A DNA stretch of 63,449 nt from a virus: positions 1 through 63,449 of IMG/VR virus record IMGVR_UViG_3300012986_000064; one strand, 5' to 3'. This document shows, in pieces, positions 1-63,449 of this stretch. Position 1 is the first letter of the stretch. Every line of letters starts with the position of its first letter. The notes below the pieces were generated by a model. It ran no database searches, had not been told where the DNA came from, and was given only the letters and a program-made list of their open reading frames with translations. The position numbers and the translations under genes are program-made.

Positions 1-564
1 ATGAACAAGGAATTAGAAAAATTCTTAACAAATAGGGCAAACGAAGCTGACCGCAAAAAGGCTATGCAAGATGCGCGGCCCAAGGTTGCTGAACAGGCAT
101 TAAAGGAGTATCGCGCGCTGGGCACCACGATGAAAAGCCTAGTCGATAAGTTCAATGCCAGTGCCCTGGCTCAAAAGACTGAGGTAACTCTTATTCTGGA
201 AGGGCCTAAGCACCGCACCGATGAACATCTTTTCGTTTTGCATGCACGGGGAGGTAAAGCTGGGTCTAAATCGGAGGCATTGTTAATATCCTTTATTAAC
301 ACCGAAGACTTTGATAGCATGAAGATGCATGTAGGCCACTGGGATGGCAACTTAGTACTTTCAGCACTTGATAGTCATCTATCAGGATACGCGCCAGATG
401 AAAAGCCAAGGCGGAAGAAAGTAGAAGAATATAAAGTGGTGCAACTTGACTCAACGTATGTATGGGTTATGGATAAAGTTGCTCCCGAAAATGGGACGCC
501 ATTTGAAAATGTGTTCAATGACCTGGTGCATAAGCTTGTTGTCTTTAACATGACCGATGTATAG
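1..564 (+). CDS. hypothetical protein at the left edge
   Basis: A 187-residue soluble protein that I do not recognise. It opens with a charged helical stretch (about residues 1-60, rich in K, E, R and A), followed by a mixed alpha/beta part with no cysteine cluster, signal peptide or membrane segment. The reading frame starts with ATG at base 1 of the window, so a longer N-terminus cannot be excluded. Base composition is clearly more AT-rich than the tape measure gene next to it, and it points the opposite way, ending just before a bidirectional terminator. This is the pattern of a cargo (moron) gene or a host gene at the prophage edge. No function is proposed. Confidence 0.6.
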   Translation: MNKELEKFLTNRANEADRKKAMQDARPKVAEQALKEYRALGTTMKSLVDKFNASALAQKTEVTLILEGPKHRTDEHLFVLHARGGKAGSKSEALLISFINTEDFDSMKMHVGHWDGNLVLSALDSHLSGYAPDEKPRRKKVEEYKVVQLDSTYVWVMDKVAPENGTPFENVFNDLVHKLVVFNMTDV

Positions 565-574
565 AACAGGTTTA

Positions 575-611
575 TAAAAAAGCCCCGACCTATTTAGGTC
601 GGGGCTTTTTT
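575..611. terminator. bidirectional intrinsic terminator
   Basis: A perfect GC-rich stem (AGCCCCGACC / GGTCGGGGCT) with a 6-base loop is flanked by an A-run on one side and a T-run on the other. It therefore works in both directions. It ends the + strand gene at 1-564 and the long leftward phage transcript after tape measure A. Confidence 0.9.
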
Positions 612-612
612 A

Positions 613-3600
613 TTACCCGCGTTCATGGTAGCGGCTATTCATTTCCTCTACCCACGTATTGTCCTTGCGGGTCCAGGTGCGCAACCCGTCCTCGGTCAGC
701 CGCTGCTCAGGCCGCGACAGGATGGCATCGACAATCCTATCCGCATCAATGCGGCTGGCCTGGTAGGCAGCGCGGGCCTCGGCTGCTTCGCGCGAACTGC
801 TGCGCCCGGCCGAATGTACGCGCAGCGCCGTGGTTTGGCGCTCCATGTCGGCGTGCTCTTTCCGGGCCACCAGCCGCCCATTTATCAGGTCGTTTTCCTG
901 CAGCAGCTGCTCGGTGCGACCGGCCGTGTACACCTTGTCGCCCGCTTCCAGCCGCTGAATGCCTTCCTGGGCCACGAGCCGGAAGCCCCGGCTTTCGTGC
1001 CCGACCAGCTCCGGGCCCCGCTCGGCAACCAGCGCGTATTCGGCCGGGCCACTTTCCCGGCCTTTGTAGTAGGTGGGCAGGGGCTTGGCCGCAATGGCCA
1101 CGGCCTGCGCCACGCCCTGGGCAATGACGAGCGCCGCCAGCACGCCGGCGCTTACCCCGAAGTCTGCGTAGCGGGTGCCGCCCCCGGTGCTGAGCACCGA
1201 CGTTACGGCCTGCGCCGTGTTCAGGGCCACGTTGAACAGGGCCTGCGCCTTGTCGTACTCGGCCTGCTTGCGCCGTGCCGCCAGCTCGCGCCGACGGTAG
1301 TTTTCCTCAATCTGCTGCCGTAGCTCGGCATTCTCGCCGGCCACGGACAGTTCCTGTTCTTTCGAGTGCTGCAGGTTGGCCAGCTCTTCCGCCCGCCGGT
1401 CGTTGCCGTACTGAAAGAAGATGTCGCTGAACGCCTGGGTTTGCTCCAGGCTGGTGCGTAGAATATCCTCGCGCTTCTGGGCCGCTTCGCGGTCCAGGTC
1501 CTCGGCCTGCTGATTCTCGCGGCGCTTGATTTCCAGCCGCAGCGCCGCGGCTTCCCGCTGCTTGGTAACGTCCTTGTCGAGGTTGGTCAGCTTGTCGCGC
1601 AGGTACTGCGTTTCCAGCCCAAACACGGCCCGCTGGTAGCCCCGCTCGGTGTAGAGGCCCAGCGCCCGGGCGTTTTCCAGCTTGGTCTGCTGCTCGGTGT
1701 AGCGTTTGTCCAGGTCGCTGTTGCTCAGGTCCGCGTTGGGGTTGCGGGTCTTGCGCAGCTGCTCGGCAATGGCCGCATCCTCCTGCGCCTGAATCTGCTT
1801 TAGCACTTCCGCGTCGCCTTTGGCCGCGTTGCGCTTAATGGCCGATTCTATCAGGACGATTTCAATGCGCTTGGCACTGGCATCGAGCAGGGCCTGCTGC
1901 CGCTCTTCGGCGCTGCGGTTTTCGTCTTCGCCGATGCGCTCCAAGGCCTGGGCCTCTTCGTCGAGCACCTGCTTATCGACTTCGGCCAGCTGGGCCGCGG
2001 TTTCGTGGGTTAATGCCAGCAGTGCCGCGTCGGAGCTGATGTTGAGGGCCTTGATTTTGGCCAGGAACTGCTCGTGGATGTGCTGCCGCTCCACACGCAG
2101 GGCCTTATCCCCATTTACCAGCTTGGCGTTGCGCACCGCCGCCTGCCGCAACTCTTCCTGCTCTTCGAGGGCTGCAATCTGCCGGCGGGTTTCGGCCGCT
2201 TTCTGCACGGCGCGGGTGCGTACCTCGTCAGAGTTGGCGTCGTTGCCGGCCTGCCGGTCGTAGTCGGCCGCTTTCTGCTCGAGGCGGAATTTCTGCAACT
2301 CAAATTCAGCGTGCAGCACGTCGGCTACCGACTGCTTTTTCTTCTTGTCGGCTTTCACCGAGTCGTCTACTTTCTCCGTCTGGTCTTTCGTCGACTGGGT
2401 GAGCAGGGCAAACGCGCCTTCCGCATCGAGCCCCAGCCGGGCCAGCTGCCGCAGCACCTCGTCCCGCTTTTTCTCCGAAAACACGGCCTTATCCGTCGCG
2501 GCGGCGCTGCGGGTGGTCAGGTCCAGGTACTCTTTGTAGGTCTGCACGACTTCCGGCGTTACCCGGTCATCGGGTGCCCCGTACAGGGCCGGGTTGCTGG
2601 CTTTTTCGGCCTGCACCCGCATCACGCGCAAAATATCGGCTTGCCCCTGCAGGCCGGTCGCAGCCGTCAGGGAGCGCTCGCGAATAGATGCTTCCTCCTG
2701 TAGGGCGGATGCCAGGGCAGCAGCGGCCTCGCGCTCCTCTTCGAAGCCCTTCAGGCGCTTGGCCAGGTTGGTGGCATCCTCCGTGAACTTGTCGCGGTTG
2801 GCCTTGGTGTTGCGGGCGACAGCGGCCGTGTTCAGGTCGTACTGCCCGGTCTGCCTGTTAAGCACCACGGCCGTTTCGCCCAGCCGGTCTTTCAGCTGCA
2901 GCACGGTTTCGCGCAGCTGCTGCTGCTCGGCATCGGTCCGCTGGGTGATGCTGTTGAGGCGCGTAAAGCGAGCCATCAGCGCATCGGTGCCGTCGGCAAA
3001 CTGCCGGGCCTTCAATGCCGACGTGGCCAGCCCTTCGCCCAGGTCGGCAATGGGGGGCTTGCTCAGGCCCACCAGGCGGGGAATGGCCCCGAAGCCCTTG
3101 CTAAAGTTCAGCGAGGCCCGGGCCCCATCAACCAGCCACTTCAGCGATGCCGCGCCGGCCCCGCTGGTGAAGAAGTTGCTTACGTCGTTTTTGAGCTTTG
3201 CCCACGAGCCGGCCAGGTTGTCGTTTTTAATGGCAGCCTCCGCTGCCAGTGATGTGCCCTGCTCCAGCTGCTCATTGGCAATGGCCTGCTTTTCGGCCAG
3301 CAGGTCCACGTTTTTGGCCAGCGTGGTAATTACCGACTTCGCTTCCCCGCTCTGCAGCTTCAGCGTACCCAGCAGGCTGTTGAACCTGGTGGTGCTGGTG
3401 CCGCCCTCGCGCAGGCCGCGCAGGAACAGGGTAATGGCGCCCTGAAAATCGTTGTTCACCAGCCGCTTGAATTCCTTCAGCGTCAGGTTGGAATCCGCGA
3501 GCTTGGCAATCTTGAACGATTCTTCGGAGCGGGTGCTGAGTGTATTAAACAGCCGGTTCAGCGACGTGCCGCTGACCTCGGCATTAAAACCGGTTTCCTG

Positions 3601-5097
3601 CAACACGGCCGCATACGCCAGCACGTCTTTCAGGCCCAGCTCCGCATTGGAGGCCACGGCCCCGGTGCGCAGGGCCACGTCGGTGAGGAACGGTGCCGTC
3701 GCGGCGCCGCTGGCTCCCAGCTCATTCACGGCGGAGCCGATGCGCCGGATGTTGTCGGGCACATCGTCGCCCAGCTCCTTGCGGAAGACGGTGCCAATCT
3801 TGCCGATTTCGGTGGCAATCTGCTCGGCCCCGCCCTGAAAGTCATCCTCCAGCGCCTGCACGGCCACGTCGACTTCGCGCGTAAAGTCGCCGATGTCTTT
3901 GCCAGCAATGCCCAACTGGCCGCCTACTTTGGCAATGTCGAGCAGCCCGGCCAGGGTGGTGCGGGTGTTCAGGGCCTTCAGGCTCTCGGTGAGCTGGTCG
4001 GTGGCGTCGGCCGATAGCTGCGTGGTTTTGCGCACATCAGCTATCTGGTCGGAGTACTCGGCTACGCTCTCAAACGTCTGGCCCAGGGCGCCAATCAGGG
4101 CCGTTACGCCCAGGAAGGACGTAACCAGCGACTGGCCCATGCCCGCCGCGCCACTGATGAAGCTGTTGGAGGCGGCGCCCCCGTTGCGGGCCGCCGCGCC
4201 GTACTTGTTGAGCTCGCCGGTGATGCTGCGCAATTCGGCTTCGGTGCGGTCGATTTCGGCCCGCAGCTTGCGGTTTTCCTCGGCACTGATGTGGCTGGCA
4301 TTGGCCTGCATCTTCAGGGCCTGCACCTCGCGGGTCAGCGCCTCGCGCTTATGGTTGAGGGCCGTCGTGGCTTCGATGATGCCACGGGCGTAGGAACCCA
4401 CCTCCCGGAAGTTCTGATTCAGCTCCCGGTCGAAATCCTTCAGCTTTTGGGTATTGTCGAAGAATTCCTTCTTCATCCGGGCCGCCGCCTCGTTGGTGGC
4501 ATCGAAGCCACCGGGCAAGGCCCGGATTTTATCACCCAGCTTTTCGGTTTCGATGCGCAGGCGGTTGTAAGAGCCCGCGACGGCCGTGAACTCCGAGTTG
4601 GCCCCGCGAATCGCTTTGCTGAGCTGATCGGTGTCGCGCTTGTACTGCTGCACAGCCAGCGCCGCCTTGGTGATGCGCTCGGCATCGTTGGCCGCGTAGG
4701 CTTCTTTCAGCTCTTTCTGCAGGGCACGCAGGGCCGCTGTAGCTTCCTTGTCGGCATTGGTCGCAGCCTGCCGGATGCTGGCCTGACCCCGCAGGGCGGC
4801 CTGGTAGTCCTGCTGCTCTTTGGCCAGCTTGTTAACCTCCGCGCTGAGCCGGGCAAGGCTGGCCCGCTCGGCTTCGCTGGTGGTGTTGAGTTGTTCGGCC
4901 TGCTGCCGCAGCGCCTGGGTGCCGGTGGTGATGGCTTGCAGGCCCGCGCCAATGCGCTGCCCGTCGGACTCCAGGTTTTTGCCCAGAACTTTCACATACC
5001 GGCTCAGGGTCGCGACGGATTTACCCAGCTCGTCAAGCTCAGCACGGCCTGGGCCGGTGGGTCCGAATAATTCGTCGAAAGAAATAGGTCCAGCCAT
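613..5097 (-). CDS. phage tail tape measure protein A (TP901 type)
   Basis: Sets tail length and is packed inside the tail tube; 1494 residues with the start placed at the MAGPISFDELFG methionine. That start matches the N-terminus of tape measure B, while the longer in-frame extension is low-complexity and overlaps the upstream gene. Residues about 30-310 are long coiled coil. A TP901-core region follows (about 320-620, including a hydrophobic stretch near 320-345), then more coiled coil, a hydrophobic Ala/Val segment (about 1280-1340) and the conserved ERGPELVGH motif near 1355. It is homologous along its whole length to the gene at 14077-18609. It is the last gene of the leftward transcript, separated from its own expected partners (chaperone, distal tail) and following a lysis-type cassette. 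Intact, with no frameshift seen. Confidence 0.92.
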   Translation of the reverse strand: MAGPISFDELFGPTGPGRAELDELGKSVATLSRYVKVLGKNLESDGQRIGAGLQAITTGTQALRQQAEQLNTTSEAERASLARLSAEVNKLAKEQQDYQAALRGQASIRQAATNADKEATAALRALQKELKEAYAANDAERITKAALAVQQYKRDTDQLSKAIRGANSEFTAVAGSYNRLRIETEKLGDKIRALPGGFDATNEAAARMKKEFFDNTQKLKDFDRELNQNFREVGSYARGIIEATTALNHKREALTREVQALKMQANASHISAEENRKLRAEIDRTEAELRSITGELNKYGAAARNGGAASNSFISGAAGMGQSLVTSFLGVTALIGALGQTFESVAEYSDQIADVRKTTQLSADATDQLTESLKALNTRTTLAGLLDIAKVGGQLGIAGKDIGDFTREVDVAVQALEDDFQGGAEQIATEIGKIGTVFRKELGDDVPDNIRRIGSAVNELGASGAATAPFLTDVALRTGAVASNAELGLKDVLAYAAVLQETGFNAEVSGTSLNRLFNTLSTRSEESFKIAKLADSNLTLKEFKRLVNNDFQGAITLFLRGLREGGTSTTRFNSLLGTLKLQSGEAKSVITTLAKNVDLLAEKQAIANEQLEQGTSLAAEAAIKNDNLAGSWAKLKNDVSNFFTSGAGAASLKWLVDGARASLNFSKGFGAIPRLVGLSKPPIADLGEGLATSALKARQFADGTDALMARFTRLNSITQRTDAEQQQLRETVLQLKDRLGETAVVLNRQTGQYDLNTAAVARNTKANRDKFTEDATNLAKRLKGFEEEREAAAALASALQEEASIRERSLTAATGLQGQADILRVMRVQAEKASNPALYGAPDDRVTPEVVQTYKEYLDLTTRSAAATDKAVFSEKKRDEVLRQLARLGLDAEGAFALLTQSTKDQTEKVDDSVKADKKKKQSVADVLHAEFELQKFRLEQKAADYDRQAGNDANSDEVRTRAVQKAAETRRQIAALEEQEELRQAAVRNAKLVNGDKALRVERQHIHEQFLAKIKALNISSDAALLALTHETAAQLAEVDKQVLDEEAQALERIGEDENRSAEERQQALLDASAKRIEIVLIESAIKRNAAKGDAEVLKQIQAQEDAAIAEQLRKTRNPNADLSNSDLDKRYTEQQTKLENARALGLYTERGYQRAVFGLETQYLRDKLTNLDKDVTKQREAAALRLEIKRRENQQAEDLDREAAQKREDILRTSLEQTQAFSDIFFQYGNDRRAEELANLQHSKEQELSVAGENAELRQQIEENYRRRELAARRKQAEYDKAQALFNVALNTAQAVTSVLSTGGGTRYADFGVSAGVLAALVIAQGVAQAVAIAAKPLPTYYKGRESGPAEYALVAERGPELVGHESRGFRLVAQEGIQRLEAGDKVYTAGRTEQLLQENDLINGRLVARKEHADMERQTTALRVHSAGRSSSREAAEARAAYQASRIDADRIVDAILSRPEQRLTEDGLRTWTRKDNTWVEEMNSRYHERG

Positions 5098-5099
5098 AA

Positions 5100-5459
5100 C
5101 TACGGATGCATTAGTAAGGTGTAGCTGATGCCGGCGAGAAGGGCAGCACCGGCCCAATTGAGCAGCCCCCGCCGGCGGGCGCGGGCTTTCCAGGTAGCGG
5201 CCTGTCGGCTCTGCTCGTCGAAGGCGGCCACGGCCGTCAGCCACGCCACGGTTGTGGTGCGCAGCTGCAGGGAATCAGCTTCGTAGGCCGCTTTGTAGTG
5301 GCCCGCCGCTACCGCAAAATCCCGCCGCTGCCGGCGCAGGGTGGTCAGCGTGTCGGCCAGGCGCACCCGCGTTGCTGGTGCCAGGCAGCGGAACTCAGAG
5401 GGTTGACAGTACACTGTCTGAGTAGTGCACAGTAGCAGGAGTAACAGGAGTAGGCGCAT
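5100..5459 (-). CDS. small exported or membrane protein, spanin-like
   Basis: A 119-residue protein with a poly-leucine signal peptide (starting MRLLLLLLLL), a helical charged middle (about 35-95) and a C-terminal hydrophobic segment ending a few residues before the terminus. The start chosen is MRLL; a methionine five codons upstream is also possible. A Cys at the end of the signal peptide lies in TVYC, which is a poor lipobox. It overlaps the preceding gene in another frame, as spanin gene pairs (Rz/Rz1) often do, and sits with holin-like genes, so an envelope role in lysis is likely. I see no direct homology to a known spanin. Confidence 0.6.
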   Translation of the reverse strand: MRLLLLLLLLCTTQTVYCQPSEFRCLAPATRVRLADTLTTLRRQRRDFAVAAGHYKAAYEADSLQLRTTTVAWLTAVAAFDEQSRQAATWKARARRRGLLNWAGAALLAGISYTLLMHP

Positions 5460-5652
5460 GGGGAGCAGTGGCACGGTGAAGGGCAGCGCGGCCGAGTTGG
5501 GCCGCTGCTGCGCCGGGGTTTGGGTTGGGGGTGGGGTTGGCCGTTGTAGCGGGCGGGGCGTAGGCCACCAGCCAGAACAGCAGGGCCACCAGGGCAGCCA
5601 AGCCGCACAGGCCCATGGCGACGGGCAGCCAGGACGGGGAGTAGGCTTTCAT
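5395..5652 (-). CDS. small single-pass membrane protein in lysis-type cassette
   Basis: An 85-residue protein with one strong N-terminal membrane segment (about residues 8-30) followed by a Pro/Thr/Ala-rich tail. The start is the MKAYSPSW methionine, three bases after the stop of the holin-like gene; the upstream in-frame extension simply overlaps that gene. Its last 20 codons overlap the next gene in a different frame. The membrane anchor plus proline-rich periplasmic tail recalls one partner of a nested spanin pair. Function is inferred only from position and topology. Confidence 0.55.
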   Translation of the reverse strand: MKAYSPSWLPVAMGLCGLAALVALLFWLVAYAPPATTANPTPNPNPGAAAAQLGRAALHRATAPHAPTPVTPATVHYSDSVLSTL

Positions 5653-5654
5653 GG

Positions 5655-6104
5655 CTATTCCGTCTGGGTGGTGGTTTCTACCTTGGTCGTAGTGGTAGCC
5701 GTGGGGGTGGGCCCCGGCACTGGCTGCCCTGTCAGCCCGGCCTGCTGCACGTCGGCTTCGGCCTTGATTTTCTTCGTGTTTTCGTACATGTTGAACCCAT
5801 GCCCAGCAGCCAGGTAGGTGAGTAGCGGCCAGAGCACGTCCGGCTGCCACTTATCGGTCAGGCAGCCGCGGACCACAATGGCCCCCACGTACATGGTCAC
5901 GGCCCACAGGCTGAGCTGCTTGCCGTCCGCGCGCCCGCGGGGGTCGGTGAAGCTCTCGCCAAAGAAGCCGGCCAGCTCACGGATGAATTGGCGGTTGAGC
6001 AGCCAGGCCACGCAGAGCCCAACGGCCAGCCCTGCCAGGCAGGCCAGCACGGCGCCCATAACGGTAGGCGAGAAGGAGGAGAAAAAAGCGATGGGCTCTT
6101 GCAT
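5655..6104 (-). CDS. holin-like membrane protein
   Basis: 149 residues with about three hydrophobic segments (roughly 13-35, 67-84 and 90-107), short polar loops and a Thr/Pro-rich soluble C-terminus. The size and topology fit a phage holin, which would collect in the inner membrane and open it at the time of lysis. It lies in a run of membrane protein genes (5100-7365) on the leftward late transcript. The endolysin itself is 15 kb away (21202-21729). The family is not identified from sequence alone, so holin is an inference from topology and context. Confidence 0.6.
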   Translation of the reverse strand: MQEPIAFFSSFSPTVMGAVLACLAGLAVGLCVAWLLNRQFIRELAGFFGESFTDPRGRADGKQLSLWAVTMYVGAIVVRGCLTDKWQPDVLWPLLTYLAAGHGFNMYENTKKIKAEADVQQAGLTGQPVPGPTPTATTTTKVETTTQTE

Positions 6105-6112
6105 GGCGGGGC

Positions 6113-6505
6113 TTATTTGTCGGAGATAAAATCAGCAAGGGGAATGCCCAGGTGCTGGGCAATGCGCAGCGTCAGCCGCCACTGCTGGCCGTCGAGCTTG
6201 CCCGACTCGTGCAGGTTGCTGAGCACGTCGGCCAGCTGCTGCAGGTAGTGGCGGTACTTCTCGCCCAGCTCGGCCCGCACGTCCTGATTCGCGGTATTGG
6301 CCTTCACCACTTCCCCGTGCAGGCGCTCAGCCGTGGCCTGGTGCGCAGCCTTTTCTTTGAGCAGCTGCACGACCAGCCAACCCACGGCGAGCAGGGCCAG
6401 GGCCAGCAGCACCGACACGACGGCCAGGGCAATGCCCACGTCCCAGAGCAGGGGCAACCCGCGCGTGAGCGCGGTTTCGGCGGCTTTGGTTCCTAGTTCG
6501 TTCAT
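6113..6505 (-). CDS. membrane-anchored coiled-coil protein (holin accessory candidate)
   Basis: 130 residues: an N-terminal membrane segment (about 20-50), a helical coiled-coil stretch (about 50-95) and a short C-terminal domain reading LRIAQHLGIPLADF. One anchor plus coiled coil is common among small phage lysis or holin-partner proteins. Its ATG overlaps the TGA of the PAS-domain gene (ATGA), so both are probably translated as a coupled pair. This is the strongest link between the PAS sensor and lysis. No named family is claimed. Confidence 0.6.
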   Translation of the reverse strand: MNELGTKAAETALTRGLPLLWDVGIALAVVSVLLALALLAVGWLVVQLLKEKAAHQATAERLHGEVVKANTANQDVRAELGEKYRHYLQQLADVLSNLHESGKLDGQQWRLTLRIAQHLGIPLADFISDK

Positions 6506-7365
6506 GCGGCGGGGGTAGAAGTAGAAGAGCGGGGAAAGCGGGATAGCACGTCGTCGAGGTGAGCTTCGGCCCGGCGGGTCAGCTCCTGGTCGCGGGCCGC
6601 AAACAGGGCCCGCACGTTTTCTTCATCGTCGGTGAAGGAGGTGATGCGCAGCACGCTGCCATCGGCCGCGACGTGGTTGCCGGCCGACACGCGCACCCAG
6701 CGCCGCCCGCCATCGGCCGTCAGGAATTCCATGGGGTATTCCACATGCCCCACCTTGCCGACCTGCTTTTTCACCTGCTCGTGCCGCTGCTCGGGCACAA
6801 TGGACGCGCCATGCAGCGACACCAGCCCGTTGCGCTCATCCGTTTCGTAGGCGTAGCCCAGCATGGCACAGGCCCGGCGGTTGGCCGCCGTGATGCGCCA
6901 CCCCAGCGGAGTAGTCGCATCGGGCCGGGAATAGAGCACCCCACAGTTGCTGGCATCAAGGGTGGCATGCAGCAGCCGGTCGCGCTCAATCACGGCCACT
7001 TCCGGGTACAGGCTTTCCAGGGCCCCGCGCCGGGCCCAGCAGTAGCCGGCGAAAGTCAGGGTGAAGATGGCCGCGGCCGTTTTCAGGTAGATGTGGGTAA
7101 CAGCGTTATATAAGCCCAGCGCCTCGTTGATGAATTCAAACGCGAAGGCCCCGGCAATGCTCAGCAGCCAGAAAAACACGATGCGGGCGAAGCTTTTCCC
7201 GTCGACCGTCTGCGCCACCCGGGCCCGCCGGGCCACATACAGCACCGTAGCGGGCAGCAGCACACCAAACGAGGCCGCCAGCAGGGCATTGGCCACCAGG
7301 GCGAGGTACAACACGGGCAGGGGCGTAATGGGCAGGGCGAGCGGAAGCATGGGCGACGGGGGCAA
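6502..7365 (-). CDS. membrane protein with C-terminal PAS domain
   Basis: 287 residues with three N-terminal membrane segments (about 16-45, 60-85 and 90-110), then a PAS/PAC domain (about 118-260) containing the typical ITAANRRACAMLGY stretch and the PAC-like RWVRVSAG strand, then a short charged helix. There is no kinase, cyclase or other output domain. PAS domains bind ligands or sense redox or light state, and the membrane part could transmit or sense envelope state. The 3' end overlaps the next gene as ATGA, placing the sensor inside a holin-type cassette of a phage. That is unusual. Role in timing of lysis is inference; a moron captured from the host is the alternative. Confidence 0.75.
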   Translation of the reverse strand: MPPSPMLPLALPITPLPVLYLALVANALLAASFGVLLPATVLYVARRARVAQTVDGKSFARIVFFWLLSIAGAFAFEFINEALGLYNAVTHIYLKTAAAIFTLTFAGYCWARRGALESLYPEVAVIERDRLLHATLDASNCGVLYSRPDATTPLGWRITAANRRACAMLGYAYETDERNGLVSLHGASIVPEQRHEQVKKQVGKVGHVEYPMEFLTADGGRRWVRVSAGNHVAADGSVLRITSFTDDEENVRALFAARDQELTRRAEAHLDDVLSRFPRSSTSTPAA

Positions 7366-7378
7366 AGGGTGGGGGCGA

Positions 7379-7597
7379 CTATTTCAGGCAGTCCGGCACG
7401 GCCTGCGGCACGAAGTCCGTATCGGCCAGCTCTTCCAGGGTGTAGTCGAGGGCGTCGAACAGCGGGGCAAAGTCCACCAGGCACATGGGCGCGAAAGCAA
7501 AGCGGCCGTCCAGCAGCTCGCGGCAAGCGAAGAAGTCGCCGGCCTCATTCTGGTAGCCGTCCGGGGCGGGGTTGGCAGTGGTGATGGCGTAGAGCAT
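7379..7597 (-). CDS. small hypothetical phage protein
   Basis: A 72-residue acidic protein with no membrane segment or known motif; a short Asp/Glu-rich C-terminal half (about 40-65) stands out. It lies between the distal tail gene at 7601 and the PAS gene with gaps of 3 and 13 bases, so it is very likely co-transcribed. It could be a fibre chaperone or assembly factor, as small genes after tail fibre genes often are, but nothing in the sequence proves this. Confidence 0.55.
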   Translation of the reverse strand: MLYAITTANPAPDGYQNEAGDFFACRELLDGRFAFAPMCLVDFAPLFDALDYTLEELADTDFVPQAVPDCLK

Positions 7598-7600
7598 GGA

Positions 7601-8464
7601 TTAGACGTTGCGGCCCAGGGCCGTTAGGCAGGTGATGGCGAGGCTGTCCCAGGCGGCTTCCTGGGTAGCAGAGGCCCCCAGCAGAATGGCGGCCTCGCCC
7701 ATGGTGTGGGGTGAATTGCCGTACACACCGCCCGGGATGCCGGTGGCCCCGAGCAGCACCGAGCGCGTGGGCAGGGTGCCCGCCCCAGAGCCCGCACTGA
7801 GCAGCGTGCCGTTCTTGGTCAGTCGGTTGGTCGTCACGGCTGGCTGGCGGTTCACCGAGTACAGGCCCAGGCCACGCACGGCCGCGTTGGATTCCTGCAC
7901 GTACTGGTCAATGGTGAAGGCTTTGCAGTAGGCCACGTCGTTAAGCGAGCCCCCGGCGTTGTTGCGCCCCGATAGCGCAAACGTGGCAGAGCCCGAGGAA
8001 ACGGCCCCCATGTCGTAGCAGTCCCCGCCCAGCGCATTGCTACGGGAATAGTAGTACAGCCCCATGCCGGTGGTGAGGCTGCCCGCCACGGACGGAACTA
8101 GCAGCGTGTCGGCGTACTGCGTGGTGCCGTTCCAGGCCATGCCCCCGCCAAAAGGCGTCGGGCTGCCGTAGAGCACCAGCCGGTAGGCAGCATCCAGGTC
8201 GCGCGGGTCTTTGGCGTTGAGCTTGTTGGCGGCCGTGGTCGCGCCCAGGCAGGGCCACCAACCTAAAACGAGGCCCTGCAGCCCCGCATCCTTGATGCCT
8301 TGGAAGCGGTTATTGATGGCCGTCCAAATCTGTGCCCCCGTGCGCTCGTAGCTCGTGCCGGCGTAGAGTGACGAGCCGTCGTTTGGAATGCCGGCCGCTG
8401 TCAGGTAGGCGTAGGCATCCGCATCAAAGCCACTGCCGAGCAAAGTGTGTCGTCTGCTGCCCAT
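7601..8464 (-). CDS. distal tail or receptor-binding protein candidate
   Basis: 287 residues, rich in Gly, Ala, Ser, Thr and aromatic residues, with a beta-rich pattern (for example GGGMAWNGTTQYAD and several YYYS/YGN segments) like LamG or concanavalin-type carbohydrate-binding domains of phage fibres. It follows the fibre gene by 2 bases and precedes the lysis-type cassette, the usual place for host-recognition proteins. No signal peptide. The assignment rests on composition and position. Confidence 0.55.
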   Translation of the reverse strand: MGSRRHTLLGSGFDADAYAYLTAAGIPNDGSSLYAGTSYERTGAQIWTAINNRFQGIKDAGLQGLVLGWWPCLGATTAANKLNAKDPRDLDAAYRLVLYGSPTPFGGGMAWNGTTQYADTLLVPSVAGSLTTGMGLYYYSRSNALGGDCYDMGAVSSGSATFALSGRNNAGGSLNDVAYCKAFTIDQYVQESNAAVRGLGLYSVNRQPAVTTNRLTKNGTLLSAGSGAGTLPTRSVLLGATGIPGGVYGNSPHTMGEAAILLGASATQEAAWDSLAITCLTALGRNV

Positions 8465-8466
8465 CG

Positions 8467-9960
8467 CTAGTAGGTTTTAGAAGCCCAGTAGAAATAGGTG
8501 CCGTCGTAGAGCCAGCTCAGCTCGGTCACGGCGTTGGCCGTATTACCCACACTATAGGAGCCCTTGCTGTTTGCAGGTGGCGTCAGCGTATAGACCGTGG
8601 CAGTAGCGTCGTGCGTAATCAGGATGATGCCCGTAGCCCCACTCACAGCCCCCGTAATGGCCAGCGTGGTGTTGGCGGCCAAAGGCATCGTATAGTTGGG
8701 GTTCAGCTTGCCGCCAGTGGCCAGCGTCACCGTGCCTGACACGGCTGCGGGCGCAGCACTGAAGGCGGGGTCGTACTTGGCAATGGCGGCCGTGTTGGTG
8801 CTGATATTGGCCGTGTTGGTGCTGACTGTGCCAAACACCTCATTGATGGCAGCAACCAGGTTGCCTTTGGCTGTGGTACTCAGGCTGGCCAGCGTGCCGA
8901 TGTTGCTGACAATGGTTGTAGTGAGGGCCTTCAGCTCATTGATGGCCGCTACTACGCTTGTCTTTATTGTAGTCGTGAGAGCGGCCAGGCTGCCTACTTT
9001 CACGTCCGTCGCCAGCATGTTGTTGGTGATGGAGTCGTTGGCAATCACCACGCCCGTATCGACGGTGAACGTCCCAGCAGCCACGTCAACCGTGCCGTAC
9101 TCAATCGTGCTGGCCGTGGGCAGCCGCACCCCCCGCGGGTGAAACTGCCGGTTGCTGGCTGCATACACCTGCACTTCCCCGCCGGGGAAGTTGTAGATGT
9201 CGTACCGCTTGGCTTTCTCCAGGGTATGCGCCGCCATCGTCGACTGTGCCAGGCTCAGCGACACCGACAGCGTGGGCAGGTAGGTCGTGCCGGTACTGGG
9301 CGAAATCTCTTTGTAGTTGGCATCCTCGCCCCCCAGCGGCGGCTCCGGCACCAGGGCCGGGCTACCGCTCGGAAACAACTGATGCTTCACCACAAACAGG
9401 CGAATTATGCTATCCGAGCCTTCGTATTTCACCTCCCAACCCGTGTTCTGCACAATCGTGCGGTCCAGCGAGCGGTAGGCGGCGTACTGTGCCTGCGGGG
9501 CCGTTTCCGGGTACCACTCGCACAGCACCCGGTCGTTCTGCGCCGGGTCGGCCGGGGCGCCGCCGGCATTCCAGAAGCCAAATACCGAGCCATTGCCCGA
9601 CTGCGCCACCAGCACAAACACCGCCGGTGAGGCCGTTTGCCCGGCTTGCAGCTCCAGGGGCGTGGCCGGGTTGTTGACCCGCACGCGGGTACCTACCACA
9701 AGGCTTTCCGGCGCGAGCCCGCTCCGGGTAGTGGCCCAGGTTGGCATGCCCACCCAGGGCTGCAGGTAGTCTACTTTCTTATCGGCCCCGCGCAGGCGGT
9801 TGGCGTTGAACAGCGTTGCATCGCCCAGGCCGCTGGGCGCCTGAGCCGGCAGGTACCGGTACTCCCGGTCCGTGTCCGGGTCGTAGAAAAACAGGATGCC
9901 GTTGGCGGGCACCGTGCCGGTCCACACCGGAAGGTCGCGGATGTCTTTATTGAGCGCCAT
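8467..9960 (-). CDS. tail fibre protein
   Basis: 497 residues. The N-terminal part (1-300) is a mixed beta domain. Residues about 320-400 carry repeated units of the type L-T-T-T-I-K/S...V-A-A-I-N-E, the helical repeat typical of trimeric phage fibres. The C-terminal 90 residues are Thr/Gly-rich beta and end in an aromatic strand (WLYDGTYFYWAS). It should bind the host surface at the tail tip. It has its own copy of the conserved palindromic motif ending 10 bases upstream of the ATG, suggesting separate late expression. Confidence 0.75.
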   Translation of the reverse strand: MALNKDIRDLPVWTGTVPANGILFFYDPDTDREYRYLPAQAPSGLGDATLFNANRLRGADKKVDYLQPWVGMPTWATTRSGLAPESLVVGTRVRVNNPATPLELQAGQTASPAVFVLVAQSGNGSVFGFWNAGGAPADPAQNDRVLCEWYPETAPQAQYAAYRSLDRTIVQNTGWEVKYEGSDSIIRLFVVKHQLFPSGSPALVPEPPLGGEDANYKEISPSTGTTYLPTLSVSLSLAQSTMAAHTLEKAKRYDIYNFPGGEVQVYAASNRQFHPRGVRLPTASTIEYGTVDVAAGTFTVDTGVVIANDSITNNMLATDVKVGSLAALTTTIKTSVVAAINELKALTTTIVSNIGTLASLSTTAKGNLVAAINEVFGTVSTNTANISTNTAAIAKYDPAFSAAPAAVSGTVTLATGGKLNPNYTMPLAANTTLAITGAVSGATGIILITHDATATVYTLTPPANSKGSYSVGNTANAVTELSWLYDGTYFYWASKTY

Positions 9961-9968
9961 GCCAGAGA

Positions 9969-9997
9969 ATTAATGTTTGTAAAGTAAGTACATTAAT
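9969..9997 (-). promoter_or_regulatory. late motif copy 1 (fibre gene)
   Basis: Palindromic arms ATTAATGT / ACATTAAT (8 bp) flank a 13-base centre that reads TTACTTTAC on the coding strand. The core is 9971-9995, and the ATG of the fibre gene follows 10 bases later. One of six near-identical copies, each upstream of a structural or packaging gene. Confidence 0.75.
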
Positions 9998-10027
9998 CGC
10001 GCTTTGCCATACCGGCCCGGCATCTGC

Positions 10028-11824
10028 TTACCCACGCAGGCGCAGGAAGCCGCCCAGGCGCAGCGTCAGCAGCGAATCCTGCTGGTCGGCCTGCAGCTGG
10101 TCGTCGCCGTTGCCTGTGCCCAGGAACGGCACCTGCTCCAGGTCGATGCGGCCGTTGCTGAGCGGGTAGGCCCGCTGCTCGCTCGCTTCGTAGACATTCT
10201 CGCCGGCCCGGTACATCCGCCCGTTCACCCGCAGCCAGTCGAGCCGGCAGGCCAGGTACAGCTTTTCGTGCAGGTAAGGCGGCAGGCCCTGGGTTTCGAG
10301 CGCGAGCAGCCGCGCGGCCGTGCTGGTGAGCAGCACCGGCGTGTAGTCGGAGTTGCGGTGTACGCTCAGCTGGCCGCCGTTTTTCTGCCGGAAAAACACG
10401 CCCGGCACCCGCAGCCGCGGCGTGAAGCCGGTGCTGAAGACCGTGCCGTAGCAGTTATCCGAATTCTTGTACTCTACCAGCACCGTGGTGGGGTGCTCGT
10501 AGGCCAGGCGCCACGGCTCGCTGATGGCCGTGACCGTGCCCCAGGCGGGGTTGCTGGGCTGCGAGGCGTGCAGCCGCATTTCGTACAGCCCTTCCGGTAG
10601 GCTGGCCGTGTTCGCTGCGACTTCCCACACGTTGAAGTTGGCCAGGCTCACCGGCCACTCGATGCTCACCACGTCAGGGCCCGTTTCCCAGCGGCGGTTC
10701 AGCACCACGTAGTCATCGCTGCTCACCAGGCTGGCCCGGCCGCTGCGCAGCACCCGGTAGGTTTGGTCACCGCCGGGCAGCCCGTGCACCACGACGCGCT
10801 TAGCCGCCAGCAGGTCAGCCGGAAAGCCCATGCCGGCCGGCTGCAGCAGCGTAAAGCCGTCGGCGCTGCTGCTCAGCTCCACGTCCATGGCAAACGACCA
10901 GCCGGTGAGGGCCAGTACCTTTTCCATGGGCTGAATCAGCACGGCCACACCATCACTGACCCGGTGCACCACGGCCTGCACCTGCTCGTAGTTGGTGAGC
11001 ACCTGCACCGGCAGCGGGTCACACTTGGCCACGCGCTGGTAGAAGAGCGGCCGCCGCTGCATGCCGGGCCGGGTCTGCGCACAGAACAGCGTGTTGTCGG
11101 TGGTTTCGAACGTGCCGCAGTTGTCGGGTATTTCGGGCACCACAAAGCGCAGGCCGTTGAGCAGGGGCACGGCAAAGAACGGGGTTTGCGCCGGGGGCGT
11201 GTAGGTGCAGGAGCCGTTGTCGAAAGTGGCCGTGGGGTCGTAGTTGTCGGCCGTGGTGTCGGTGCAGCCGCCTACTTCCGCTTCCGGCACGGTCACGAGC
11301 AGGTCGGCGGTGGTGCCGCTGGCATCCGTGGCCCGCACGGTGTACACCCCGGCGAGCATTCCCGTGAAGGTGTACTTGCCCGAGCCGTCCGGTACCAAGC
11401 CGCTGGGCCCACTGGGCGGGTTCAGCGCAAGCAGCACCCCGCCGGCGCTGCTGGTCGCCTGCACCGTGAAGGTGCCCGTCGCCGTGCCGAAGCTGGTGGG
11501 CGCGTTTACTTCCGACAGGGTTAATTCCAGGTCTGACACCGTGCCGCAGCTGACCGTTAAGTAGGTGTTGTCAGCATCGTAGCGGGCGCCGCCGCGGTAG
11601 CAGCGCACCTGCGTGCGGTAGTTTTGGTCGGGCAGGGCGCCGCTGCCCATTGGCAAGTCCAGCGGGTCGAACGGAAAGCCATAATCTATGCCGTCGTCGA
11701 AGCCGACAATCAGAAACTCCCAGGTGTCGGGGTCGCTGGGCAGGGCGTGAGTCGCCGTTTGCAGCGCAATGAATCCGCCGTCGGACTGGCAGCTTTGCGA
11801 GGTGGTGTAGTTGATAAACGGCAT
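10028..11824 (-). CDS. large tail/baseplate protein with Bacteroidota calcium-type motif
   Basis: 598 residues, no signal peptide or membrane segment. About residues 100-180 look like an Ig/Big-type beta domain. Residues 186-208 match the motif G-C-T-D-x-x-A-x-N-Y-x-P-x-A-x-x-D-x-G-S-C found in secreted surface proteins of Bacteroidota. The rest (210-598) is beta-rich without a family I can name. It follows the 745-codon tail gene by 3 bases and precedes the fibre gene, so it is likely part of the tail tip or baseplate. Confidence 0.6.
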   Translation of the reverse strand: MPFINYTTSQSCQSDGGFIALQTATHALPSDPDTWEFLIVGFDDGIDYGFPFDPLDLPMGSGALPDQNYRTQVRCYRGGARYDADNTYLTVSCGTVSDLELTLSEVNAPTSFGTATGTFTVQATSSAGGVLLALNPPSGPSGLVPDGSGKYTFTGMLAGVYTVRATDASGTTADLLVTVPEAEVGGCTDTTADNYDPTATFDNGSCTYTPPAQTPFFAVPLLNGLRFVVPEIPDNCGTFETTDNTLFCAQTRPGMQRRPLFYQRVAKCDPLPVQVLTNYEQVQAVVHRVSDGVAVLIQPMEKVLALTGWSFAMDVELSSSADGFTLLQPAGMGFPADLLAAKRVVVHGLPGGDQTYRVLRSGRASLVSSDDYVVLNRRWETGPDVVSIEWPVSLANFNVWEVAANTASLPEGLYEMRLHASQPSNPAWGTVTAISEPWRLAYEHPTTVLVEYKNSDNCYGTVFSTGFTPRLRVPGVFFRQKNGGQLSVHRNSDYTPVLLTSTAARLLALETQGLPPYLHEKLYLACRLDWLRVNGRMYRAGENVYEASEQRAYPLSNGRIDLEQVPFLGTGNGDDQLQADQQDSLLTLRLGGFLRLRG

Positions 11825-11827
11825 GGC

Positions 11828-14041
11828 TTACGCGGAAAGCACCGCACAGGCCAGCAGGGTAAAGTCTCCCTCTTTCTTGGCGGCGTTGTGTTTGACAGTG
11901 AGCACCCAGCCCTCGCAGGGCCGGCTTTTGGCGTCGAGAAACCGCACCCGGCCGTAGGGCTGGGCGAAGAGCTGCGCGGCTTGGGGTGCCGTCAGCGGGC
12001 AGGTAAACGTGTAGTCGAGCGGCAGCCAGAGCGGAGCGGCCAGCTCATCGGTGAGCACGTCGGCCGATTCGGCGATGTCGGCCGTTTCGGTCTGCAGGCG
12101 GCTCACCACGTTGTTGTTGCCTTCCCCAAAGGCGAAGCGCACCACGGCCGAGCCGCCCAGCGGGGCCAGGCCGGCCCGCAGCGCGGCCCCGTGGTTGCGC
12201 AGGTTGCGGGCCGGGCTCCAGATGGCGTTGTACACCGTTTCGGGCGAGAGCATGCCATCGAGCCGGGCAAAGCGCTGGTTGCGCTCGGTTTCAAACCCGC
12301 CCCCGTCCTTGCGCAGCAGGGCAATCAGGAAGTTGTTGTTATCGGTGGCGCCGTCCGTGGTTGAGGTTTCGCTGTAGCGCTGCCGGCGCACCAGCTCCAG
12401 GCGCAGACCGCTGGTGATGTACCGGCTCACGGCCGTGAGGGCATTCTTAATCCGGGTCAGGGGTGTGGTCCACTGCCGCTTTGTGTTGAACTCATCAAGG
12501 CCGTTGACGCCTTCGGGCTCCCAGGTTTCGTAGCCGACCTCCACCGTGTTGTAGTGGCGCTCGGCATTGACTTTGGCCGTGGCATCGAGTGGCCCCAGGC
12601 CGGTGAGGTCCAGCACCACCTGAGCCGGGTAGAAGTAGGCCATGGGTTCCACGCGCACCACCGATTTACCCGTGGGCTGCAGCCGCTCGATGCCGTAGCC
12701 CAGGCCGTGAATAGCGGCCAGCGAGTCGTAAAGCTCGCGCCACGAGGCAAACAGCGACTTGCGTGAATCCGGCGCCGGGGCCGTGGGCGACGCATCAAAT
12801 GGGGTGGGGAAGCCCCGCAGCTGAAAGCCGCCCGCCACCAGGGCCAGTGCCCCCGGCCCGTCTTCGTCGTAGGGAATGCGGGTGTCGGTGCGGCCGAAGT
12901 AGGTGCTGCGGAAGGCGTCGGGCGTGTCGGCAAGGGCCGTGCTGAGCCGGTCCAGTGCTTCATACACCAGCAAGCCGTTGCAGGGGGTGGGGGCGGTCTG
13001 CGTCACGGCCGTAATGCGCAGGTACGACCCTTGCTCCAGCGTGGCGTAAACAGTTGTATTAAAAGTTACTATGCCAGTGTCGGGGTTGTGGTAGTAAAGC
13101 TCCGCGTAGAGGTACACCGCATCGTTTTCATTCAGCGTTGCCTGAATTGTGGTTGGCGGAATGGCAAACTGATGGGAGTAGCGGTTTCCATCTATGGCAG
13201 TGGTGAAGGAGTCCGTGGCCAGCACAGTAGCCGTGCTAGGGTCGCCGTTGATGCGGAAGTGGTACTTGATGTCGATAGTGCGCCCGCCGGGTCCCATCAG
13301 CGTCTGAATGGTATCGGTAAGCGCAAACTCAATGGTAAGTTCTTCTTGGCCCTTAGCCTGGTAAATGGGCACGGCCGTTGTCGCGTCGCCCGAAGTCAGT
13401 ACCGGCGAGCCGGCCGCAAGGCCTAGTTCATCTGTTGTTACCTTGGCAAAGCCGAAGTAGCGCGTCTGCGAGCGGCTGTCGTCGTCAAAAAAAAGCCCTT
13501 CGCTTATGACGGGAGGCAGGTTCGCCGGGTTTGAAACATCATGCCGCTTCACCACGGCACGGCTGTGCAGCTCCACCGTTAGCGGGGTTTCTTGGCGACT
13601 GGCAGCCCCGCTCACAGTAGTGTTGCCCCACAGGTCTATTGGCACATCGTCGCGGTTCAGGAAACGCTGGCTGAAGTCTTCGTTTTCGACGTTGCACCTA
13701 ACCTCCGTGCTGGTGAACTCAGCGTCTGAAAAATCAATACGCCCCCGGTAGTACTCGTCGTATAGCCAAGTGTTGGGGTTTTCCTGCTCAATGAGGACCC
13801 GCACGTCAGCTTCAATGCCCAGCGTGGCGTAGGCTAGCTCCAGATAGGCTTTGGCTTCCTTGATGAAGCCCATCTGAACTGAATAGTCAAGCAGAAGGCC
13901 ATGTGTCGCAGATGAGCGGGTAAGCGTTTTCCCTAATTCGTCCCAGCCGATGGGGTCGTTTTTGAGCACGAGCGGGCCTAAAATGTCGCTATCGAGGGTG
14001 AAGCGAAACCGGGGCGAGTTTTGGGCGAGTAGAGTTGTCAT
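11828..14041 (-). CDS. tail-associated protein (baseplate candidate)
   Basis: 737 residues from the MTTLLAQNSPRFRF start; eight extra in-frame codons upstream lie inside the palindromic motif and are probably not translated. The protein is beta-rich with no membrane segment. Its position directly after tape measure B matches the distal tail or tail-associated protein slot of siphoviruses. The first 38 codons are duplicated, inverted and truncated at 22579 (35 of 38 residues identical), so this gene was involved in a rearrangement. It starts 1 base after late motif copy 2, implying an extremely short leader. Confidence 0.65.
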   Translation of the reverse strand: MTTLLAQNSPRFRFTLDSDILGPLVLKNDPIGWDELGKTLTRSSATHGLLLDYSVQMGFIKEAKAYLELAYATLGIEADVRVLIEQENPNTWLYDEYYRGRIDFSDAEFTSTEVRCNVENEDFSQRFLNRDDVPIDLWGNTTVSGAASRQETPLTVELHSRAVVKRHDVSNPANLPPVISEGLFFDDDSRSQTRYFGFAKVTTDELGLAAGSPVLTSGDATTAVPIYQAKGQEELTIEFALTDTIQTLMGPGGRTIDIKYHFRINGDPSTATVLATDSFTTAIDGNRYSHQFAIPPTTIQATLNENDAVYLYAELYYHNPDTGIVTFNTTVYATLEQGSYLRITAVTQTAPTPCNGLLVYEALDRLSTALADTPDAFRSTYFGRTDTRIPYDEDGPGALALVAGGFQLRGFPTPFDASPTAPAPDSRKSLFASWRELYDSLAAIHGLGYGIERLQPTGKSVVRVEPMAYFYPAQVVLDLTGLGPLDATAKVNAERHYNTVEVGYETWEPEGVNGLDEFNTKRQWTTPLTRIKNALTAVSRYITSGLRLELVRRQRYSETSTTDGATDNNNFLIALLRKDGGGFETERNQRFARLDGMLSPETVYNAIWSPARNLRNHGAALRAGLAPLGGSAVVRFAFGEGNNNVVSRLQTETADIAESADVLTDELAAPLWLPLDYTFTCPLTAPQAAQLFAQPYGRVRFLDAKSRPCEGWVLTVKHNAAKKEGDFTLLACAVLSA

Positions 14042-14042
14042 A

Positions 14043-14067
14043 TAATGTACGTAAAGTAAGTACATTA
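14043..14067 (-). promoter_or_regulatory. late motif copy 2 (tail-associated protein)
   Basis: Here the arms are perfect over 8 bases (TAATGTAC / GTACATTA) around TTACTTTAC. The gene ATG follows after one base, so any transcript starting downstream of the TACTTTAC box would be leaderless or nearly so. Confidence 0.75.
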
Positions 14068-14076
14068 TTGACGGTT

Positions 14077-17000
14077 TTATTGCCGTCTATATCGCTTGTT
14101 CACCTTCTGTAACCAAGTGTCGCCTTTTTTCACAAATCGCTGCAACTCTCCCTCGCTTACTCGCAATTGCTCCTGGCTCTCTACGGCCTGCACTATCCGG
14201 TCGCCTAGTCGCTCCAGGTCGAGGCGACTGCTATGATAAGCTGCGCGCGCCGCCGCCGCTTCTCGGCTAGCTTGCCTACCAGGTGCAGAAGCGCGGAGAG
14301 ATTGCGCCTGCTGTTCCATATCTGCTTCGTAGCGACGCTGAACAAGCCTGCCGCCTATTAACTCGTTCTGCTGCAATATCTGCTCTGTGCGAGGCGCAGT
14401 AATTACACGGTCTCCTGCTTCTAGGCGGGTTACGGTTTCCTGGGCCACCAAGCGGAAGCCCCGGCTTTCGTGGCCTACCAATTCAGGGCCACGCTCGCCA
14501 ACGATAGCTAATTCTGCGGGGCCTCCTTCGCGGCCTTTGAAATAAGCTGGCAACGGCTTAGACATTACAGCCGCTATTTGTGCCGCCCCTAAAACGCCCA
14601 CAGCCGCCCCAAAGGCGATACCTACAGGGCCAGGAAATTCAGCAACGGCAGCAATAACCGCCTGCGCCGTGTTGATAGCAATGCTGAAAATAGCAGCAGC
14701 CTTATCAAACTGGGCTTGCTCCCGCTTCAAGGCCAGGCTACGGCGGTGGAAATTATCTTCAATTTGAGCCCGTAGCACAGCGTTTTCTCCTGCATTGGCG
14801 AGGTTGCGGTCCCGCTCTGCCTGAATGTTATCCATCTCAGCCGAACGCAGGTCGCTGCTGTATTGAAAAAAAGCATCAGCATACGATTGGGTAATAGCGA
14901 AGCCCTGCTGAATAATGCGCCGCTTAGTTTCCTCCTTTTCTCTAAACTCAGCTAGTTCACGGTCATTTTTACGCCTAGCAATTTCTAGCTCCAGGTCAGC
15001 CGCTTCTTGTTGCTTGGTTGCGTCCTTTTTAAGGTTGTCCAGCTTCTGCTGCAAGTTGGCATCCTCTAGCAGTTCCAGTGTGCGGTAATACTGCTTTTCG
15101 GTATATTCCCCGGCCGCTCGGCTGTTTTCAAGCGCTAGCTGTTGCGCCCGATATTGCTTAGCTAGGTCATCATTAGCAAGGTCGGCATTGAACGGGCGGG
15201 CGGCGGCTTGAATAGCGGCCGTGTCGTTAGCCTGTTTCTGCCGAATCTCTTTGATTTTGCCGGCGCTTCCCTGTGCAGCCCGCACTTCTTTGTCGGCTTG
15301 CAAATCGACTATCTCAATGCGCCGGTCAGCCGCCTGAAGCGCGGCTTGCTGCCTTTCTTGGTAAGTCAGGTTTTCATTGGCAACAATGCGGTCTAGCGCA
15401 GCCAGTTCCCCCTCAATAACCAACCTGTCTACGTCTGCTAATTGGTCCAGCAGGGCATTACGCAAGGCCAATAGCCGCTTGTCGCCAGTGCGCTCAATCT
15501 CAATCGACTTGTTTTTAAAGTCTTCACTCAGCCGCACCCGCACCACGCCTAAAGCTTGCTCGCCGTTGATTTTTTCGGCATTGGCCTGTCGGGCCTCTCG
15601 CAGCAATTCATTTTGTTCCAGCTTGGCTAGCTCAATCCGGGCAGCAGTGCCTTTCTGTGCGGCCCTGGTGCGGATTTCTTCGCTATTAGCAGGATTGTCG
15701 TATTGGCGGTCTAAGTCTGCAATCTGGGCTTCTAGCTGTTGTTTGCGACGCAGGTATTCCTCCTTCGCCACATCAGCCACCGCCGCCTTTTTCTTCTTAT
15801 CGGCTTCGAAGTCGTCGGTGGTTGCCTGGGTGTTTGCTTTGGTGGCGTCTGTTGTTTTCTTGGTCAATGCAGCCAATGCAGCCGCAATACGGGCGCGCTC
15901 CTGCTGCTGTCGCTTCAATTCGGCCTCCGATTCAGCCAGGGCTTTTTCAGCCGTCGTAAGCGCTTCTACCGTGCGGACTTGGGTTTTGGGTAAGTTGTCG
16001 ACTTCCCGCGTTTGCGCCGTTGGCCCCAGGGTCTTACGAACTTCCTCCCGGTATGCCAACGCCTCCCGAATGTCCTTAACCCTGCTTTCGCCAATGCCAG
16101 CCTTCGTGACACCTAATTGAGCCTTACCCACGGCCTGTTGCAACTCGGCAACTTGCCCTTCTACGCTGGGCAGAATAGTGCTATCAAAGTAGGCTAGCTG
16201 GTCAGCAAGCAGGTCTTTATTAATCTGTGCCTGTCTCTGCTTTGCAGCAATAGCCCTTCCTACAGCCGACGTATTTAGGCTTAGCGCCTGGGTGCCTTTA
16301 TCCACTTGCACGACTTCGCTGCCCAGCATCTTTTGCAGGCGCAGGGTAATGTTGTTGAGCTCCACCTGCTGCGCGCTGGTACGGGTCGCGGCGGCCGTTA
16401 ATTGCTGGTAGCGGTCTAGTAGCTTCTGCGCCTCTTCTGCTTGTTTAGCCAGACTTTTGGTAGCAGACAGGGTGCTGCTTGCAAAATCCACGGGGGCCTT
16501 TGTGGGTAATACGCTATCCAGCCCCAGTTTCTTACCGAACGAACTTTTAGCAACCGCCTCACTGGCAGCCAGCGCCTGCGTTTTAATGTACCGGAACGCG
16601 TCGCCCACGGCTTGCAGGCGAGCCCGTTGCTCATCGATAACATCTTTGAGTTGCCCCGCAAAGAAGCCTTCCGTGAACAGATTAGAAAGGCCGTTTTTCA
16701 ACTTCGCCCACGAACCGGCCAGGGTATCATTTTTAACAGCCGCTTCTGCTGCCAATGACGTGCCTATTTTCAGTTGTTCATTGGCTGTTTTTTGCCGCTC
16801 GGCTACCAGCTCTGTGTTTTTGGCGAGGGCAGTTAATGCGCTCTTGGCTTCGCCGCTGTTCAGTTTCAACGTGGCGAGCTTTGCTGAAAAGGAAGTGGTT
16901 GTGGTGTTACCACTGTTCAACCCGCGCAAGAACAATTGCAGGGCCGCGTCCATGTCCGTATTAAGCAGCCGCTTAAATTCTTTCAACGTCAGGTTAGTAT

Positions 17001-18609
17001 CAGCCAGCTTGGCAATACGGAAGGCTTCAGCAGTGCGCCCTGTCAGGGTGTTGATGATACGATTTAGGGCAGTGCCCGAAACCTCAGCTGAAAAGCCTAA
17101 CTCCTGCAGCACGGCCGCATAGGCTAGTACTTGAGGCAAGCCAACTCCTGCATTGGCCGCCGTGGCACCTACGCGCAGCGCTACATCGGCAAGCTGTGGC
17201 GCGGTGGCTGCGCCAACCGCCCCCAACTCATTTAAGGCACTGCCAATGTCTAGTAGCTTCTGTTCGGTATTCTTGCCCTCAAACTGCTTGCGGAAAACCA
17301 CGCCGATTTTGCCTAGTTGCGTAGCTATTTCCTCTGCATTGCCTTGGAAATCGTCGGAAAGGGCTTGGTTGGCAATGTCAATGGCTTTGGTAAACCCTAA
17401 GACCTCATCCTTCGCAATGCCGAGTTGGCCCGCAACTTTGGCAATATCCAATAGCTCCGCAAGGCTGCTGCGAGTGTCAATCTGCTTTAAGTTCTCAGCC
17501 AGGCGCGCGGCTTCGTCGGCTGAAAGCCCGGTTGTCTTTCTAACATCCGCGAGGGCATCACTATAATTTACCAGGTCGCTAAATACGCCTTTTAGCACCG
17601 TGGCCAGCCCCTGCACACCAAAATAAGCCCCGGCGAATGCCTGGCCCAGCCCGCCTACATTGTTAGCCAGCCCAGCCGTAAACCCGCCGCCCTGCTTCAC
17701 GCCCACGCCGTAGTTGCGAAGCTGCCCGTTTACCTTGCCCAGCTCGGCTTCTGTCTGCTTGATTTCGGCCTGTAGCTTATTCTGCTGCTCAGTCGATAAG
17801 CCCGTAGCCTGCGACTGAGTACGCAAGGCAGCCGCGTCAGCCAGCAGGGCACGGCGCTGCTTTTCCAGCGCCCCTACGGCCTCAATGATACCCTCTGCAT
17901 ATCGGCCAACATTCTTATAGCCCTGGTTCGTGTCCTTGCCAAAGGTTATGATGGCTTGGTTGACTTCTGCCAGTCGGGCCTTCATCTGCTGGGCTTCTGC
18001 GCTGTCAGCCTGCATACCCCCGGCCAGCGCCTTCAATTGCGAGTCGAGTTGTCGGGCCTCGTTTTCCAACGCCCGGTAGCTGCCCTGCGCTGCCGTAAAG
18101 GAGCTATTCGCCCCGCGCAAGGCACGGTTCAGGTCTTCGGTTTCCCGCTTCAGGGCCAGGATAGCCTGAGCCGCTTGCTTGGCCACCTCTGTGTTTCCCG
18201 CTGCATAGGCTTCGCGCAAAGCATCCCGCTGCTTTTTTAGTTCGGCCGTGTAACCCTTTACCGCCTCGCCAGCGGCCTTATCGATGCCCGCTTGACCTGC
18301 CTTGGCTGCTTTGAGCAACTGCTGCTGCTGGGCAAGTTTCGCTATTTCGGCACCTAATGCAGCCAATGATGCCCGCTCTTGCTCGCTTGCCAGATTGATG
18401 CCTGTAACCTGGGTGCGTAGCGCCTGAGTATTCTGGGCAATCAACGCCAACCCGGTTGCCACCTTGGCCCCGTCGGCTTCAATATTTTTGGCAAATGCCT
18501 TGTAATTGCGGTTGAGCGCCTGTACTTCTTTTGTGAAGTCGGCTAGCTCCTGCTTGCCGGGTCCAAGCTCATTAAATAGCTCGGAATAGGAGATGGGGCC
18601 TGCTGCCAT
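14077..18609 (-). CDS. phage tail tape measure protein B (TP901 type)
   Basis: 1510 residues. Same architecture as tape measure A: N-terminal MAAGPISYSELF, coiled coil to about 300, hydrophobic Gly/Ala stretch near 310, TP901 core (about 330-620), long charged coiled coil, hydrophobic segment (about 1306-1353) and the GERGPELVGHE motif near 1370. It determines tail length and may help DNA entry. Base composition is noticeably more AT-rich than tape measure A, so the two copies probably come from different sources rather than a recent duplication. It lies in the expected order after the chaperone/endolysin block and before the tail-associated gene, so it is likely the resident copy. Late motif copy 3 precedes it. 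Confidence 0.93.
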   Translation of the reverse strand: MAAGPISYSELFNELGPGKQELADFTKEVQALNRNYKAFAKNIEADGAKVATGLALIAQNTQALRTQVTGINLASEQERASLAALGAEIAKLAQQQQLLKAAKAGQAGIDKAAGEAVKGYTAELKKQRDALREAYAAGNTEVAKQAAQAILALKRETEDLNRALRGANSSFTAAQGSYRALENEARQLDSQLKALAGGMQADSAEAQQMKARLAEVNQAIITFGKDTNQGYKNVGRYAEGIIEAVGALEKQRRALLADAAALRTQSQATGLSTEQQNKLQAEIKQTEAELGKVNGQLRNYGVGVKQGGGFTAGLANNVGGLGQAFAGAYFGVQGLATVLKGVFSDLVNYSDALADVRKTTGLSADEAARLAENLKQIDTRSSLAELLDIAKVAGQLGIAKDEVLGFTKAIDIANQALSDDFQGNAEEIATQLGKIGVVFRKQFEGKNTEQKLLDIGSALNELGAVGAATAPQLADVALRVGATAANAGVGLPQVLAYAAVLQELGFSAEVSGTALNRIINTLTGRTAEAFRIAKLADTNLTLKEFKRLLNTDMDAALQLFLRGLNSGNTTTTSFSAKLATLKLNSGEAKSALTALAKNTELVAERQKTANEQLKIGTSLAAEAAVKNDTLAGSWAKLKNGLSNLFTEGFFAGQLKDVIDEQRARLQAVGDAFRYIKTQALAASEAVAKSSFGKKLGLDSVLPTKAPVDFASSTLSATKSLAKQAEEAQKLLDRYQQLTAAATRTSAQQVELNNITLRLQKMLGSEVVQVDKGTQALSLNTSAVGRAIAAKQRQAQINKDLLADQLAYFDSTILPSVEGQVAELQQAVGKAQLGVTKAGIGESRVKDIREALAYREEVRKTLGPTAQTREVDNLPKTQVRTVEALTTAEKALAESEAELKRQQQERARIAAALAALTKKTTDATKANTQATTDDFEADKKKKAAVADVAKEEYLRRKQQLEAQIADLDRQYDNPANSEEIRTRAAQKGTAARIELAKLEQNELLREARQANAEKINGEQALGVVRVRLSEDFKNKSIEIERTGDKRLLALRNALLDQLADVDRLVIEGELAALDRIVANENLTYQERQQAALQAADRRIEIVDLQADKEVRAAQGSAGKIKEIRQKQANDTAAIQAAARPFNADLANDDLAKQYRAQQLALENSRAAGEYTEKQYYRTLELLEDANLQQKLDNLKKDATKQQEAADLELEIARRKNDRELAEFREKEETKRRIIQQGFAITQSYADAFFQYSSDLRSAEMDNIQAERDRNLANAGENAVLRAQIEDNFHRRSLALKREQAQFDKAAAIFSIAINTAQAVIAAVAEFPGPVGIAFGAAVGVLGAAQIAAVMSKPLPAYFKGREGGPAELAIVGERGPELVGHESRGFRLVAQETVTRLEAGDRVITAPRTEQILQQNELIGGRLVQRRYEADMEQQAQSLRASAPGRQASREAAAARAAYHSSRLDLERLGDRIVQAVESQEQLRVSEGELQRFVKKGDTWLQKVNKRYRRQ

Positions 18610-18615
18610 AGAATT

Positions 18616-18652
18616 AACCTTTAATGTTTGTAAAATAACAACATTAAAGGTT
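18616..18652 (-). promoter_or_regulatory. late motif copy 3 with 13-bp arms (tape measure B)
   Basis: The palindrome is longest here: AACCTTTAATGTT at 18616-18628 is the exact reverse complement of AACATTAAAGGTT at 18640-18652. The centre reads TTATTTTAC on the coding strand, one or two changes from the other copies. The tape measure ATG is 12 bases beyond the 25-base core (18622-18646). Confidence 0.75.
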
Positions 18653-18678
18653 AGTCAGACCAGCAAGGCTAGCAAGGG

Positions 18679-18966
18679 CTAGTAAAACAAAACCGCCCCG
18701 TCAGATTTTACGGCAACAGTATCCACTCGCTCGGTTTTGATGCCTGCGGAATCGGTTAACTCCCAATGGTTGGCATACCACAACTCGCCTAGCCGGGTGG
18801 CTTCTTTCATTGGTGGCTTTATTTTCCGCAACTCTATTGGCTTGTAATGACGAGGCGGGGCAATCAACGAGTTAAACTCTTTGGCAATGGCAGCCTCAGC
18901 TTTTTCCTCAGCAGAAGGGCCGCAACCAGCTAAAACCAGAGCACAAGCATAGAACAGTGTTTTCAT
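18679..18966 (-). CDS. small lipoprotein
   Basis: 95 residues with a classical lipoprotein signal: a short positive N-terminus, a hydrophobic segment and the lipobox LAGC at about residues 12-15. The mature part is charged and lacks known motifs. It should be lipid-anchored in the envelope. It sits between the GIY-YIG-type gene and tape measure B, in a block that interrupts the usual chaperone-to-tape-measure order. Surface lipoproteins in prophages can alter host surface or exclude other phages (inference). Confidence 0.7.
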   Translation of the reverse strand: MKTLFYACALVLAGCGPSAEEKAEAAIAKEFNSLIAPPRHYKPIELRKIKPPMKEATRLGELWYANHWELTDSAGIKTERVDTVAVKSDGAVLFY

Positions 18967-18980
18967 GCCGCCAAGCTACG

Positions 18981-19008
18981 AAAAAGCCCCGGCTGACTAA
19001 CCGGGGCT
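18981..19008 (-). terminator. intrinsic terminator, member of repeated family
   Basis: Stem AGCCCCGG / CCGGGGCT with an 8-base loop, followed on the minus strand by five Ts. It ends transcripts from the 20570-19014 block before the lipoprotein gene. The flanking text GCCAAGCTACGAAAAAGCCCC recurs at other terminators in the accessory island. Confidence 0.85.
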
Positions 19009-19013
19009 CGCGC

Positions 19014-19793
19014 CTATACCACAGGGCGGTTTTTCAGAAAGAACGTGCCAGGGGGGAGGGTGTTTAGAATATCGACGGCCGAACTGAAGCATTCTGTATA
19101 CCCCGAAAATGCTTTTTGTGGTTTGTAGCTCAGAGTTTTGAACTGTCTGTGAATGGCTTTTTCCAGCTCAAACACCTCTCTGACGTTATAACTTTTGTAT
19201 AAAGCAACTGTCCGCCATCTGTAAGGCATTCTGCGGCTAAACCTGCCACTCAGATTAAAGCTTATACCAACCTTATAAAATAGCTCATTCTCGCCGGTCA
19301 GCTCTATTATATAGAGAGTGGCTCGCCTTCCGTTTTGCCGACATCCCCAGCTACTGGCTGACCAAGGGCCGCCCCCTGGCCGGCCAATATTGCCCTGCCT
19401 CTTTCCGCACTTGGGGCAACCTTGTCCCTTCAAGTGCGCGTGTGGTGTTTGGGTAAAATTGCCGTGTTCCAGGCAGGTAATAACTATGGCTTCCTCAGTA
19501 CCTGCGTAGTTAGCTTGCTTATAACAGTAACGCTCGCCATGAATTTCACGAGCCTCGACTATAAACTGCTCTGTGGTTTTGGTGTTGAATATAATTCGGG
19601 AGGAAGTAGCGCACTGAGGGCACCCTCTTCCCTGCAAGTGCCCTCTTGTACGTTGCAAGAACCCTCCGTGCTGAGAGCAAGCAATTTCTACGCACGTCCT
19701 TGCATTCACGTACTTGGTGCGCGTGTAGTCATATCGCTCACCATGCACAGCGCGAGCCTTGGCTATGAAAGCTTCTGTTGTTAAACGCTTCAT
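19014..19793 (-). CDS. DUF723-type zinc-binding repeats with GIY-YIG-like nuclease domain
   Basis: 259 residues. Two consecutive repeats (about 5-60 and 75-135) show the pattern F-I-x-K/E-A-R-x-x-H-G-x-x-Y-x-Y ... C-x-x-H-G-x-F-x-Q ... H-L-x-G-x-G-C-P-x-C, as in DUF723 repeats of phage homing-type endonucleases. The C-terminal part (about 160-240) contains TLYIIEL and FYKVGIS strands followed by the ELEKAIH helix, like GIY-YIG/T5orf172 nucleases. It probably cleaves DNA and may promote its own spread. It is a likely freestanding homing endonuclease next to the second control region. Confidence 0.75.
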   Translation of the reverse strand: MKRLTTEAFIAKARAVHGERYDYTRTKYVNARTCVEIACSQHGGFLQRTRGHLQGRGCPQCATSSRIIFNTKTTEQFIVEAREIHGERYCYKQANYAGTEEAIVITCLEHGNFTQTPHAHLKGQGCPKCGKRQGNIGRPGGGPWSASSWGCRQNGRRATLYIIELTGENELFYKVGISFNLSGRFSRRMPYRWRTVALYKSYNVREVFELEKAIHRQFKTLSYKPQKAFSGYTECFSSAVDILNTLPPGTFFLKNRPVV

Positions 19794-19796
19794 AGC

Positions 19797-20570
19797 TTAC
19801 GAAGGCATAGACACAACACCATGCACCCGAAACCAGGCATACGCTCCCCACTGAAAGGGCAATTCCCGATGGGAGCGTCGGGGGTTACAGTCGTCGAAGA
19901 GGGTGAACAGACGTGCGCTGATGCGCTCATACGAATGGCACTTATGCACCCGCCCCACGTCGCTTAGTTTCAATACCCCATCAACCGGCTTCACCCGCAC
20001 CAGCACGTCGCCGGGTTGCACGTCCTCAAAAGCCCTAACCGGAACCACGGCAACCAGCGCCCCCTTTGGATATGCCGGGGCCATCTTATTGCTAGGAAAC
20101 ATGAACAGCTCGACCCCGCGCAGGTCGGGCGAAGGCTTGACAACACGTAGGCCCGTTTCCGGGCCTACGTGTTGGAGAATGGAGGCCCACAAGTTGCCAA
20201 TCTCGGCAACCGCGTCGGCTTCTTCTAGGCGGTTGATTTTTACCAGCGCCTGGGTGCGCTGCGCCGGCGTAACCCCCGGCAATTGCACCAACGCCTTAAT
20301 TTCTTCCTTTTGGGTAGCCGTGGCATACCGCACGGCGGGCCGCTGCCGACCTTCGCGGCTGGTCAGCTCCTTGCCAACATTGGCCGTCCACCGCACTAGG
20401 CGGCTGAGGCAGTTGCACTCATGCACGTTATGGTTAGCACGCAGCTGCTCCGCTTCCGTGAACAGGTCGTTGCCCACAATCAGGGCAAGCAGGTTGACGC
20501 GAAGCACGCCAATAGGGGTCTGGGCGTCGGCCACCTGGGCGACGTTTCCATGTTTGGGGGTGTTGTACAT
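19797..20570 (-). CDS. S24/LexA-fold repressor-like protein lacking the catalytic serine
   Basis: 257 residues. The C-terminal part (about 150-255) follows the LexA/UmuD S24 fold: N-K-M-A-P-A-Y-P-K-G at 161-170, P-G-D-V-L-V-R-V at 186-193, L-K-L-S at 200-203, D-D-C-N-P-R and G-V-V at the end. In S24 proteins the residue before the conserved Met is the nucleophilic Ser; here it is Lys162, so self-cleavage is not expected although the Lys201 position is kept. The N-terminal half is helical without a clear HTH. It is divergent from a ribbon-helix-helix gene, with operator-like palindromes between them, as in a lysogeny switch. Confidence 0.6.
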   Translation of the reverse strand: MYNTPKHGNVAQVADAQTPIGVLRVNLLALIVGNDLFTEAEQLRANHNVHECNCLSRLVRWTANVGKELTSREGRQRPAVRYATATQKEEIKALVQLPGVTPAQRTQALVKINRLEEADAVAEIGNLWASILQHVGPETGLRVVKPSPDLRGVELFMFPSNKMAPAYPKGALVAVVPVRAFEDVQPGDVLVRVKPVDGVLKLSDVGRVHKCHSYERISARLFTLFDDCNPRRSHRELPFQWGAYAWFRVHGVVSMPS

Positions 20571-20577
20571 TTGTACA
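20564..20577. promoter_or_regulatory. operator-like palindrome over the repressor start
   Basis: TGTACA-TT-TGTACA covers the start codon of the S24-like gene (ATG at 20570-20568). A related sequence, TACAAATGTACC, lies at 20703-20714 inside the repressor promoter. The pair fits autoregulatory binding sites. Confidence 0.5.
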
Positions 20578-20610
20578 GTTGGGAAAGTGAGATTTTCCCA
20601 GCTTCAGAGG

Positions 20611-20666
20611 CAGCCCCTGCCAGGGCTGTTTCGGGAGGCCAGCCCCTGCCAGGGCTGGCCTCTTTT
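20611..20666. promoter_or_regulatory. tandem hairpins in the divergent intergenic region
   Basis: The unit CAGCCCCTGCCAGGGCTG occurs twice. The second lies in an 11-bp stem (20635-20645 with 20652-20662) followed by TTTT on the + strand, a good rightward terminator. For leftward transcripts from the 20705 promoter both hairpins fall in the 5' leader of the S24-like gene, so they could act as an attenuator. No gene on the + strand to the left needs this terminator. Confidence 0.55.
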
Positions 20667-20704
20667 CCATTCCTCATCTACTGGTGTTCCCCTTTGGAAC
20701 GATA

Positions 20705-20735
20705 CAAATGTACCAGTGCTTTTTTGGTGTTACAA
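20705..20735 (-). promoter_or_regulatory. Bacteroidota-type promoter for the S24-like gene
   Basis: On the minus strand TTG (20735-20733), a 20-base spacer and TACATTTG (20712-20705) match the -33/-7 consensus of Bacteroidota. The predicted start near 20698 gives a leader of about 128 bases carrying the tandem hairpins. Confidence 0.6.
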
Positions 20736-20764
20736 GTTTTTTACCAAAAAAAAACCAAAATATC

Positions 20765-20793
20765 TTTGGTATAATTGCAGTGTATTACATTTG
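20765..20793 (+). promoter_or_regulatory. Bacteroidota-type promoter for the ribbon-helix-helix gene
   Basis: TTTG (20765-20768), a 17-base spacer and TACATTTG (20786-20793) match the -33/-7 consensus. The ATG lies at 20798, so the message should be leaderless. An upstream TATCTTTG (20761-20768) is an alternative -7 box. Confidence 0.6.
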
Positions 20794-20797
20794 CAGA

Positions 20798-20965
20798 ATG
20801 AAAAAGGAAAAAGCCGAGCGCACCGGGAAAAAGCAGATAGGCCTAGAAGTAACTGCTGCCGAAAAAGAGTTGGCCGAAAAGGTAGCCGAGGCCAGAGGGC
20901 TCGGTCTCTCTGCATTGGTAAGGCTGCTGATTAAGGACGAGGCTCGCCGCTTGGGTATCGAGTAG
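20798..20965 (+). CDS. small ribbon-helix-helix-type DNA-binding protein
   Basis: 55 residues starting at MKKEKAERTG; an in-frame upstream extension has no support because the promoter overlaps it. The pattern (a short strand followed by helices AEKELAEKVAEARG and SALVRLLIKDEARR) fits Arc/CopG-type dimeric DNA-binding proteins. It is divergent from the S24-like gene and followed by a tiny membrane protein. Its 3' end (coding L-V-R-L-L-I-K-D-E-A-R-R-L-G-I-E) recurs as remnants at 29824 and 31846 in the accessory island. Confidence 0.65.
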   Translation: MKKEKAERTGKKQIGLEVTAAEKELAEKVAEARGLGLSALVRLLIKDEARRLGIE

Positions 20966-21007
20966 CTCCACCAGCCGCTTGGGCATTTTCACAACAGTTC
21001 CTTGCTT

Positions 21008-21145
21008 ATGAAATCGTCTGACATACTTGTTCTGATTATCACAGCAACTTCGTTTGTGGGCGCGGTGGTCTGCTACCTGCGTGTATTTAACCCCATTTTA
21101 TTAAATCACAGACAGCGGCAAATCAAAGCAACACGCCGCTCATAA
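21008..21145 (+). CDS. tiny membrane protein
   Basis: A 45-codon frame beginning MKSSDILVLIITATSFV, with one strong membrane segment (about residues 6-24) and a basic C-terminal tail. It follows the ribbon-helix-helix gene by 42 bases on the same strand and probably shares its transcript. It converges on the endolysin gene. Small size makes this tentative. Confidence 0.45.
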   Translation: MKSSDILVLIITATSFVGAVVCYLRVFNPILLNHRQRQIKATRRS

Positions 21146-21201
21146 ACAGGCAGCTTTACCGCTCTGCTGTAGAAAAGCGGGCATTTTTGCCGGTAATGTC
21201 A

Positions 21202-21729
21202 TCAGCGCGTGGCTACGGCCTTCGCCAACCCCGTGCCATCAATGAAGATGCGGCGCACACTGGCAGGCCGGGCCACACGCCACGGCGTGCGCCGGGCACA
21301 CTTCAGGCTCGACTTCGGGAATGGGTCAATACCGTGCCGGTTGGCCTGGTTGCCGCCCAACACATAATAGTGGTGCTCATCCTCGCCCACGTAAATGCCC
21401 ACGTGGGAGAAGCTAAATACCAGCACGTCGCCCAGCATCGGCACGGCCGTCGGGTTGCCCCACTTGCACCACCAGAACGCGCGGGGCATCTCGGGCTGAC
21501 GTAACGAAGCCACGCCGGCCCGCACGGCCGCAATAGCCATTGCCGTTCCGCACCAGGGCGTTTCATCGTCGTTAATCCACGAAAACCCCAACTCCTTAAG
21601 CCAGGACATAATCACCGGGCTATGCTGCTTGCCTGGAATTTCGTGGGTGCCAAAGAGCTTCAGAGCTTCAAGTAGCAGCTTGGGGGCGGGCTCTGTGGCG
21701 AGGTAAGCGAATTTGGCGGGAAGGTTCAT
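21202..21729 (-). CDS. endolysin, CHAP/NlpC-like (TIGR02594 type)
   Basis: 175 residues. A cysteine-peptidase pattern is visible: ETPWCG with Cys60, SHVGIYVG with His109, and GGNQ with Asn127, preceded by GDVLVF. This matches the TIGR02594 peptidoglycan amidase/peptidase family common in phages of Bacteroidota. It should cut the cell wall at lysis. No signal peptide is present, so it depends on a holin for release. It starts 6 bases after the tail chaperone T frame, an uncommon place, far from the membrane cassette at 5.1-7.4 kb. Confidence 0.8.
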   Translation of the reverse strand: MNLPAKFAYLATEPAPKLLLEALKLFGTHEIPGKQHSPVIMSWLKELGFSWINDDETPWCGTAMAIAAVRAGVASLRQPEMPRAFWWCKWGNPTAVPMLGDVLVFSFSHVGIYVGEDEHHYYVLGGNQANRHGIDPFPKSSLKCARRTPWRVARPASVRRIFIDGTGLAKAVATR

Positions 21730-21735
21730 GGCGGA

Positions 21736-22514
21736 TTAATCGGTTTTGTTTTTCTCTATCAGGTAGTCGATGGCCGAGTGGAAGTCGAACAGCGTCAGCT
21801 CCCCGGCGCGGGGAAAGCCCTGGTCAGCCAGGGCCGCGCAGAGCTTGCCAAACCGCTGCTGCTTTTCCACGACCACGTTGCGCGGGTCGCCGTCGTCGAA
21901 GATGTCCGGGCGGGCCAGGTCCAGCAGGTAGCTGTCGATTTCCTGCAGCGTATCGATGTGCGTCGCCTCGCCTGTTAGCACGAAGTCGCAGACCGCAACC
22001 ACCCGCCGCTGCAGCTGCCGGGCGTAGGCCTGGGTTTCGGCATCGGCGCTGAAGCGGGCCGGGAAGTAGGTGCTCAGCTCCGCCGGAAGTTTTTTTTTAC
22101 GTCGGTGAGCAGCTCGCTCACCTGGCCTTGCGTCAGCCCCATCGCGCTGAGCCGTAGCAGCAGCTCCTTCAGCCCCTGCTCGCTCAGGTCCGTAACCGGC
22201 ACGCCATCCACGGCCGCGACCAGGCAGCCAAAGGCCAGCTGCGTGGGGTCGAACTTCTCCAGCATGAACTGCACGTTGTAGTGCAGGTTGGCCAGCTCGT
22301 CGGCGGCCTCGCCCAGGCGGTGCGGCTCCTGCTGGGCGGCTACCATCAGCGCTGCCAGCTGCTCGAAGTGGCGCTGCACTGCGCCTATGCTGGAGCCGAT
22401 GCCGGCGGCTTGCACCAGGTACTGCTGCATGGTGGCGTGGCGCCCGGCGGGCAGCTCGAAAATGCTTTGGTACAGGCTGACGTGGTGGGCGTCGCCCAGG
22501 GGAACGGTTTGCAT
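21736..22514 (-). CDS. tail assembly chaperone, frameshifted G-T fusion
   Basis: A -1 shift at the slippery site 22095-22089 joins the 146-codon G frame to the downstream open frame, giving about 259 residues (142 from G, about 117 from T). The downstream frame is open from the slip to 21736, while its only independent start is an internal GTG at 22002. Lambda gpG/gpGT has the same plan and similar sizes (140 and 279 residues). The fusion recruits the tape measure protein and tail tube subunits. It is the only frameshifted pair expected for this phage and lies upstream of tape measure B. Confidence 0.8.
22074..22514 (-). CDS. tail assembly chaperone, G form
   Basis: 146 residues, helical and acidic, with the stretch AVDGVPVTDLSEQGL near 100-115 and a C-terminal helix leading into the A-run (codons D-V-K-K-N). 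It is made by termination at the zero-frame TGA (22076-22074). G-type chaperones coat the tape measure during tail assembly and are not in the finished particle. A degenerate late-type motif (22537-22561) faces this gene. Confidence 0.8.
   Translation of the reverse strand: MQTVPLGDAHHVSLYQSIFELPAGRHATMQQYLVQAAGIGSSIGAVQRHFEQLAALMVAAQQEPHRLGEAADELANLHYNVQFMLEKFDPTQLAFGCLVAAVDGVPVTDLSEQGLKELLLRLSAMGLTQGQVSELLTDVKKNFRRS
22089..22095 (-). other. programmed -1 frameshift slippery heptamer
   Basis: A-AAA-AAC in the zero frame, within a run of nine As followed by CTTCC. AAA and AAC can re-pair as AAA-AAA after a -1 slip; the next codons (CTT CCG GCG GAG) open the T frame with no stop. Confidence 0.8.
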
Positions 22515-22536
22515 AAGGCAGGGCAGAATGAGAGGT

Positions 22537-22574
22537 GTAAGTACGGTATTAATGTACTTACTTTACAAACATTA
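22537..22574. promoter_or_regulatory. late motif copy 4 with degenerate opposite copy
   Basis: A full rightward copy (22550-22574) precedes the truncated tail gene at 22579 by 4 bases. GTAAGTAC (22537-22544) and GTACTTAC (22554-22561) form an additional 8-bp inverted repeat; read leftward this resembles a degenerate motif that would serve the tail chaperone gene at 22514. Confidence 0.65.
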
Positions 22575-22578
22575 AACC

Positions 22579-22836
22579 ATGAGCACCCTCCTCGCCCAGA
22601 ACTCGCCCCGCTTTCGCTACACCCTGGATAGCGACATTTTAGGCCCGTTCGTGCTCAAAAACGACCCCATTGGCTGGGATGAGTTGGGCAAGTGGGAAAA
22701 GAGCAGCCATCCGTACATGTCGGATAGCTGCCCACCGAGCCGCTTAGGCAAAGCCTTTTCAGGCTGCCAGACTTCCACCCGGAAACCGGCTGGCAGAACC
22801 AAGGTAACGAGTTGCGAGCAATGGCGGTATCCTTAG
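22579..22836 (+). pseudogene. truncated inverted copy of the tail-associated gene start
   Basis: The first 38 codons match the start of the gene at 11828-14041 (35 of 38 residues, about 99 of 114 bases by hand count), and the late motif is also conserved. After the codon for Lys38 similarity stops and the frame runs on for 47 unrelated codons, ending where the DUF4365 gene of the island ends. It is a remnant cut by insertion or recombination at the island edge. A short chimeric peptide could still be made. Confidence 0.8.
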
Positions 22837-24869
22837 TCTAGTGCATCTTTCGGCATTAAACCGAACTGCTTAAGGAGGTAGCGCACGTCTTTATTGGGAA
22901 GAGAGCGCCACCCCGCAGCGGTGTTTACTAAAACAAAAGTTGGTGGCTCGATATAAGCATACGACATATCCCCTAGAGCTGCCCTGTTTTGATTCTGAAG
23001 AAGCTGCCACCCCTTCCCTTTTGCATATTTTTCGAATAACCTTGTTGAAGCTATATCTACCATAACATTGCCTATCCTATCAGGAGGCAAATTGTACGCT
23101 TCTAAAATTCTTCTGGCGAAGAACTCCATGTCGGCATCGGAATAGTCTTGTAGCTTTTTTGGCTCTTCGAGTGATTGTTGCATTCCATAATAAGCCTCCT
23201 CTACAACCGAGACAAATTTCCTTATCCCCGTTCTCTTCTCTAATTCAATCAGGCAATTTTCGATTTCCTGGTAATCTGCGGTGTTAAGGCTTATACCAAA
23301 ACACTTCTCCGCCATGAATCTAATGTCATACGAGGTGCCGAGGGCGACATGGGCATCTTTGTAAAGCGCACATTCTATTAAACAATTGTAGGCACTGAGC
23401 GCTAGTTTAAGATGTGTTTCGTATACTTTATCTAAGTCAGCAGAAGCCGAACGGGATTTACCTGCGAAGACCAGCATGGAGGTAAACTGCGATGATTGAA
23501 ACATTTTAGCCAAAGCAAGCATCGCATACCCCAGTACTCTCTTATTGTCGCTACCTCTATACTCCTTGTATATTGACAGCACGCGTTCACGGCTTTTTTC
23601 TGATAATGACAGCAAATAAGATGCTATCTTAACCCGCTGTGGTTCTGGGGAAAGTGCGCCTAACCGTTCCTGTATTCTAATATTATATCCGTGCTTAAAG
23701 ATTAGCTTGTCTGTGTATATGTATAGATTTTCAGCATTAAATACCTGCAAGGCGGCCTTGCTTTCCGCAGTCAAGCCTGATGCCTCAATTTCACTAAAAA
23801 TAGAGTCTATTTGTTGCTCTATGGTTTCATCAACCACTTCATTGGCAAATGTGTGCAGGAGCAACGTGTAGACAATATTAATTTTGAAACCGAGAATATT
23901 GGCCTCGTTTTTTGCTGATTTAACCAACTCACTGAGAATACCACCCAACTCTTCGGTGGTTATTTCTCCTTTCAGGAAGCTTGTCCTCGCTTTTGTAAAA
24001 TGCAGCAGTTCCTGTTCAGTAGGCGAGAATGAATCAATTTCGTTGAAACACCGGCGCAAGAATGGTTCGGCTTCAATAATGTACCCGGCGCTCCCATAGG
24101 TAATTGCACCAATAAAAAGGAGCTTGTTTGACTTGTTTATAACAGCGGCGGGCAACTGCTCCAGCATCCATAATAGCATGTCCATTGAATCAGTGTTCAA
24201 AAGGCCATGACCATATTGCTCCAAAAACCTAGTGATGTTTTGAGGGCTACTGAAGTCTATTTCATCCGGCGACTTGATATGCTCACTAAAAACAGGGATA
24301 CCATAGCTCTGACCATGTTTGGTGAGCATAAGGCTCTGATTCTCATGTCTGGCAAGCATTTTCTTGTGAAGTGCTTTAGCAGACTCTTCGTTTAATTCAT
24401 TTGTCTCAATGTAAATCGTTGCGTTTGCCTGGCTTTTCCATTCCGGGTTGTATTCATCAAGCCTGGAGACAACCGAATCTACATAATCGAAGTAGCTTTT
24501 ATTTCCTATCTCATCAAACAGGACAATAATTCCATATGCTGGTGGCCTTTTGCACAGGTACCCCAAACGAGAGGTTTTAAAGGTAAGTGTACAATATTGG
24601 ATCCCGTTTTTGGTGGTGAGCTTCACCTTGCCGGTACTCTTGATTTGTACAGCAAACTTTTGAGATGATGCCCGCTTATCCGGGGTTACGAGTTCCACAT
24701 CCATGTCAACCCCGTAGTCCGGAGTCTCTTCGCGGCACAGGAACCCGTTACGACGGGTCAGTACACACCGGACGGCATTTACCGACTCCTCGCTTCTTAT
24801 AGAGTTGTCATCAACTTCTGGTTCGTCTGAAAAGGCCATCGCCTGGGGAATTTGAAATAGTCCGGCCAA
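22833..24869 (-). CDS. DUF4365 nuclease-like N-terminus with long helical-repeat C-terminus
   Basis: 678 residues. The N-terminal 130-150 residues match DUF4365 (PD-(D/E)XK-like): D-Y-G-V-D-M-D-V-E at 51-59 and V-Q-I-K-S at 74-78 give the acidic and Q-x-K active-site pattern. The remaining 500 residues are helical, without membrane segments, and look like TPR-type repeats. DUF4365 proteins are frequent in defence islands, so nucleolytic anti-phage action with a repeat-based sensor is likely. The second methionine (residue 11) is also a possible start. AT-rich relative to the phage backbone, so probably transferred. Confidence 0.7.
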   Translation of the reverse strand: MAGLFQIPQAMAFSDEPEVDDNSIRSEESVNAVRCVLTRRNGFLCREETPDYGVDMDVELVTPDKRASSQKFAVQIKSTGKVKLTTKNGIQYCTLTFKTSRLGYLCKRPPAYGIIVLFDEIGNKSYFDYVDSVVSRLDEYNPEWKSQANATIYIETNELNEESAKALHKKMLARHENQSLMLTKHGQSYGIPVFSEHIKSPDEIDFSSPQNITRFLEQYGHGLLNTDSMDMLLWMLEQLPAAVINKSNKLLFIGAITYGSAGYIIEAEPFLRRCFNEIDSFSPTEQELLHFTKARTSFLKGEITTEELGGILSELVKSAKNEANILGFKINIVYTLLLHTFANEVVDETIEQQIDSIFSEIEASGLTAESKAALQVFNAENLYIYTDKLIFKHGYNIRIQERLGALSPEPQRVKIASYLLSLSEKSRERVLSIYKEYRGSDNKRVLGYAMLALAKMFQSSQFTSMLVFAGKSRSASADLDKVYETHLKLALSAYNCLIECALYKDAHVALGTSYDIRFMAEKCFGISLNTADYQEIENCLIELEKRTGIRKFVSVVEEAYYGMQQSLEEPKKLQDYSDADMEFFARRILEAYNLPPDRIGNVMVDIASTRLFEKYAKGKGWQLLQNQNRAALGDMSYAYIEPPTFVLVNTAAGWRSLPNKDVRYLLKQFGLMPKDALD

Positions 24870-24911
24870 CTATAAAGAAGGCAAGCACGTGGACCAGATT
24901 TTTAAATATGG

Positions 24912-25652
24912 CTAATCTGCAGATGGGCTTGAGGCAACAGGTGCGCTGCAGGCTTTCAAAAAAGCAATTCCCAGCTTTGTAGGACCAATGTTAGCTGTCC
25001 CGTAACCAGTCGCCATTGAAAGTTCTGGTGTACCACCTTTAATAAGTTCATTGAGTGCTTGAATCATTGAGACGGTGCCAGCGACTATACACAGACGAAG
25101 GCGAACTAAGTTATCTAACGCAACGTCAAATTCATCGCCCGAAATACCCTCTTTTACAACCGCTTCTTTGATGAAGTTGGTATCCATCATGAATAAAGAA
25201 CCGGCTTTCTTTATGCCGCCACGTGATTCAGGAAACAGGGCATTGAGAATTCGTACATGGATAGGGCCGAGCTGCTTCATAATTTCTATGAAACCACTAT
25301 CAAATTTTGCAACTGAATGAGGGTTGGCTGCATTTGCCAGCAAATTGGCCCATGTTTTCTGAAGGAATTCATCTTCTTCCAGGGAGGCGCTTTCTATAAG
25401 GGGAACTAATACCTTAAAAGGTACTTCTTGAGGTTCAATGTTGGCTTCAACCAGTACATTGCCAGCGTCTATTAATACCTTCGCTCCCGCCTTCGCTCGC
25501 AATCCTTTTACATAGTCCCTGCCTGCCTCTCCAATCTCTTCGAGTGCCGGCTTAAATACAGTGCTGAGTGCTGGACGAGCGGCCTTTATTATGCCTACGG
25601 CAGTTACCGTCTGCGGCATGGCTTGGATAATGGTAGTCAACAGGTCAGACAT
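24912..25652 (-). CDS. DUF4393 (Abi-alpha) family protein
   Basis: 246 residues. An N-terminal helical part (1-60) is followed by the DUF4393/Abi-alpha signature: P-L-I-E-S-A-S at 84-90, E-E-D-E-F-L-Q-K-T-W-A-N-L-L-A-N-A-A at about 92-109, then an F-I-E-I-M-K-Q-L-G-P helix. Members of this family include abortive-infection proteins against phage. It lies alone between a terminator (25681-25710) and the DUF4365 gene 42 bases downstream, so those two may form a unit. No membrane segment is clear. Confidence 0.7.
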   Translation of the reverse strand: MSDLLTTIIQAMPQTVTAVGIIKAARPALSTVFKPALEEIGEAGRDYVKGLRAKAGAKVLIDAGNVLVEANIEPQEVPFKVLVPLIESASLEEDEFLQKTWANLLANAANPHSVAKFDSGFIEIMKQLGPIHVRILNALFPESRGGIKKAGSLFMMDTNFIKEAVVKEGISGDEFDVALDNLVRLRLCIVAGTVSMIQALNELIKGGTPELSMATGYGTANIGPTKLGIAFLKACSAPVASSPSAD

Positions 25653-25680
25653 AGCGAAGGAATAAGTGAATTGCCAAGCT

Positions 25681-25710
25681 ACAAAAAGCCCCCGGCTTGT
25701 GGGGCTTTCT
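25681..25710. terminator. intrinsic terminator, repeated family
   Basis: AAAGCCCC and GGGGCTTT pair across an 8-base loop, with A-rich and T-rich flanks. It shares the preceding GCCAAGCTAC text with the terminators at 18981 and 26886. Confidence 0.75.
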
Positions 25711-25750
25711 AAAACTCATTAGCCATGACTGCTTATGTAGCAAGGAACAA

Positions 25751-26848
25751 CTAATGTAGTCCCCCTGTATTAGCTGAGTGTTTGGGTAACATATCTGGCT
25801 TCTTAATGGGAATAGGGCAGCAGACTGCGTGTCCCTGTGTTATCCAATGATTGAGGGCATACTCCATTACACACGGATTGAACTCCGGCTGGCATACACT
25901 CGACAACTCCCGGCCGATTTTGGTTAGTACTACCACACCTGCCTCAATGACAGGGTAATCTCCTGCCTCTTTGGATTCAATTTCGACCTTTTCGCCATTA
26001 TAGGACAAGACAAGAGTCTGCGCGCCATAGGTATACCCTCCAAGGGCGGGTGAAAACTCAATTAGGCCAATATCGTGCAGGTGCTGTAGGTCGCTATACC
26101 CTAGAACATCTACTGAGTAACCTTCTGGGTCTGTGCCAAAAAGAATGATATCAGCTTGACCAGATGGTAACACCCAAAGGAATGCACACAACTTCCGAAA
26201 ACTTAAGGCCTCCTCATTGGTCAGGGTTGCCAAAAAGTCAACGGTTCGGGCCGAGAAGCTACCCGGTTGCTTGATTTCACCAGCGAGGATTTTCCCAAAA
26301 ATCAACTGCATTTCTTCGCTGGAAATATCCTGGGCCGTCCGGAAGTATCGGGTAGCCCAGTCCGGGTCAACTGGCTTATCGGACACGTCCGGCTCATCCA
26401 GCAGCTCGGCTGCAGCGTGAACCACGGCACTGTCCCGATTAAGTTGTTGGAGCATATTCTCGTAAGCTATGCGAAGCTGGCTCCGACGGTGTAAATCCTG
26501 CACTTCCTGCGGCATTCCCTTAAGCTCCGCTTGTACACCTGCATCCGTAATCGTGAGGCTTTCTAAATGGAGGCCACTGCGAGCCAGCTCGGTAATAATA
26601 CGCGCCTTCTCTTGAGCTACCCGCGTGTGTGCCGCGCCAGTCACCTGGATGCGATAGGCTTCATTATCCGCATTGGTCTTTGCAAGCCACTTTGCGCCAA
26701 TAAGGCGACCAACTGCGTCGGCTAAACGTCCACCGCCTGCTTGCACCAGTCCAGCCAACTTCTCAATTCCTTTGCCTCCACCCAAAAGGTCAGAAACGTT
26801 GAGACTAAATAATGCTTTGTCCCCTGATTTAGTGTTCTCCTCTGCCAT
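25751..26848 (-). CDS. DUF2806 family protein
   Basis: 365 residues. The central part (about 160-215) carries the DUF2806 signature D-P-D-W-A-x-R-Y-F ... S-S-E-E-M-Q-L-I-F-G-K-I-L-A-G-E-I, followed by a phenylalanine-rich helical and beta C-terminus. The N-terminus is Gly-rich and helical with no membrane span. DUF2806 proteins often travel with defence and mobile genes; their biochemical role is unknown. The helix S-S-E-E-M-x-x-x-F-G-K-I-L-A resembles E-E-D-E-F-L-Q-K-T-W-A-N-L-L-A of the neighbouring Abi-alpha protein. It is bounded by terminators on both sides, so it is probably an independent cassette. Confidence 0.65.
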   Translation of the reverse strand: MAEENTKSGDKALFSLNVSDLLGGGKGIEKLAGLVQAGGGRLADAVGRLIGAKWLAKTNADNEAYRIQVTGAAHTRVAQEKARIITELARSGLHLESLTITDAGVQAELKGMPQEVQDLHRRSQLRIAYENMLQQLNRDSAVVHAAAELLDEPDVSDKPVDPDWATRYFRTAQDISSEEMQLIFGKILAGEIKQPGSFSARTVDFLATLTNEEALSFRKLCAFLWVLPSGQADIILFGTDPEGYSVDVLGYSDLQHLHDIGLIEFSPALGGYTYGAQTLVLSYNGEKVEIESKEAGDYPVIEAGVVVLTKIGRELSSVCQPEFNPCVMEYALNHWITQGHAVCCPIPIKKPDMLPKHSANTGGLH

Positions 26849-26885
26849 TGCACTTAACTCTGCGTGTTAAGCTGCCAAGCTACAC

Positions 26886-26915
26886 AAAAAAGCCCCGGCT
26901 TGTGGGGCCGGGGCT
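26886..26915 (-). terminator. intrinsic terminator, repeated family
   Basis: Stem AGCCCCGG / CCGGGGCT with a CTTGTGGGG loop; T-run on the minus strand. It lies just upstream of the DUF2806 gene and ends the transcript of the membrane protein gene at 26923. Confidence 0.85.
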
Positions 26916-26922
26916 GTATACT

Positions 26923-27954
26923 TTATTTGGTTAACATCTCCCATAGAAAAATGAGTCCAGCCCTCATAAAGGGCACTAGAAAACCCCCAATCAAAAGTGT
27001 AAATACTAAAAATTTAAATACATCGGCAGTAGACAAGGCTCGCCTTTTAGACGTTCCTATTGCGACAGCTGAACTAGGTGTGAGTAACGGCAAGTAAGTA
27101 TATGCAAGGTAGAAAGCACCCAGCCCTAAAGAAAATACGATTACGACGCTAGCAAGCATCTCAACGAAGTGGCTAGGTTTGGGTGACAGCTGCCAGTTAA
27201 AGTAGTAACTAAGCTTATCTTCAATCCTCACTGCTGCATTGATGCGCTTTAGTACTTTTAAAGCTTCTTTTTCATTGGTAATATCCACATATTTATCAAC
27301 TTTTTTAAATCCCCATATCAGTAATGCGATTGTAGTTAGTGCGCCAATAGTTTGTACAAACCATTCTTTCTGAAATATCCATAGTGGACGCATGATACCA
27401 CCATGAGCAGTCGTTTTTGCCATAGGTACTAAATCATCAAATAATTGGTCAACCCAGCGTTGATCAGAACCTGATACTATAATTTCTATCTTAGCTTTAA
27501 GAAAGTGATTGCGCTCATCGCGTCCGGTTTTAAAACGCTTTTCTGTTATAAATAACAGTTCAACATGCCCAGAAACAGCTTCTCCATTGCTGTCTATGGC
27601 AAATTTGCTCCATGTTATCTTAATGCTCAACGGGTCCTGACGCTTCCCTGCCCTATCAAGGAAGTGTTCAAAGCTATCAAATCGTTGAGTTGATAAGTCC
27701 TCAAAGCGAACTGCCCCTACGAAATCAATGCTTTCAGTTATACTTATAGTGTCCAACTGCTTATTAATCTCCTTATTAAACTCTTCTAATTGGTTGTCAG
27801 TTATAAAAAAAGGAAAGTATAAAAGCTGCTCGCGCTTATAACGCCGTAAATCATCCGCAGCCAAGCGGTTCATAAATTTAAACAGCCTAGTAGCTTTTGT
27901 ATCCTCTAGCGGGAGTGCCATCACTTTAGTATTAGGGTCGCTTTCGTTTTGCAT
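26923..27954 (-). CDS. unknown membrane protein in the accessory island
   Basis: 343 residues. The N-terminal 190 residues are soluble and mixed alpha/beta, with strands at 130-165. Three membrane segments follow (about 198-215, 263-286 and 312-334), with a charged helix between the first two. No catalytic motif is recognised. A soluble sensor-like part joined to several membrane helices is typical of membrane-damaging defence effectors, and the gene sits between other defence-type genes with its own terminator (26886). AT-rich. Function is inference from context. Confidence 0.55.
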   Translation of the reverse strand: MQNESDPNTKVMALPLEDTKATRLFKFMNRLAADDLRRYKREQLLYFPFFITDNQLEEFNKEINKQLDTISITESIDFVGAVRFEDLSTQRFDSFEHFLDRAGKRQDPLSIKITWSKFAIDSNGEAVSGHVELLFITEKRFKTGRDERNHFLKAKIEIIVSGSDQRWVDQLFDDLVPMAKTTAHGGIMRPLWIFQKEWFVQTIGALTTIALLIWGFKKVDKYVDITNEKEALKVLKRINAAVRIEDKLSYYFNWQLSPKPSHFVEMLASVVIVFSLGLGAFYLAYTYLPLLTPSSAVAIGTSKRRALSTADVFKFLVFTLLIGGFLVPFMRAGLIFLWEMLTK

Positions 27955-28050
27955 AAGGGGTAGGTCTTTGTAAGGTTAAGTAATGCCCATCTTTTGGGCT
28001 GCCTATTTGATGTTGAGGCGGTAGGTCAAGAACAAGGTAATGCTAAGCGA

Positions 28051-28080
28051 CGAAAAAGCCCCAGCTTGTGGAGCTGAGGC
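28051..28080 (-). terminator. intrinsic terminator, repeated family
   Basis: GCCCCAGCT / AGCTGAGGC (one mismatch) around TGTGG, with TTTTT on the minus strand. It ends the TIGR02391 gene transcript. Confidence 0.75.
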
Positions 28081-28095
28081 CAATGAATGGCGCCC

Positions 28096-28902
28096 TTAAC
28101 GAGTAGGTGGAACAGTAGGGGGCCCCAGCCCTTCCAACTGATAGAACAAGGCACTAAGGAACGAGAGCCACTCTAGCGCCCGGTTCACCTCCTCTAGTTC
28201 CGTTAAATTGTGGGCGTAATGGTTGCGCAGAGCCTGCACCGAGCCTTGAAACAGATTCATAAACCCCATTTGTTCGTTTGGGTCGTGCGACAATAGTAGG
28301 AGCGGGTTCTTGGGGGAAAAAGCTGTTGTCATCAAGGTAGTTCCCGTGGTGGTGGGGAGGCCCGCTCGAACCTGCACGGCTTTGTCCAACGCAATACATA
28401 CGTCGAGTATGGCCTGCCGATAGTGACCGTTAGCGAATAGCGGGCCGGCCACCTTATGTACGACCGGGTGTAGATGGGCCAGCGATTGAAAATCGACGGT
28501 TTCTAATTCTGAAGTGTTGGCAAGGGGGTTTGATTGGTTGGATTCTTCAGCAGGTTCTTCTTCCTCAAATAGTATCTGCGTTTTTAGCAGCTGGAGCCAC
28601 TGTTCAAAAATATGCAGAACCGCCCGCCAGTCATCAATCGGTCCATGAATAGTCTGCTCCTTTGTAGCCAGGATTAATTTCCCTGCCTTAGGCGTAGAGT
28701 AGGTATAAAGCCGCATTTCCTTCCCCGTGTTGGCGCCACTGAAGACAACCTCTTTGGCTTCCACCAAAAAATAGAAGTCGCTCGCTTCATGAACTACCCT
28801 AATGGAGTTTTTTGTGGGCTCAACAATCTTAAACTCGCTCCATCTCAATCCCAAGCCCTTAACGGTATTGAGTAGAGAGTTTTTTTGATTTTGAAGAAAC
28901 AT
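28096..28902 (-). CDS. TIGR02391 family protein with HEPN RNase-type motif
   Basis: 268 residues. The C-terminal half (about 143-260) matches TIGR02391 (Ymh-like): L-H-P-V-V ... L-F-A-N-G-H-Y-R-Q-A-I-L-D, then T-G-T-T-L-M and A-F-S-P-K-N-P. The motif R226-N-H-Y-A-H231 is the R-x4-H signature of HEPN ribonucleases, so RNA cleavage as a toxin or defence effector is likely. The N-terminal 120 residues are a beta-rich domain that may sense or bind a partner. Two small genes upstream (28976 and 29402) could be co-transcribed. Confidence 0.75.
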   Translation of the reverse strand: MFLQNQKNSLLNTVKGLGLRWSEFKIVEPTKNSIRVVHEASDFYFLVEAKEVVFSGANTGKEMRLYTYSTPKAGKLILATKEQTIHGPIDDWRAVLHIFEQWLQLLKTQILFEEEEPAEESNQSNPLANTSELETVDFQSLAHLHPVVHKVAGPLFANGHYRQAILDVCIALDKAVQVRAGLPTTTGTTLMTTAFSPKNPLLLLSHDPNEQMGFMNLFQGSVQALRNHYAHNLTELEEVNRALEWLSFLSALFYQLEGLGPPTVPPTR

Positions 28903-28975
28903 GGTAGGTATTACTTGGTCGGCACCTCAATACCCAGACGGAAGGCTTCATTGAGGGCTGGCCAATGAAGATAAT

Positions 28976-29398
28976 CTAAGAGGGCTTTTTGTTAAACCAT
29001 CCGCGCGCATAGGGGTGCAGGATAGGCGCTAAACTGCTGCCGGCAACCAAGGCAATGCCAGCGTACATCATAAGGTAATAAAGCCCTGTGTTCTTGTCTG
29101 GGATTGTCTGCCCTGTAATGAAGTTGGTGGCAATACCGATTAGTAACGAGCCAATTAGGCTACCTAAGGCCGAGAAAGCCGCTGTAAAAGGCGAGGTTTT
29201 GAGGTATTCTAGCTGAGCCGTCAGGTCATTGATAATAGCATCCTTCTCCTTAACCTTTTTTGCTTCCAGATTGTGAGAGTTTATAAGTTGACGGATTGCG
29301 ACATCGTTATTTTTTAATTCATCTGCAGCAATCTGAGATACGCCACCGCCTTCATAGATGAGCGAGGTATCCGGGTTTGGTATAACAACGGAGCCCAT
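28976..29398 (-). CDS. coiled-coil protein with two membrane segments
   Basis: 140 residues: a polar N-terminus, a coiled coil (about 25-70), two membrane segments (about 75-95 and 105-125) and a short basic end. It begins 3 bases after the gene at 29402 and ends 73 bases before the HEPN gene. The small size and topology resemble two-pass effectors of anti-phage systems. No family recognised. The gap that follows contains a weak coding remnant ending R-L-G-I-E. Confidence 0.5.
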   Translation of the reverse strand: MGSVVIPNPDTSLIYEGGGVSQIAADELKNNDVAIRQLINSHNLEAKKVKEKDAIINDLTAQLEYLKTSPFTAAFSALGSLIGSLLIGIATNFITGQTIPDKNTGLYYLMMYAGIALVAGSSLAPILHPYARGWFNKKPS

Positions 29399-29401
29399 AA
29401 C

Positions 29402-29761
29402 TTATTGCGATACAGTTTTTTTATACCAAGTGTAGTGCAGGGTTTTGCTAATGCTTTCTATATGATACACCCTATAACTGAAGTATAAGCCAATTTTTCG
29501 CGTTACATCAAGCCAACCCGTTAATAAGGGGTCATGATTGCCGACCCCCATTGGATTATTAAAGTTAAAAAACTTAATAATCAGCGTCTTTTCTCCTTCA
29601 GGTTCGGCCTCCAATCGATATGCATTGGTTTTGTCATCATTGAAAAAGACCAACTTGAATATTAAATCTTGTACCCTAAAGACGATTGGCTTATCGTCTA
29701 TTCCGATAACAGTACCGCTACCAAGTACTTCATATTCGCTTATATTAACTTGAATGTTCAT
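29402..29761 (-). CDS. small beta-rich protein, unknown
   Basis: 119 residues, mostly beta, no membrane segment. A phrase F-x-N-F-N-N-P-M-G-V-G-N lies near the middle (about 67-78), which recalls the DUF6864 family, but I am not sure of this. It is separated from the membrane protein gene by 3 bases, so the two are very likely a pair. It could be the sensor or antitoxin-like partner of a membrane effector (inference). Confidence 0.5.
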   Translation of the reverse strand: MNIQVNISEYEVLGSGTVIGIDDKPIVFRVQDLIFKLVFFNDDKTNAYRLEAEPEGEKTLIIKFFNFNNPMGVGNHDPLLTGWLDVTRKIGLYFSYRVYHIESISKTLHYTWYKKTVSQ

Positions 29762-29823
29762 AGTTAGACAAAAACATTAAATTGGATGACGGTCTTTTTT
29801 GTAAACACTCTGGGCTGACTATT

Positions 29824-29878
29824 CTATGCCAAGGCGGCGGGCCTCGTCCTTAATCAGTAGTCTTACCAACATAGACAT
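29824..29878 (-). pseudogene. 3' end of a ribbon-helix-helix gene (remnant)
   Basis: The stretch codes for L-V-R-L-L-I-K-D-E-A-R-R-L-G-I-E and a stop, identical in protein sequence to the end of the gene at 20798-20965. It could be read from an ATG as a 19-residue mini-frame. The rest of the gene is missing. It lies at a junction between two accessory genes. Confidence 0.75.
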
Positions 29879-29904
29879 TATAGTTTGCGAGGGCTGAGTT
29901 GGCC

Positions 29905-30621
29905 TTATTGCAACAGGTCAGTTGCAGAGGGTAGATGCAAAGCACCCTTTACAATTTGAGAAATAATCTCCTTTTGAATAATTGGGTATACTTCTTTAAT
30001 CCATTTCAAGCTCCCCTTCTGGATTTTGGCAAAAAGCTTTGATAACTTGCTAAAGGTTTCTCTTTTTGTGGAAGTGGTAATGCTATCCTTAATCTGCTCA
30101 GCTTCCTGTATTAAAGCCGTAATGCTTTCTTGATTGGCCTCGTCCCTTTTTGCCTCAAGCTGATAGATGACTTTAGTTATTGCTTCATCTAAAAGTAACT
30201 GCTGTTCAAGTGAAAAACTGTTCACAGTTGCATCCGCGTCGGCACTTTCAAACTTGGCATCAAAGTCTTCTTCGTACTTCTTCAGGATAGGGTCATCAAA
30301 TATTGTATTAATAGACCTATATTCATCAACTAACCCCAACCATTGAGTTAAGACTTTGCCAAATGATTCCACCTTCATTGTTACAACAAGCCGGTTAATA
30401 TCTACTTCACTTGCTGGTATGTACGCAGCTAGTAGGTGAAGTGCGCCATCTCTTACCTCTGCTTTATTAAGACTGAAGCTGAATCTAGAACCTTCGTCAT
30501 TATCCCATATAGTGAATAGTCCCTCATCTTTGCTTGTGTCGATAACATAGTGTCCAGACCTAAGTCTTTCATTAAACGGCTCAAGCGCCTTTAATAATGC
30601 GAGCGGAATTTCCTTTTTCAT
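29905..30621 (-). CDS. unknown soluble protein in the accessory island
   Basis: 238 residues from the MKKEIPLALL methionine; 12 upstream codons are also open. The N-terminal 110 residues are mixed alpha/beta, with an acidic stretch near 118-140 and a helical C-terminal part (about 145-235). No catalytic motif or membrane segment is visible. It has its own leftward unit, downstream of the terminator at 30723 and ending beside the ribbon-helix-helix remnant. AT-rich, as the rest of the island. A defence or toxin role is suggested only by the company it keeps. Confidence 0.5.
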   Translation of the reverse strand: MKKEIPLALLKALEPFNERLRSGHYVIDTSKDEGLFTIWDNDEGSRFSFSLNKAEVRDGALHLLAAYIPASEVDINRLVVTMKVESFGKVLTQWLGLVDEYRSINTIFDDPILKKYEEDFDAKFESADADATVNSFSLEQQLLLDEAITKVIYQLEAKRDEANQESITALIQEAEQIKDSITTSTKRETFSKLSKLFAKIQKGSLKWIKEVYPIIQKEIISQIVKGALHLPSATDLLQ

Positions 30622-30722
30622 GTTGACTGCTATGGTTGATAAGTGGGAGCTTGACATGCCGTTGTATGTGAAGCTAGCATATGCTTAGCTAACGCGCTTT
30701 GGCAAGGTGCTGCCAATCTACG

Positions 30723-30755
30723 AAAAAGCCCCAGCTTGTGGGGCCAGGGCTTTTT
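30723..30755. terminator. bidirectional terminator, repeated family
   Basis: AAAAAGCCC and GGGCTTTTT pair around a GC-rich loop. It ends the toxin-antitoxin-like transcript on the minus strand. The text CTACGAAAAAGCCCCAGCTT matches other members. Confidence 0.85.
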
Positions 30756-30765
30756 GTACATCTTA

Positions 30766-31209
30766 TTAAACGGTTATTTTAAGTTCGGGCTCTCCCTTTT
30801 TCTTTTTCGTAAAAACGAGCTTTTGCTTCTTAGCATCCGGAGCCACTTTGTAAAGCCCTTCGTCCATTGTAATGGCATCAATGACTTTGTTCAAAAACTC
30901 GGTTCTGGCCTCCCTGGTAATGTTCTCGCTCCCTTCAGGCCCGGTTTTAGGGTGAACATACATCAGGTACAAGCAATTCTCCTTGATTATGGCAAGGAAA
31001 TAAACCCTGTATCCACCGCTGCCCTTAATGCGCTTTTTTACATAAGGCATGGTTTCCGAAGCGTTCAGTAGCGTACCGTTTCGTGCTTCAGCAATCGTCT
31101 TGCCATGAAAATGCTTCAAAACTTCAGCTTCTAGCGAAGCATACGACTTGTACTTGCTTAGCTTCTCAATCTCAACCTTAAAATCATCTAGGCAATACAA
31201 GTCTAGCAT
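30766..31209 (-). CDS. RelE/HigB-like toxin candidate
   Basis: 147 residues. The central pattern K-K-R-I-K-G-S-G-G-Y-R-V-Y-F-L-A-I (about 58-74), followed by V-H-P-K-T-G and E-F-L-N-K-V-I, resembles the strand-helix layout of RelE-superfamily mRNA interferases, with a basic C-terminal tail. It overlaps the upstream partner gene by 7 bases, as toxin and antitoxin genes commonly do. It is larger than most RelE toxins. Cleavage of ribosome-bound mRNA is the expected activity if the assignment holds. Confidence 0.55.
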   Translation of the reverse strand: MLDLYCLDDFKVEIEKLSKYKSYASLEAEVLKHFHGKTIAEARNGTLLNASETMPYVKKRIKGSGGYRVYFLAIIKENCLYLMYVHPKTGPEGSENITREARTEFLNKVIDAITMDEGLYKVAPDAKKQKLVFTKKKKGEPELKITV

Positions 31210-31691
31210 AGGCTTTCCAGTCTTTTGTTGGCATTCTGGAAATCCTCGTCTTGCGGCAAGACAAATACGACATCGTGTAGGTCAGCTGCAAGCTCTTTGA
31301 AATCATCAATTGTTGATTTGAATTCGGTGAGTTCTGCTTTCCCTATTTTATGTGTAGCAAAATAACGGCTGACAAGAACGTAGTTTTTCACCAGTAGGCT
31401 GTGCAAACTGTGCATCAGGCCGACGATTTTCCGCATATCCGCCAAAAACTCTTCAGTGGGGTTTGACAATGACCACGTAAAGGCTTCCAGCTTCGGCATA
31501 ATATCCTCTAAATCATTTATCGTTTCTCTCATATATTCTTTCCTATACAAGATGCCATCAAGGAAGTCATTAACCTTCTTCTCCAGCTCGGCAGCTTTTG
31601 AAGTTTCCCTGACAGTGACTTTTTCGAACGCTCCAAAAATTGATTGGAGTTGCTCTTTCTGTCCTGTCCGGTCGATAACGAGTTCGCTCAT
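31203..31691 (-). CDS. antitoxin-like partner of the RelE-type gene
   Basis: 162 residues, almost all helical, acidic, without a DNA-binding motif that I can name. It precedes the RelE-like gene and overlaps it by 7 bases. A consensus promoter (31764-31793) drives the pair. Antitoxins of RelE toxins are usually shorter (70-100 residues) and carry a ribbon-helix-helix or HTH domain, so this would be an atypical antitoxin or a separate regulatory protein. Confidence 0.5.
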   Translation of the reverse strand: MSELVIDRTGQKEQLQSIFGAFEKVTVRETSKAAELEKKVNDFLDGILYRKEYMRETINDLEDIMPKLEAFTWSLSNPTEEFLADMRKIVGLMHSLHSLLVKNYVLVSRYFATHKIGKAELTEFKSTIDDFKELAADLHDVVFVLPQDEDFQNANKRLESLC

Positions 31692-31763
31692 AATACAGTC
31701 GTTGCAATGCCCAAAAGTGGGCTAAAGATAGTTTTTTGTGACCGAGTTGAATCGGGTCCCCTA

Positions 31764-31793
31764 CAAATGTAACGGCTCAACGCATTCCCCAAA
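31764..31793 (-). promoter_or_regulatory. consensus Bacteroidota promoter of the toxin-type pair
   Basis: On the minus strand TTTG (31793-31790), an 18-base spacer and TACATTTG (31771-31764) match the -33/-7 consensus exactly. The start of transcription should lie near 31757, giving a leader of about 65 bases. Confidence 0.75.
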
Positions 31794-31845
31794 CTATTTG
31801 TTCGAACATCTTAGACCATTGGAGAGGTCCAAGTGCTAGGGCTGG

Positions 31846-31881
31846 CTACTCGATGCCTAAGCGGCGGGCTTCGTCCTTAAT
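31846..31881 (-). pseudogene. second 3' end remnant of the ribbon-helix-helix gene
   Basis: Codes for I-K-D-E-A-R-R-L-G-I-E and a TAG. It follows the stop of the phage gene at 31883 by one base and marks the right edge of the accessory island. The 190-base gap 31692-31882 otherwise holds the promoter above and an imperfect hairpin (CTTAGACC / GGTCCAAG at about 31810-31832). Confidence 0.75.
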
Positions 31882-31882
31882 A

Positions 31883-32158
31883 CTACTCTGCTGGCCATCT
31901 GCTGTAGAACGCACGACAAACAGCAGCCGCAGGAAATGCAGCCAGTATATGCCACGCCGATATTTCGGATACGGCCATATAAGCCGCAACTTGAAACAGG
32001 CTGAGATAGAAGCCCGCGCAGAAGTCGCAGCGCTTCATCAGCCACGCGGGGCGCCGGACCTCCCAGGCCTGGAGCCAGCCCCACTTCGCAAAGCAGAGCA
32101 GCAGGGTAGCCGACGTGAGGCCGGCGAGCAGGGCGAGGGTTAGTAGTTGGGTGAGCAT
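31883..32158 (-). CDS. small membrane protein with Cys motif (DUF1360-like)
   Basis: 91 residues from MLTQLLTLAL; upstream codons overlap a + strand gene. Two or three membrane segments (about 2-22, 45-65 and 66-80) enclose the motif R-C-D-F-C-A-G-F-Y-L-S near 45-55, similar to C-x-x-C-x-G-F segments of DUF1360-type phage membrane proteins. It is the last backbone gene before the island, next to the tail-completion genes. Role unknown. Confidence 0.6.
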   Translation of the reverse strand: MLTQLLTLALLAGLTSATLLLCFAKWGWLQAWEVRRPAWLMKRCDFCAGFYLSLFQVAAYMAVSEISAWHILAAFPAAAVCRAFYSRWPAE

Positions 32159-32176
32159 AGTCGTGTAAATTGGGCT

Positions 32177-32404
32177 ATGGGAAAAGAACGCCAGGCCGGA
32201 ATTGCGGGGGAAAACATCACAATCAGGATGATTCCCGAGTTTGAGTTGAGCGCGGAAGTGGACCGCCAAACCGCAGCTTGGGGGGCGTTAGATGACTTAG
32301 ACAAAGGCCTGAGTCCTGACGACGTGTACACGATTTACGGGCTTAGCGTCGCAGATATTGAGCCTTACCGGGCTACTTGGCCCAGCAGGCGCCCTTTAGC
32401 ATAG
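32177..32404 (+). CDS. small acidic protein on the opposite strand
   Basis: 75 residues from MGKERQAGIAGE; an ATG ten codons upstream is also in frame. The C-terminal part contains G-L-S-P-D-D-V-Y-T-I-Y-G-L-S-V-A-D-I, a helix-turn-helix-like spacing. It is the only rightward gene between 22.8 and 60 kb and overlaps the end of the tail-completion gene by 9 bases. No consensus promoter is seen, only a weak TAAATTGG before it. It could be a cargo regulator expressed in the lysogen. Confidence 0.5.
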   Translation: MGKERQAGIAGENITIRMIPEFELSAEVDRQTAAWGALDDLDKGLSPDDVYTIYGLSVADIEPYRATWPSRRPLA

Positions 32405-32968
32405 CATGTTCAGCACGTGCAGCTCCAGCTGAATCCGAAAGCCGCAGAAGGGATGCCGTAAAAACTGCTCATCAACGGTGTCGACGCTGAAGCCGCGATA
32501 CACCTCTTCAGCGCTGGTAAATACCCGCTTGATAAGGACCCCGCCTTCCTGGTTGAGCACCCGCAGCACATCCTGCAGCAGCTCCGCTTCGAAGCGGTAC
32601 GGCTTGGTAGGGTCTATCTTTTTCAGGTTGCACCAGAATATCAGGTCGCAGTCCATGCGCAGGCCCACGCTGGGCCCGGGCTCATCGGCTAGGTTGGTGG
32701 CCGGGTCGCGCGGGTAGAAAAACGACTGGGCGGCCACGTTGTCGTTGGGCAGCACGTCGCGGTACTCGCCGTTGCCGTGGTACACCTCCGGGAAGGTGAT
32801 GAGCTTATTGCCTTGCTTCTTGCCGCCGCGGGTGGCGCGGCCGTAGCTCACCGCCAGCCAGGACAGTTCGGCGGCCAGGGCCAACTGCAGGCGCTGAATC
32901 TCGGCGTCAAAGCCCACCGGTGCGGGCAGGGTGGGAGCGAAGGGGGCGGTGTAGGAAACGGCAGCCAT
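32396..32968 (-). CDS. tail completion / minor tail protein candidate
   Basis: 190 residues, mixed alpha/beta, no membrane segment. The order, last of four overlapping genes after the head-tail connector block, fits the tail terminator of siphoviruses. The start and stop overlap neighbours by one base (with 32968-33303), showing translational coupling. The family is not recognisable by eye; the name rests on order and size. Confidence 0.5.
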   Translation of the reverse strand: MAAVSYTAPFAPTLPAPVGFDAEIQRLQLALAAELSWLAVSYGRATRGGKKQGNKLITFPEVYHGNGEYRDVLPNDNVAAQSFFYPRDPATNLADEPGPSVGLRMDCDLIFWCNLKKIDPTKPYRFEAELLQDVLRVLNQEGGVLIKRVFTSAEEVYRGFSVDTVDEQFLRHPFCGFRIQLELHVLNMLC

Positions 32969-33303
32969 TAGTTACCTGAAAAAGGGACAATACTGGAAAA
33001 GGGAAACACAGTGCGTACACGCTGGCCTTTGCGGAATTGCCGAAAGGCTTTCTGTACTTCGGAAAAATGAGCCTGCAGGTAGATGTATTCCCCCCGCCAG
33101 CGCAGGTAGCACCGCGGCTCGGGCATATCCTCCATCATGTGGCCGGGAACCGTGCCCACGTAATGCACATCTTCCCACGCCCACACGCCAATTGCACACG
33201 TCAGGTCGCAGTCCTCGCCGTTCAGCCAGTAATGCCGGCCCGTAAACATGGTGCCGTCATCAAGCTGCTTAAACGTCGACTGCGGTTCTTGCTGGTCAAT
33301 CAT
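32968..33303 (-). CDS. small head-tail region protein, unknown
   Basis: 111 residues, Trp- and Cys-containing (Y-W-L-N-G-E-D-C-D-L-T-C at about 25-36) with a basic C-terminal helix. It overlaps both neighbours by a few bases, so it belongs to the connector operon. It could be a head closure or stopper protein, but no motif supports a specific name. Confidence 0.5.
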   Translation of the reverse strand: MIDQQEPQSTFKQLDDGTMFTGRHYWLNGEDCDLTCAIGVWAWEDVHYVGTVPGHMMEDMPEPRCYLRWRGEYIYLQAHFSEVQKAFRQFRKGQRVRTVFPFSSIVPFSGN

Positions 33304-33743
33304 AGTCCTAATTCGTCACGGGTTTTCTCCAGCAGCTCAGGTTTCACGTAGTCCTGCCGAAACTCTTCCAGGGCCGCATCGGAGAGGCCCAGAATGTCTT
33401 CGCCGTACTTCCCCGTCAGGCCCGGCGTTTTAACATCGGTGCCCACCATCTCGACTTCCCCGCTGCGCACGTCGGCCACGATACCGGAGTAGAAGTCGCC
33501 CTCGTCGCGCAAGGTAACACGGTCCACGGGCTGACCTTTCAGCTGTTTTATCGCCCTGGTGAGGGGGGCATATTCCGGCGTAATGTCCTGCCCATCGGCA
33601 TCTTTTCCCTGAGCCAGCTGCGCCGTGTTGGCATCCTCCAGCACGTGCCGGTTCGCGTCTACCACGTCGGCCGTGGCAGCTTCGAGGGTAGCCGGCAGCC
33701 GCTTCAGGGCCTGGGCAAGCGCTTCGAGGCGGGCGAGGCTCAT
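33300..33743 (-). CDS. phage head-tail joining / morphogenesis protein
   Basis: 147 residues. A helical N-terminus (1-45) leads to Q-G-K-D-A-D-G-Q-D-I-T-P-E-Y near 64-77 and the G-D-F-Y-S-G stretch near 100-105, a pattern of gp10/virion-morphogenesis-type proteins in Bacteroidota phages. Such proteins join tail and head. It overlaps the next gene by four bases and follows the acetyltransferase gene. No frameshift or truncation seen. Confidence 0.6.
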   Translation of the reverse strand: MSLARLEALAQALKRLPATLEAATADVVDANRHVLEDANTAQLAQGKDADGQDITPEYAPLTRAIKQLKGQPVDRVTLRDEGDFYSGIVADVRSGEVEMVGTDVKTPGLTGKYGEDILGLSDAALEEFRQDYVKPELLEKTRDELGL

Positions 33744-34087
33744 AGGGTTTTGATATACTGCATGTAGCCTTCGTGGCCCGCCATGAAGGGTGCAAATCCT
33801 AGCGATTTATAAAGCCGCTGAGCTCCCTCGTTTTTATCGGCAACCGTCAGAGCCACCAGTGTTTTTCCCATCTCGCGGCACAAATCAAAAGCCCGGTTCA
33901 GCAGCTGTTTGCCAACTCCTTTGCCTCGGTACGGTTCCTCCACAAACAGCGCGCCTATCCAGCCAGCGGGCTCGTTAATCTCAAGCCTGAGCATACCTAC
34001 AGGTTGCAAGCCTTTGTTGTGCGCAAACACATAGATGGCCGTTGGCTTATCCGTGTCGATTTGAACGCTGAGCTCTGAAAGGGTCAT
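33740..34087 (-). CDS. GNAT-family N-acetyltransferase
   Basis: 115 residues from MTLSELSVQI, chosen because the longer frame would run into the previous gene. The acetyl-CoA binding signature is clear: V-E-E-P-Y-R-G-K-G-V-G-K-Q-L-L (about 50-64), then N-E-G-A-Q-R-L-Y-K-S-L-G-F (about 87-99). It transfers an acetyl group from acetyl-CoA to an amine on an unknown substrate (protein, metabolite or drug). A GNAT inside a head-tail connector operon is odd; it could modify virion or host proteins, or be cargo. Overlaps the next gene by four bases. Confidence 0.85.
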   Translation of the reverse strand: MTLSELSVQIDTDKPTAIYVFAHNKGLQPVGMLRLEINEPAGWIGALFVEEPYRGKGVGKQLLNRAFDLCREMGKTLVALTVADKNEGAQRLYKSLGFAPFMAGHEGYMQYIKTL

Positions 34088-34091
34088 GGGA

Positions 34092-34457
34092 TTAGGGCCT
34101 GAGGTCAGTATAGCGATAACCTTGAAATCCAGTGTGGGGAATAGGCTCATCCAGTGGATGCCAGTTGGCCAGAATAAGACTTTGGGTGGTGCGCTCTTTG
34201 CCGATGCCGTGCCGTTCGCGCCAATTCTCGGTAAGGTCGGTGTCTACGATGTCTAAGTAGCCCCGAATGAGCCCGTCGTATATCATGAAGCACTGCGCAC
34301 CGGTGCCGCTCTGCGTCGGCAGGCGCTGGCAGTTCACCAGCCAGAACCACTCGCCATCACCCCAGTCTGTGGTGCCGTCGCACCGGCGAAGTACCCGTTC
34401 GGCGGTGGGCCAATCCGGGTACTTGCTCTTAGGTATGGTAGTCAGGACGTTTTTCAC
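34092..34457 (-). CDS. small phage protein, unknown
   Basis: 121 residues, Trp-rich (six or more), mixed alpha/beta, with F-W-L-V-N-C-Q-R-L-P and M-I-Y-D-G-L-I-R-G-Y strands. The layout recalls small EVE/ASCH (PUA-like) domains that bind modified bases or RNA, but the match is weak. It overlaps the gene at 34454 by four bases and is followed 4 bases later by the acetyltransferase. Confidence 0.45.
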   Translation of the reverse strand: MKNVLTTIPKSKYPDWPTAERVLRRCDGTTDWGDGEWFWLVNCQRLPTQSGTGAQCFMIYDGLIRGYLDIVDTDLTENWRERHGIGKERTTQSLILANWHPLDEPIPHTGFQGYRYTDLRP

Positions 34458-34966
34458 CGGCCGTGAACTGCATCGTACTTATCCCAATTGAACGGCGGCG
34501 ATTCAACCGGCAAGAGCGGCCCGCGGCTCTTGCGGTAGTCCTCAAACATGCTGGTAAGCGCGCAGTGGGCTACACATTCGGGCACTGTAGAGCACTCGCA
34601 ATTAGGGTCCTTAGGATTGTAGCGCTCCTTGGCTTCTGCCAAGTAACTGCTAGGCTCCTTGAACTGTATAGCAGTACCAGCTGCGTCGTAGGTGGCTTCG
34701 AAAATATCAGGCTTGCAGGGGTAATATTCTCCCTTGACGCCCTTAATGATATAGTCGCCCTCTGTGGCTAACATCTCGCCCTCCAACGTGGGGATGAGGG
34801 CCCCAATCTTGGTGTTATCAGATGGGTGCTCTGTCAGAGAGCCATCTGGATTGATACAGGTGCCGCGGAAGCCTTCGACTTTTACAAAGTCACAAATAGC
34901 CCCCCAGTTTTCCCAAGTGAGCTGAATGGCTTGAACTACTACAGGTTTCTTTCTGAAAAGTGGCAT
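34454..34966 (-). CDS. common phage protein with PGDYIIKG-type motif
   Basis: 170 residues from the MPLFRKKPVVVQA methionine; codons further upstream overlap the previous gene. The N-terminus and the segment T-E-G-D-Y-I-I-K-G-V-K-G-E-Y-Y-P-C-K-P-D-I-F (about 82-103) are a small beta domain found in many phages, of unknown function. The C-terminal 60 residues have four cysteines in C-E-C and C-V-A-H-C, a possible metal site. It ends four bases inside the next gene. Confidence 0.6.
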   Translation of the reverse strand: MPLFRKKPVVVQAIQLTWENWGAICDFVKVEGFRGTCINPDGSLTEHPSDNTKIGALIPTLEGEMLATEGDYIIKGVKGEYYPCKPDIFEATYDAAGTAIQFKEPSSYLAEAKERYNPKDPNCECSTVPECVAHCALTSMFEDYRKSRGPLLPVESPPFNWDKYDAVHGR

Positions 34967-34992
34967 GATGAAAAGGTGAGAAATGGTGAATG

Positions 34993-36138
34993 TTAAATAG
35001 CCCCAACCCGCACGCCTGATTTCGGTGCACAGGGCAGGCACGGCCGCGACACGCCCGACAAGTCCACATCGAGGGCTTCCAGCGCCGTGGTCAGCCGCGA
35101 GAGCATGCCCGGCTGGTAGTCTGGCCGGTTGTTAAGCTCCAGCAAAGCCAGCTTCTGCACCTGAGCGCTCACGCCGTTGTTGCGGGTCGTATTGGCCATC
35201 AGGCTCAGCAGGTCGCAGCCCAGCTGCAGGCGCAGCGCTTCAGCAAACAATGCCTTGTGGGCGCAGAAGTAGCTGCTCAGGTCGCACACGGCCGAAAGCT
35301 TCAGGTTCAGGCCGAAGTTGGAGCCCGTGACGTAGCTCACGCTGCCGTCGCCGGGTAGTTCGTCGGTGTCGGCCGCGGCTTCTGCCGTAAAGGCCCGCAC
35401 CTGCACCATAGGCGCCCACTTATCGAAGTACTTGTAATCGTCGTTGCAACTCTGGCAGGGCCGGCGGCTAAAGTCGGCCTCCAGGTCGATGGCTTGCCCC
35501 ACCAAATCATCTTCGAAGTAGCCCAGCCGGTATTCCCCACGGTCCAGGCCGGCGGGCAGCGGGATGGTCAGCGGCGTCCATTCGAAGTACACCGTCTGGT
35601 TGCGTGGCACGTCGAACGTGGCCACAGGCAGGGCGCTGCTGGAATGGTACAGGTACAGCCGGAAATCCGGGTTTACCTCGGTGAACTGCGTGCCGAGACC
35701 CGTGATGCTAACGGCCACGTCGGTACCGGATACCTGCCGCAGCGCGAGGCCCACGAAACGGCCCTGCTTGATGACTTTGCGGCGGTAGGTGCCACTCTGG
35801 CCAGTCAGTTGCGTGTCAGCCAGCACGGTTTTGCCCGCGCCGGTGAGCTTCTTCCGGGCGGCAAAGGCTTCGACTACCTTGCCCGCGGCCGCACGTCGGG
35901 CCTGGTCGAGGTAGGCGCTGAACTGAGCGGCAGTATCAGCACCTGCAGCGGGTACTTCGGGCGCCGCCTGCGCAATGTTCTGAATAGTCAGCAGCGGGTG
36001 AACGTCCTGCACGGCCACACCGCCATCTGCAATCAGCAGGGCGTCGGCCAGCTGGGGCGCATCGGGCGAGCCTTCGGGCGACTGCCGGAAACCCAGCAGC
36101 GGGGCTAGGCAGGCAATAACAGTAGCGGGGGTGTACAC
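34993..36138 (-). CDS. structural protein after the capsid gene (connector candidate)
   Basis: 381 residues. An N-terminal helical region (1-100) is followed by beta-rich segments and a C-terminal helix. Several paired cysteines occur: C-Q-S-C near 230 and C-L-P-C near 370, possibly metal-binding or disulfide-forming. It is separated from the major capsid gene by a terminator at 36174, so it may have its own transcript or be expressed by read-through. The position suggests adaptor or head fibre, but the family is not recognised. Confidence 0.5.
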   Translation of the reverse strand: MYTPATVIACLAPLLGFRQSPEGSPDAPQLADALLIADGGVAVQDVHPLLTIQNIAQAAPEVPAAGADTAAQFSAYLDQARRAAAGKVVEAFAARKKLTGAGKTVLADTQLTGQSGTYRRKVIKQGRFVGLALRQVSGTDVAVSITGLGTQFTEVNPDFRLYLYHSSSALPVATFDVPRNQTVYFEWTPLTIPLPAGLDRGEYRLGYFEDDLVGQAIDLEADFSRRPCQSCNDDYKYFDKWAPMVQVRAFTAEAAADTDELPGDGSVSYVTGSNFGLNLKLSAVCDLSSYFCAHKALFAEALRLQLGCDLLSLMANTTRNNGVSAQVQKLALLELNNRPDYQPGMLSRLTTALEALDVDLSGVSRPCLPCAPKSGVRVGAI

Positions 36139-36173
36139 GGCAGTGAATTATGAGTGATAAATGGCTAGAAGGC

Positions 36174-36203
36174 AAAAAAGGCCGGCCCAGTGGACCGGCC
36201 CTT
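36174..36203 (-). terminator. terminator after the major capsid gene
   Basis: Stem GGCCGG (36180-36185) / CCGGCC (36195-36200), with six Ts following on the minus strand. It reduces expression of connector genes relative to the capsid. Confidence 0.8.
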
Positions 36204-36260
36204 TCTCACCTTTTTTCTGCAATACACCAACTGCCGAGGCAGCCGGATGGGGGTGAACTA

Positions 36261-37352
36261 CTACGCGTTGAGCAGTTCGAATTTCTGAATTGGCTGGTAG
36301 CGCGTGGTCGGGTCGCTGTTGTAGGCGCCGAAAATGCAGTAGTCGCGGCTCCACTCGAACGATTCCACATAGGTGCGCGTCAGACCGGAGAGGCGGTGCG
36401 CAGCCAGCGTGGCCGACTGGTCCGAGCAGTCAGCTTGGTAGTACAGGCCGAACTCGTCGAAGCCGGGCAGGGTGACTTTGCTCCACTGCTTCGCCGGATT
36501 CTCGGGGCTGCCGATGAGGCGGCCACGCAAGCAGTCCGGGTCGAGGCGGCCGGTGATGGCCACCGAGTTGGGCAGCACAGCGTATTCCGTAGCAGCCACG
36601 CCAGCGCCGGAGTTCACCACGCGGGGCGACTGGAAGAAGTTGCCCACCAGGTCAACCTCCCAGGCCTTGTTCACCGCGTTGTAGGCGCCCTGCGACAGCA
36701 GCTCGCGCACATCGCCCATGGCTCGGGGGTTGGCAAGGATGTCGGGCTGTTCGGCGCCGAAGTCCTGCTGGGCCAGAATGGAGGTGAGGTTGTTGTACAA
36801 GCCCACCCAGTTCTGCCGCTGGTTGCTGTCGGTCTGCACCGGCACCTGGAAGGCGTTGCCGCTCTGAGCGTAGTACGACAGCATTTCAGCCGGGAAGTAG
36901 CTGTTTTTGTTCAGGGCCAGGAAGTCGATGCACTTGGTATCGAGCAGGGCCTTGGCCTTGTTGATGCGCGAAACCAGCTGGTTCATCCACAGGTCCTCGT
37001 ACTTGAGGTCGTTGTTTTCGAACATGGCCGGCACCATCACGAAGCCGAACGACACGGTGAAGAAGGTGAAGGGCACCTGCTTCGAGGTAGCCCCGCCGGT
37101 CTGCACAGCGCAGGTGCGCACGTTAGAGATGGTGGGGTTCTCGTAGTCGATGACCGACGCTTTCACCACTTGGCCAAAGCTGTTGTTCAGCTTGGTGTCG
37201 AGGTCGGGCGTGAGAATAGTCATCGGTGCGGCGCTCTGTTTCTTGAACAGGTCGAGCGCACCGTACATGCTGGGGCGGTTTTCGTTGGCCCCAAGCCGGG
37301 CGGCGCCATTAGTGCGCAGCTCCTGCATCAACGTTGCAACAAGATTTTGCAT
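36261..37352 (-). CDS. major capsid protein
   Basis: 363 residues. It follows the scaffold gene and precedes the connector block, and is bounded by a strong leader hairpin upstream and a terminator downstream, as expected for the most abundant virion protein. The sequence has the features of Bacteroidota phage capsid proteins: an N-terminal helix (M-Q-N-L-V-A-T-L-M-Q-E), a long helix around 115-140 and a beta-rich C-terminus ending Y-Q-P-I-Q-K-F-E-L. It assembles the icosahedral shell, presumably with the HK97 fold. Confidence 0.85.
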   Translation of the reverse strand: MQNLVATLMQELRTNGAARLGANENRPSMYGALDLFKKQSAAPMTILTPDLDTKLNNSFGQVVKASVIDYENPTISNVRTCAVQTGGATSKQVPFTFFTVSFGFVMVPAMFENNDLKYEDLWMNQLVSRINKAKALLDTKCIDFLALNKNSYFPAEMLSYYAQSGNAFQVPVQTDSNQRQNWVGLYNNLTSILAQQDFGAEQPDILANPRAMGDVRELLSQGAYNAVNKAWEVDLVGNFFQSPRVVNSGAGVAATEYAVLPNSVAITGRLDPDCLRGRLIGSPENPAKQWSKVTLPGFDEFGLYYQADCSDQSATLAAHRLSGLTRTYVESFEWSRDYCIFGAYNSDPTTRYQPIQKFELLNA

Positions 37353-37426
37353 GGGTGTAAGGGAGGATAAAAAAGTTGAAAAATGAACTGGGTGAGCAAT
37401 CGTCCCTTAATCACTCGGGGGCTTGG

Positions 37427-37461
37427 GTAGGGCGCTGTCCGTCACGTGGCCAGCGCCCTAC
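37427..37461 (-). promoter_or_regulatory. long hairpin between scaffold and capsid genes
   Basis: GTAGGGCGCTG and CAGCGCCCTAC form an 11-bp perfect stem with a 13-base loop. No T-run follows, so it is not a typical terminator. It lies 75 bases before the capsid ATG and may be an RNA processing or stability element. Confidence 0.6.
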
Positions 37462-37474
37462 ACCGGGGTATTAC

Positions 37475-38380
37475 TTATTGCAGCGGTAGGCCCTGGCTGT
37501 GTTTAGCGTAGGCTTCGTCGAACTGCTTGGTGTCTTTCTTCACGCCCAGGCCCAGCAGCCAGGCGTTTACCTGCATCTTGGTGGTGACTGTGGCTGGGCG
37601 CGTGTCGGGCACCTTCACGGTACCGTCGTCGTTCAGGCCACTGCCGTTGTCGTTGCGGCCAGCACCACCGCCCTGGCCCTGGTGGCCCGTGTCGAGCACG
37701 TCCTTCAGCAGGTCGGAAAGGATGAAAGAGGCGTCAGCCGGCAGGTTCTCTTTGTTGAGCAGCGTCTTGCCGTCTTTCACATACACCACCTGCTTGCTGC
37801 CGTCGGCATTGTCCTGCACCTTGGCCATGCTGATGATTTGCGCCGTTGCGTTATCGACCAGCACATTGCGCACCGACTCTTTCACAGTTGGGTCGAACTT
37901 TAGCCCGCGCAAGCCATCACGCACGTCCAACTTCACATCTTTCTGAAAGCTCTCGGTTTGGGCCTGCTGCAGCTTGGTTTGGTACTCCTGCTCTTTGGCT
38001 TGCGCCGCTTCGAGTTGTGCCTTCAGTGTCGCATCGCCGCTGCCCTGGGCAATCTTCTGTTCCAGGTCAGTAATCTTCTGCTGTAGGGCCGTAGGAGCCG
38101 ATTTGAGGCCGCCAATCACGCGCTTGGCGTAGTCGTAGGTCTTTTCGGTGCCTTCCTTGGCAATACCGCTGGCGGTGAAGATGTCATTGTCGAGGCCTGT
38201 GTACAGCTCGCTGGTTTTTGCCCCAATCTGCTTGCCCAGTTCCGAGTCGAACTCATCTTTGGTGTAGGGCGTGAAGCCCAGTTTTTTAACCGAAGCAAGC
38301 ACGTGGTCCTTTAGCGCCGGATTAGCGGTAAGGGCGGCATCGAGTTCGGCGGCGTCAAAAGTGTTGTCAGAAATAGCCAT
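37475..38380 (-). CDS. phage scaffold protein
   Basis: 301 residues from MAISDNTFDAAELD. The protein is acidic and helical, with a coiled coil (about 95-150) and a basic, Gly-rich linker before a short C-terminal helix, all usual for capsid scaffolds that guide shell assembly and then leave. It lies directly before the capsid gene. The frame is open for 48 more codons upstream and there encodes a convincing signal peptide (MKSLLFSALALLALALPSP) in frame; this is odd for a scaffold, and I treat it as an upstream alternative start. The gap 38381-38580 holds only that extension. Confidence 0.75.
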   Translation of the reverse strand: MAISDNTFDAAELDAALTANPALKDHVLASVKKLGFTPYTKDEFDSELGKQIGAKTSELYTGLDNDIFTASGIAKEGTEKTYDYAKRVIGGLKSAPTALQQKITDLEQKIAQGSGDATLKAQLEAAQAKEQEYQTKLQQAQTESFQKDVKLDVRDGLRGLKFDPTVKESVRNVLVDNATAQIISMAKVQDNADGSKQVVYVKDGKTLLNKENLPADASFILSDLLKDVLDTGHQGQGGGAGRNDNGSGLNDDGTVKVPDTRPATVTTKMQVNAWLLGLGVKKDTKQFDEAYAKHSQGLPLQ

Positions 38381-38580
38381 CTGAGTCCCGTTCAGTGGGT
38401 GGTTAGTGGTTGATGAATGAGAAAATGCGGGGGAGGGAAGGGCCAGGGCAAGAAGTGCCAGGGCCGAGAAAAGCAGCGATTTCATGGTCGGTGTTTGGTG
38501 AGATAAGGCGATGAATGGCGGCAACTGAATCGAGCTGGCTCCGACGACTCGTCAGCCGCCGGAGCACTCGGGAATCGGCA

Positions 38581-39288
38581 CTAGGCCGTAGGGTTCTGCT
38601 TTTCGAAGTGGGCGATGGCTTCTTTCAGCTCATCTACCGTTTTGTCGGCCGGGGCTTCTTCACCAGCCAGCTCCATGTAGCGGGCCTGGTAGTCGGCTTT
38701 GGTGCGCAGCGGGCGGCGGGTAGCGTCCGGCGTGGTTTTCTCCGCTTTCAGGGAAGCCTCCAAGCCGCTGATGATTTCCAGCAGCTCTTCCAGGTTCTTA
38801 TCGGCCGGGGCTTCCTGCTTGGTCAGCTCGTGGTAGCGCATCTGCGCATCATTGAGCGTGGCCAGCGGCTTGTTGGGTTCGGCCGGGCTGCCTGTGGTCA
38901 CGTCGCCGGTTTTGTCGGCCTGCTGGCGGGCCTTGCTGCGCGGGTCATGCAGCAGGTTTACTTCGCCGTCTTCGCCCTGGTAGGGCGCAAACGAGTCGTT
39001 TTTCTCCATGCGCTCGAACTCCTGCACGCTCAGCGGCTGCACCCGGGCCACACGGTCAAAGTCGCGGGTACCGGGCTTGCGCACGTATTGCACCAGCTCC
39101 ACGTGCACCAGGTGCTGCTCGTGCTCCGGCACCTGGTAGCATGCTTTCTTGCCGGCGGCGGTGTTGCCGGTCACATGGGAGATGTCACCGCGGCCATCGT
39201 CCGACATGGTGGCGTCGAGTTGCTGCTGGCGAAGGGCGTCCACCTGGGACGATTTAAGCACCTGGGGTTTGGTTTGAAGGGTTGACAT
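38581..39288 (-). CDS. head-region protein with internal repeat
   Basis: 235 residues. The C-terminal part contains two copies of a repeat of the type Y-x-E-L-x-x-x-E-A-P-A-D-K-x-x-x-E-L-x-E-x-I (about 151-173 and 207-229), a SAP- or LEM-like helix-turn pattern. The N-terminus has a beta-rich module with V-H-V-E-L-V-Q-Y-V-R-K-P-G. It overlaps the portal gene by 35 bases and precedes the scaffold, so it is a capsid or maturation-associated protein of unknown role. Confidence 0.55.
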   Translation of the reverse strand: MSTLQTKPQVLKSSQVDALRQQQLDATMSDDGRGDISHVTGNTAAGKKACYQVPEHEQHLVHVELVQYVRKPGTRDFDRVARVQPLSVQEFERMEKNDSFAPYQGEDGEVNLLHDPRSKARQQADKTGDVTTGSPAEPNKPLATLNDAQMRYHELTKQEAPADKNLEELLEIISGLEASLKAEKTTPDATRRPLRTKADYQARYMELAGEEAPADKTVDELKEAIAHFEKQNPTA

Positions 39289-41038
39289 ACGACAACAGGG
39301 TGTTAAGAATGAGCTGTTTCTTGACGTGGTAAGGCTGCAGCGCAGCGAACAGGCGCACGTCGGCCTGTTCAGATTCGAAGCGTGCGATGTAGGCAGGGAA
39401 GTCGGCCTTCAGGGCCAGCTTCGCCGGGTCGTAGACTTGGAGCAGGTAGCTACCGCCCTGGGTAAGCGACTGGTTAATCATCGTCGTAATCTGGTCGACG
39501 GAGTACTGCGCCCACGGCTCCAGGTCGGAGAGGATGCGCACCCGGTCCAGCTGCGGCGGGTTGTTGCGGTACTGGGTGTAGAACTGCTTTTCCTGCAGCA
39601 GGCTCAGCACAAACACCGGGCTGCCGGCTTTGCGGGCCGATTCCAGCTCCTGGCTGATTTGCTGCGGGGTTTGCAGGTAAAACTCTTCGCCACGGCTCAC
39701 CACGACGCCCCGAAACACGGCCGCGCCGTAACGCAGCAGGCCGATGGTTTGCAGCACCCACTGAACGGCACTTTCGAAGTTTTTCTTGACCCGCACCAGC
39801 ACGTCCTGCCGGCTTTCGAAGCCCGCCCGCACGTCTTTTTCGTTGCGGGCCTGGTCGTTATGCGACTCGCCATCGGCCCCCAGACAGGAAATGAGAATGT
39901 CCCGGCGCAGTTGCTCTTGCGTGTCGGTGGCATTCTTCAGCGCCTCCACATCCGGCGACACCCACCCCAGGGGGTTGCGCGTGTCGGGAATTTCCTTGGT
40001 AGGACCTGGCACGGTGATGTGTGTGCCCGGTCCCATGTACTTCTTTAGCTGGCAGGCCGGGCAGGCCTGTGCCTGATACCGCGGCTTTTCGTCGTCGTAG
40101 CCCACCAGCAGCTGCACGATGCCGTTCTGGCACGGCTCGCCCCCAATGGGCTGGTAGCTGCACTGCTCTTCTACGCTCCAGAGCAGCGGGAACATGCCGA
40201 ACATCTTGAAGTACTCGATGCAGGCATACCAGAGCACGTAAGCATCCAAGTCGCCCAGCTGAGCTGTGAGCGGGCTGCGGCGGGCTAAGCTGGTTTCGCC
40301 CAGCAGGGCTTCGCTCCACAGCAGCCGGGCAGGACAGTAGCCCAGCGCGTGGGAATTCTCCAGCGCAGCAACCGTGGGCCACTCGGCTTCGGTTTCCAGC
40401 TTCTCGAAGATGCGGTAGTGCCCATCGTCGTACACAGCCCGACGCTGAACCGTTTTGCCGGCTTCGTTGAGCCGGCTGGGCAGCGCGAAGATGATGTACT
40501 CGCAGCTGGCGTCCTCTTTTATTTTGAGGTCTACAACTTCTTCAATTGGCAGCAGAAACACGTACGGCTCGGGCCGGGGCGTGGTCTGCGTTTCGGGCAT
40601 GTCCACGACCAGCACCGAGTGCGGTGCCCGACGTGCCGCCCGGAAGGCCTTCTGCGACCAGAAAGTTTCTTCGTTGAGCGTGCCGCGGTAGGCTTCGAAA
40701 TCCGACTCCAGCTCCGCACTAGCCATATCGAGCGTCACGGCCCCGTCCTGCGCTTCGAAGAGGCGGGAAAGGCCGTCGAACACCTGGCCCACAATCTTGG
40801 CCGTTGGCAGGGGAGCCGGAATGAAGCTGACCAGCTTTTCATACTTCTCAGTCGGCAGCACCGCTTTGGGCAGTGCCAGCAGATTGCCTAGCCCGGTACT
40901 GGTGCGCAGCTTCAGCGGTTCTATCTCCGGGTCCGCGTGCAGCCGAATCCGCTCCTCATGTGCCCGGCACGATGCTAAGGCCTCCACGTTTGCGGGGCTT
41001 TTTAGCAGTTGGCTTACTTGCGTCGGGGTGAGCAGCAT
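39254..41038 (-). CDS. portal protein
   Basis: 594 residues. Gene order (after TerL, before scaffold and capsid), length and helical wing/stem/clip-like pattern fit the portal, the dodecamer through which DNA enters and leaves. A stretch around 300-340 has four cysteines (E-E-Q-C, E-P-C-Q and A-C-P-A-C), a putative zinc ribbon insert uncommon in portals. The C-terminal 150 residues are Gln/Leu-rich helices. Overlaps 38581-39288 by 35 bases. Confidence 0.75.
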   Translation of the reverse strand: MLLTPTQVSQLLKSPANVEALASCRAHEERIRLHADPEIEPLKLRTSTGLGNLLALPKAVLPTEKYEKLVSFIPAPLPTAKIVGQVFDGLSRLFEAQDGAVTLDMASAELESDFEAYRGTLNEETFWSQKAFRAARRAPHSVLVVDMPETQTTPRPEPYVFLLPIEEVVDLKIKEDASCEYIIFALPSRLNEAGKTVQRRAVYDDGHYRIFEKLETEAEWPTVAALENSHALGYCPARLLWSEALLGETSLARRSPLTAQLGDLDAYVLWYACIEYFKMFGMFPLLWSVEEQCSYQPIGGEPCQNGIVQLLVGYDDEKPRYQAQACPACQLKKYMGPGTHITVPGPTKEIPDTRNPLGWVSPDVEALKNATDTQEQLRRDILISCLGADGESHNDQARNEKDVRAGFESRQDVLVRVKKNFESAVQWVLQTIGLLRYGAAVFRGVVVSRGEEFYLQTPQQISQELESARKAGSPVFVLSLLQEKQFYTQYRNNPPQLDRVRILSDLEPWAQYSVDQITTMINQSLTQGGSYLLQVYDPAKLALKADFPAYIARFESEQADVRLFAALQPYHVKKQLILNTLLSYVNPSNQTPGA

Positions 41039-41237
41039 CGGAAGAATCAGCAGCGGATTCAGTGGCGGTGGGAGAGGTGGGAGCGTCTACCGGTTGCCAG
41101 TCGGTGCGCTTGGTGGCGGCTTGTCGGGCGAGGATGCGGGCGGCGTGGTCGGCGTCGAACTCGCGGGTTTCGCCCAACTCGGGAGCGTGCAGCAGCTCCT
41201 TGGCCGGCTGCACGCTCCGTTGCTGGGGCTTTTTCAA
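40956..41237 (-). CDS. small phage head protein
   Basis: 93 residues. A helical N-terminal part (F-D-A-D-H-A-A-R-I-L-A-R-Q, about 27-39) is followed by a Thr/Pro/Asp-rich, disordered region and a basic tail. Small proteins with an H-A-x-x-I-L-x-x-Q helix and a Trp shortly after are common between structural genes in phages of Bacteroidota. Its stop lies 83 bases inside the portal gene, so the two are coupled. Role unknown. Confidence 0.6.
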   Translation of the reverse strand: MKKPQQRSVQPAKELLHAPELGETREFDADHAARILARQAATKRTDWQPVDAPTSPTATESAADSSDAAHPDASKPTAKKPRKRGGLSIVPGT

Positions 41238-41867
41238 TTAGGCGGGGTTCAGGGCCTTGCGGGGGTCGAAGCTGGGCGTAATCAGCACCAGGTCCTTGTC
41301 CCAGTCGGGAGCCAGCGAGAAGCCGAAGGGCAGCTTATCCGTCGTTTTCAACCCTTCCAGACCACGGCTGGCCAGGTAGAAGTTGTAGAGGTCGATGCCC
41401 GCGATTTTGCCGTCGGCCAGCTTGCGGGCCAGAATGCGGCGGTCGCCGGTGATGAGGAAACCCGTCAGGCCCTGGGTGAGGCCGGCGGTGCTCTCATCGG
41501 CCAGGGTGCGGATTTCTTCGGCGATTTCGAAGGGCAGGCTCTCGAATACAGCCGTCGCTTTCACCGAGTTGAAGCCCACGAAGGTGCCCAGCCCGTCGAT
41601 GCTTTCGTTGCTGTTTTCGTTGATGTACTGCGGCTCCGACGAGGGGATTTTGAAGCCCGGAAACTCCGGCGTCTTCACCATCTTGGTATCGTCAGCGGCA
41701 GTCAGCAGTGCGGTCCAGTTGGCCAGCACCTTCGCGGCTGCCTCCGTGGCGAAGGGCGCATCGTCTTGTTGGCGTTGGAACACAGCGGCCACAATCTGGC
41801 CTAGGTTAATACCGCACACGACCGCTGAAATGGCGGTGAGGGCGGCGGGGCGGGTGCAAGTAGCCAT
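41238..41867 (-). CDS. structural protein with its own late motif
   Basis: 209 residues, mixed alpha/beta, no membrane segment, mostly acidic. It lies between terminase and portal, and late motif copy 5 precedes it by 24 bases, so high expression is likely. A structural or decoration protein is the best guess; a tail tube role is possible too. No known motif seen. It ends one base before the small head gene. Confidence 0.5.
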   Translation of the reverse strand: MATCTRPAALTAISAVVCGINLGQIVAAVFQRQQDDAPFATEAAAKVLANWTALLTAADDTKMVKTPEFPGFKIPSSEPQYINENSNESIDGLGTFVGFNSVKATAVFESLPFEIAEEIRTLADESTAGLTQGLTGFLITGDRRILARKLADGKIAGIDLYNFYLASRGLEGLKTTDKLPFGFSLAPDWDKDLVLITPSFDPRKALNPA

Positions 41868-41891
41868 GGGCTCAGCGGGGATGAGGTGAAT

Positions 41892-41916
41892 TAATGTTTG
41901 TAAAGTAAGTACATTA
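41892..41916 (-). promoter_or_regulatory. late motif copy 5
   Basis: The same 25-base core with TTACTTTAC in the centre; the ATG of 41867 is 24 bases downstream. It falls between the TerL stop and the next gene. Confidence 0.75.
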
Positions 41917-41943
41917 AATCCATCTTTTCCAAATCCGCTTCAG

Positions 41944-43509
41944 CTAGTTGCGGCGCTTGATAAACCAGGGCTTTGGGGTGGGCTTGCCCAGTTCAAAGAA
42001 CTCGCGCATCATAAACGTGTCGCCAAAGTCAGGCGAGCGGCCCTGCAGAATGACTTTCTGGGCCTCCTTGCTGTTGATGGTCTTGCGCTTATCTGGGTCG
42101 GTTGGGCCGCGCTTGATGGCCTTCAGGTCAGCTTTCAGCAACTCCAGCACCGTCGTTACTTTCTTGCCCAGCATGAGCTTCACGCCCCGTATGCCGTCCA
42201 CGGTAACGGTGTCGTCGTTGACCTGCACCGCCACCGAGGCCAGATTGGTGCGGTCGGCCATGCGGTAATAGCACTGGGTCTTCAGGTTGTAGTAGCGCTC
42301 CACCTCGCCTGTATCCGGGTCTTCCATGGGACTGGCGCCGCCGGCGAAGCCCCGGTAGCCCTTGCCATAGATAAACACCTTGCCGCCTACGCCGTCCTGG
42401 TCGACCAACACGTCCGACTCCGCTACCTGCCAAGCCCGGCGCTGGGTTTCGATGGCGTTGTAGATGGCGAGGGAATCGGTTTTGCGCTCTACGACGATTT
42501 GCACCACCTTCCAGCCTTCCCACACCATTATCACGGTGAAGTCCTTGCCGAAGCCGGCGGCGTCGCATGTGATGTAGCGGGGCGGCCGCGGCGGCTGGGC
42601 CAGCTGGTTGCTGAAGAGGTCACTGAGGCGGTTCGTTTCGAACAGGCCCAGGCCGTCTACCTTGATTTTCCAGTTGCCCTCCAGCAGCTGGGCTTTCTCC
42701 TCCGGGCCCAGGGCCATCAGGTTGCCGAGGTAGCTGGGGTCGATGTCGAGCAGCTTCCGGTTTTCAAATACGGTGCCCGGGATGAAGGTGGCCGACTTGG
42801 GCTGCACCGACGCCAGGTCGCCTTCGAACAGGTGCGGCGCCTGCGCTATCACGTCGGCCGGCGTGTCGCCCCAAATGGTCACTTCGCCGTCGCGGGTGAA
42901 GTAGCGCACCACCCCGGCCCGCTCCTTGATGGGGAAGCCGGTTTCGGGATTTATCCACCAGGATATAAACTCAGCTACCCAGCTGTCCGGGTCGGGGTTG
43001 CAGCTGGCCCGCACGTAGGGCTTCACGCCGCTCGTGCTCCGGTTGCGGCTGAGCATGTAGAAGAACTGGTACTCCGAGAAGTGCGTGAGCTCGTCGAAGA
43101 TGATGAGCGGTATCTCGGTGCCTTGCCAGTCGCTCACTGTTTTGTCAAACTGCAGGTGTCGAAACGCCACGGTGGCTCCGCTGCGAAACTTCCAGTCCAC
43201 CTGGGCTTCGCGGGGCGTGGCCCCAATGAGGGGGAACAGCTTTTTGCTGGCATCCCACAGGCCGCCGGCGTTCATAATCTGCGGATAGGTCCGCCGGAAG
43301 ACAACCGCTTGAAAGTTGGAGTTGAACTGATGGCGGGTGCATTCCATGAGCAGGGCAAAGGTTTTGCCACCACCAGCGCCGCCGCCGATGATGGCAATGT
43401 CGGCCGACGTGCTCAGGGCCGCCGTCTGAAACCCAGGCTGCGGGTAGATGCCGGGGCCGCGCTGGGGCTGGCCGGCCCGGCGGGGCTTAGCTACGCGAGT
43501 GGCGCTCAT
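41944..43509 (-). CDS. terminase large subunit
   Basis: 521 residues, the usual length. Walker A G-G-G-A-G-G-G-K-T (42-50), Walker B P-L-I-I-F-D-E (about 133-140), and nuclease-domain aspartates in C-D-A-A-G-F-G (about 313) and L-V-D-Q-D-G-V-G-G (about 367), with S-P-D-F-G-D-T near the C-terminus. It pumps phage DNA into the procapsid and cuts the concatemer. The ATG overlaps the stop of the upstream membrane protein gene (ATGA). Confidence 0.95.
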   Translation of the reverse strand: MSATRVAKPRRAGQPQRGPGIYPQPGFQTAALSTSADIAIIGGGAGGGKTFALLMECTRHQFNSNFQAVVFRRTYPQIMNAGGLWDASKKLFPLIGATPREAQVDWKFRSGATVAFRHLQFDKTVSDWQGTEIPLIIFDELTHFSEYQFFYMLSRNRSTSGVKPYVRASCNPDPDSWVAEFISWWINPETGFPIKERAGVVRYFTRDGEVTIWGDTPADVIAQAPHLFEGDLASVQPKSATFIPGTVFENRKLLDIDPSYLGNLMALGPEEKAQLLEGNWKIKVDGLGLFETNRLSDLFSNQLAQPPRPPRYITCDAAGFGKDFTVIMVWEGWKVVQIVVERKTDSLAIYNAIETQRRAWQVAESDVLVDQDGVGGKVFIYGKGYRGFAGGASPMEDPDTGEVERYYNLKTQCYYRMADRTNLASVAVQVNDDTVTVDGIRGVKLMLGKKVTTVLELLKADLKAIKRGPTDPDKRKTINSKEAQKVILQGRSPDFGDTFMMREFFELGKPTPKPWFIKRRN

Positions 43510-43901
43510 GGCAAACTCGATGGAGTAGCCCGGGTTCGTCTAAAGCTTACTATCAATAAGACGGCGTTAGCTACGGCAATGGTCCATTGAATAGCGTTAT
43601 GGGCTAACGCTGGTATAAGTACACCTCGGAGAACAGCAGTGAGGAATGCTACAATAAAGCCCCCTGCTAGAAGGAGTAACATGATAACCTTAGCCCATTG
43701 CTTGCCCTTCCAGACATAAACAGCAATAAGGAAGAAGACAGTGCTCAAAATAGCTATTTGCAGGGTAGGGGTAGATTGAAGGGGATGCTTGCCAATGCTT
43801 TTGACTTGCATGTAATAGCTGATTAGCCAGTTGATTATGAATCCAGCTAGAAATAGCACTGCTGACAATTTTTCGTACTTGCGTTTCCGGGTGATTTCCA
43901 T
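43506..43901 (-). CDS. four-pass membrane protein between terminase genes
   Basis: 131 residues from MEITRKRKYEK, basic start, then four membrane segments (about 12-30, 48-65, 73-95 and 103-120). The sequence is AT-rich compared with the terminase genes on either side. It is translationally coupled to TerL through ATGA. An extra membrane protein between TerS and TerL is not part of the usual packaging module, so it looks like a moron. Superinfection exclusion is one possibility; no motif proves it. Confidence 0.65.
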   Translation of the reverse strand: MEITRKRKYEKLSAVLFLAGFIINWLISYYMQVKSIGKHPLQSTPTLQIAILSTVFFLIAVYVWKGKQWAKVIMLLLLAGGFIVAFLTAVLRGVLIPALAHNAIQWTIAVANAVLLIVSFRRTRATPSSLP

Positions 43902-43958
43902 CGTATGAGGACTTAGTGCGCAGAACGGGCTGCTTTTTCCAAGCAAAGTAGAGATTTG

Positions 43959-44510
43959 CTACCGCCCGTTATCGGGCACGTAGATGTTAGACCCAGCCTC
44001 GAACTTCTCCCCAGCGTTTGTGTGGTCGAACTTCTGTGGCGCATAGCGGCCGTGTATCTGCAGAATCTTGTGCACGGCATCCTTCGCGTCGTGCAGCTTT
44101 ACCGTGGTGCGCCGCTCGGTGCGCTCAGCATCGCCCATCGCGATGGTCACAGTGGTCTGCGTCATCTCCTTGATGAGGTGCAGGTGGTCCTTCGCCTCCG
44201 GGTGGCTCAGGTTGAACTCCAACGTCCCATCCTCACCCACCTTCAGAAACCGCTGGATGCTGCCGCGGCCCCAGTCAGCCAGCTTGGCAATGGCTTCCCC
44301 GGCTGACATACTATACCGGGCCATGTGCTTTTCAATAGCCGCCTGCACCCGCTCATCACCGAGCAGGTCGCTGCCCGTTTGCCGGGCCGATTTGGCCGAA
44401 TACCCGGCTCGCTCCGCGGCAGCCGTCGCATTCCAGTCAATGCAGTACTCCAGCACGAAGGCTTTCGCCTTCGCGCTGAGTGCTTTAGTCTTCGGTGGTT
44501 GGCTTCCCAT
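43959..44510 (-). CDS. terminase small subunit
   Basis: 183 residues with an N-terminal HTH pattern (F-V-L-E-Y-C-I-D-W-N-A-T-A-A-A-E-R-A-G-Y-S, about 18-38) typical of Terminase_2/TerS proteins that recognise phage DNA at the packaging site. The C-terminal part (130-183) contains the oligomerisation/TerL-contacting region. It opens the packaging module and follows late motif copy 6 with a 40-base leader containing a repeated GTACATT. Confidence 0.9.
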   Translation of the reverse strand: MGSQPPKTKALSAKAKAFVLEYCIDWNATAAAERAGYSAKSARQTGSDLLGDERVQAAIEKHMARYSMSAGEAIAKLADWGRGSIQRFLKVGEDGTLEFNLSHPEAKDHLHLIKEMTQTTVTIAMGDAERTERRTTVKLHDAKDAVHKILQIHGRYAPQKFDHTNAGEKFEAGSNIYVPDNGR

Positions 44511-44550
44511 CGCCTTAACCTATGGTAGAATGTACGGAAATGTACGGTTG

Positions 44551-44575
44551 TAATGTTTGTAAAGTAAGTACATTA
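44551..44575 (-). promoter_or_regulatory. late motif copy 6
   Basis: Core identical to copies 1 and 5. It begins the whole packaging and head module, with a 40-base leader before the TerS ATG. It lies immediately after the stop of the HNH gene. Confidence 0.75.
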
Positions 44576-44576
44576 T

Positions 44577-45017
44577 TCATAAAAAAGGGGCTGGTTGGGG
44601 TTGATGACGGGCCGCCCAGATGTCGGTGCCCTTCGCCTGGTTGCACGGCTCGCACAGGCACTGAAAGTTGCTGCGGTGGTTGCTGCCGCCCCGTGCCAGC
44701 GGCACAATGTGGTCGGCCGTCAGCCGCTCCGTGCTGCCGCAGTGCTCGCAGCGCCCGCCGGCGGCGGCAATCACCTCGGCCCGCATGGCAATACGCTCCG
44801 GCTTGCTCAGCCGCTCCAGGGGGGCGGGCTGCTCGGGCGCGGGGCCGTAGAGCTCCTGTAGCCGGCGCTTCTTCCGGGCCCGGCGGCCCTTGCTGGGCTT
44901 CGGGGTGGGCAGACCGCCGGGGAAGTACTCTTTGTTGGGGAGGCGCACGGCTTCGAAGTAGACTTCCCCGGTTTCCGGGTCCCGGCGCTTGACGATGTGG
45001 CGCAGCTTCTTCATCAC
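44577..45017 (-). CDS. HNH endonuclease
   Basis: 146 residues. The HNH domain is clear in the second half: C-E-H-C-G, A-D-H-I-V-P-L-A-R-G-G-S-N-H and C-x-x-C-N. The first half is basic and proline-rich. HNH proteins next to terminase often take part in cos cutting or DNA packaging of long-tailed phages, so a packaging role is plausible; general DNA cleavage or homing is the alternative. It overlaps the ASCH gene by four bases. Confidence 0.85.
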   Translation of the reverse strand: MMKKLRHIVKRRDPETGEVYFEAVRLPNKEYFPGGLPTPKPSKGRRARKKRRLQELYGPAPEQPAPLERLSKPERIAMRAEVIAAAGGRCEHCGSTERLTADHIVPLARGGSNHRSNFQCLCEPCNQAKGTDIWAARHQPQPAPFL

Positions 45018-45649
45018 GCGGGCAGTTTAACGGCGGCCTGCACCTGCGCAATCACGTCTTTTGGCACCTCCCACAGTGACAGGGCGCCTTTGGCCGGTAC
45101 TGGCTCGGCCAGGCGCAGTACGTCCTGCAGCACCCACGCGAAGCGGCCGGGGCTGTAGTCACCGAAGGCGTATTCCTGGGGCGTGAGCTGGGCCGGGTCC
45201 AACTCTCGAGCATTCGTAATGCGCTGGCCGGCGTGGGCACCTTCGGGCATGATGCGCTTGCACAGCTGCAGATTGGCCACAGCCACGATGCCCCCGCGGG
45301 GCAGGGTATCGAAGGTGTGGCCCATCGCTTCCACGGCTGCTTTGATGTACGGGTCGTGCTCGCAGAGGGTACGCACGTGGCTGGGCTTGCCCAGGCTGGC
45401 GGCAATGGCCAGCGGCCCACGGTAGGCCGTATTCCAGCTGCGTGTTTCCAGGTGCTTCAGCCGGAAGGCGACCAGTGAGGCCCACGGCTGCAGCAGGGAA
45501 ATAGCTTTAAGACCCGGGCCCAGGCGGAGGTTGGCGCGTAGGGCCGCATCGACGAGTTCAAGCACGGCCAGCTTTACCGGCGCGGGGGCGTTGGGGTCCA
45601 TCGTGGCCGTGGCCGACGAGAAGGGCAGGGGTAGGGTGTGGTGTTCCAT
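45014..45649 (-). CDS. ASCH-domain protein
   Basis: 211 residues. From about 45 the pattern K-A-I-S-L-L-Q-P-W-A-S-L and K-H-L-E-T-R-S-W, then Y-R-G-P-L-A-I and F-A-W-V-L-Q-D matches ASCH domains, small PUA-like folds that bind RNA or modified nucleotides. The N-terminal 40 residues are a proline- and alanine-rich lead. It overlaps the upstream nuclease gene by one base. It may act on RNA or on base modification during the early phase. Confidence 0.85.
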   Translation of the reverse strand: MEHHTLPLPFSSATATMDPNAPAPVKLAVLELVDAALRANLRLGPGLKAISLLQPWASLVAFRLKHLETRSWNTAYRGPLAIAASLGKPSHVRTLCEHDPYIKAAVEAMGHTFDTLPRGGIVAVANLQLCKRIMPEGAHAGQRITNARELDPAQLTPQEYAFGDYSPGRFAWVLQDVLRLAEPVPAKGALSLWEVPKDVIAQVQAAVKLPA

Positions 45650-46305
45650 TATGCTGCTATGGGATAAAGTTTTCCGTTGTCGAGTCGCACCCCATCAATG
45701 ACGCCTTCACGAATCAGCTTTGATAAGGCAGCAGTACCGCTGGGGATGCTGGCGTAGTGGTGGTCTATGGCTTTCAGTGCTTCTTTCAAGCTGATGCCTG
45801 GCCGGCCAGATATGTACCGCGTAAGGCGTTGCACAGTGCTTTGGAAGCGGGTAAAATGCCCTCCGTGGTTACTACCTGCTGCGCACCACGTTTTTTGCTC
45901 CTCATGTAGATGCACCGTCCCAGGGCGCCGGTTGAGCTTTGGAGCAATGTCCTGTTTCACTTGGTGCTCTTCGCCACCGTGACGCGGGATTAGACGCAAC
46001 ACACCAAAGCCAAGCTTCTGGGCTATGTCATGTGCTAACGCCCAATTGCGTGGGGTAGCGAAAGGCAGCCGCGCTGGGGCTGGAATGGCAATGCTGCTGA
46101 AATGAAACCAGGCTGCGTTCCGATATGCTTGGTCCATTACTGCCAGGTTGAGCTGCGTCTTAACCTCAATCGCCCACCGGACGGCGCCACGCACGGCTAC
46201 AATGTCGGCTCGCCCCTGTGGCGTTGCAACTTCCTGGTATACTTCCCACCCTCCGACGGTTAGCCATTCGACAACGGCTCGGGCTAAAAGCTGTTCAGAG
46301 TTCAT
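45649..46305 (-). CDS. PD-(D/E)XK nuclease-like protein with C-terminal helical domain
   Basis: 218 residues. The N-terminal half shows G-R-A-D34-I-V-A-V and A-I-E47-V-K49 in the right spacing, with W-x-V-Y-x-E-V before them, as in restriction-type nucleases of the Mrr/endonuclease-NS family. The C-terminal part (about 150-218) looks like a winged helix (T-A-A-L-S-K-L-I-R-E-G-V-I). Cleavage of DNA, perhaps host or rival phage DNA, is expected. Overlaps both neighbours by 1-4 bases. Confidence 0.75.
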   Translation of the reverse strand: MNSEQLLARAVVEWLTVGGWEVYQEVATPQGRADIVAVRGAVRWAIEVKTQLNLAVMDQAYRNAAWFHFSSIAIPAPARLPFATPRNWALAHDIAQKLGFGVLRLIPRHGGEEHQVKQDIAPKLNRRPGTVHLHEEQKTWCAAGSNHGGHFTRFQSTVQRLTRYISGRPGISLKEALKAIDHHYASIPSGTAALSKLIREGVIDGVRLDNGKLYPIAA

Positions 46306-46484
46306 AGTTTTCGCAGTTGGCGAGCCAGCACCACGTGCCGGCCCTGGGTTTCAAATTCCACTAGCATGTTGCTGTTGCGGCCCCGGATGCACTTGCCGGC
46401 GCTGTTGAGCACGGCCGTGCAGGGCTGGTCCTTCAGGGCGACCGACGTAAGCCGGTCGCCCAAGTAGAGGTAGCGCTTACCCAT
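46302..46484 (-). CDS. small basic protein, unknown
   Basis: 60 residues, beta-rich, basic, with L-V-E-F-E-T-Q-G-R-H-V-V-L in the second half. It overlaps the upstream gene by 8 bases and the nuclease gene by four, which supports real translation. No family is recognised; an SH3-like small fold is possible. Confidence 0.55.
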   Translation of the reverse strand: MGKRYLYLGDRLTSVALKDQPCTAVLNSAGKCIRGRNSNMLVEFETQGRHVVLARQLRKL

Positions 46485-47289
46485 GACTCACCGGCGCTTT
46501 GCGTAGCCCATGCTGCTCATAGCGGACCTCTTGCCCATCAGCCCACGCAACCACGTCTCCGACGGCCTGTGCCTGCGTGGGGTGGGCCTGGCCCGTCGCG
46601 GTACCGGCGGCGTTCTTGCCGAAGTAGCGCAGCTGGGGCGCCTCGCTGGGGCGGGCAGTGTTGATGCACTGCACGGTGCCGATGGGTTCGCCCTGACGGT
46701 AGATTATGGTGTGCGTATCAGGGTGACGCAGGACCGTGTAGGAGAGTGAAGGCACTACTGGGCTTTGCTCGGCTAGTATCCTGTCAATGGTTGTCAGGTT
46801 GATACAGTTGGGCACGCCCCGCGTCGCCATTGTGCGTATGGTAGCCAGTTTGGCTTCGGCGGTATCAGCCCGCACTTCAGCAGTCGCCAGTTTATCTGCC
46901 AACGTAATGATGCGGTTGCGGGCCAGCACGACAACCATTTCGTGGTCCAAATCGCTCCGGCTTAGCATCCGAACCTTGTCGGCAACCTGCGCATGGGACA
47001 GCTCGGGCAGCATCATGCCATTGTGCTTCACAATGCTATCAAATCGGTCTAGCCGGTCGTTGGCCTGCTTCAGTTGAGCCAGCAGCTCAATTAGGTAGGT
47101 GCGGTAGGTCGCACGTTCCAGCGGCGCAGCATCGGTATCATTCACCCATGCCTGAATCTCGTTGCGGCGGGCGGCACACCAAGCGGCTGGCATTGGGTGC
47201 TGGGTATGGTAGGGGGCTTGGTTCTCAGACATGGAATTGTGGCGTTTTTGGTCGGTGAATGGGTTCTTTAGATTGTGGCAGGTACTCAT
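46477..47289 (-). CDS. phage early protein with coiled coil, unknown
   Basis: 270 residues from MSTCHNLKN, chosen because its ATG overlaps the TGA of the preceding gene; MSENQAP (47232) is the alternative. The middle (about 70-145) is a helical coiled coil with A-D-K-L-A-T-A-E-V-R-A-D-T-A-E-A-K. The C-terminus is beta-rich. No catalytic motif is seen. Part of the early operon. Confidence 0.55.
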   Translation of the reverse strand: MSTCHNLKNPFTDQKRHNSMSENQAPYHTQHPMPAAWCAARRNEIQAWVNDTDAAPLERATYRTYLIELLAQLKQANDRLDRFDSIVKHNGMMLPELSHAQVADKVRMLSRSDLDHEMVVVLARNRIITLADKLATAEVRADTAEAKLATIRTMATRGVPNCINLTTIDRILAEQSPVVPSLSYTVLRHPDTHTIIYRQGEPIGTVQCINTARPSEAPQLRYFGKNAAGTATGQAHPTQAQAVGDVVAWADGQEVRYEQHGLRKAPVSHG

Positions 47290-48272
47290 GCCGCCACCTC
47301 CTGTCCTTGTTGGGGCACCTGGTCCCACGTGCGGCCGCCCAGGTCACGGCCGGCGGCATGCTTGCCTAGCTTCACCGATACTACCCCGCCGGGCCAGTTG
47401 TACCAATCGGTGCGGCCTTTGGCGCCAATTCCGTCCGGCTTGGGCTCCGTTGGATAGAAGGGCTTGTACTCGCCCCACTGCTTGAAAAAGAAGCTCACCC
47501 CCGCCGCGGTGCATTGGTCGCGCAGGTTCCGGGCCCAGTCGGAGTGCATCGGCCGGGCACCGGGGCCGCTCTCGCCACCGACGATTACCCAGTTGATGTG
47601 TGGGGCAAACACGGAAGCACGACGCAAGCAATTCAGCCGGCGTTCACCATTTGAAAGGGGCAGTGTTGTTAAGTCTACCGGCCCCAACAGCGGCTCGCAG
47701 CTCAGGAAGCGCACGGCCGCTGGCGCGGCCAGCAGGTGCGGAATGCGCAGGTCGGCCTGCTCCTGGTTTTCCACCGACGTGCCCAGCCAGACGTTGGCGG
47801 GCGGGCAGCCGTTTATCCAAGCTTCTGCCCATTCTACGAATGACATATCAAGCTCTGCATCACTCCAGGTCGGAGTTGTTTCAAATGAGCGAAGCGCCGG
47901 TACAATATTCTCCGGCCGCTTCGTGAGCAGCAGCCAGTCCAGGTGCGGCGTATCGTAGATGAGGCGCAGCAGGCGCAGGCGCGGGGCGTGCAGCTCGGCT
48001 CGGTCTTCGAACACATCAGCCAACGAAGCGCAGAAAACACGGTGGCGTTGGCCAGCGGCCTGGGCCAGCTGGTTCCATTTCAGTGGCTGCTTCCATTGCG
48101 CCTCGGCGGCCACTACACGGGTGCCATTGTCGCCCCAGATGCCCAGCACGCCGGGGTTGCGCTTGCTCAGGGTTTCGGCGTAGCAGTTTTTGCACCCAGC
48201 CGAAACTTTGGTGCACCCGCGCCAGGGGTTGAAGGTGTGGTCAGTCCACTCGATGTTGCTATTCTCAGCCAT
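47286..48272 (-). CDS. Gp37/Gp68 (DUF5131) family protein
   Basis: 328 residues. The N-terminus N-I-E-W-T-D-H-T-F-N-P-W-R-G-C-T-K-V-S and the Cys cluster G-C-K-N-C-Y are the hallmark of the phage Gp37/Gp68 family, followed by W-L-L-L-T-K-R-P-E-N and S-C-E-P-L-L-G. The C-x7-C-x2-C arrangement resembles radical-SAM/metal-binding proteins and it may modify a nucleic acid or cofactor; the activity is unproven. Common in phages and mobile elements. Confidence 0.9.
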   Translation of the reverse strand: MAENSNIEWTDHTFNPWRGCTKVSAGCKNCYAETLSKRNPGVLGIWGDNGTRVVAAEAQWKQPLKWNQLAQAAGQRHRVFCASLADVFEDRAELHAPRLRLLRLIYDTPHLDWLLLTKRPENIVPALRSFETTPTWSDAELDMSFVEWAEAWINGCPPANVWLGTSVENQEQADLRIPHLLAAPAAVRFLSCEPLLGPVDLTTLPLSNGERRLNCLRRASVFAPHINWVIVGGESGPGARPMHSDWARNLRDQCTAAGVSFFFKQWGEYKPFYPTEPKPDGIGAKGRTDWYNWPGGVVSVKLGKHAAGRDLGGRTWDQVPQQGQEVAA

Positions 48273-49467
48273 TGGTAAGGGCGCCCACCTGCGCGGGCAT
48301 TTCGGGTTGGGGTGTAGGAATCGGGTACAGCAGGTAATCGTCGTACTTCTTGCTCACTTTCCGGTAAGCCGGGCGCACCTGGTCAGCTTCTTTGGGCTTC
48401 AGCTTGTGGTCGCGCACCAGCGCCGTTTTGGAGCAATAGCCTTCCACATAGTCATGTGTGTAGGGTACATAATCCACACCGAGCACCAGCTTGCGCAGGC
48501 TGTAGAGCGGGGTGAGGTAGTTGCCGTATTGGCTGCGGGGGAAGTCCTCGTCTTTCTGCCACATGGCCACCGGCTGCAGCTGGTCGTCGGGTTTTAGCAG
48601 GTACACATTCTCCCGGCTGACCAGGTGCTTCGGGCGGGGTGGGTGTTCAGCCTGGCCGTAGCGGCGCAGCTTCAGCAACTTGCCGTACCGGTTCCATACC
48701 GTCACCGGGTAGCCGGTCAGGTGCTCGCAGAAGGTGTTAGCCGATGCCTGGGCCCGTAGCTCATCCGGCAGCAGGTCCCGGTCTTCACGCAGGCCCATTG
48801 CGGGATAATGGCGAGCCTCCCACGCTTCATTGCGGGCCTGTGCCGCTTTTGCCACCTCGCGCTGCTCGCGCGCCCACACACCCTCCAAGTACCAATCCAC
48901 CTGCCGCTGCGCCCAGCGTTCGGCCTTCGCAGCCTCCAACCGGGCCCGCTCGGCCGGGTCGGTTAGCCAGGCCCACACGTCGCGGGCGGCATAGCAGTCA
49001 GCCAGAGCTCCGTGCGCTTTGCCGGTCCAGACGTGGCCCACGTGTTCAGTAGCCGTGGCCAGTGACTGCCAGCGGTAGTTGCCGTGGTACTCATTCCACA
49101 CCCGGACCTCGGGGTGCTCGGAGAAAACCAGCATGCAGCAATGCACCGCCGCCGGTGGGCCCAGGGCAAAGGCTTCGCGCAACACGGTGGTGTCGTAGCT
49201 GGCATTGTAAATAACAACTTCCTGCCCGCGGATGAGGTCGGATACCTGCCGTGTTACATAGCCCAGGCACGGTACCGCTTCGTGAAACACATCAGCCGGC
49301 GTAATGCCGTGGATGCGCTGGGCGTCGGGCCAAGACTTCGCCCGCTCGGGCCGCACCAGGGTGTTGAGCAGCACAGTGCCTTGGTCGTTGATGATGGCCA
49401 CCGAAAGGCATTCAGCGGTATCGGGGTATTTCCCGGTGGTTTCGGTGTCGAGTACGAGGTAAGCCAT
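48265..49467 (-). CDS. DEDDh exonuclease (DnaQ-like)
   Basis: 400 residues from MAYLVLDTETTG. Asp7 and Glu9 form the ExoI motif, N-A-S-Y-D the ExoII region and H-G-A-L-A-D-C-Y-A-A-R-D the ExoIII motif, as in DnaQ/RNase T-type 3'-5' exonucleases. The C-terminal half (about 200-400) is a helical/basic extension not found in minimal DnaQ, with unknown role. It likely proofreads or processes ends in phage replication. Overlaps the next gene by eight bases. Confidence 0.85.
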   Translation of the reverse strand: MAYLVLDTETTGKYPDTAECLSVAIINDQGTVLLNTLVRPERAKSWPDAQRIHGITPADVFHEAVPCLGYVTRQVSDLIRGQEVVIYNASYDTTVLREAFALGPPAAVHCCMLVFSEHPEVRVWNEYHGNYRWQSLATATEHVGHVWTGKAHGALADCYAARDVWAWLTDPAERARLEAAKAERWAQRQVDWYLEGVWAREQREVAKAAQARNEAWEARHYPAMGLREDRDLLPDELRAQASANTFCEHLTGYPVTVWNRYGKLLKLRRYGQAEHPPRPKHLVSRENVYLLKPDDQLQPVAMWQKDEDFPRSQYGNYLTPLYSLRKLVLGVDYVPYTHDYVEGYCSKTALVRDHKLKPKEADQVRPAYRKVSKKYDDYLLYPIPTPQPEMPAQVGALTNG

Positions 49468-49471
49468 GTAC

Positions 49472-49717
49472 TTAGGGATTAGGTAATGAGAGAGGCTGTA
49501 ATGCTTCGCGTGCTTCGGCGCTGCCCTGTGCTTCCCGACGCTGCAGCTCGGCAATGGCCCGCTTGCGCAGGTCCAGCTGGGTAGGGGTGGAGCCCGGCCC
49601 GTAGAGCTTGACGATGTGGGCCAGCGTGCGCACGGGGTACACCCGCAGGTTGCCAATGTGCTGGTAGAAGCGCCAATAGGTCGCTTCGGGGGTGCGGTGA
49701 AGGGAGCGTAGTTCCAT
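49472..49717 (-). CDS. small helical protein, unknown
   Basis: 81 residues, helical and basic, with L-R-K-R-A-I-A-E-L-Q-R-R-E near the C-terminal third. It lies 4 bases from both neighbours in the replication operon, which supports that it is real. The repeated position between a DnaC-like loader and exonuclease suggests a replication accessory role, without proof. Confidence 0.5.
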   Translation of the reverse strand: MELRSLHRTPEATYWRFYQHIGNLRVYPVRTLAHIVKLYGPGSTPTQLDLRKRAIAELQRREAQGSAEAREALQPLSLPNP

Positions 49718-49721
49718 GGGT

Positions 49722-50867
49722 TCAGGCGCGGCGGCTCTCGCCGATGAAGGGAATGATGTTGCAGAGCTCTTCCAGCCGGTTCACGGCCCGCTCGCCGTAT
49801 CGCTCTTCCCAGCTGGGCATGTTGGCCGGCAGGTCCTTGGTGCGGTACAGCGGATTGTTACTGCTCAGGTGGGTGGCCCAGCGGGGTAGTATGCCATCCT
49901 GGTAGCGCTTGTAGCGGCCGAGTATCAGCTTCGCCATGGGGGCGTCGGGATTGCCGAAGTCCTTCACGGTTTTTTCCTCGGTGCATACATCGTCGATGCA
50001 CAGGTGGCGTCCGTCGCGGCCGCACAAGGCCTGCTGGGCTTTCAGGCCCGCTTCCCCGGCGCGGTAGGCCGCTTCAACCTGCTCCGCTGTCAGCAGCCGA
50101 AATGGCCGGATGGGGTTGGCGGCGAAGGTGCGCAGCAGCAGCGTTTTGCCGACGCCCACCGGCCCGAGCAGGGCCAGGCCCTTGTGAATGCTGAGCCCAC
50201 GCAGCGCAATGGGTTCGTTGAACTCCCGCAGGGCCGTCGCTTCCACGCGCCGGGCCTGGGCCAGAAACCCCGCCTCATCCCCGGCGAAGTAGTACACCAG
50301 CAGGTCGAACAGGTCCGCGGCGTATTGGCTGGCGAAGCCGTAGGGCTTGGGCGGCATGAGGGCAGCGGTGAGCCGGCGCCCGTTATCGAGTGCCCAGTTG
50401 GCCAGGCGGCCCACGTCCCACGGCTGGGCCGGCAGTTCACGTGCAGCGGTATCGGCGGCCAGCTGCTGAGCGAGCACCCAGGCGGCGTGCTGGTCGCCCC
50501 ACACCTGCCGCTGCATTAGCTGCAAGGCCTCGGCTGCTTCTTCCGGCGTCAGCTCCACCTGGTCGCGGGGCGGCAGGGGCGGCGGCTCGGTGGTGCTGGT
50601 TTCCCGGCGCACGTTGTGCCAGGTGTCGGTTTCCGGGTCGTGCACCAAGTCGCAGTTCAGGCGCTGCCAGCTGACATGGGCGCGGTACAGTTCGCCCCAC
50701 TTGCGGCCCCGGGCCCTGTGCAGGGCCTCTTCGGCCTGCAGGGGCGTCAGCTCTACCTCATCCAGCTGCGGCGGCGGAGTCGCGAGCGGTGTAGGCGGAG
50801 CCGGAGAGGCGGCTGACGCGGCTGGCTGCCGCAGCGCTGCTAGTGCTGTTCCGATGTGAAGTCCCAT
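49722..50867 (-). CDS. DnaC-like helicase loader ATPase
   Basis: 381 residues from MGLHIGTALAAL. The second half is an AAA+ domain with Walker A G-P-V-G-V-G-K-T-L-L (about 236-245) and Walker B H-L-C-I-D-D-V (about 288-294), plus sensor S-S-N-N-P. The N-terminal half is proline/alanine-rich and contains two related L-T-P-x-x-A-E-E-A-L-x-x-x-x-R-x-x-W-G segments (about 36-55 and 103-122). It loads the replicative helicase onto phage origins. It overlaps the initiator gene by about 110 bases. Confidence 0.85.
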   Translation of the reverse strand: MGLHIGTALAALRQPAASAASPAPPTPLATPPPQLDEVELTPLQAEEALHRARGRKWGELYRAHVSWQRLNCDLVHDPETDTWHNVRRETSTTEPPPLPPRDQVELTPEEAAEALQLMQRQVWGDQHAAWVLAQQLAADTAARELPAQPWDVGRLANWALDNGRRLTAALMPPKPYGFASQYAADLFDLLVYYFAGDEAGFLAQARRVEATALREFNEPIALRGLSIHKGLALLGPVGVGKTLLLRTFAANPIRPFRLLTAEQVEAAYRAGEAGLKAQQALCGRDGRHLCIDDVCTEEKTVKDFGNPDAPMAKLILGRYKRYQDGILPRWATHLSSNNPLYRTKDLPANMPSWEERYGERAVNRLEELCNIIPFIGESRRA

Positions 50868-51717
50868 GGGTGTGCGTTTGAAGGAAGGTGGCGTATTTGG
50901 TGGCCCAGTCGAGTTCGTTCCATGCACCATCGGCATACTCGCGGGCCTCCGAGCCGAGGTAGGTTTTCCAGGAATGCAGCTGCTCGTCGCGCTGCTTTTT
51001 GTAGTCGCGGTAAGCGATGAATTGGGCGGTCAGCTGTTCGCCCTTGCCGGCGGCGAAGAGGGTTTTCACGAAGCGCAGCACCCGCATTTGGGCATCGGCC
51101 TGCAGGTGGCCCAGTCCCCAGAGCCCGTACATGCCGGCGGCCAGCTCGCGGGCCTGGGGTTCCCAGTCCGGCTGGGTGGGGGGGGCGGCCGCAACGGGGG
51201 GGGCTTCGGGGTGGGCGGCGGCCAGCGCGGAATTTTCAGCCGCTGACCCCTCTATTTTTTTTTGTTCACCCACCCTGAGGGGCTGGGGTGTAGATTCTGA
51301 ACGAAGTGAAGAATCTATTTCTTTTCCTTTCTTTTCTTTTCCTTTCTTAGCATTGCTTTCGCTATGCGTTCGCATTGCGTCCGCATTTTGCCAACGCTTA
51401 GCGGCTGATTCAGCGGCTTTTAAGCTCTTGCCTTTTCGGCGTTCCAAGCGGATAAGTGCGCTGTTGCTCCAGAACTTTTCCCCGTCATTTTCGAACAGGC
51501 CGAAGTCGTGAATAAGCGACTGCAGCAGGTTGCTTTCGGTGCGCAATGCGAACGCATAGCTATCGCATTCCGAAAGCATCAGGTAGCCGTCCTGCTCGTA
51601 GAGCATTTCAATAATGTCCCAGTACACGCCTTTGCCGGCCTGGCCCAGGCGCATAAGCACCTTGATTAGTTTGGGGTCGTTGCGGGCGCCCTCGTCGTGT
51701 GAAAAGAAGTTTTTCAT
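50758..51717 (-). CDS. DUF4373 (Lin1244-type) replication initiator
   Basis: 319 residues. The N-terminal 85 residues match DUF4373 (F-F-S-H-D, G-Q-A-G-K-G-V-Y-W-D-I-I-E-M-L-Y-E, and F-E-N-D-G-E-K-F-W-S), a winged-helix domain found in phage and plasmid initiators. A basic linker (K-K-G-K-E-K-K-G-K) and a proline-rich part follow. The C-terminus is helical. It most likely binds the phage origin and hands it to the DnaC-like protein. A phage origin inside or near this gene is plausible; no iterons are seen by eye. Confidence 0.75.
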   Translation of the reverse strand: MKNFFSHDEGARNDPKLIKVLMRLGQAGKGVYWDIIEMLYEQDGYLMLSECDSYAFALRTESNLLQSLIHDFGLFENDGEKFWSNSALIRLERRKGKSLKAAESAAKRWQNADAMRTHSESNAKKGKEKKGKEIDSSLRSESTPQPLRVGEQKKIEGSAAENSALAAAHPEAPPVAAAPPTQPDWEPQARELAAGMYGLWGLGHLQADAQMRVLRFVKTLFAAGKGEQLTAQFIAYRDYKKQRDEQLHSWKTYLGSEAREYADGAWNELDWATKYATFLQTHTHGTSHRNSTSSAAAASRVSRLSGSAYTARDSAAAAG

Positions 51718-52184
51718 TGTTTTTCGGAGGCTAGCAGGGCCCGGAATTCTTCGGCCGACTTATCCCGCTTTCTGCGGTTGCATTTGAGGCAGGCCGTGGT
51801 CAGGTTGTCGTAAGCATTGGTGCCGCCCTTGGACACCGGCTGGATGTGGTCGACTTCAAGCACCCCTCCACGCTGGCCGCAGTAGGCACAGGTGTAGTCA
51901 TCGCGCTGGAAAATGTCGGCCCGTATCTTCTGCCACAGTTTGATGTCGATGTTGTACAGCCGCACGGGGTTGCGCTCAATCTCCTTGCGGTAAGCCAGGT
52001 AGCCTTCGAAGTCGGCTACTCCGAAGCCATACTGCTTATAGCTCCAGCGTGCGGCACGTAGGATGAAGTCTGGCGCATTGTATTTGGCCAGGGCTGGGTC
52101 GGCTGCTATTCGTTTTTCAATGATGAGCCGATTGGCATTGATTGCCATTGCCTTGTCTAAGGCTGGGTTGTCTCCAAATGCCAT
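51714..52184 (-). CDS. HNH endonuclease
   Basis: 156 residues. The C-terminal half carries C-A-Y-C-G, L-E-V-D-H-I-Q-P-V-S-K-G-G-T-N, N-L-x-x-A-C-L-K-C-N. The N-terminal half is helical (A-I-N-A-N-R-L-I-I-E). The sequence differs from the HNH protein at 44577, so it is another lineage. It overlaps the initiator by four bases. DNA cleavage in replication/recombination or homing is expected. Confidence 0.85.
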   Translation of the reverse strand: MAFGDNPALDKAMAINANRLIIEKRIAADPALAKYNAPDFILRAARWSYKQYGFGVADFEGYLAYRKEIERNPVRLYNIDIKLWQKIRADIFQRDDYTCAYCGQRGGVLEVDHIQPVSKGGTNAYDNLTTACLKCNRRKRDKSAEEFRALLASEKQ

Positions 52185-52188
52185 GGTT

Positions 52189-53256
52189 TTAGTGTGTCGT
52201 TAAGGTTCCCGCCATTACCGCATCGCGCAGCTCCTTGGCGCGGCCCGTTACGGGCAGCTCCGTGAGGCTCCAGCCGTTTTTGAAGGTGGCGTTGCCCAGC
52301 ACCTCCAGCTGAATCAGGTGGGCGTATAGCTCCGGGTTGTGCTGGGCCCCGTTGAGCAGGTCGTTTTTGCTGCCCAGCACGCAGAAGGCACAGCTCAGGC
52401 GCTCGTTGCCGAACACGTAGGCTGGGTGCGCTGGCCAGCCAGCTAGGGCCTCTTCTACCTGCCCGGCTTTGTAGAGGGCCTGCCGCCGGCGCAGGTCGGC
52501 CAGGGTGGTGCCGCAGGCCTGCCAGATTTCCTCTGTATTCCAGTGAAAGAGTGGCCGCCAGTTCAGGGCCACCCGTTGGCCAGGCTGGCGAGCCGCCAGC
52601 GCCTGAGCGGGCTCCATCGCCGACAGGTTGCGGGTCGGGTCGATGCTGTCGGCCGTGATGCCGGCGCGTAGCTCAACCACGTGCTTCTTTGCCCGCGCAC
52701 TGGATTCATCGGCCCGCACGCCTTCGGCCGATATAACTACCTCGGCTGAGCGCAGGGCCGTATCAATCGGCCCCCGCTTCAGGTCGGAGGTGCAGTAGCG
52801 GCTGGCTGACGAAGGCCAGAACGGGGCCGGGTTGCGCAGGGCGGTATCAATCGGCCCGCCCTTCAGGTGGCTGGTGCAGTAGCGGTTTTTGGCATCGGGC
52901 CAGAAAACGGTATCGGTGCCCGCTACCGTGGCCAGCCGCTCTTCGAAGCGGGCAATCAGGTCGCCTTTGGGCCGGCGCACCACGAGCAGGGGCAAGGCCA
53001 CTTCGGCCGCAATGCGTTCCACCAGGGCTGCCGTCTGGGGCCACTCGGCCCGGCCCAGGTCGGCATGCACGATGTACTGCCGGCCGGGGTAGCCCTGCGC
53101 CCGGAACCAGGCCGCGCCCACGTTCACCAGCGCATGAGAGTCTTTCCCACCGCTGAGGCTCCAGGCACAGTCAGCACCAGCGCGCAGGGCCTCATCAATC
53201 ACCGCGGGCACTGCCAGGGTAGGCGTGGGCCGGGGAAATAAGTCGAACTGGCTCAT
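52189..53256 (-). CDS. PAPS-reductase-like PP-loop protein with an internal tandem repeat
   Basis: 355 residues. The PP-loop S-G-G-K-D-S (35-40) and later H-A-D-L-G identify an ATP-pyrophosphatase/PAPS-reductase fold; related enzymes activate sulfur (DndC) or other substrates on nucleic acids. The motif F-W-P-x-x-x-x-R-Y-C-T-S-x-L-K-x-G-P-I-D-T-A-L-R appears twice in tandem (118-141 and 146-169), where one copy is usual. C-terminal cysteines S-C-A-F-C complete a metal-site pattern. It sits next to a methyltransferase, so a DNA modification role is inferred. Confidence 0.8.
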   Translation of the reverse strand: MSQFDLFPRPTPTLAVPAVIDEALRAGADCAWSLSGGKDSHALVNVGAAWFRAQGYPGRQYIVHADLGRAEWPQTAALVERIAAEVALPLLVVRRPKGDLIARFEERLATVAGTDTVFWPDAKNRYCTSHLKGGPIDTALRNPAPFWPSSASRYCTSDLKRGPIDTALRSAEVVISAEGVRADESSARAKKHVVELRAGITADSIDPTRNLSAMEPAQALAARQPGQRVALNWRPLFHWNTEEIWQACGTTLADLRRRQALYKAGQVEEALAGWPAHPAYVFGNERLSCAFCVLGSKNDLLNGAQHNPELYAHLIQLEVLGNATFKNGWSLTELPVTGRAKELRDAVMAGTLTTH

Positions 53257-53933
53257 GCCGCTTGCTTTTGCTGGTTGATGTAAGCTTCCCAGGTGCGGCG
53301 CCCGCCCAGGTTGTAGGCCTGCCGCTCCGGGTGATTCGCGGGCAGCTTCTTGATGTAGGCCACCGAGCCGGGGCCCTGGTCGGCTTCGTCGTGTTTGTCG
53401 CGCTTGCCCTTCTGGGCGTTCAGGTTCGGGGTGCCGGCGTCCTTTTTTTGGGGCGGGGCTACCACGGGCCGGGCGGGTGCGGGCTTCGCAACTACTACTG
53501 GCTTTGCCGCCACAGGCCCAGGTGCTGGTGACCGGCGCTCAGGCTTGGGCTCCGGTGCCGGTTTGCGCTCAACTACCCGGGCGATACCCAGGGTGCTGGC
53601 TTTCTTGGCCACCGTGCCGGCGCTGCGGCCCACCTGGTTGGCCACATAAGCAGCCCCATGAATAGGGTAGTCCCGTGCCAGGATTTCCAACTGCTCGGCG
53701 CTCCACACGCTCACGGCCCTGCGAAGCGGGGGATTTTGCTTGCTGGCCTGCTCTTCAATGGCTGTTTTATTGCGGGCCGGCAGCGCGGCTAGCAGTTCCT
53801 CCCACGTGGCGCCGGGGGAGAGCTGGTGCAGCAGCTGCAGCTCGTGTTCCGACCAGGGCCGGCCGGTCGAGTGCAGCGGGCGCGTAGTTTCTTTAACGCG
53901 CTGGGCGGGGCGGGTAGCGGGCTGGCTCAGCAT
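53253..53933 (-). CDS. SANT/Myb-like two-repeat DNA-binding protein
   Basis: 226 residues. Two helical repeats at about 26-65 and 77-118 begin with W-S-E-H-E-L-Q-L-L and W-S-A-E-Q-L-E-I-L, in the style of SANT/GcrA-type HTH domains. The linker (119-180) is proline/alanine/lysine-rich and the C-terminus (190-226) is small and basic. It may be a regulator or a DNA-binding partner of the methyltransferase and PAPS-reductase-like proteins, with which its gene overlaps by 4-7 bases on both sides. Confidence 0.65.
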   Translation of the reverse strand: MLSQPATRPAQRVKETTRPLHSTGRPWSEHELQLLHQLSPGATWEELLAALPARNKTAIEEQASKQNPPLRRAVSVWSAEQLEILARDYPIHGAAYVANQVGRSAGTVAKKASTLGIARVVERKPAPEPKPERRSPAPGPVAAKPVVVAKPAPARPVVAPPQKKDAGTPNLNAQKGKRDKHDEADQGPGSVAYIKKLPANHPERQAYNLGGRRTWEAYINQQKQAA

Positions 53934-55861
53934 GACGCCACCTCCTTTCCAAATAACTCAGTCTGCTCCCAGCGCAGCACCGGCCCCATGCGCAGCGCCG
54001 CCCGCTTCTTGCGTCGGGCAGCGAATAAGCTCGCCTGCATGGCCCGGCCCAGCGCTTCCGCTACCGGCGGGCACACGGCATTGCCCAGCATGGCCTTTTG
54101 CTCGGTGGTGTTGCCCAGCAGCACATAATCAGCCGGGAACCCCATGATGGCTTTTAGCTCCGGCACCTTCAGCATCCGCATTAAGATGTCGGCAATGCCA
54201 AAGCGGCGGCACACGGCCTTGAGCAGCCGCATCGTCACCGAGTCGCCGGCCTTGGGCTGCAGGTGCGGGCAGCCCCGCTGCACCTGCACCACGTACTGGT
54301 GCCGGCGCGAGGCCACCACCGTGCGGCTGGGCTCCTGGTACCCGCGGGGCTGGTTGCTGAACTGCTGGGCAAACAGGAAGCCCTCTGCCTCCACCTTCGC
54401 CACCCGGTCTTTCGTGGTGATGGTGGCACACGGCTGCGACAGGTCGCGGGTACCGCCGTGCCGGTAGTAGGTCATCAGGTACTGATTGCCCGCCGTGCCC
54501 GTCAAGGTGCGAGCAGGCTCACAGGTCGGGAAAGTGCGGCTGGCCTGCGAGCCGGCGCGGGTGCCGTAATTGGAAAACAGCAGCGTAGCTACTGAGAGGT
54601 TGCCCCCGTTGGTCGTCACCGTAGGCGACGGCTGGCACAAGGGCCGCAGCAGCCGGGCGGCCGTGTCGTTGGGCCGGGTGCCGTTGTTTTGAAACAGCAG
54701 CTGGGCCGTTACCATTGCTGCCTTAGGCTTCGTCATCACAGTCGGGCAGGGTACTGAAGCGCCCGATGATTGCCCGCCGCCCTGGTAGTAGTGGCTCAGA
54801 AACTCCGCACTAATCAGCCGGGCGTGAGGGTTGCTGGTCACCGTTGCGCAGGGCGTGCAAACGCTGCTGCTCTGCCCGCCGCCGCTGTAGTAATGGGCCA
54901 GAAACTGCGGCTGCACCAGGGCAAGGCGCTGCTGGCAGGTGATGGTATGGCTCGGCTCATCGATGCCAGGGCCTGGGTTGGGCTTGCCGCTGGGCGAATT
55001 GCTCAGGTACTTGTTAAAGAACGGGGCCGGTGCCTCCGCACCAATGACGTGCTTGCGCAAGCCGGCCAGGATGCGGCGCAGCGACTTATCCTTCAGCGCC
55101 TTTTTTCCCCGCTCTTCGCGGGTAAAGATGCTGTGGCCCCGGTCTTCTAAATCAAGGCAGCTGCGCACGCCTACCCATTTGGGCAAGCCGTAGCGGCCGT
55201 TCACGTCGTGCGTGGGCTTGGGCCATACAATCGGAATGCCGACGCGGGTGAAGATGCCGAAGTACCGGACGCGGCTTTGCGGTACGCCGTAGTCAGCCGC
55301 ATTAATCAGCCGGTACTCGTAGTTAACGAAGCCCATGGCTTTGAGCGTCGCCACCCAGCGTTGATAGTATTCGCCCTTGCGGTTTTTCACCGGCACGAAA
55401 ACCTTTTGCAGCTCGCCGTCCTTGCCGCGCTTGTACACGATGTGGCCCTGCTTGTCGCGCTTTTCTTCGACCGGCCCCCACTGCCGGAACTCCTTCACGT
55501 TTTCCACCATCAGGCAGTTGGCGTTGGAGGTGAGCAGGAACCGGGGCAGCTCTTCGGGCAGGGCGCGCTCCTGCTCATCGCAGCTTTCGCCCCCGCGGGC
55601 AATGCTGTGGTGGGTGCAGCTGGGCGAGGCCCAGATAATGTCCACCTGGGGCAGGTCGTTTTCATCAATCTTCCGCACATCGGCGCAGAAGTGCACCGTG
55701 TGGGGAAAGTTGATTTTATGCGTAGCCACCGCCGTGGGGTTGTGGTTCAGCATGGCTACCACATCGTAGGAGCCGGCGTTGTGAAAGCCAATGGTGTCAC
55801 CACCGCAGCCGCCGTAGTGGCTCTGGCTTTTCAGTTTGGGATATGTGGCCAGGCTAACCAT
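53927..55861 (-). CDS. C5-cytosine DNA methyltransferase with expanded repeat region
   Basis: 644 residues from MVSLATYPKLK; an upstream in-frame Met gives 12 more. The SAM motif H-Y-G-G-C-G-G-D-T-I-G (16-26), the catalytic motif S-P-S-C-T-H-H-S (about 80; Cys in place of the P-C of classical enzymes) and the V-E-N-V-K motif (about 120) are present. Residues about 300-525 contain seven units of the type P-(S/C)-x-T-(I/V/L)-(T/M/V) followed by a glycine/tyrosine segment such as H-Y-Y-S-G-G-G-Q-S-S. Such units normally occur once at the end of the target-recognition domain. Likely modifies phage DNA, perhaps at several sites. Confidence 0.85.
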   Translation of the reverse strand: MVSLATYPKLKSQSHYGGCGGDTIGFHNAGSYDVVAMLNHNPTAVATHKINFPHTVHFCADVRKIDENDLPQVDIIWASPSCTHHSIARGGESCDEQERALPEELPRFLLTSNANCLMVENVKEFRQWGPVEEKRDKQGHIVYKRGKDGELQKVFVPVKNRKGEYYQRWVATLKAMGFVNYEYRLINAADYGVPQSRVRYFGIFTRVGIPIVWPKPTHDVNGRYGLPKWVGVRSCLDLEDRGHSIFTREERGKKALKDKSLRRILAGLRKHVIGAEAPAPFFNKYLSNSPSGKPNPGPGIDEPSHTITCQQRLALVQPQFLAHYYSGGGQSSSVCTPCATVTSNPHARLISAEFLSHYYQGGGQSSGASVPCPTVMTKPKAAMVTAQLLFQNNGTRPNDTAARLLRPLCQPSPTVTTNGGNLSVATLLFSNYGTRAGSQASRTFPTCEPARTLTGTAGNQYLMTYYRHGGTRDLSQPCATITTKDRVAKVEAEGFLFAQQFSNQPRGYQEPSRTVVASRRHQYVVQVQRGCPHLQPKAGDSVTMRLLKAVCRRFGIADILMRMLKVPELKAIMGFPADYVLLGNTTEQKAMLGNAVCPPVAEALGRAMQASLFAARRKKRAALRMGPVLRWEQTELFGKEVASC

Positions 55862-56162
55862 TGCGGCGCTCCTTCCCATACATGTTTTCCACAACAATGT
55901 CGAGCAGCGTTTTGCGTGGACGCTGGGGCTTTGCTACACTGTGGTGCGTGCAAAGCGGCGATGTCCACATTCGCACCTCCATAGGCGGTTCGGGCAGCAC
56001 AACTGGCACCGAAGGCAACGACGCGTTATGCGCTGCATCGGGTCCAAGCATGTTATGCTGGAGCTCTGCCGGCGTCAGCATCCGGTGCTCTGGCAGATTG
56101 CCTAGAGCATACTTTTGGTAGCCAGCCAGAAATCTGGCTACCGTTTTAGATGAGTAACCCAT
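55854..56162 (-). CDS. small protein with methyltransferase-like motif (remnant candidate)
   Basis: 102 residues from MGYSSKTVARF. The C-terminal half reads M-W-T-S-P-L-C-T-H-H-S-V-A-K-P followed by L-L-D-I-V-V-E-N-M, which matches the catalytic S-P-x-C-T-H-H-S and V-E-N motifs of the methyltransferase gene that follows, but with about 35 residues missing between them and no SAM-binding domain. It overlaps the methyltransferase gene by 8 bases. It is probably a decayed or recombined copy, or a reduced partner protein. A GTG or ATG further upstream falls in the tRNA-like region. Confidence 0.5.
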   Translation of the reverse strand: MGYSSKTVARFLAGYQKYALGNLPEHRMLTPAELQHNMLGPDAAHNASLPSVPVVLPEPPMEVRMWTSPLCTHHSVAKPQRPRKTLLDIVVENMYGKERRNG

Positions 56163-56188
56163 AAAAGTGAGGTTGATAAGTGTGCTGT

Positions 56189-56268
56189 GGGTGCGGGGTG
56201 GGCTCGAACCACCAACCACCGGCGCAAGTCGAGGCGCCGGCCGCTCTACCAATTGATGCTACCGCCCC
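56189..56268 (-). tRNA. tRNA-like element with abnormal anticodon arm
   Basis: On the minus strand a GGTGG-TTCGAGC-CCACC T arm, a D arm ending GGTAGAGC with one extra base, and an acceptor stem GGGGCGG / CCGCACC (one mismatch) can be drawn. The anticodon arm is a 7-bp stem (CCGGCGC / GCGCCGG) with an 8-base loop CTCGACTT instead of a 5-bp stem and 7-base loop; CGA or TCG are the possible anticodons. No CCA end is encoded. It may be degenerate or a phage tRNA of unusual shape. Confidence 0.5.
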
Positions 56269-56303
56269 AGGGTGGCCCAGCTACCGCAGCAGCTGGGCCG
56301 GTT

Positions 56304-56537
56304 TTAGTCTGTTTCAGTGGTGTGTCCTTGGCACCCTTTCTGATAATCCCAGTTATCGCAAGAGCCCATCGGCAGCACTTTTCGGCCCTGTTCCAATTGT
56401 TCCAGCAGCCACATGCGCGCTGCGCGGGGTTTCATGGGCTGGCCGTCATCATGTTCTATGCAGGCCAGCTGTTTTTTCTTCCAGTTCAGCAGGGCGCCTT
56501 TGATATCGACGCCCATGCAATAGGACTTGTGAGGCAT
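56304..56537 (-). CDS. small phage protein with Cys/His end
   Basis: 77 residues from MPHKSYCMGVD; the longer open frame upstream overlaps the next gene. The C-terminus C-D-N-W-D-Y-Q-K-G-C-Q-G-H has two Cys and a His in a pattern that recurs in small phage proteins and may hold a metal ion. A Trp/Leu-rich helix lies in the middle. It follows the gene at 56542 by 4 bases. Role unknown. Confidence 0.6.
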   Translation of the reverse strand: MPHKSYCMGVDIKGALLNWKKKQLACIEHDDGQPMKPRAARMWLLEQLEQGRKVLPMGSCDNWDYQKGCQGHTTETD

Positions 56538-56541
56538 CAGA

Positions 56542-57270
56542 CTAAGACACGTAGATGACGGAGCAGCCGAAGCCGGTGAAGTAGTCCGTTTCCTCCTTGA
56601 TGTACTCTTCCTTCTTCTGCAGCAGCAGGTCAAGCAGCTGGGGCGAGTCCATGTAGAGCTTGGCGGTGTTGCCCTCGGCATCCACGCCGAACTCCACCTC
56701 AAACCGCTCTTTGGGGTAGCCCTTGTAAATGGGCATGCACAGCACGAAGGGCGCGGGAATGTTCCCTTCTACCTTCACCGTCACGGCCCGGCGGGCGTTC
56801 CCGTCCTGGCTGCTGGCCTCTTCGAACATCTTGTTCACCCCAATGCTCCAGTTGCGCAGGTGGGTAATCAGGGCCACCTGCGCTTCCTGGGTGGCGAAGT
56901 AGGGCCGCATGCGCTTCACCAGCTCAATCAGCTGGGGTACCGTCCAGCGCTCGCCCGAGTTGAGCTTGAACTGGGCAATGGCTTCGCTGGGTTCCAGCTT
57001 GCCAGTGATGACATCGGCCGACTCGTGGCTTTTCTCGGCACCGATAAAGCGCACCGTGCCCTTCTCGGCATCGACCTCAAACGTGCACTGGGTAGGCGTA
57101 TAGTTGGCTTCCTTGGGCTTGACGAACAGGCGGGGCGTATCCAGCCGGCCGGAATAGCTGAGCTTGGCGGGAGCCTTAAGGGGCTCGGCTGCCTGGCCCG
57201 TGAGCAGGGTGAACACGCCGTTGGCCGTGTTCTCGGGTTTTACAACGACAGAAGGAGTTTCGCTTTTCAT
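56542..57270 (-). CDS. phage early protein, unknown (possibly DUF2303-like)
   Basis: 242 residues. The N-terminal half has strands around P-R-L-F-V-K-P-K-E; the middle (about 110-160) is helical; the C-terminus has P-F-V-L-C-M-P-I-Y-K-G-Y and a run of acidic helix (Q-K-K-E-E-Y-I-K-E-E-T). The order, paired with a coiled-coil gene upstream (57322), resembles phage genes found near recombination functions. DUF2303 is a weak guess only. Confidence 0.5.
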   Translation of the reverse strand: MKSETPSVVVKPENTANGVFTLLTGQAAEPLKAPAKLSYSGRLDTPRLFVKPKEANYTPTQCTFEVDAEKGTVRFIGAEKSHESADVITGKLEPSEAIAQFKLNSGERWTVPQLIELVKRMRPYFATQEAQVALITHLRNWSIGVNKMFEEASSQDGNARRAVTVKVEGNIPAPFVLCMPIYKGYPKERFEVEFGVDAEGNTAKLYMDSPQLLDLLLQKKEEYIKEETDYFTGFGCSVIYVS

Positions 57271-57321
57271 TGAAAAGGCTGTTAAAAAGTGGGGGTGAGG
57301 TACTGCAGTGGCCGAAGCCGA

Positions 57322-57774
57322 TTAGTCGATGATGCGCATGCTGATGTGGCGCTGGGCATCTTCCGGCCCAGCCCGGCGGCGGCTCAGCCACGTCCCGTTT
57401 TCGTTGTATTTGTCCACGAAGCGGCCGTCCTCGCTCATGATGGAGTACACCTTGCCCGACGCTTTCACCGATTCGTGCGTGATGTCATCGAGCAGCCCTT
57501 TGTTGGCTTTGCTCAGGCGGGTGGCGCGGCCGTTGAGGTCGGCCGTCACGCGGCGCTTTTCTTCGGCGATGCGGTTGAGCTCCACCGAGTTTTCAACCAG
57601 CTCGTTTTTGCGGTCGGTCAGCTCCGCTTCGGAGAGGGGCCGCATGTAGGTTTCCTCCGAAATGGTGTGCGCCAACGCTTCGAGGTTGTCGGCCCGTTCC
57701 TTGGGCGTCATGCCCTGGAACAAGTCGGCCTGGTTTTCATCAGTTGCCGGGGTAATGAGAATGGCGTTTTGCAT
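57322..57774 (-). CDS. helical coiled-coil early protein, unknown
   Basis: 150 residues. The centre (about 60-110) is a strongly charged coiled coil (L-N-R-I-A-E-E-K-R-R-V-T). The C-terminus is beta-like with E-D-G-R-F-V-D-K-Y-N-E-N-G-T-W-L. No membrane segment. It is 51 bases upstream of the 56542 gene and may act with it. Family not recognised. Confidence 0.5.
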   Translation of the reverse strand: MQNAILITPATDENQADLFQGMTPKERADNLEALAHTISEETYMRPLSEAELTDRKNELVENSVELNRIAEEKRRVTADLNGRATRLSKANKGLLDDITHESVKASGKVYSIMSEDGRFVDKYNENGTWLSRRRAGPEDAQRHISMRIID

Positions 57775-57812
57775 GAAGTGATGGGGTAAAAAGTGAATGT
57801 GAAAGCAGTAAG

Positions 57813-58148
57813 TCAGGCCGCTTTGCGGTAGCTGTGGCGGGTCAGGTAGGCATCCACTGCGGATTGCCGCACCCGCGCCCCACGCTCGAAGCCGGTATCA
57901 CCGGCCGGGATTTTGGGCGCAATGGCGGGCTGCTCGGGCTTGCCATTCTTAGCGGCCCGGTAGGGGCGGCCCAGCACCAGCAGCCGCATGTGAGGCTCAC
58001 TGAGCCGGGCGTAAGCCGCGGCCTCGGGAATCGTCAGCCACGGGTCGGGTGGGGGCAGGCGCTGGTAGTATTCGCGGGCCTGCTGCTCGTACACCTGCGA
58101 CGCCAACGCCTTCAGGTCAAAGTCTTCGGGAAGGTTGATGGACAACAT
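57813..58148 (-). CDS. excisionase-like HTH protein
   Basis: 111 residues. From about 36 the text P-W-L-T-I-P-E-A-A-A-Y-A-R-L-S-E-P-H-M-R and the end R-V-R-Q-S-A-V-D-A-Y-L match MerR/excisionase-type HTH proteins, with about 22 residues inserted in the wing. It could be the phage excisionase working with the integrase or a transcription regulator. One base of overlap with the upstream gene. Confidence 0.75.
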   Translation of the reverse strand: MLSINLPEDFDLKALASQVYEQQAREYYQRLPPPDPWLTIPEAAAYARLSEPHMRLLVLGRPYRAAKNGKPEQPAIAPKIPAGDTGFERGARVRQSAVDAYLTRHSYRKAA

Positions 58149-58822
58149 CAGGCAGCGGTTTCAATGGGTTCTACCATCTCGTCACTGCCGGCGGCCCGGG
58201 CAGGTGCCGGCCGTTTTGCCAGCTTTTCGCGGGTTATCTGCGTCTTCATCCGCAGTGCTGCTTCGTTCAGGTGGGGGATGGTCAGGGCCGCTTTGCGCCG
58301 TTCCTCAGGCGTCACCCGGCTATCCTTTAGCAGGTCCTGCAGCTCATCCAGCGCCTGCTGCCGGCCGTCGCCTTGCAGGGCTGGGTGGGAAGGGGTATCA
58401 TGGGCATCAATCAGGCTCTGGAGCTTGGTAATGGTTTCCTCTGCTTGCTGATAATCGAGCTTGTTGATGCCCAGCAGCGTCTTGGTGAGCAGCTGCCGGG
58501 AAATGGCGGGGTGCAGCACCTGCGTACCGATGCGCTCCTTTTGCTCGGCCGTGGCCCAGACTTCCGGCGCAACCTGCGCTGGGGCCGGGGCTGCCGCCAT
58601 GCGCAGCACCAGGGCAAACATTTCCTGCTGGAGCGGGGTGAAGCCGGCCAGCGCTTGCAGGTGCTGAATAGCCGCCCGCAGCTTGGCCAGGATTACCGAC
58701 GATTCCAGCGACGTAAGGGTGCCGTAGCCAATGCGCTGCTTGTGGGACTTGGGCAATTCATCCAGCAGCCGCTTCAGCTCATGTGCCAGCTCGGCATAGG
58801 TATAATCAGTCGCGTGTGCCAT
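58148..58822 (-). CDS. helical early protein, unknown
   Basis: 224 residues from MAHATDYTYAEL; codons upstream lack support. Nearly all helical, Leu/Ala/Gln-rich, with a K/E-rich coiled coil in the last 60 residues. It overlaps the HTH gene at its stop. No membrane segment or catalytic motif. The gap upstream (58823-58915) holds a hairpin. Confidence 0.5.
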   Translation of the reverse strand: MAHATDYTYAELAHELKRLLDELPKSHKQRIGYGTLTSLESSVILAKLRAAIQHLQALAGFTPLQQEMFALVLRMAAAPAPAQVAPEVWATAEQKERIGTQVLHPAISRQLLTKTLLGINKLDYQQAEETITKLQSLIDAHDTPSHPALQGDGRQQALDELQDLLKDSRVTPEERRKAALTIPHLNEAALRMKTQITREKLAKRPAPARAAGSDEMVEPIETAA

Positions 58823-58889
58823 AAATGGAGTAGATTTGTAGCGTTCTTGTGAAAGAGAATTCGTCAGGCGGTCAAGAGCCTGGCAGTAG

Positions 58890-58916
58890 CGGCAGCCCGG
58901 CAAGGCTGCCGTTTTT
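58890..58916 (+). terminator. hairpin followed by T-run on the + strand
   Basis: CGGCAGCC (58890-58897) and GGCTGCCG (58904-58911) form an 8-bp stem with TTTTT after it on the + strand. No rightward gene ends here, so it may stop antisense transcripts, or act as an RNA hairpin after the stop of the leftward gene at 58916. Confidence 0.5.
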
Positions 58917-59104
58917 CATTGCTGCTCGCTGGACTCTTTATCGGTCGAGTTCTTTGAAGCATATGTGGGCGTTGTGTGGCAGAGCATGGCAGCGAAGACG
59001 ACCCAGCCCCAGCCATCGCGCTGTAGGTAAATGAGGTAGGCGGCGAGGCCGAGCAAGCCGAGCGCAACGAGGTTGGCCGAAAGGATGATTAGGGCTGCTT
59101 TCAT
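58916..59104 (-). CDS. small membrane protein
   Basis: 62 residues. Two hydrophobic stretches (about 5-28 and 33-45) with a charged hydrophilic end K-N-S-T-D-K-E-S-S-E-Q-Q. Its ATG overlaps the stop of the gene before it (ATGA), part of a chain of three tiny overlapping genes in the early operon. Confidence 0.5.
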   Translation of the reverse strand: MKAALIILSANLVALGLLGLAAYLIYLQRDGWGWVVFAAMLCHTTPTYASKNSTDKESSEQQ

Positions 59105-59292
59105 TGCTGCATCAGCAGATTGCCCTGCGCACTGAAGCCCGCAACCGGGCGCGTGATGGGATGGGCATCGAAGCCGGTCACGTACCGTTCCCGGTACAGT
59201 TGGCCGTCAGCCCCCACGAAGTATTCTTCCGTTGTGGCTGGCCGTAGCAGGCAGGCCCGGACGTTGTGCAGGAAGCGGCGTAGGCGTTTCAT
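59101..59292 (-). CDS. small basic protein, unknown
   Basis: 63 residues from MKRLRRFLHNVRA; the frame continues upstream without a stop but overlaps two genes. A basic amphipathic helix (1-20) precedes a short beta-like part (Y-F-V-G-A-D-G-Q-L-Y). Coupled to both neighbours by ATGA overlaps, so it is likely translated. Role unknown. Confidence 0.5.
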   Translation of the reverse strand: MKRLRRFLHNVRACLLRPATTEEYFVGADGQLYRERYVTGFDAHPITRPVAGFSAQGNLLMQQ

Positions 59293-59438
59293 GCGGTCAG
59301 CGCCCGGATAATGAGCCACACCATGCCAGCGAGCGTCAGGCTGAAGCTGGCTGCCACAAAGGCCCAGGCAAGTGGTTTGCCCACGCGGTGCCACCAGTTG
59401 CGGCGGCGGTTGAGGTTCGGGGTGAAAAGGCGAGCCAT
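59289..59438 (-). CDS. tiny membrane protein
   Basis: A 49-codon frame starting MARLFTPNLNRRRNWW, with an Arg-rich start and one membrane segment (about 23-45). It ends as ATGA with the next gene and starts three bases after the 59442 gene, so it fits the operon. It was found by reading the gap rather than from a long frame. Confidence 0.5.
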   Translation of the reverse strand: MARLFTPNLNRRRNWWHRVGKPLAWAFVAASFSLTLAGMVWLIIRALTA

Positions 59439-59441
59439 GGA

Positions 59442-59888
59442 TTAAGCCGCAACGCGGAGGCGAGAGGTGGAACGCTGGGGATACATCGGAATCACTTTGG
59501 CGCCCTGGCTGCGGCTGAGCGAGAGCACATGCGCGTAGTCCGTGATGTCGATTTCGGAGAGGTACATCGGCAGCAGCTTGTCGAAAAACACTTCCTCCTG
59601 AATCGCATCGGGCCGCTGCGTGGCCTCGCGCAGGGCGAAGGGGATGCTGCAGCCCGCGCCGGGCCGGGCCGCCACGTAGGCCCGCAGGCAGTAGGGCGTT
59701 TCGTCGACGTCCTTGCACAGGCAGAAGCCCAGCAGGGGCACGGCCGCGCCGGCAGGGTAGCCGACCAGGGGCACATCGAAGTGCAGCATGTCACCGGCTT
59801 TAAAGCCATCGGTGACGTCGAACCGGGTGCGGGGCGTAGCAGCGCACGGCAGGCTCGGGATGAGCGGAAGTTGCTTGTTGATTTTCAT
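59442..59888 (-). CDS. early phage protein, unknown
   Basis: 148 residues, beta-rich N-terminus (about 20-60) with C-L-C and C-L-R cysteines around 57-68 and a helical/beta C-terminus. It is the first larger gene of the early leftward operon after the small regulator. No catalytic motif seen. Short basic proteins upstream of replication genes often regulate host functions, but nothing here proves it. Confidence 0.45.
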   Translation of the reverse strand: MKINKQLPLIPSLPCAATPRTRFDVTDGFKAGDMLHFDVPLVGYPAGAAVPLLGFCLCKDVDETPYCLRAYVAARPGAGCSIPFALREATQRPDAIQEEVFFDKLLPMYLSEIDITDYAHVLSLSRSQGAKVIPMYPQRSTSRLRVAA

Positions 59889-59936
59889 TGTGAAAGAGTG
59901 AAGGGGTAAGGCAGTGAAAGAGGAAGCGGCAACTTC

Positions 59937-60167
59937 CTAGGCGGCTGCCAGCGACTCGGCCAGCGATTCAAGAATTTCAGTTAGTCGCTCATCAGAGCTG
60001 GCCCCGCTCAGCACGTTGTTGAGTTTGATGGCACCCGAGCGAGTGTCGTATTCGGGGTGGCGTTCCACCACAAGGGCCCGGACGTTTTGCGGCAGCCGGG
60101 GGCGCACGGCGAACACCCGGGTTTTTAGCTCGGTCGGGGTAACCGTCTTCTTTTTTGTGGGTATCAT
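59937..60167 (-). CDS. small regulator-like protein, first early gene
   Basis: 76 residues, basic N-terminus and acidic helical C-terminus. It is the first gene under the early leftward promoter (60192-60222), the usual location of a Cro-like or early regulatory protein. The sequence does not show an HTH I can name, though R-P-R-L-P-Q-N-V-R-A-L-V-V-E-R-H-P-E-Y recurs in small Bacteroidota phage proteins. Confidence 0.55.
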   Translation of the reverse strand: MIPTKKKTVTPTELKTRVFAVRPRLPQNVRALVVERHPEYDTRSGAIKLNNVLSGASSDERLTEILESLAESLAAA

Positions 60168-60191
60168 TGTGTAGTGTTGTTAATGGTATTG

Positions 60192-60222
60192 CAAATAAAG
60201 AAAGCATACTTTCTAAAAGCAA
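60192..60222 (-). promoter_or_regulatory. early leftward promoter with CI operator
   Basis: On the minus strand TTG (60222-60220), a 20-base spacer and TTTATTTG (60199-60192) give a -33/-7 promoter. The perfect palindrome AGAAAG-CATA-CTTTCT (60199-60214) lies in the spacer, so a bound repressor would block RNA polymerase. No clear promoter for the rightward CI gene was found; the same palindrome may also regulate it. Confidence 0.7.
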
Positions 60223-60224
60223 GC

Positions 60225-61175
60225 ATGGTTTCCAATAAGGAAAAAGAATACCTTCCGCCCAAGCGTAACGAGCTGTGGTACAGTCAGAAAATTTCTGAGT
60301 TGCGCAAGCACTTAGGATTGTCGCAAGCAGCCTTTGCCAAGAAGTTGGGAGTTTCTGGGGCCGCTATAGGCCAGTTGGAGCGCGGGGAAAGCAAAAGCCC
60401 GAGTGCTGACTTGCTGGGTGCCTTGACAAGTATGCTTTCCGTGAATCTGGACTGGCTGCTCAACAATGAGGGCCCAATGCTCAAATCCGACCAGAATTCT
60501 GCAGGGTCACAAAATAATTTGTCGTATGAGCCTGGTGGTCTGGCCAGCACCACCAGCGACCCAGAGGCCACGTACCGGCCCGAGCCGCGCCACTACGTTG
60601 TCGACGATGGCGTCAACAGCTCGGCTCTACTTTATAATATCAAGACGGCGGCCAGCTACCTGACCGGCTACCAGAGCCAGGAGCAGCCCGAGCCGGACGG
60701 CGTGATTACCCTGCCGCGCTGGCTCCTGAAGAGCGGCGAGCACGCCGTGTTTCCGGTACTGGGCGAATCCATGGAGCCCACGTTTTTCGGCGGGGATTAT
60801 GTGCTGTGCCGTTTTCTGCGCCCCGAAGAGTGGGCCAGCCTGCGGCCTGAAACAGTGTGTGTTGTGGTCAGCGAAAACCGTGGCCTGCAACTTAAGCGCA
60901 TCAAGCTGCGGCCATCGGAAAAACTAATCCGCTGCAAGTCCGATAATCGCCAGCACCCGGCGTTTAATCTGCCTTATGATGAGGTGCTGGAGCTGTGGCG
61001 CTTCGAATGGCGCCTGACGGCGAACGCGGCTAACCTGTCGGAAACCGTGTTCGGCAAGGTCGACGCCCTGGAAGACGACGTGGCCGACCTGCGCAGCCTG
61101 GTTGAGCAGCTGATTGATAAGAAGGAACTGCAGCGACTGGATTCGCAAAAAGGCCGGAAGCCCTCAGTAGAATGA
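60225..61175 (+). CDS. CI-like repressor, HTH-XRE plus S24 peptidase
   Basis: 316 residues from MVSNKEKEY; an upstream start at 60174 is possible but would run through the operator. The HTH_3 domain (about 17-75) shows the S-Q-A-A-F-A-K-K-L-G-V-S-G-A-A-I-G-Q-L-E-R-G pattern. The C-terminal S24 domain (about 165-265) has G-E-S-M-E-P with the catalytic Ser near 182 and the Lys of L-Q-L-K-R-I near 224, so it should self-cleave on RecA activation. A coiled coil follows. Expected role: lysogeny maintenance. Divergent from the early operon. Confidence 0.9.
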   Translation: MVSNKEKEYLPPKRNELWYSQKISELRKHLGLSQAAFAKKLGVSGAAIGQLERGESKSPSADLLGALTSMLSVNLDWLLNNEGPMLKSDQNSAGSQNNLSYEPGGLASTTSDPEATYRPEPRHYVVDDGVNSSALLYNIKTAASYLTGYQSQEQPEPDGVITLPRWLLKSGEHAVFPVLGESMEPTFFGGDYVLCRFLRPEEWASLRPETVCVVVSENRGLQLKRIKLRPSEKLIRCKSDNRQHPAFNLPYDEVLELWRFEWRLTANAANLSETVFGKVDALEDDVADLRSLVEQLIDKKELQRLDSQKGRKPSVE

Positions 61176-61220
61176 CAACGCCTTACCTCGCTACTGTCAA
61201 TTCTAATCAGCCCTTTTCTT

Positions 61221-61802
61221 ATGAATACACCCTTTGCGCGTTTTGGCTACTGCAGCCTGTTAGGCCTCGGCTTAGCACTTTCTGCATGTAGCAAGGATGA
61301 TGACTTTCTAACAAAAAGCTATAGCGTAACCAACAATACCGGTTTTGATGCCTCATTCACTAGCCGGTCAAATGGAGACACTTTTTCTGTGCCTAACAAC
61401 CGCACCACGGATTTCAAGTCGGAGACTTCGGTTATTGGCTTATTCGATATAACCTCAACCCAAACGCCCTTGCGCTTTGGCACGACGGAAACAGGTGCGA
61501 ATCAATACCGTCTTTACACGTATGGCGCCGATTTAGAGTATCGGATTACGGGAGCTGGAGCAGCTACTACAGCTGACCTTACTTTTCAGAATGCACAAGG
61601 CGGCACGTCGCAACAGAGTAACGTTAGGCTACCTGCCGCTATACCCATTCGCGTCTTCTCAGGTGGGTTTGTTTACATCTCCGCCCAGAATAGGGCTTCA
61701 AGTGGGGGAGTTACGGTTGAGATATACCGAAGAGGGCAGCAGTTTGGCAGCAACTCGGCTTATGGTGGGTACTGCATTGCAACCGCCTCAGGCACCTTTT
61801 AG
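61221..61802 (+). CDS. lipoprotein in the lysogeny transcript
   Basis: 193 residues with a lipoprotein signal (lipobox L-S-A-C near 20-23) and an acidic start of the mature part. The rest is beta-rich, with no known domain. It lies between CI and an HTH protein, so it should be expressed in the lysogen and anchored in the outer or inner membrane, where it might block superinfecting phages (inference). Its base composition is lower in GC than CI, suggesting cargo. Confidence 0.7.
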   Translation: MNTPFARFGYCSLLGLGLALSACSKDDDFLTKSYSVTNNTGFDASFTSRSNGDTFSVPNNRTTDFKSETSVIGLFDITSTQTPLRFGTTETGANQYRLYTYGADLEYRITGAGAATTADLTFQNAQGGTSQQSNVRLPAAIPIRVFSGGFVYISAQNRASSGGVTVEIYRRGQQFGSNSAYGGYCIATASGTF

Positions 61803-61803
61803 C

Positions 61804-62139
61804 ATGCTGACGCCTGTAACCCAGCGCCTGCCCGACTTCGACCAGGCCGCCACCGACCGCCGTTTTCTAACTGAGTTGGACCGCCTGTTGCAAACCGGGG
61901 CGTTCAGCTCATACCGGGAATTGGCCCTGCAGTTGGACATATCCCCCGGCCTGTTCGCAGCCATTGAAGCTGGTCGTTACCACTGCAACCTAAAGCTGCT
62001 CTACGAACTGACCCGCCATTACCCCGCTGCTGACCTATCCTTTATTCTATATGGCGCAGCCGCGGGTAATCGCCCCGAGCCTACTGGGGTTCCTGTACGC
62101 GAACGGGGGCGTCGTTGGACCAATGCCACTACTAAGTAA
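61804..62139 (+). CDS. small HTH protein
   Basis: 111 residues. The middle (about 19-75) has the XRE-like spacing S-Y-R-E-L-A-L-Q-L-D-I-S-P-G-L-F-A-A-I-E-A-G-R-Y. It starts one base after the stop of the lipoprotein gene and ends five bases before the integrase, so all are one transcript. A longer in-frame start at 61591 would overlap the lipoprotein. It may regulate integrase or serve as a second immunity factor. Confidence 0.65.
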   Translation: MLTPVTQRLPDFDQAATDRRFLTELDRLLQTGAFSSYRELALQLDISPGLFAAIEAGRYHCNLKLLYELTRHYPAADLSFILYGAAAGNRPEPTGVPVRERGRRWTNATTK

Positions 62140-62144
62140 GCGCA

Positions 62145-63449
62145 ATGGTTGAGCCTAAAATTCGTTTTTACTTGCACAGCAAGGTGTCGGCCGATGGCCG
62201 GCGCCCGGTGTACTTGTCGGTGGGCATTGGCGAAACACGGCCCGTGCGCCAGGCCACCGGCGTGGTCGTACACCCCACGTATTTTTCCCCTGCTGCGCCC
62301 CACATCTTAAAAGGGGCCGACGGCCGGGTGGCCTACAACGAGCGGCTGGATGAGCTGCGGGTGCTGACCTCCAAGCTCTGCCGCCAGCTGGCCGATGCTG
62401 GCACCCTCACCAACGCAGTCCTGGCCCCAGCACTGAAAGAAGCCGTAGCGCAGCTGCTCCATAAAAAAACAGCCGCCGCCCCCGCCGCGGCACCAGCCGC
62501 CGCCAAGCCCGCTGCGGCCGTGCCCCTGGCAGCCCAGCCGCTGCGGGCCAGCTTTGCCGCATGGAAAGAAGAAAACGCTGCGCAGTTTTCGGCGACCTAC
62601 TTAAATAAAGGCAGCCAGTACCTGGACTGGATGGAAAAGTTTGATGCCGACGCCACGCCAGCCGACATCGACGACAAGTGGGTGAAGCGCTACTGCAGCT
62701 ATCTGGTGACGGACACGCCCCTGTTCAACAACACCATTCACCAACACCTGAACTGTCTGCGGGCGCTGCTGCAGCAGGCCGGGCTGCCGACGAAGTGGCT
62801 AAAGAATAAGTGGAAGCACCCCGTGCCGAAGTGCTACCTCACCTTTGAGGAGCTGGAGCAGCTGACGGCCTGGGAGCCACCGGCAAACAAGCCCAGCTGG
62901 GCCCGCCAGCGCGACGTGTTCGTGGCCCGCTGTCTGTGTGGCCTGCGCTACTCCGACGCCCAGGCGCTGCTCGTGCCCCACATCCGGGCCGGCCAAAACA
63001 CCAACCTCATCCGGCTCGACCAGCAGAAGACCCGCTCGGCCGTGCAGATTCCCGTAGTAGAGCTGCTGCAAAAAATTCTGGACCGCTACGCCGGGCTGCC
63101 CGCCGGCAAGGCCCTGCCCGTCATCTCGCGCCAGCAAACCGGGGCATTGATAAAAGAAATTTTGCAGGCCGCGGGCATCAACGCGCCCTTTGTGCAGGTC
63201 CGCTACAAAGGCACGGTGAAGCACGAAAAGGTGATGCCCAAATGGAAGGCGGCCAGCACGCACACGGCCCGCCATACCTACGGGGCGCTGCTGGCCCGCA
63301 TGAAGCTGGACCCGCTGACGATGCGCGACTTGATGGGCCACGGCGACCTGAAGTCGACGATGGTGTACGTGCACCTGGAAGCCGACGCCACGGAGAAATC
63401 CGTGCTGGAAGGGTGGGAGAAAATGAGCAGCCTCGGGGCGAAAAAGTAG
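62145..63449 (+). CDS. tyrosine recombinase integrase
   Basis: 434 residues, the usual size. An N-terminal arm-binding region (about 1-100) and an Ala/Pro linker (about 108-130), a SAM-like core-binding domain (about 130-215) and the catalytic domain with Arg in C-G-L-R-Y-S-D (near 265), H-T-A-R-H (373-377), G-H-G-D (about 397-400) and the nucleophile Tyr408 in M-V-Y-V-H. It integrates and, with an excisionase, excises the prophage. The stop codon is the last base of the window, so the attachment site is expected just outside. Confidence 0.95.
   Translation: MVEPKIRFYLHSKVSADGRRPVYLSVGIGETRPVRQATGVVVHPTYFSPAAPHILKGADGRVAYNERLDELRVLTSKLCRQLADAGTLTNAVLAPALKEAVAQLLHKKTAAAPAAAPAAAKPAAAVPLAAQPLRASFAAWKEENAAQFSATYLNKGSQYLDWMEKFDADATPADIDDKWVKRYCSYLVTDTPLFNNTIHQHLNCLRALLQQAGLPTKWLKNKWKHPVPKCYLTFEELEQLTAWEPPANKPSWARQRDVFVARCLCGLRYSDAQALLVPHIRAGQNTNLIRLDQQKTRSAVQIPVVELLQKILDRYAGLPAGKALPVISRQQTGALIKEILQAAGINAPFVQVRYKGTVKHEKVMPKWKAASTHTARHTYGALLARMKLDPLTMRDLMGHGDLKSTMVYVHLEADATEKSVLEGWEKMSSLGAKK

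Follow-up and report, generated by a model that had tools for sequence, protein, structure and literature searches.

To our knowledge, phages have a single tape measure protein (TMP) gene and a near-fixed order of tail genes. The two TMPs described here resemble siphophage TMPs (PF10145; phrog_25337) in family, in a length of about 1500 amino acids, in a conserved domain in the N-terminal half and in their position among late genes, but differ in being present as two intact and divergent copies, one in the tail module and the other behind lysis genes. Flavobacterium phages with related TMPs (vB_FspS_laban6-1, FPSV-D35), whose homology is partial (30% of the protein, at about 29% identity), carry one TMP each, unlike the locus described here. 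In the double R-tailocin cluster of Pseudomonas protegens CHA0, each TMP is accompanied by its own set of tail genes, and the TMPs differ in length, which gives particles of two lengths (PMC7815802). The present locus shares with this cluster the occurrence of two TMP genes in one phage-derived locus, but here doubling is confined to the TMP and the two lengths are near equal, and neither of these two marks of a two-tail system is seen. Full-text literature searches for two, second or duplicated TMP genes in one phage returned no direct precedent.

The stretch of DNA analysed, referred to as the window, is the whole of a 63.4-kb IMG/VR virus record (63,449 nucleotides), with a repressor gene at 60174-61175 and an integrase gene at 62145-63449. 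Its relatives, labelled G001 onward, point to a Hymenobacter-type bacterium as the host.

Two full-length tape measure genes in one record

TMP A (616-5097, minus strand; 1494 amino acids) is the last gene of a late/lysis operon. Its longest open reading frame extends over 613-5244 on the minus strand and encodes 1543 amino acids from a GTG start, while the natural ATG at 5097 (MAGPISFDELF) yields the protein of 1494 residues. TMP B (14077-18609, minus strand) has 1510 residues. Both reading frames are open and full length, and the two proteins align from end to end at 47% identity, with the greatest divergence in the middle of the protein (alignment columns 750-1050, 21-26% identical). Both match phrog_25337 and Pfam PF10145 (PhageMin_Tail), with PF10145 scores of 52.2 and 56.1 bits for the two TMPs against a cut-off of 33.2, and each matches several PHROG tape measure families. 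The original prediction, made from the letters alone, that this DNA holds two full-length homologous TMP genes is upheld by the intact frames, the continuous alignment and the shared families. A search of the whole record gave no third copy.

The two genes had also been predicted to differ in base composition, which is confirmed by an overall GC3 of 0.81 for A, as in the resident genes, against 0.58 for B; the gap holds in every part of the genes, with A at about 0.73-0.86 and B at 0.49-0.67. At 176 otherwise invariant sites A has 4 changes, compared to 3-6 in most single-copy orthologs, a low number that gives no support to A being a decaying gene.

With 1494 and 1510 residues, A and B lie close to the TMPs of most relatives (about 1460-1500 residues; 1404 in G090 and about 1370 in G207 and G208). 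A ring of the tail tube is about 4 nm. At 0.15 nm per residue, A corresponds to about 224 nm and B to about 226 nm, and since the gap of 16 residues, about 2.4 nm, is below one ring, two tail lengths are unlikely. Comparison of the window with itself revealed no second chaperone pair, fibre gene, intact copy of the tail structural gene next to B or complete tail set. The earlier suggestion of two kinds of tails is thus not supported as regards length, and just the TMP is doubled; virions might still come in two types, equally long but built on different TMPs.

Separate origins of A and B

In the TMP tree, A clusters with the TMPs of phages G001 and G002, and B branches outside the clade formed by A, G001, G002, G089, G120 and G047. 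Constraining A and B to be sisters is 212 log units worse and is rejected by the AU test (p=2e-7). Given this placement and the rejection of the sister pairing, the two genes derive from separate phages. The alignment with TMPs of related prophages, which had been proposed as a check, therefore places the two copies in different clades.

The A allele is nearest to those of G001 and G002, whose TMP sits in the tail module, and the TMPs of G206 and G209 are more divergent from A than those of G001 and G002. The site and the allele of A thus differ in their history, and A may itself have arrived by exchange.

Site of A behind the lysis-type genes

The portal genes closest to that of the window are found in G206 (72%) and G209 (60%). 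In both, the sole TMP closes the late operon, after the fibre and lysis genes, while in most other relatives the TMP is placed between the head genes and the homolog of the tail structural gene at 11828-14041, hereafter the 11828 gene. The operon that ends with A begins with a tail fibre-like gene (8467-9960, minus strand), which has homologs in G089, G001 and G206. This is followed by a lysis-type region (5100-8464, minus strand) of small membrane or spanin-like genes and others, the translations of which include hydrophobic segments and a lipoprotein-like start. The ATG of A is 2 nt past the stop of a spanin-like gene, and A is co-directional with the lysis-type genes. On its other side, a bidirectional terminator at 574-613, a palindrome with T runs on both sides, separates A from a plus-strand gene at 1-564. 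The lysis genes near A have no detectable homology with their counterparts in G206 and G209, while the architecture is alike, so the shared site of these TMPs is defined by gene order and gene type.

The original prediction described A as isolated from its normal neighbours. A does come last, after spanin-like genes, but the TMP of G206 and that of G209 have this position as well, so A is not a misplaced copy and B is the addition. Reading A as a displaced copy, as seen from phages of the G001/G002 type, was dropped given the position of the TMP in G206 and G209. A accordingly occupies the TMP site of its lineage, as judged by the head module, with B as the probable newcomer to the tail module.

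Late-promoter-like elements

A partly palindromic 25-nt element, TAATGTNNNTANTTTACNNACATTA, stands directly before terS, the major head and fibre genes, the 11828 gene and B, in each case pointing into the gene. Six sites are present in the window (9971, 14043, 18622, 22550, 41892 and 44551), where none is expected by chance. From this placement the element is a putative late promoter or operator. The copy before the fibre gene (9971-9995, minus strand) is of the resident type, being the same at 25/25 positions as those at 22550, 41892 and 44551. The copy before the 11828 gene (14043-14067, minus strand) is a variant with a sequence unlike the resident type, and the one before B (18622-18646, minus strand) is of a foreign type, with 25/25 positions identical to those of a G089 element. 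No such element belongs to A itself; going upstream from A, the first one met is that at 9971, with co-directional genes in between. Similar elements precede the TMP in G001, G002, G089, G120 and G031, and a search of viral contigs for the exact late element gave no match. Several relatives each have their own near-identical set of 25-nt elements, which suggests that the element co-evolves with a phage regulator.

The block around B

The tail structural gene that follows B (phrog_15220; 11828-14041, minus strand) is likely composite, with a GC3 shift inside the gene from 0.65-0.71, which is low, in the 5' part to 0.82-0.88, which is resident-like, in the 3' part. In the five homologs examined, GC3 is roughly even along the gene. 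The likely chimera is read from composition, as both halves group with G206, G209 and G031 in the trees; phylogenetic proof of it failed, both halves giving the same clade.

On the other side of B lies an HNH endonuclease gene (19014-19793, minus strand) with a GC3 of 0.52, whose homologs are found near the tail cassettes of G207, G208 and G210. Nuclease genes (homing endonucleases) are known to mark the boundaries of gene exchange in phages (PMC10448857). The window agrees with this in having the HNH gene inside the exchanged block beside B and its homologs near relatives' cassettes, homing and cutting being putative here, and the gene is probably a boundary gene of the imported block. Further along are an endolysin or tail lysozyme-like gene (21202-21729, minus strand), which has a G001 homolog in the lysis region, and a tail assembly chaperone-like pair, G/GT (21736-22514, minus strand), with the GC3 of the resident genes (0.88). 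Its two frames are joined at the A-run AAAAAAAAAC, where a frameshift is predicted, and the chaperone identity is likewise putative. This G/GT-like pair is in the module of B, with other genes between it and B, and not beside A; neither is G/GT adjacent to the TMP in G206 and G209.

The G/GT pair of the window is inverted relative to that of G206 and G209, in which it points away from the 11828 gene. Next to it, at 22550-22691 on the plus strand, is an inverted relic that consists of a resident late element and the first 38 codons of a resident 11828 gene, 86% identical to 13929-14067. The divergent junction of G, late element and 38 codons of the 11828 gene is thus preserved in the window at 22.5-22.7 kb, in inverted form, and the distance between the two divergent starts is about 50-65 bp both in G209 and in the relic. 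An active invertible switch at this 142-bp inverted repeat was considered and rejected, the identity being only 86%, and the repeat was kept as a scar. No invertase was found among the genes scanned; the integrase at 62145-63449 is the only recombinase recognised.

Tail gene arrangement in relatives

A single TMP was found in 9 relatives in Hymenobacter-family genomes, in 1 virus record and in 4 virus records found through their portal genes. Regions of 40 kb (20 kb for G076) were searched fully, several of the records being fragments, and in the search across the family the best two candidates per genome were scored, from which a distant second copy could escape. In G206 the sole TMP (L084 4816-9252) is split into two open reading frames by a stop or frameshift. 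Among annotated phage records with an A-like TMP, 222/222 have one matching place. A fifteenth relative, G210, has a full TMP and a second, decayed fragment at 23953-24332 that contains stops and is 62% identical to B over 74 amino acids, compared to 47% to the TMP of G210 itself. With 14 relatives having a single locus and the fifteenth a full copy and a fragment, two intact copies are as unusual as had been predicted.

The order and orientation of the TMP, chaperone and tail genes are unusually variable in this phage family. The order TMP-G-11828 is found in G002, G089, G120 and G047, and G001 has an inverted TMP followed by G-11828. In G090 and G207, G is followed by an inverted TMP and then the 11828 homolog; G031 has the order G-TMP-11828, as does the window around B. 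An inverted G lies between the TMP and the 11828 homolog in G003, G004 and G210. Finally, G206 and G209 combine inverted G-11828 with the TMP at the end, which is the site of A in the window. HNH genes accompany several of these arrangements. Such variation among about 15 relatives offers a simple route to double copies, by modular exchange between phages in which a given gene has different sites.

In G208, two full alleles of the 11828 gene with 76% amino acid identity are inverted around the HNH gene, G/GT and the TMP, apparently a fuller version of the inverted relic in the window. Together, the double 11828 gene of G208 and the decayed TMP of G210 suggest that partial duplication of tail genes by module exchange recurs in the family and is followed by decay.

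Four of the relatives, G031 (L055/L056), G003 (L058/L059), G004 (L060/L061) and G210 (L116-L118), contain a TMP, G/GT, an 11828 homolog and a terS-like gene, and DnaB-type replication genes were seen in those scanned (G031, G003 and G210). No terL (phrog_979) is present near the TMP in G031, G003 and G004, and the portal and head genes of the window have no match in any of the four elements. G210 ends in direct repeats of 99 bp. In make-up they resemble satellites or tail-only elements that carry a TMP of their own.

Origin and use of the two genes

That two related phages recombined, one of the two origins offered in the original prediction, is supported by phylogeny, composition, the sequences of the late elements and synteny. 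We consider it probable that the prophage is a TMP merodiploid, which arose when two related phages, each with its TMP at a different place, recombined. Resident A would have been the last gene of the late/lysis operon when a block from a relative, made up of the HNH nuclease gene, B with the late-promoter-like element before it and the 5' part of the 11828 gene, entered the tail module at the 11828 gene. Because the resident TMP lay at another site, B would have been added without replacing A, and the same rearrangement would have inverted G/GT together with the beginning of the resident 11828 gene, which now lie beyond the block. Expression of both TMPs would be late, that of A relying on read-through from the 9971 element and that of B on its own element, with the two proteins competing for a single set of chaperones and tail-tip proteins and giving tails of practically one length. 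This double state would probably be transient, with one copy decaying later. As to use, the likeliest case is that A and B are redundant or competing in a merodiploid that is perhaps recent. The window may thus serve as a natural test of whether two co-expressed TMPs compete, mix or build separate particles.

A broader reading, in which the TMP, G/GT and the 11828 gene act as cassettes, each with a promoter of its own, that undergo repeated reordering, inversion and doubling, leading to two alleles and to mixed or alternative tails, is doubtful. Somewhat less probable still is a stable use of both TMPs in two virion types with equal tails that differ, for example, in DNA entry at the host membrane. 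Both frames are intact, A is constrained like the single-copy orthologs, the divergence of A from B peaks in mid-protein (columns 750-1050) and late elements can reach both genes, all in keeping with such use; but the single set of chaperones and tail-tip genes and the near-equal lengths argue against it, as does the composition of the B block, which suggests a more recent entry, and no other phage with two intact TMPs was found.

The four identical elements of 25-28 nt could have misled an assembler into joining two phages, but the 11828 gene stays in frame across its composition shift, the inverted relic with its resident element fits a real rearrangement and partial duplications of a like kind are seen elsewhere in the family, making a misassembly quite improbable. 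It is even harder to credit that A is part of another prophage, lying alongside and truncated by the window edge, which had been named as the finding that would overturn the original prediction. A does lie at the edge of the record beside the plus-strand gene at 1-564 (GC3 0.45), and the ends of the record fall exactly on gene boundaries, but A follows the lysis-type genes of this phage by 2 nt in the same direction, the same layout with one TMP is seen in G206 and G209, and the bidirectional terminator closes its operon. As for B being a drifted recent duplicate of A, homology over the full length is what such an origin would give, but 47% identity, the different clades and the AU test (p=2e-7) led to its rejection, and it has almost no chance of being correct.

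Other features of the window

Beyond the tail module, 22833-31691 is a low-GC cargo zone with a GC3 of about 0.36-0.55, in which a similar terminator repeat follows several genes. One protein of this zone is like the PADLOC candidate PDC-S47, and another is weakly like Aga_HEPN. The 3' end of a small ribbon-helix-helix-like gene (20684-20965, plus strand), with the C-terminal sequence LSALVRLLIKDEARRLGIE, is repeated at 29819-29869 and 31839-31881, the copies occurring in both orientations. Among 204 family genomes, 2 have a homolog of the plus-strand gene at 1-564, whose low GC3 is given above; in one of these it is separated by about 2 kb from a homolog of the PAPS-reductase-like gene of the window.
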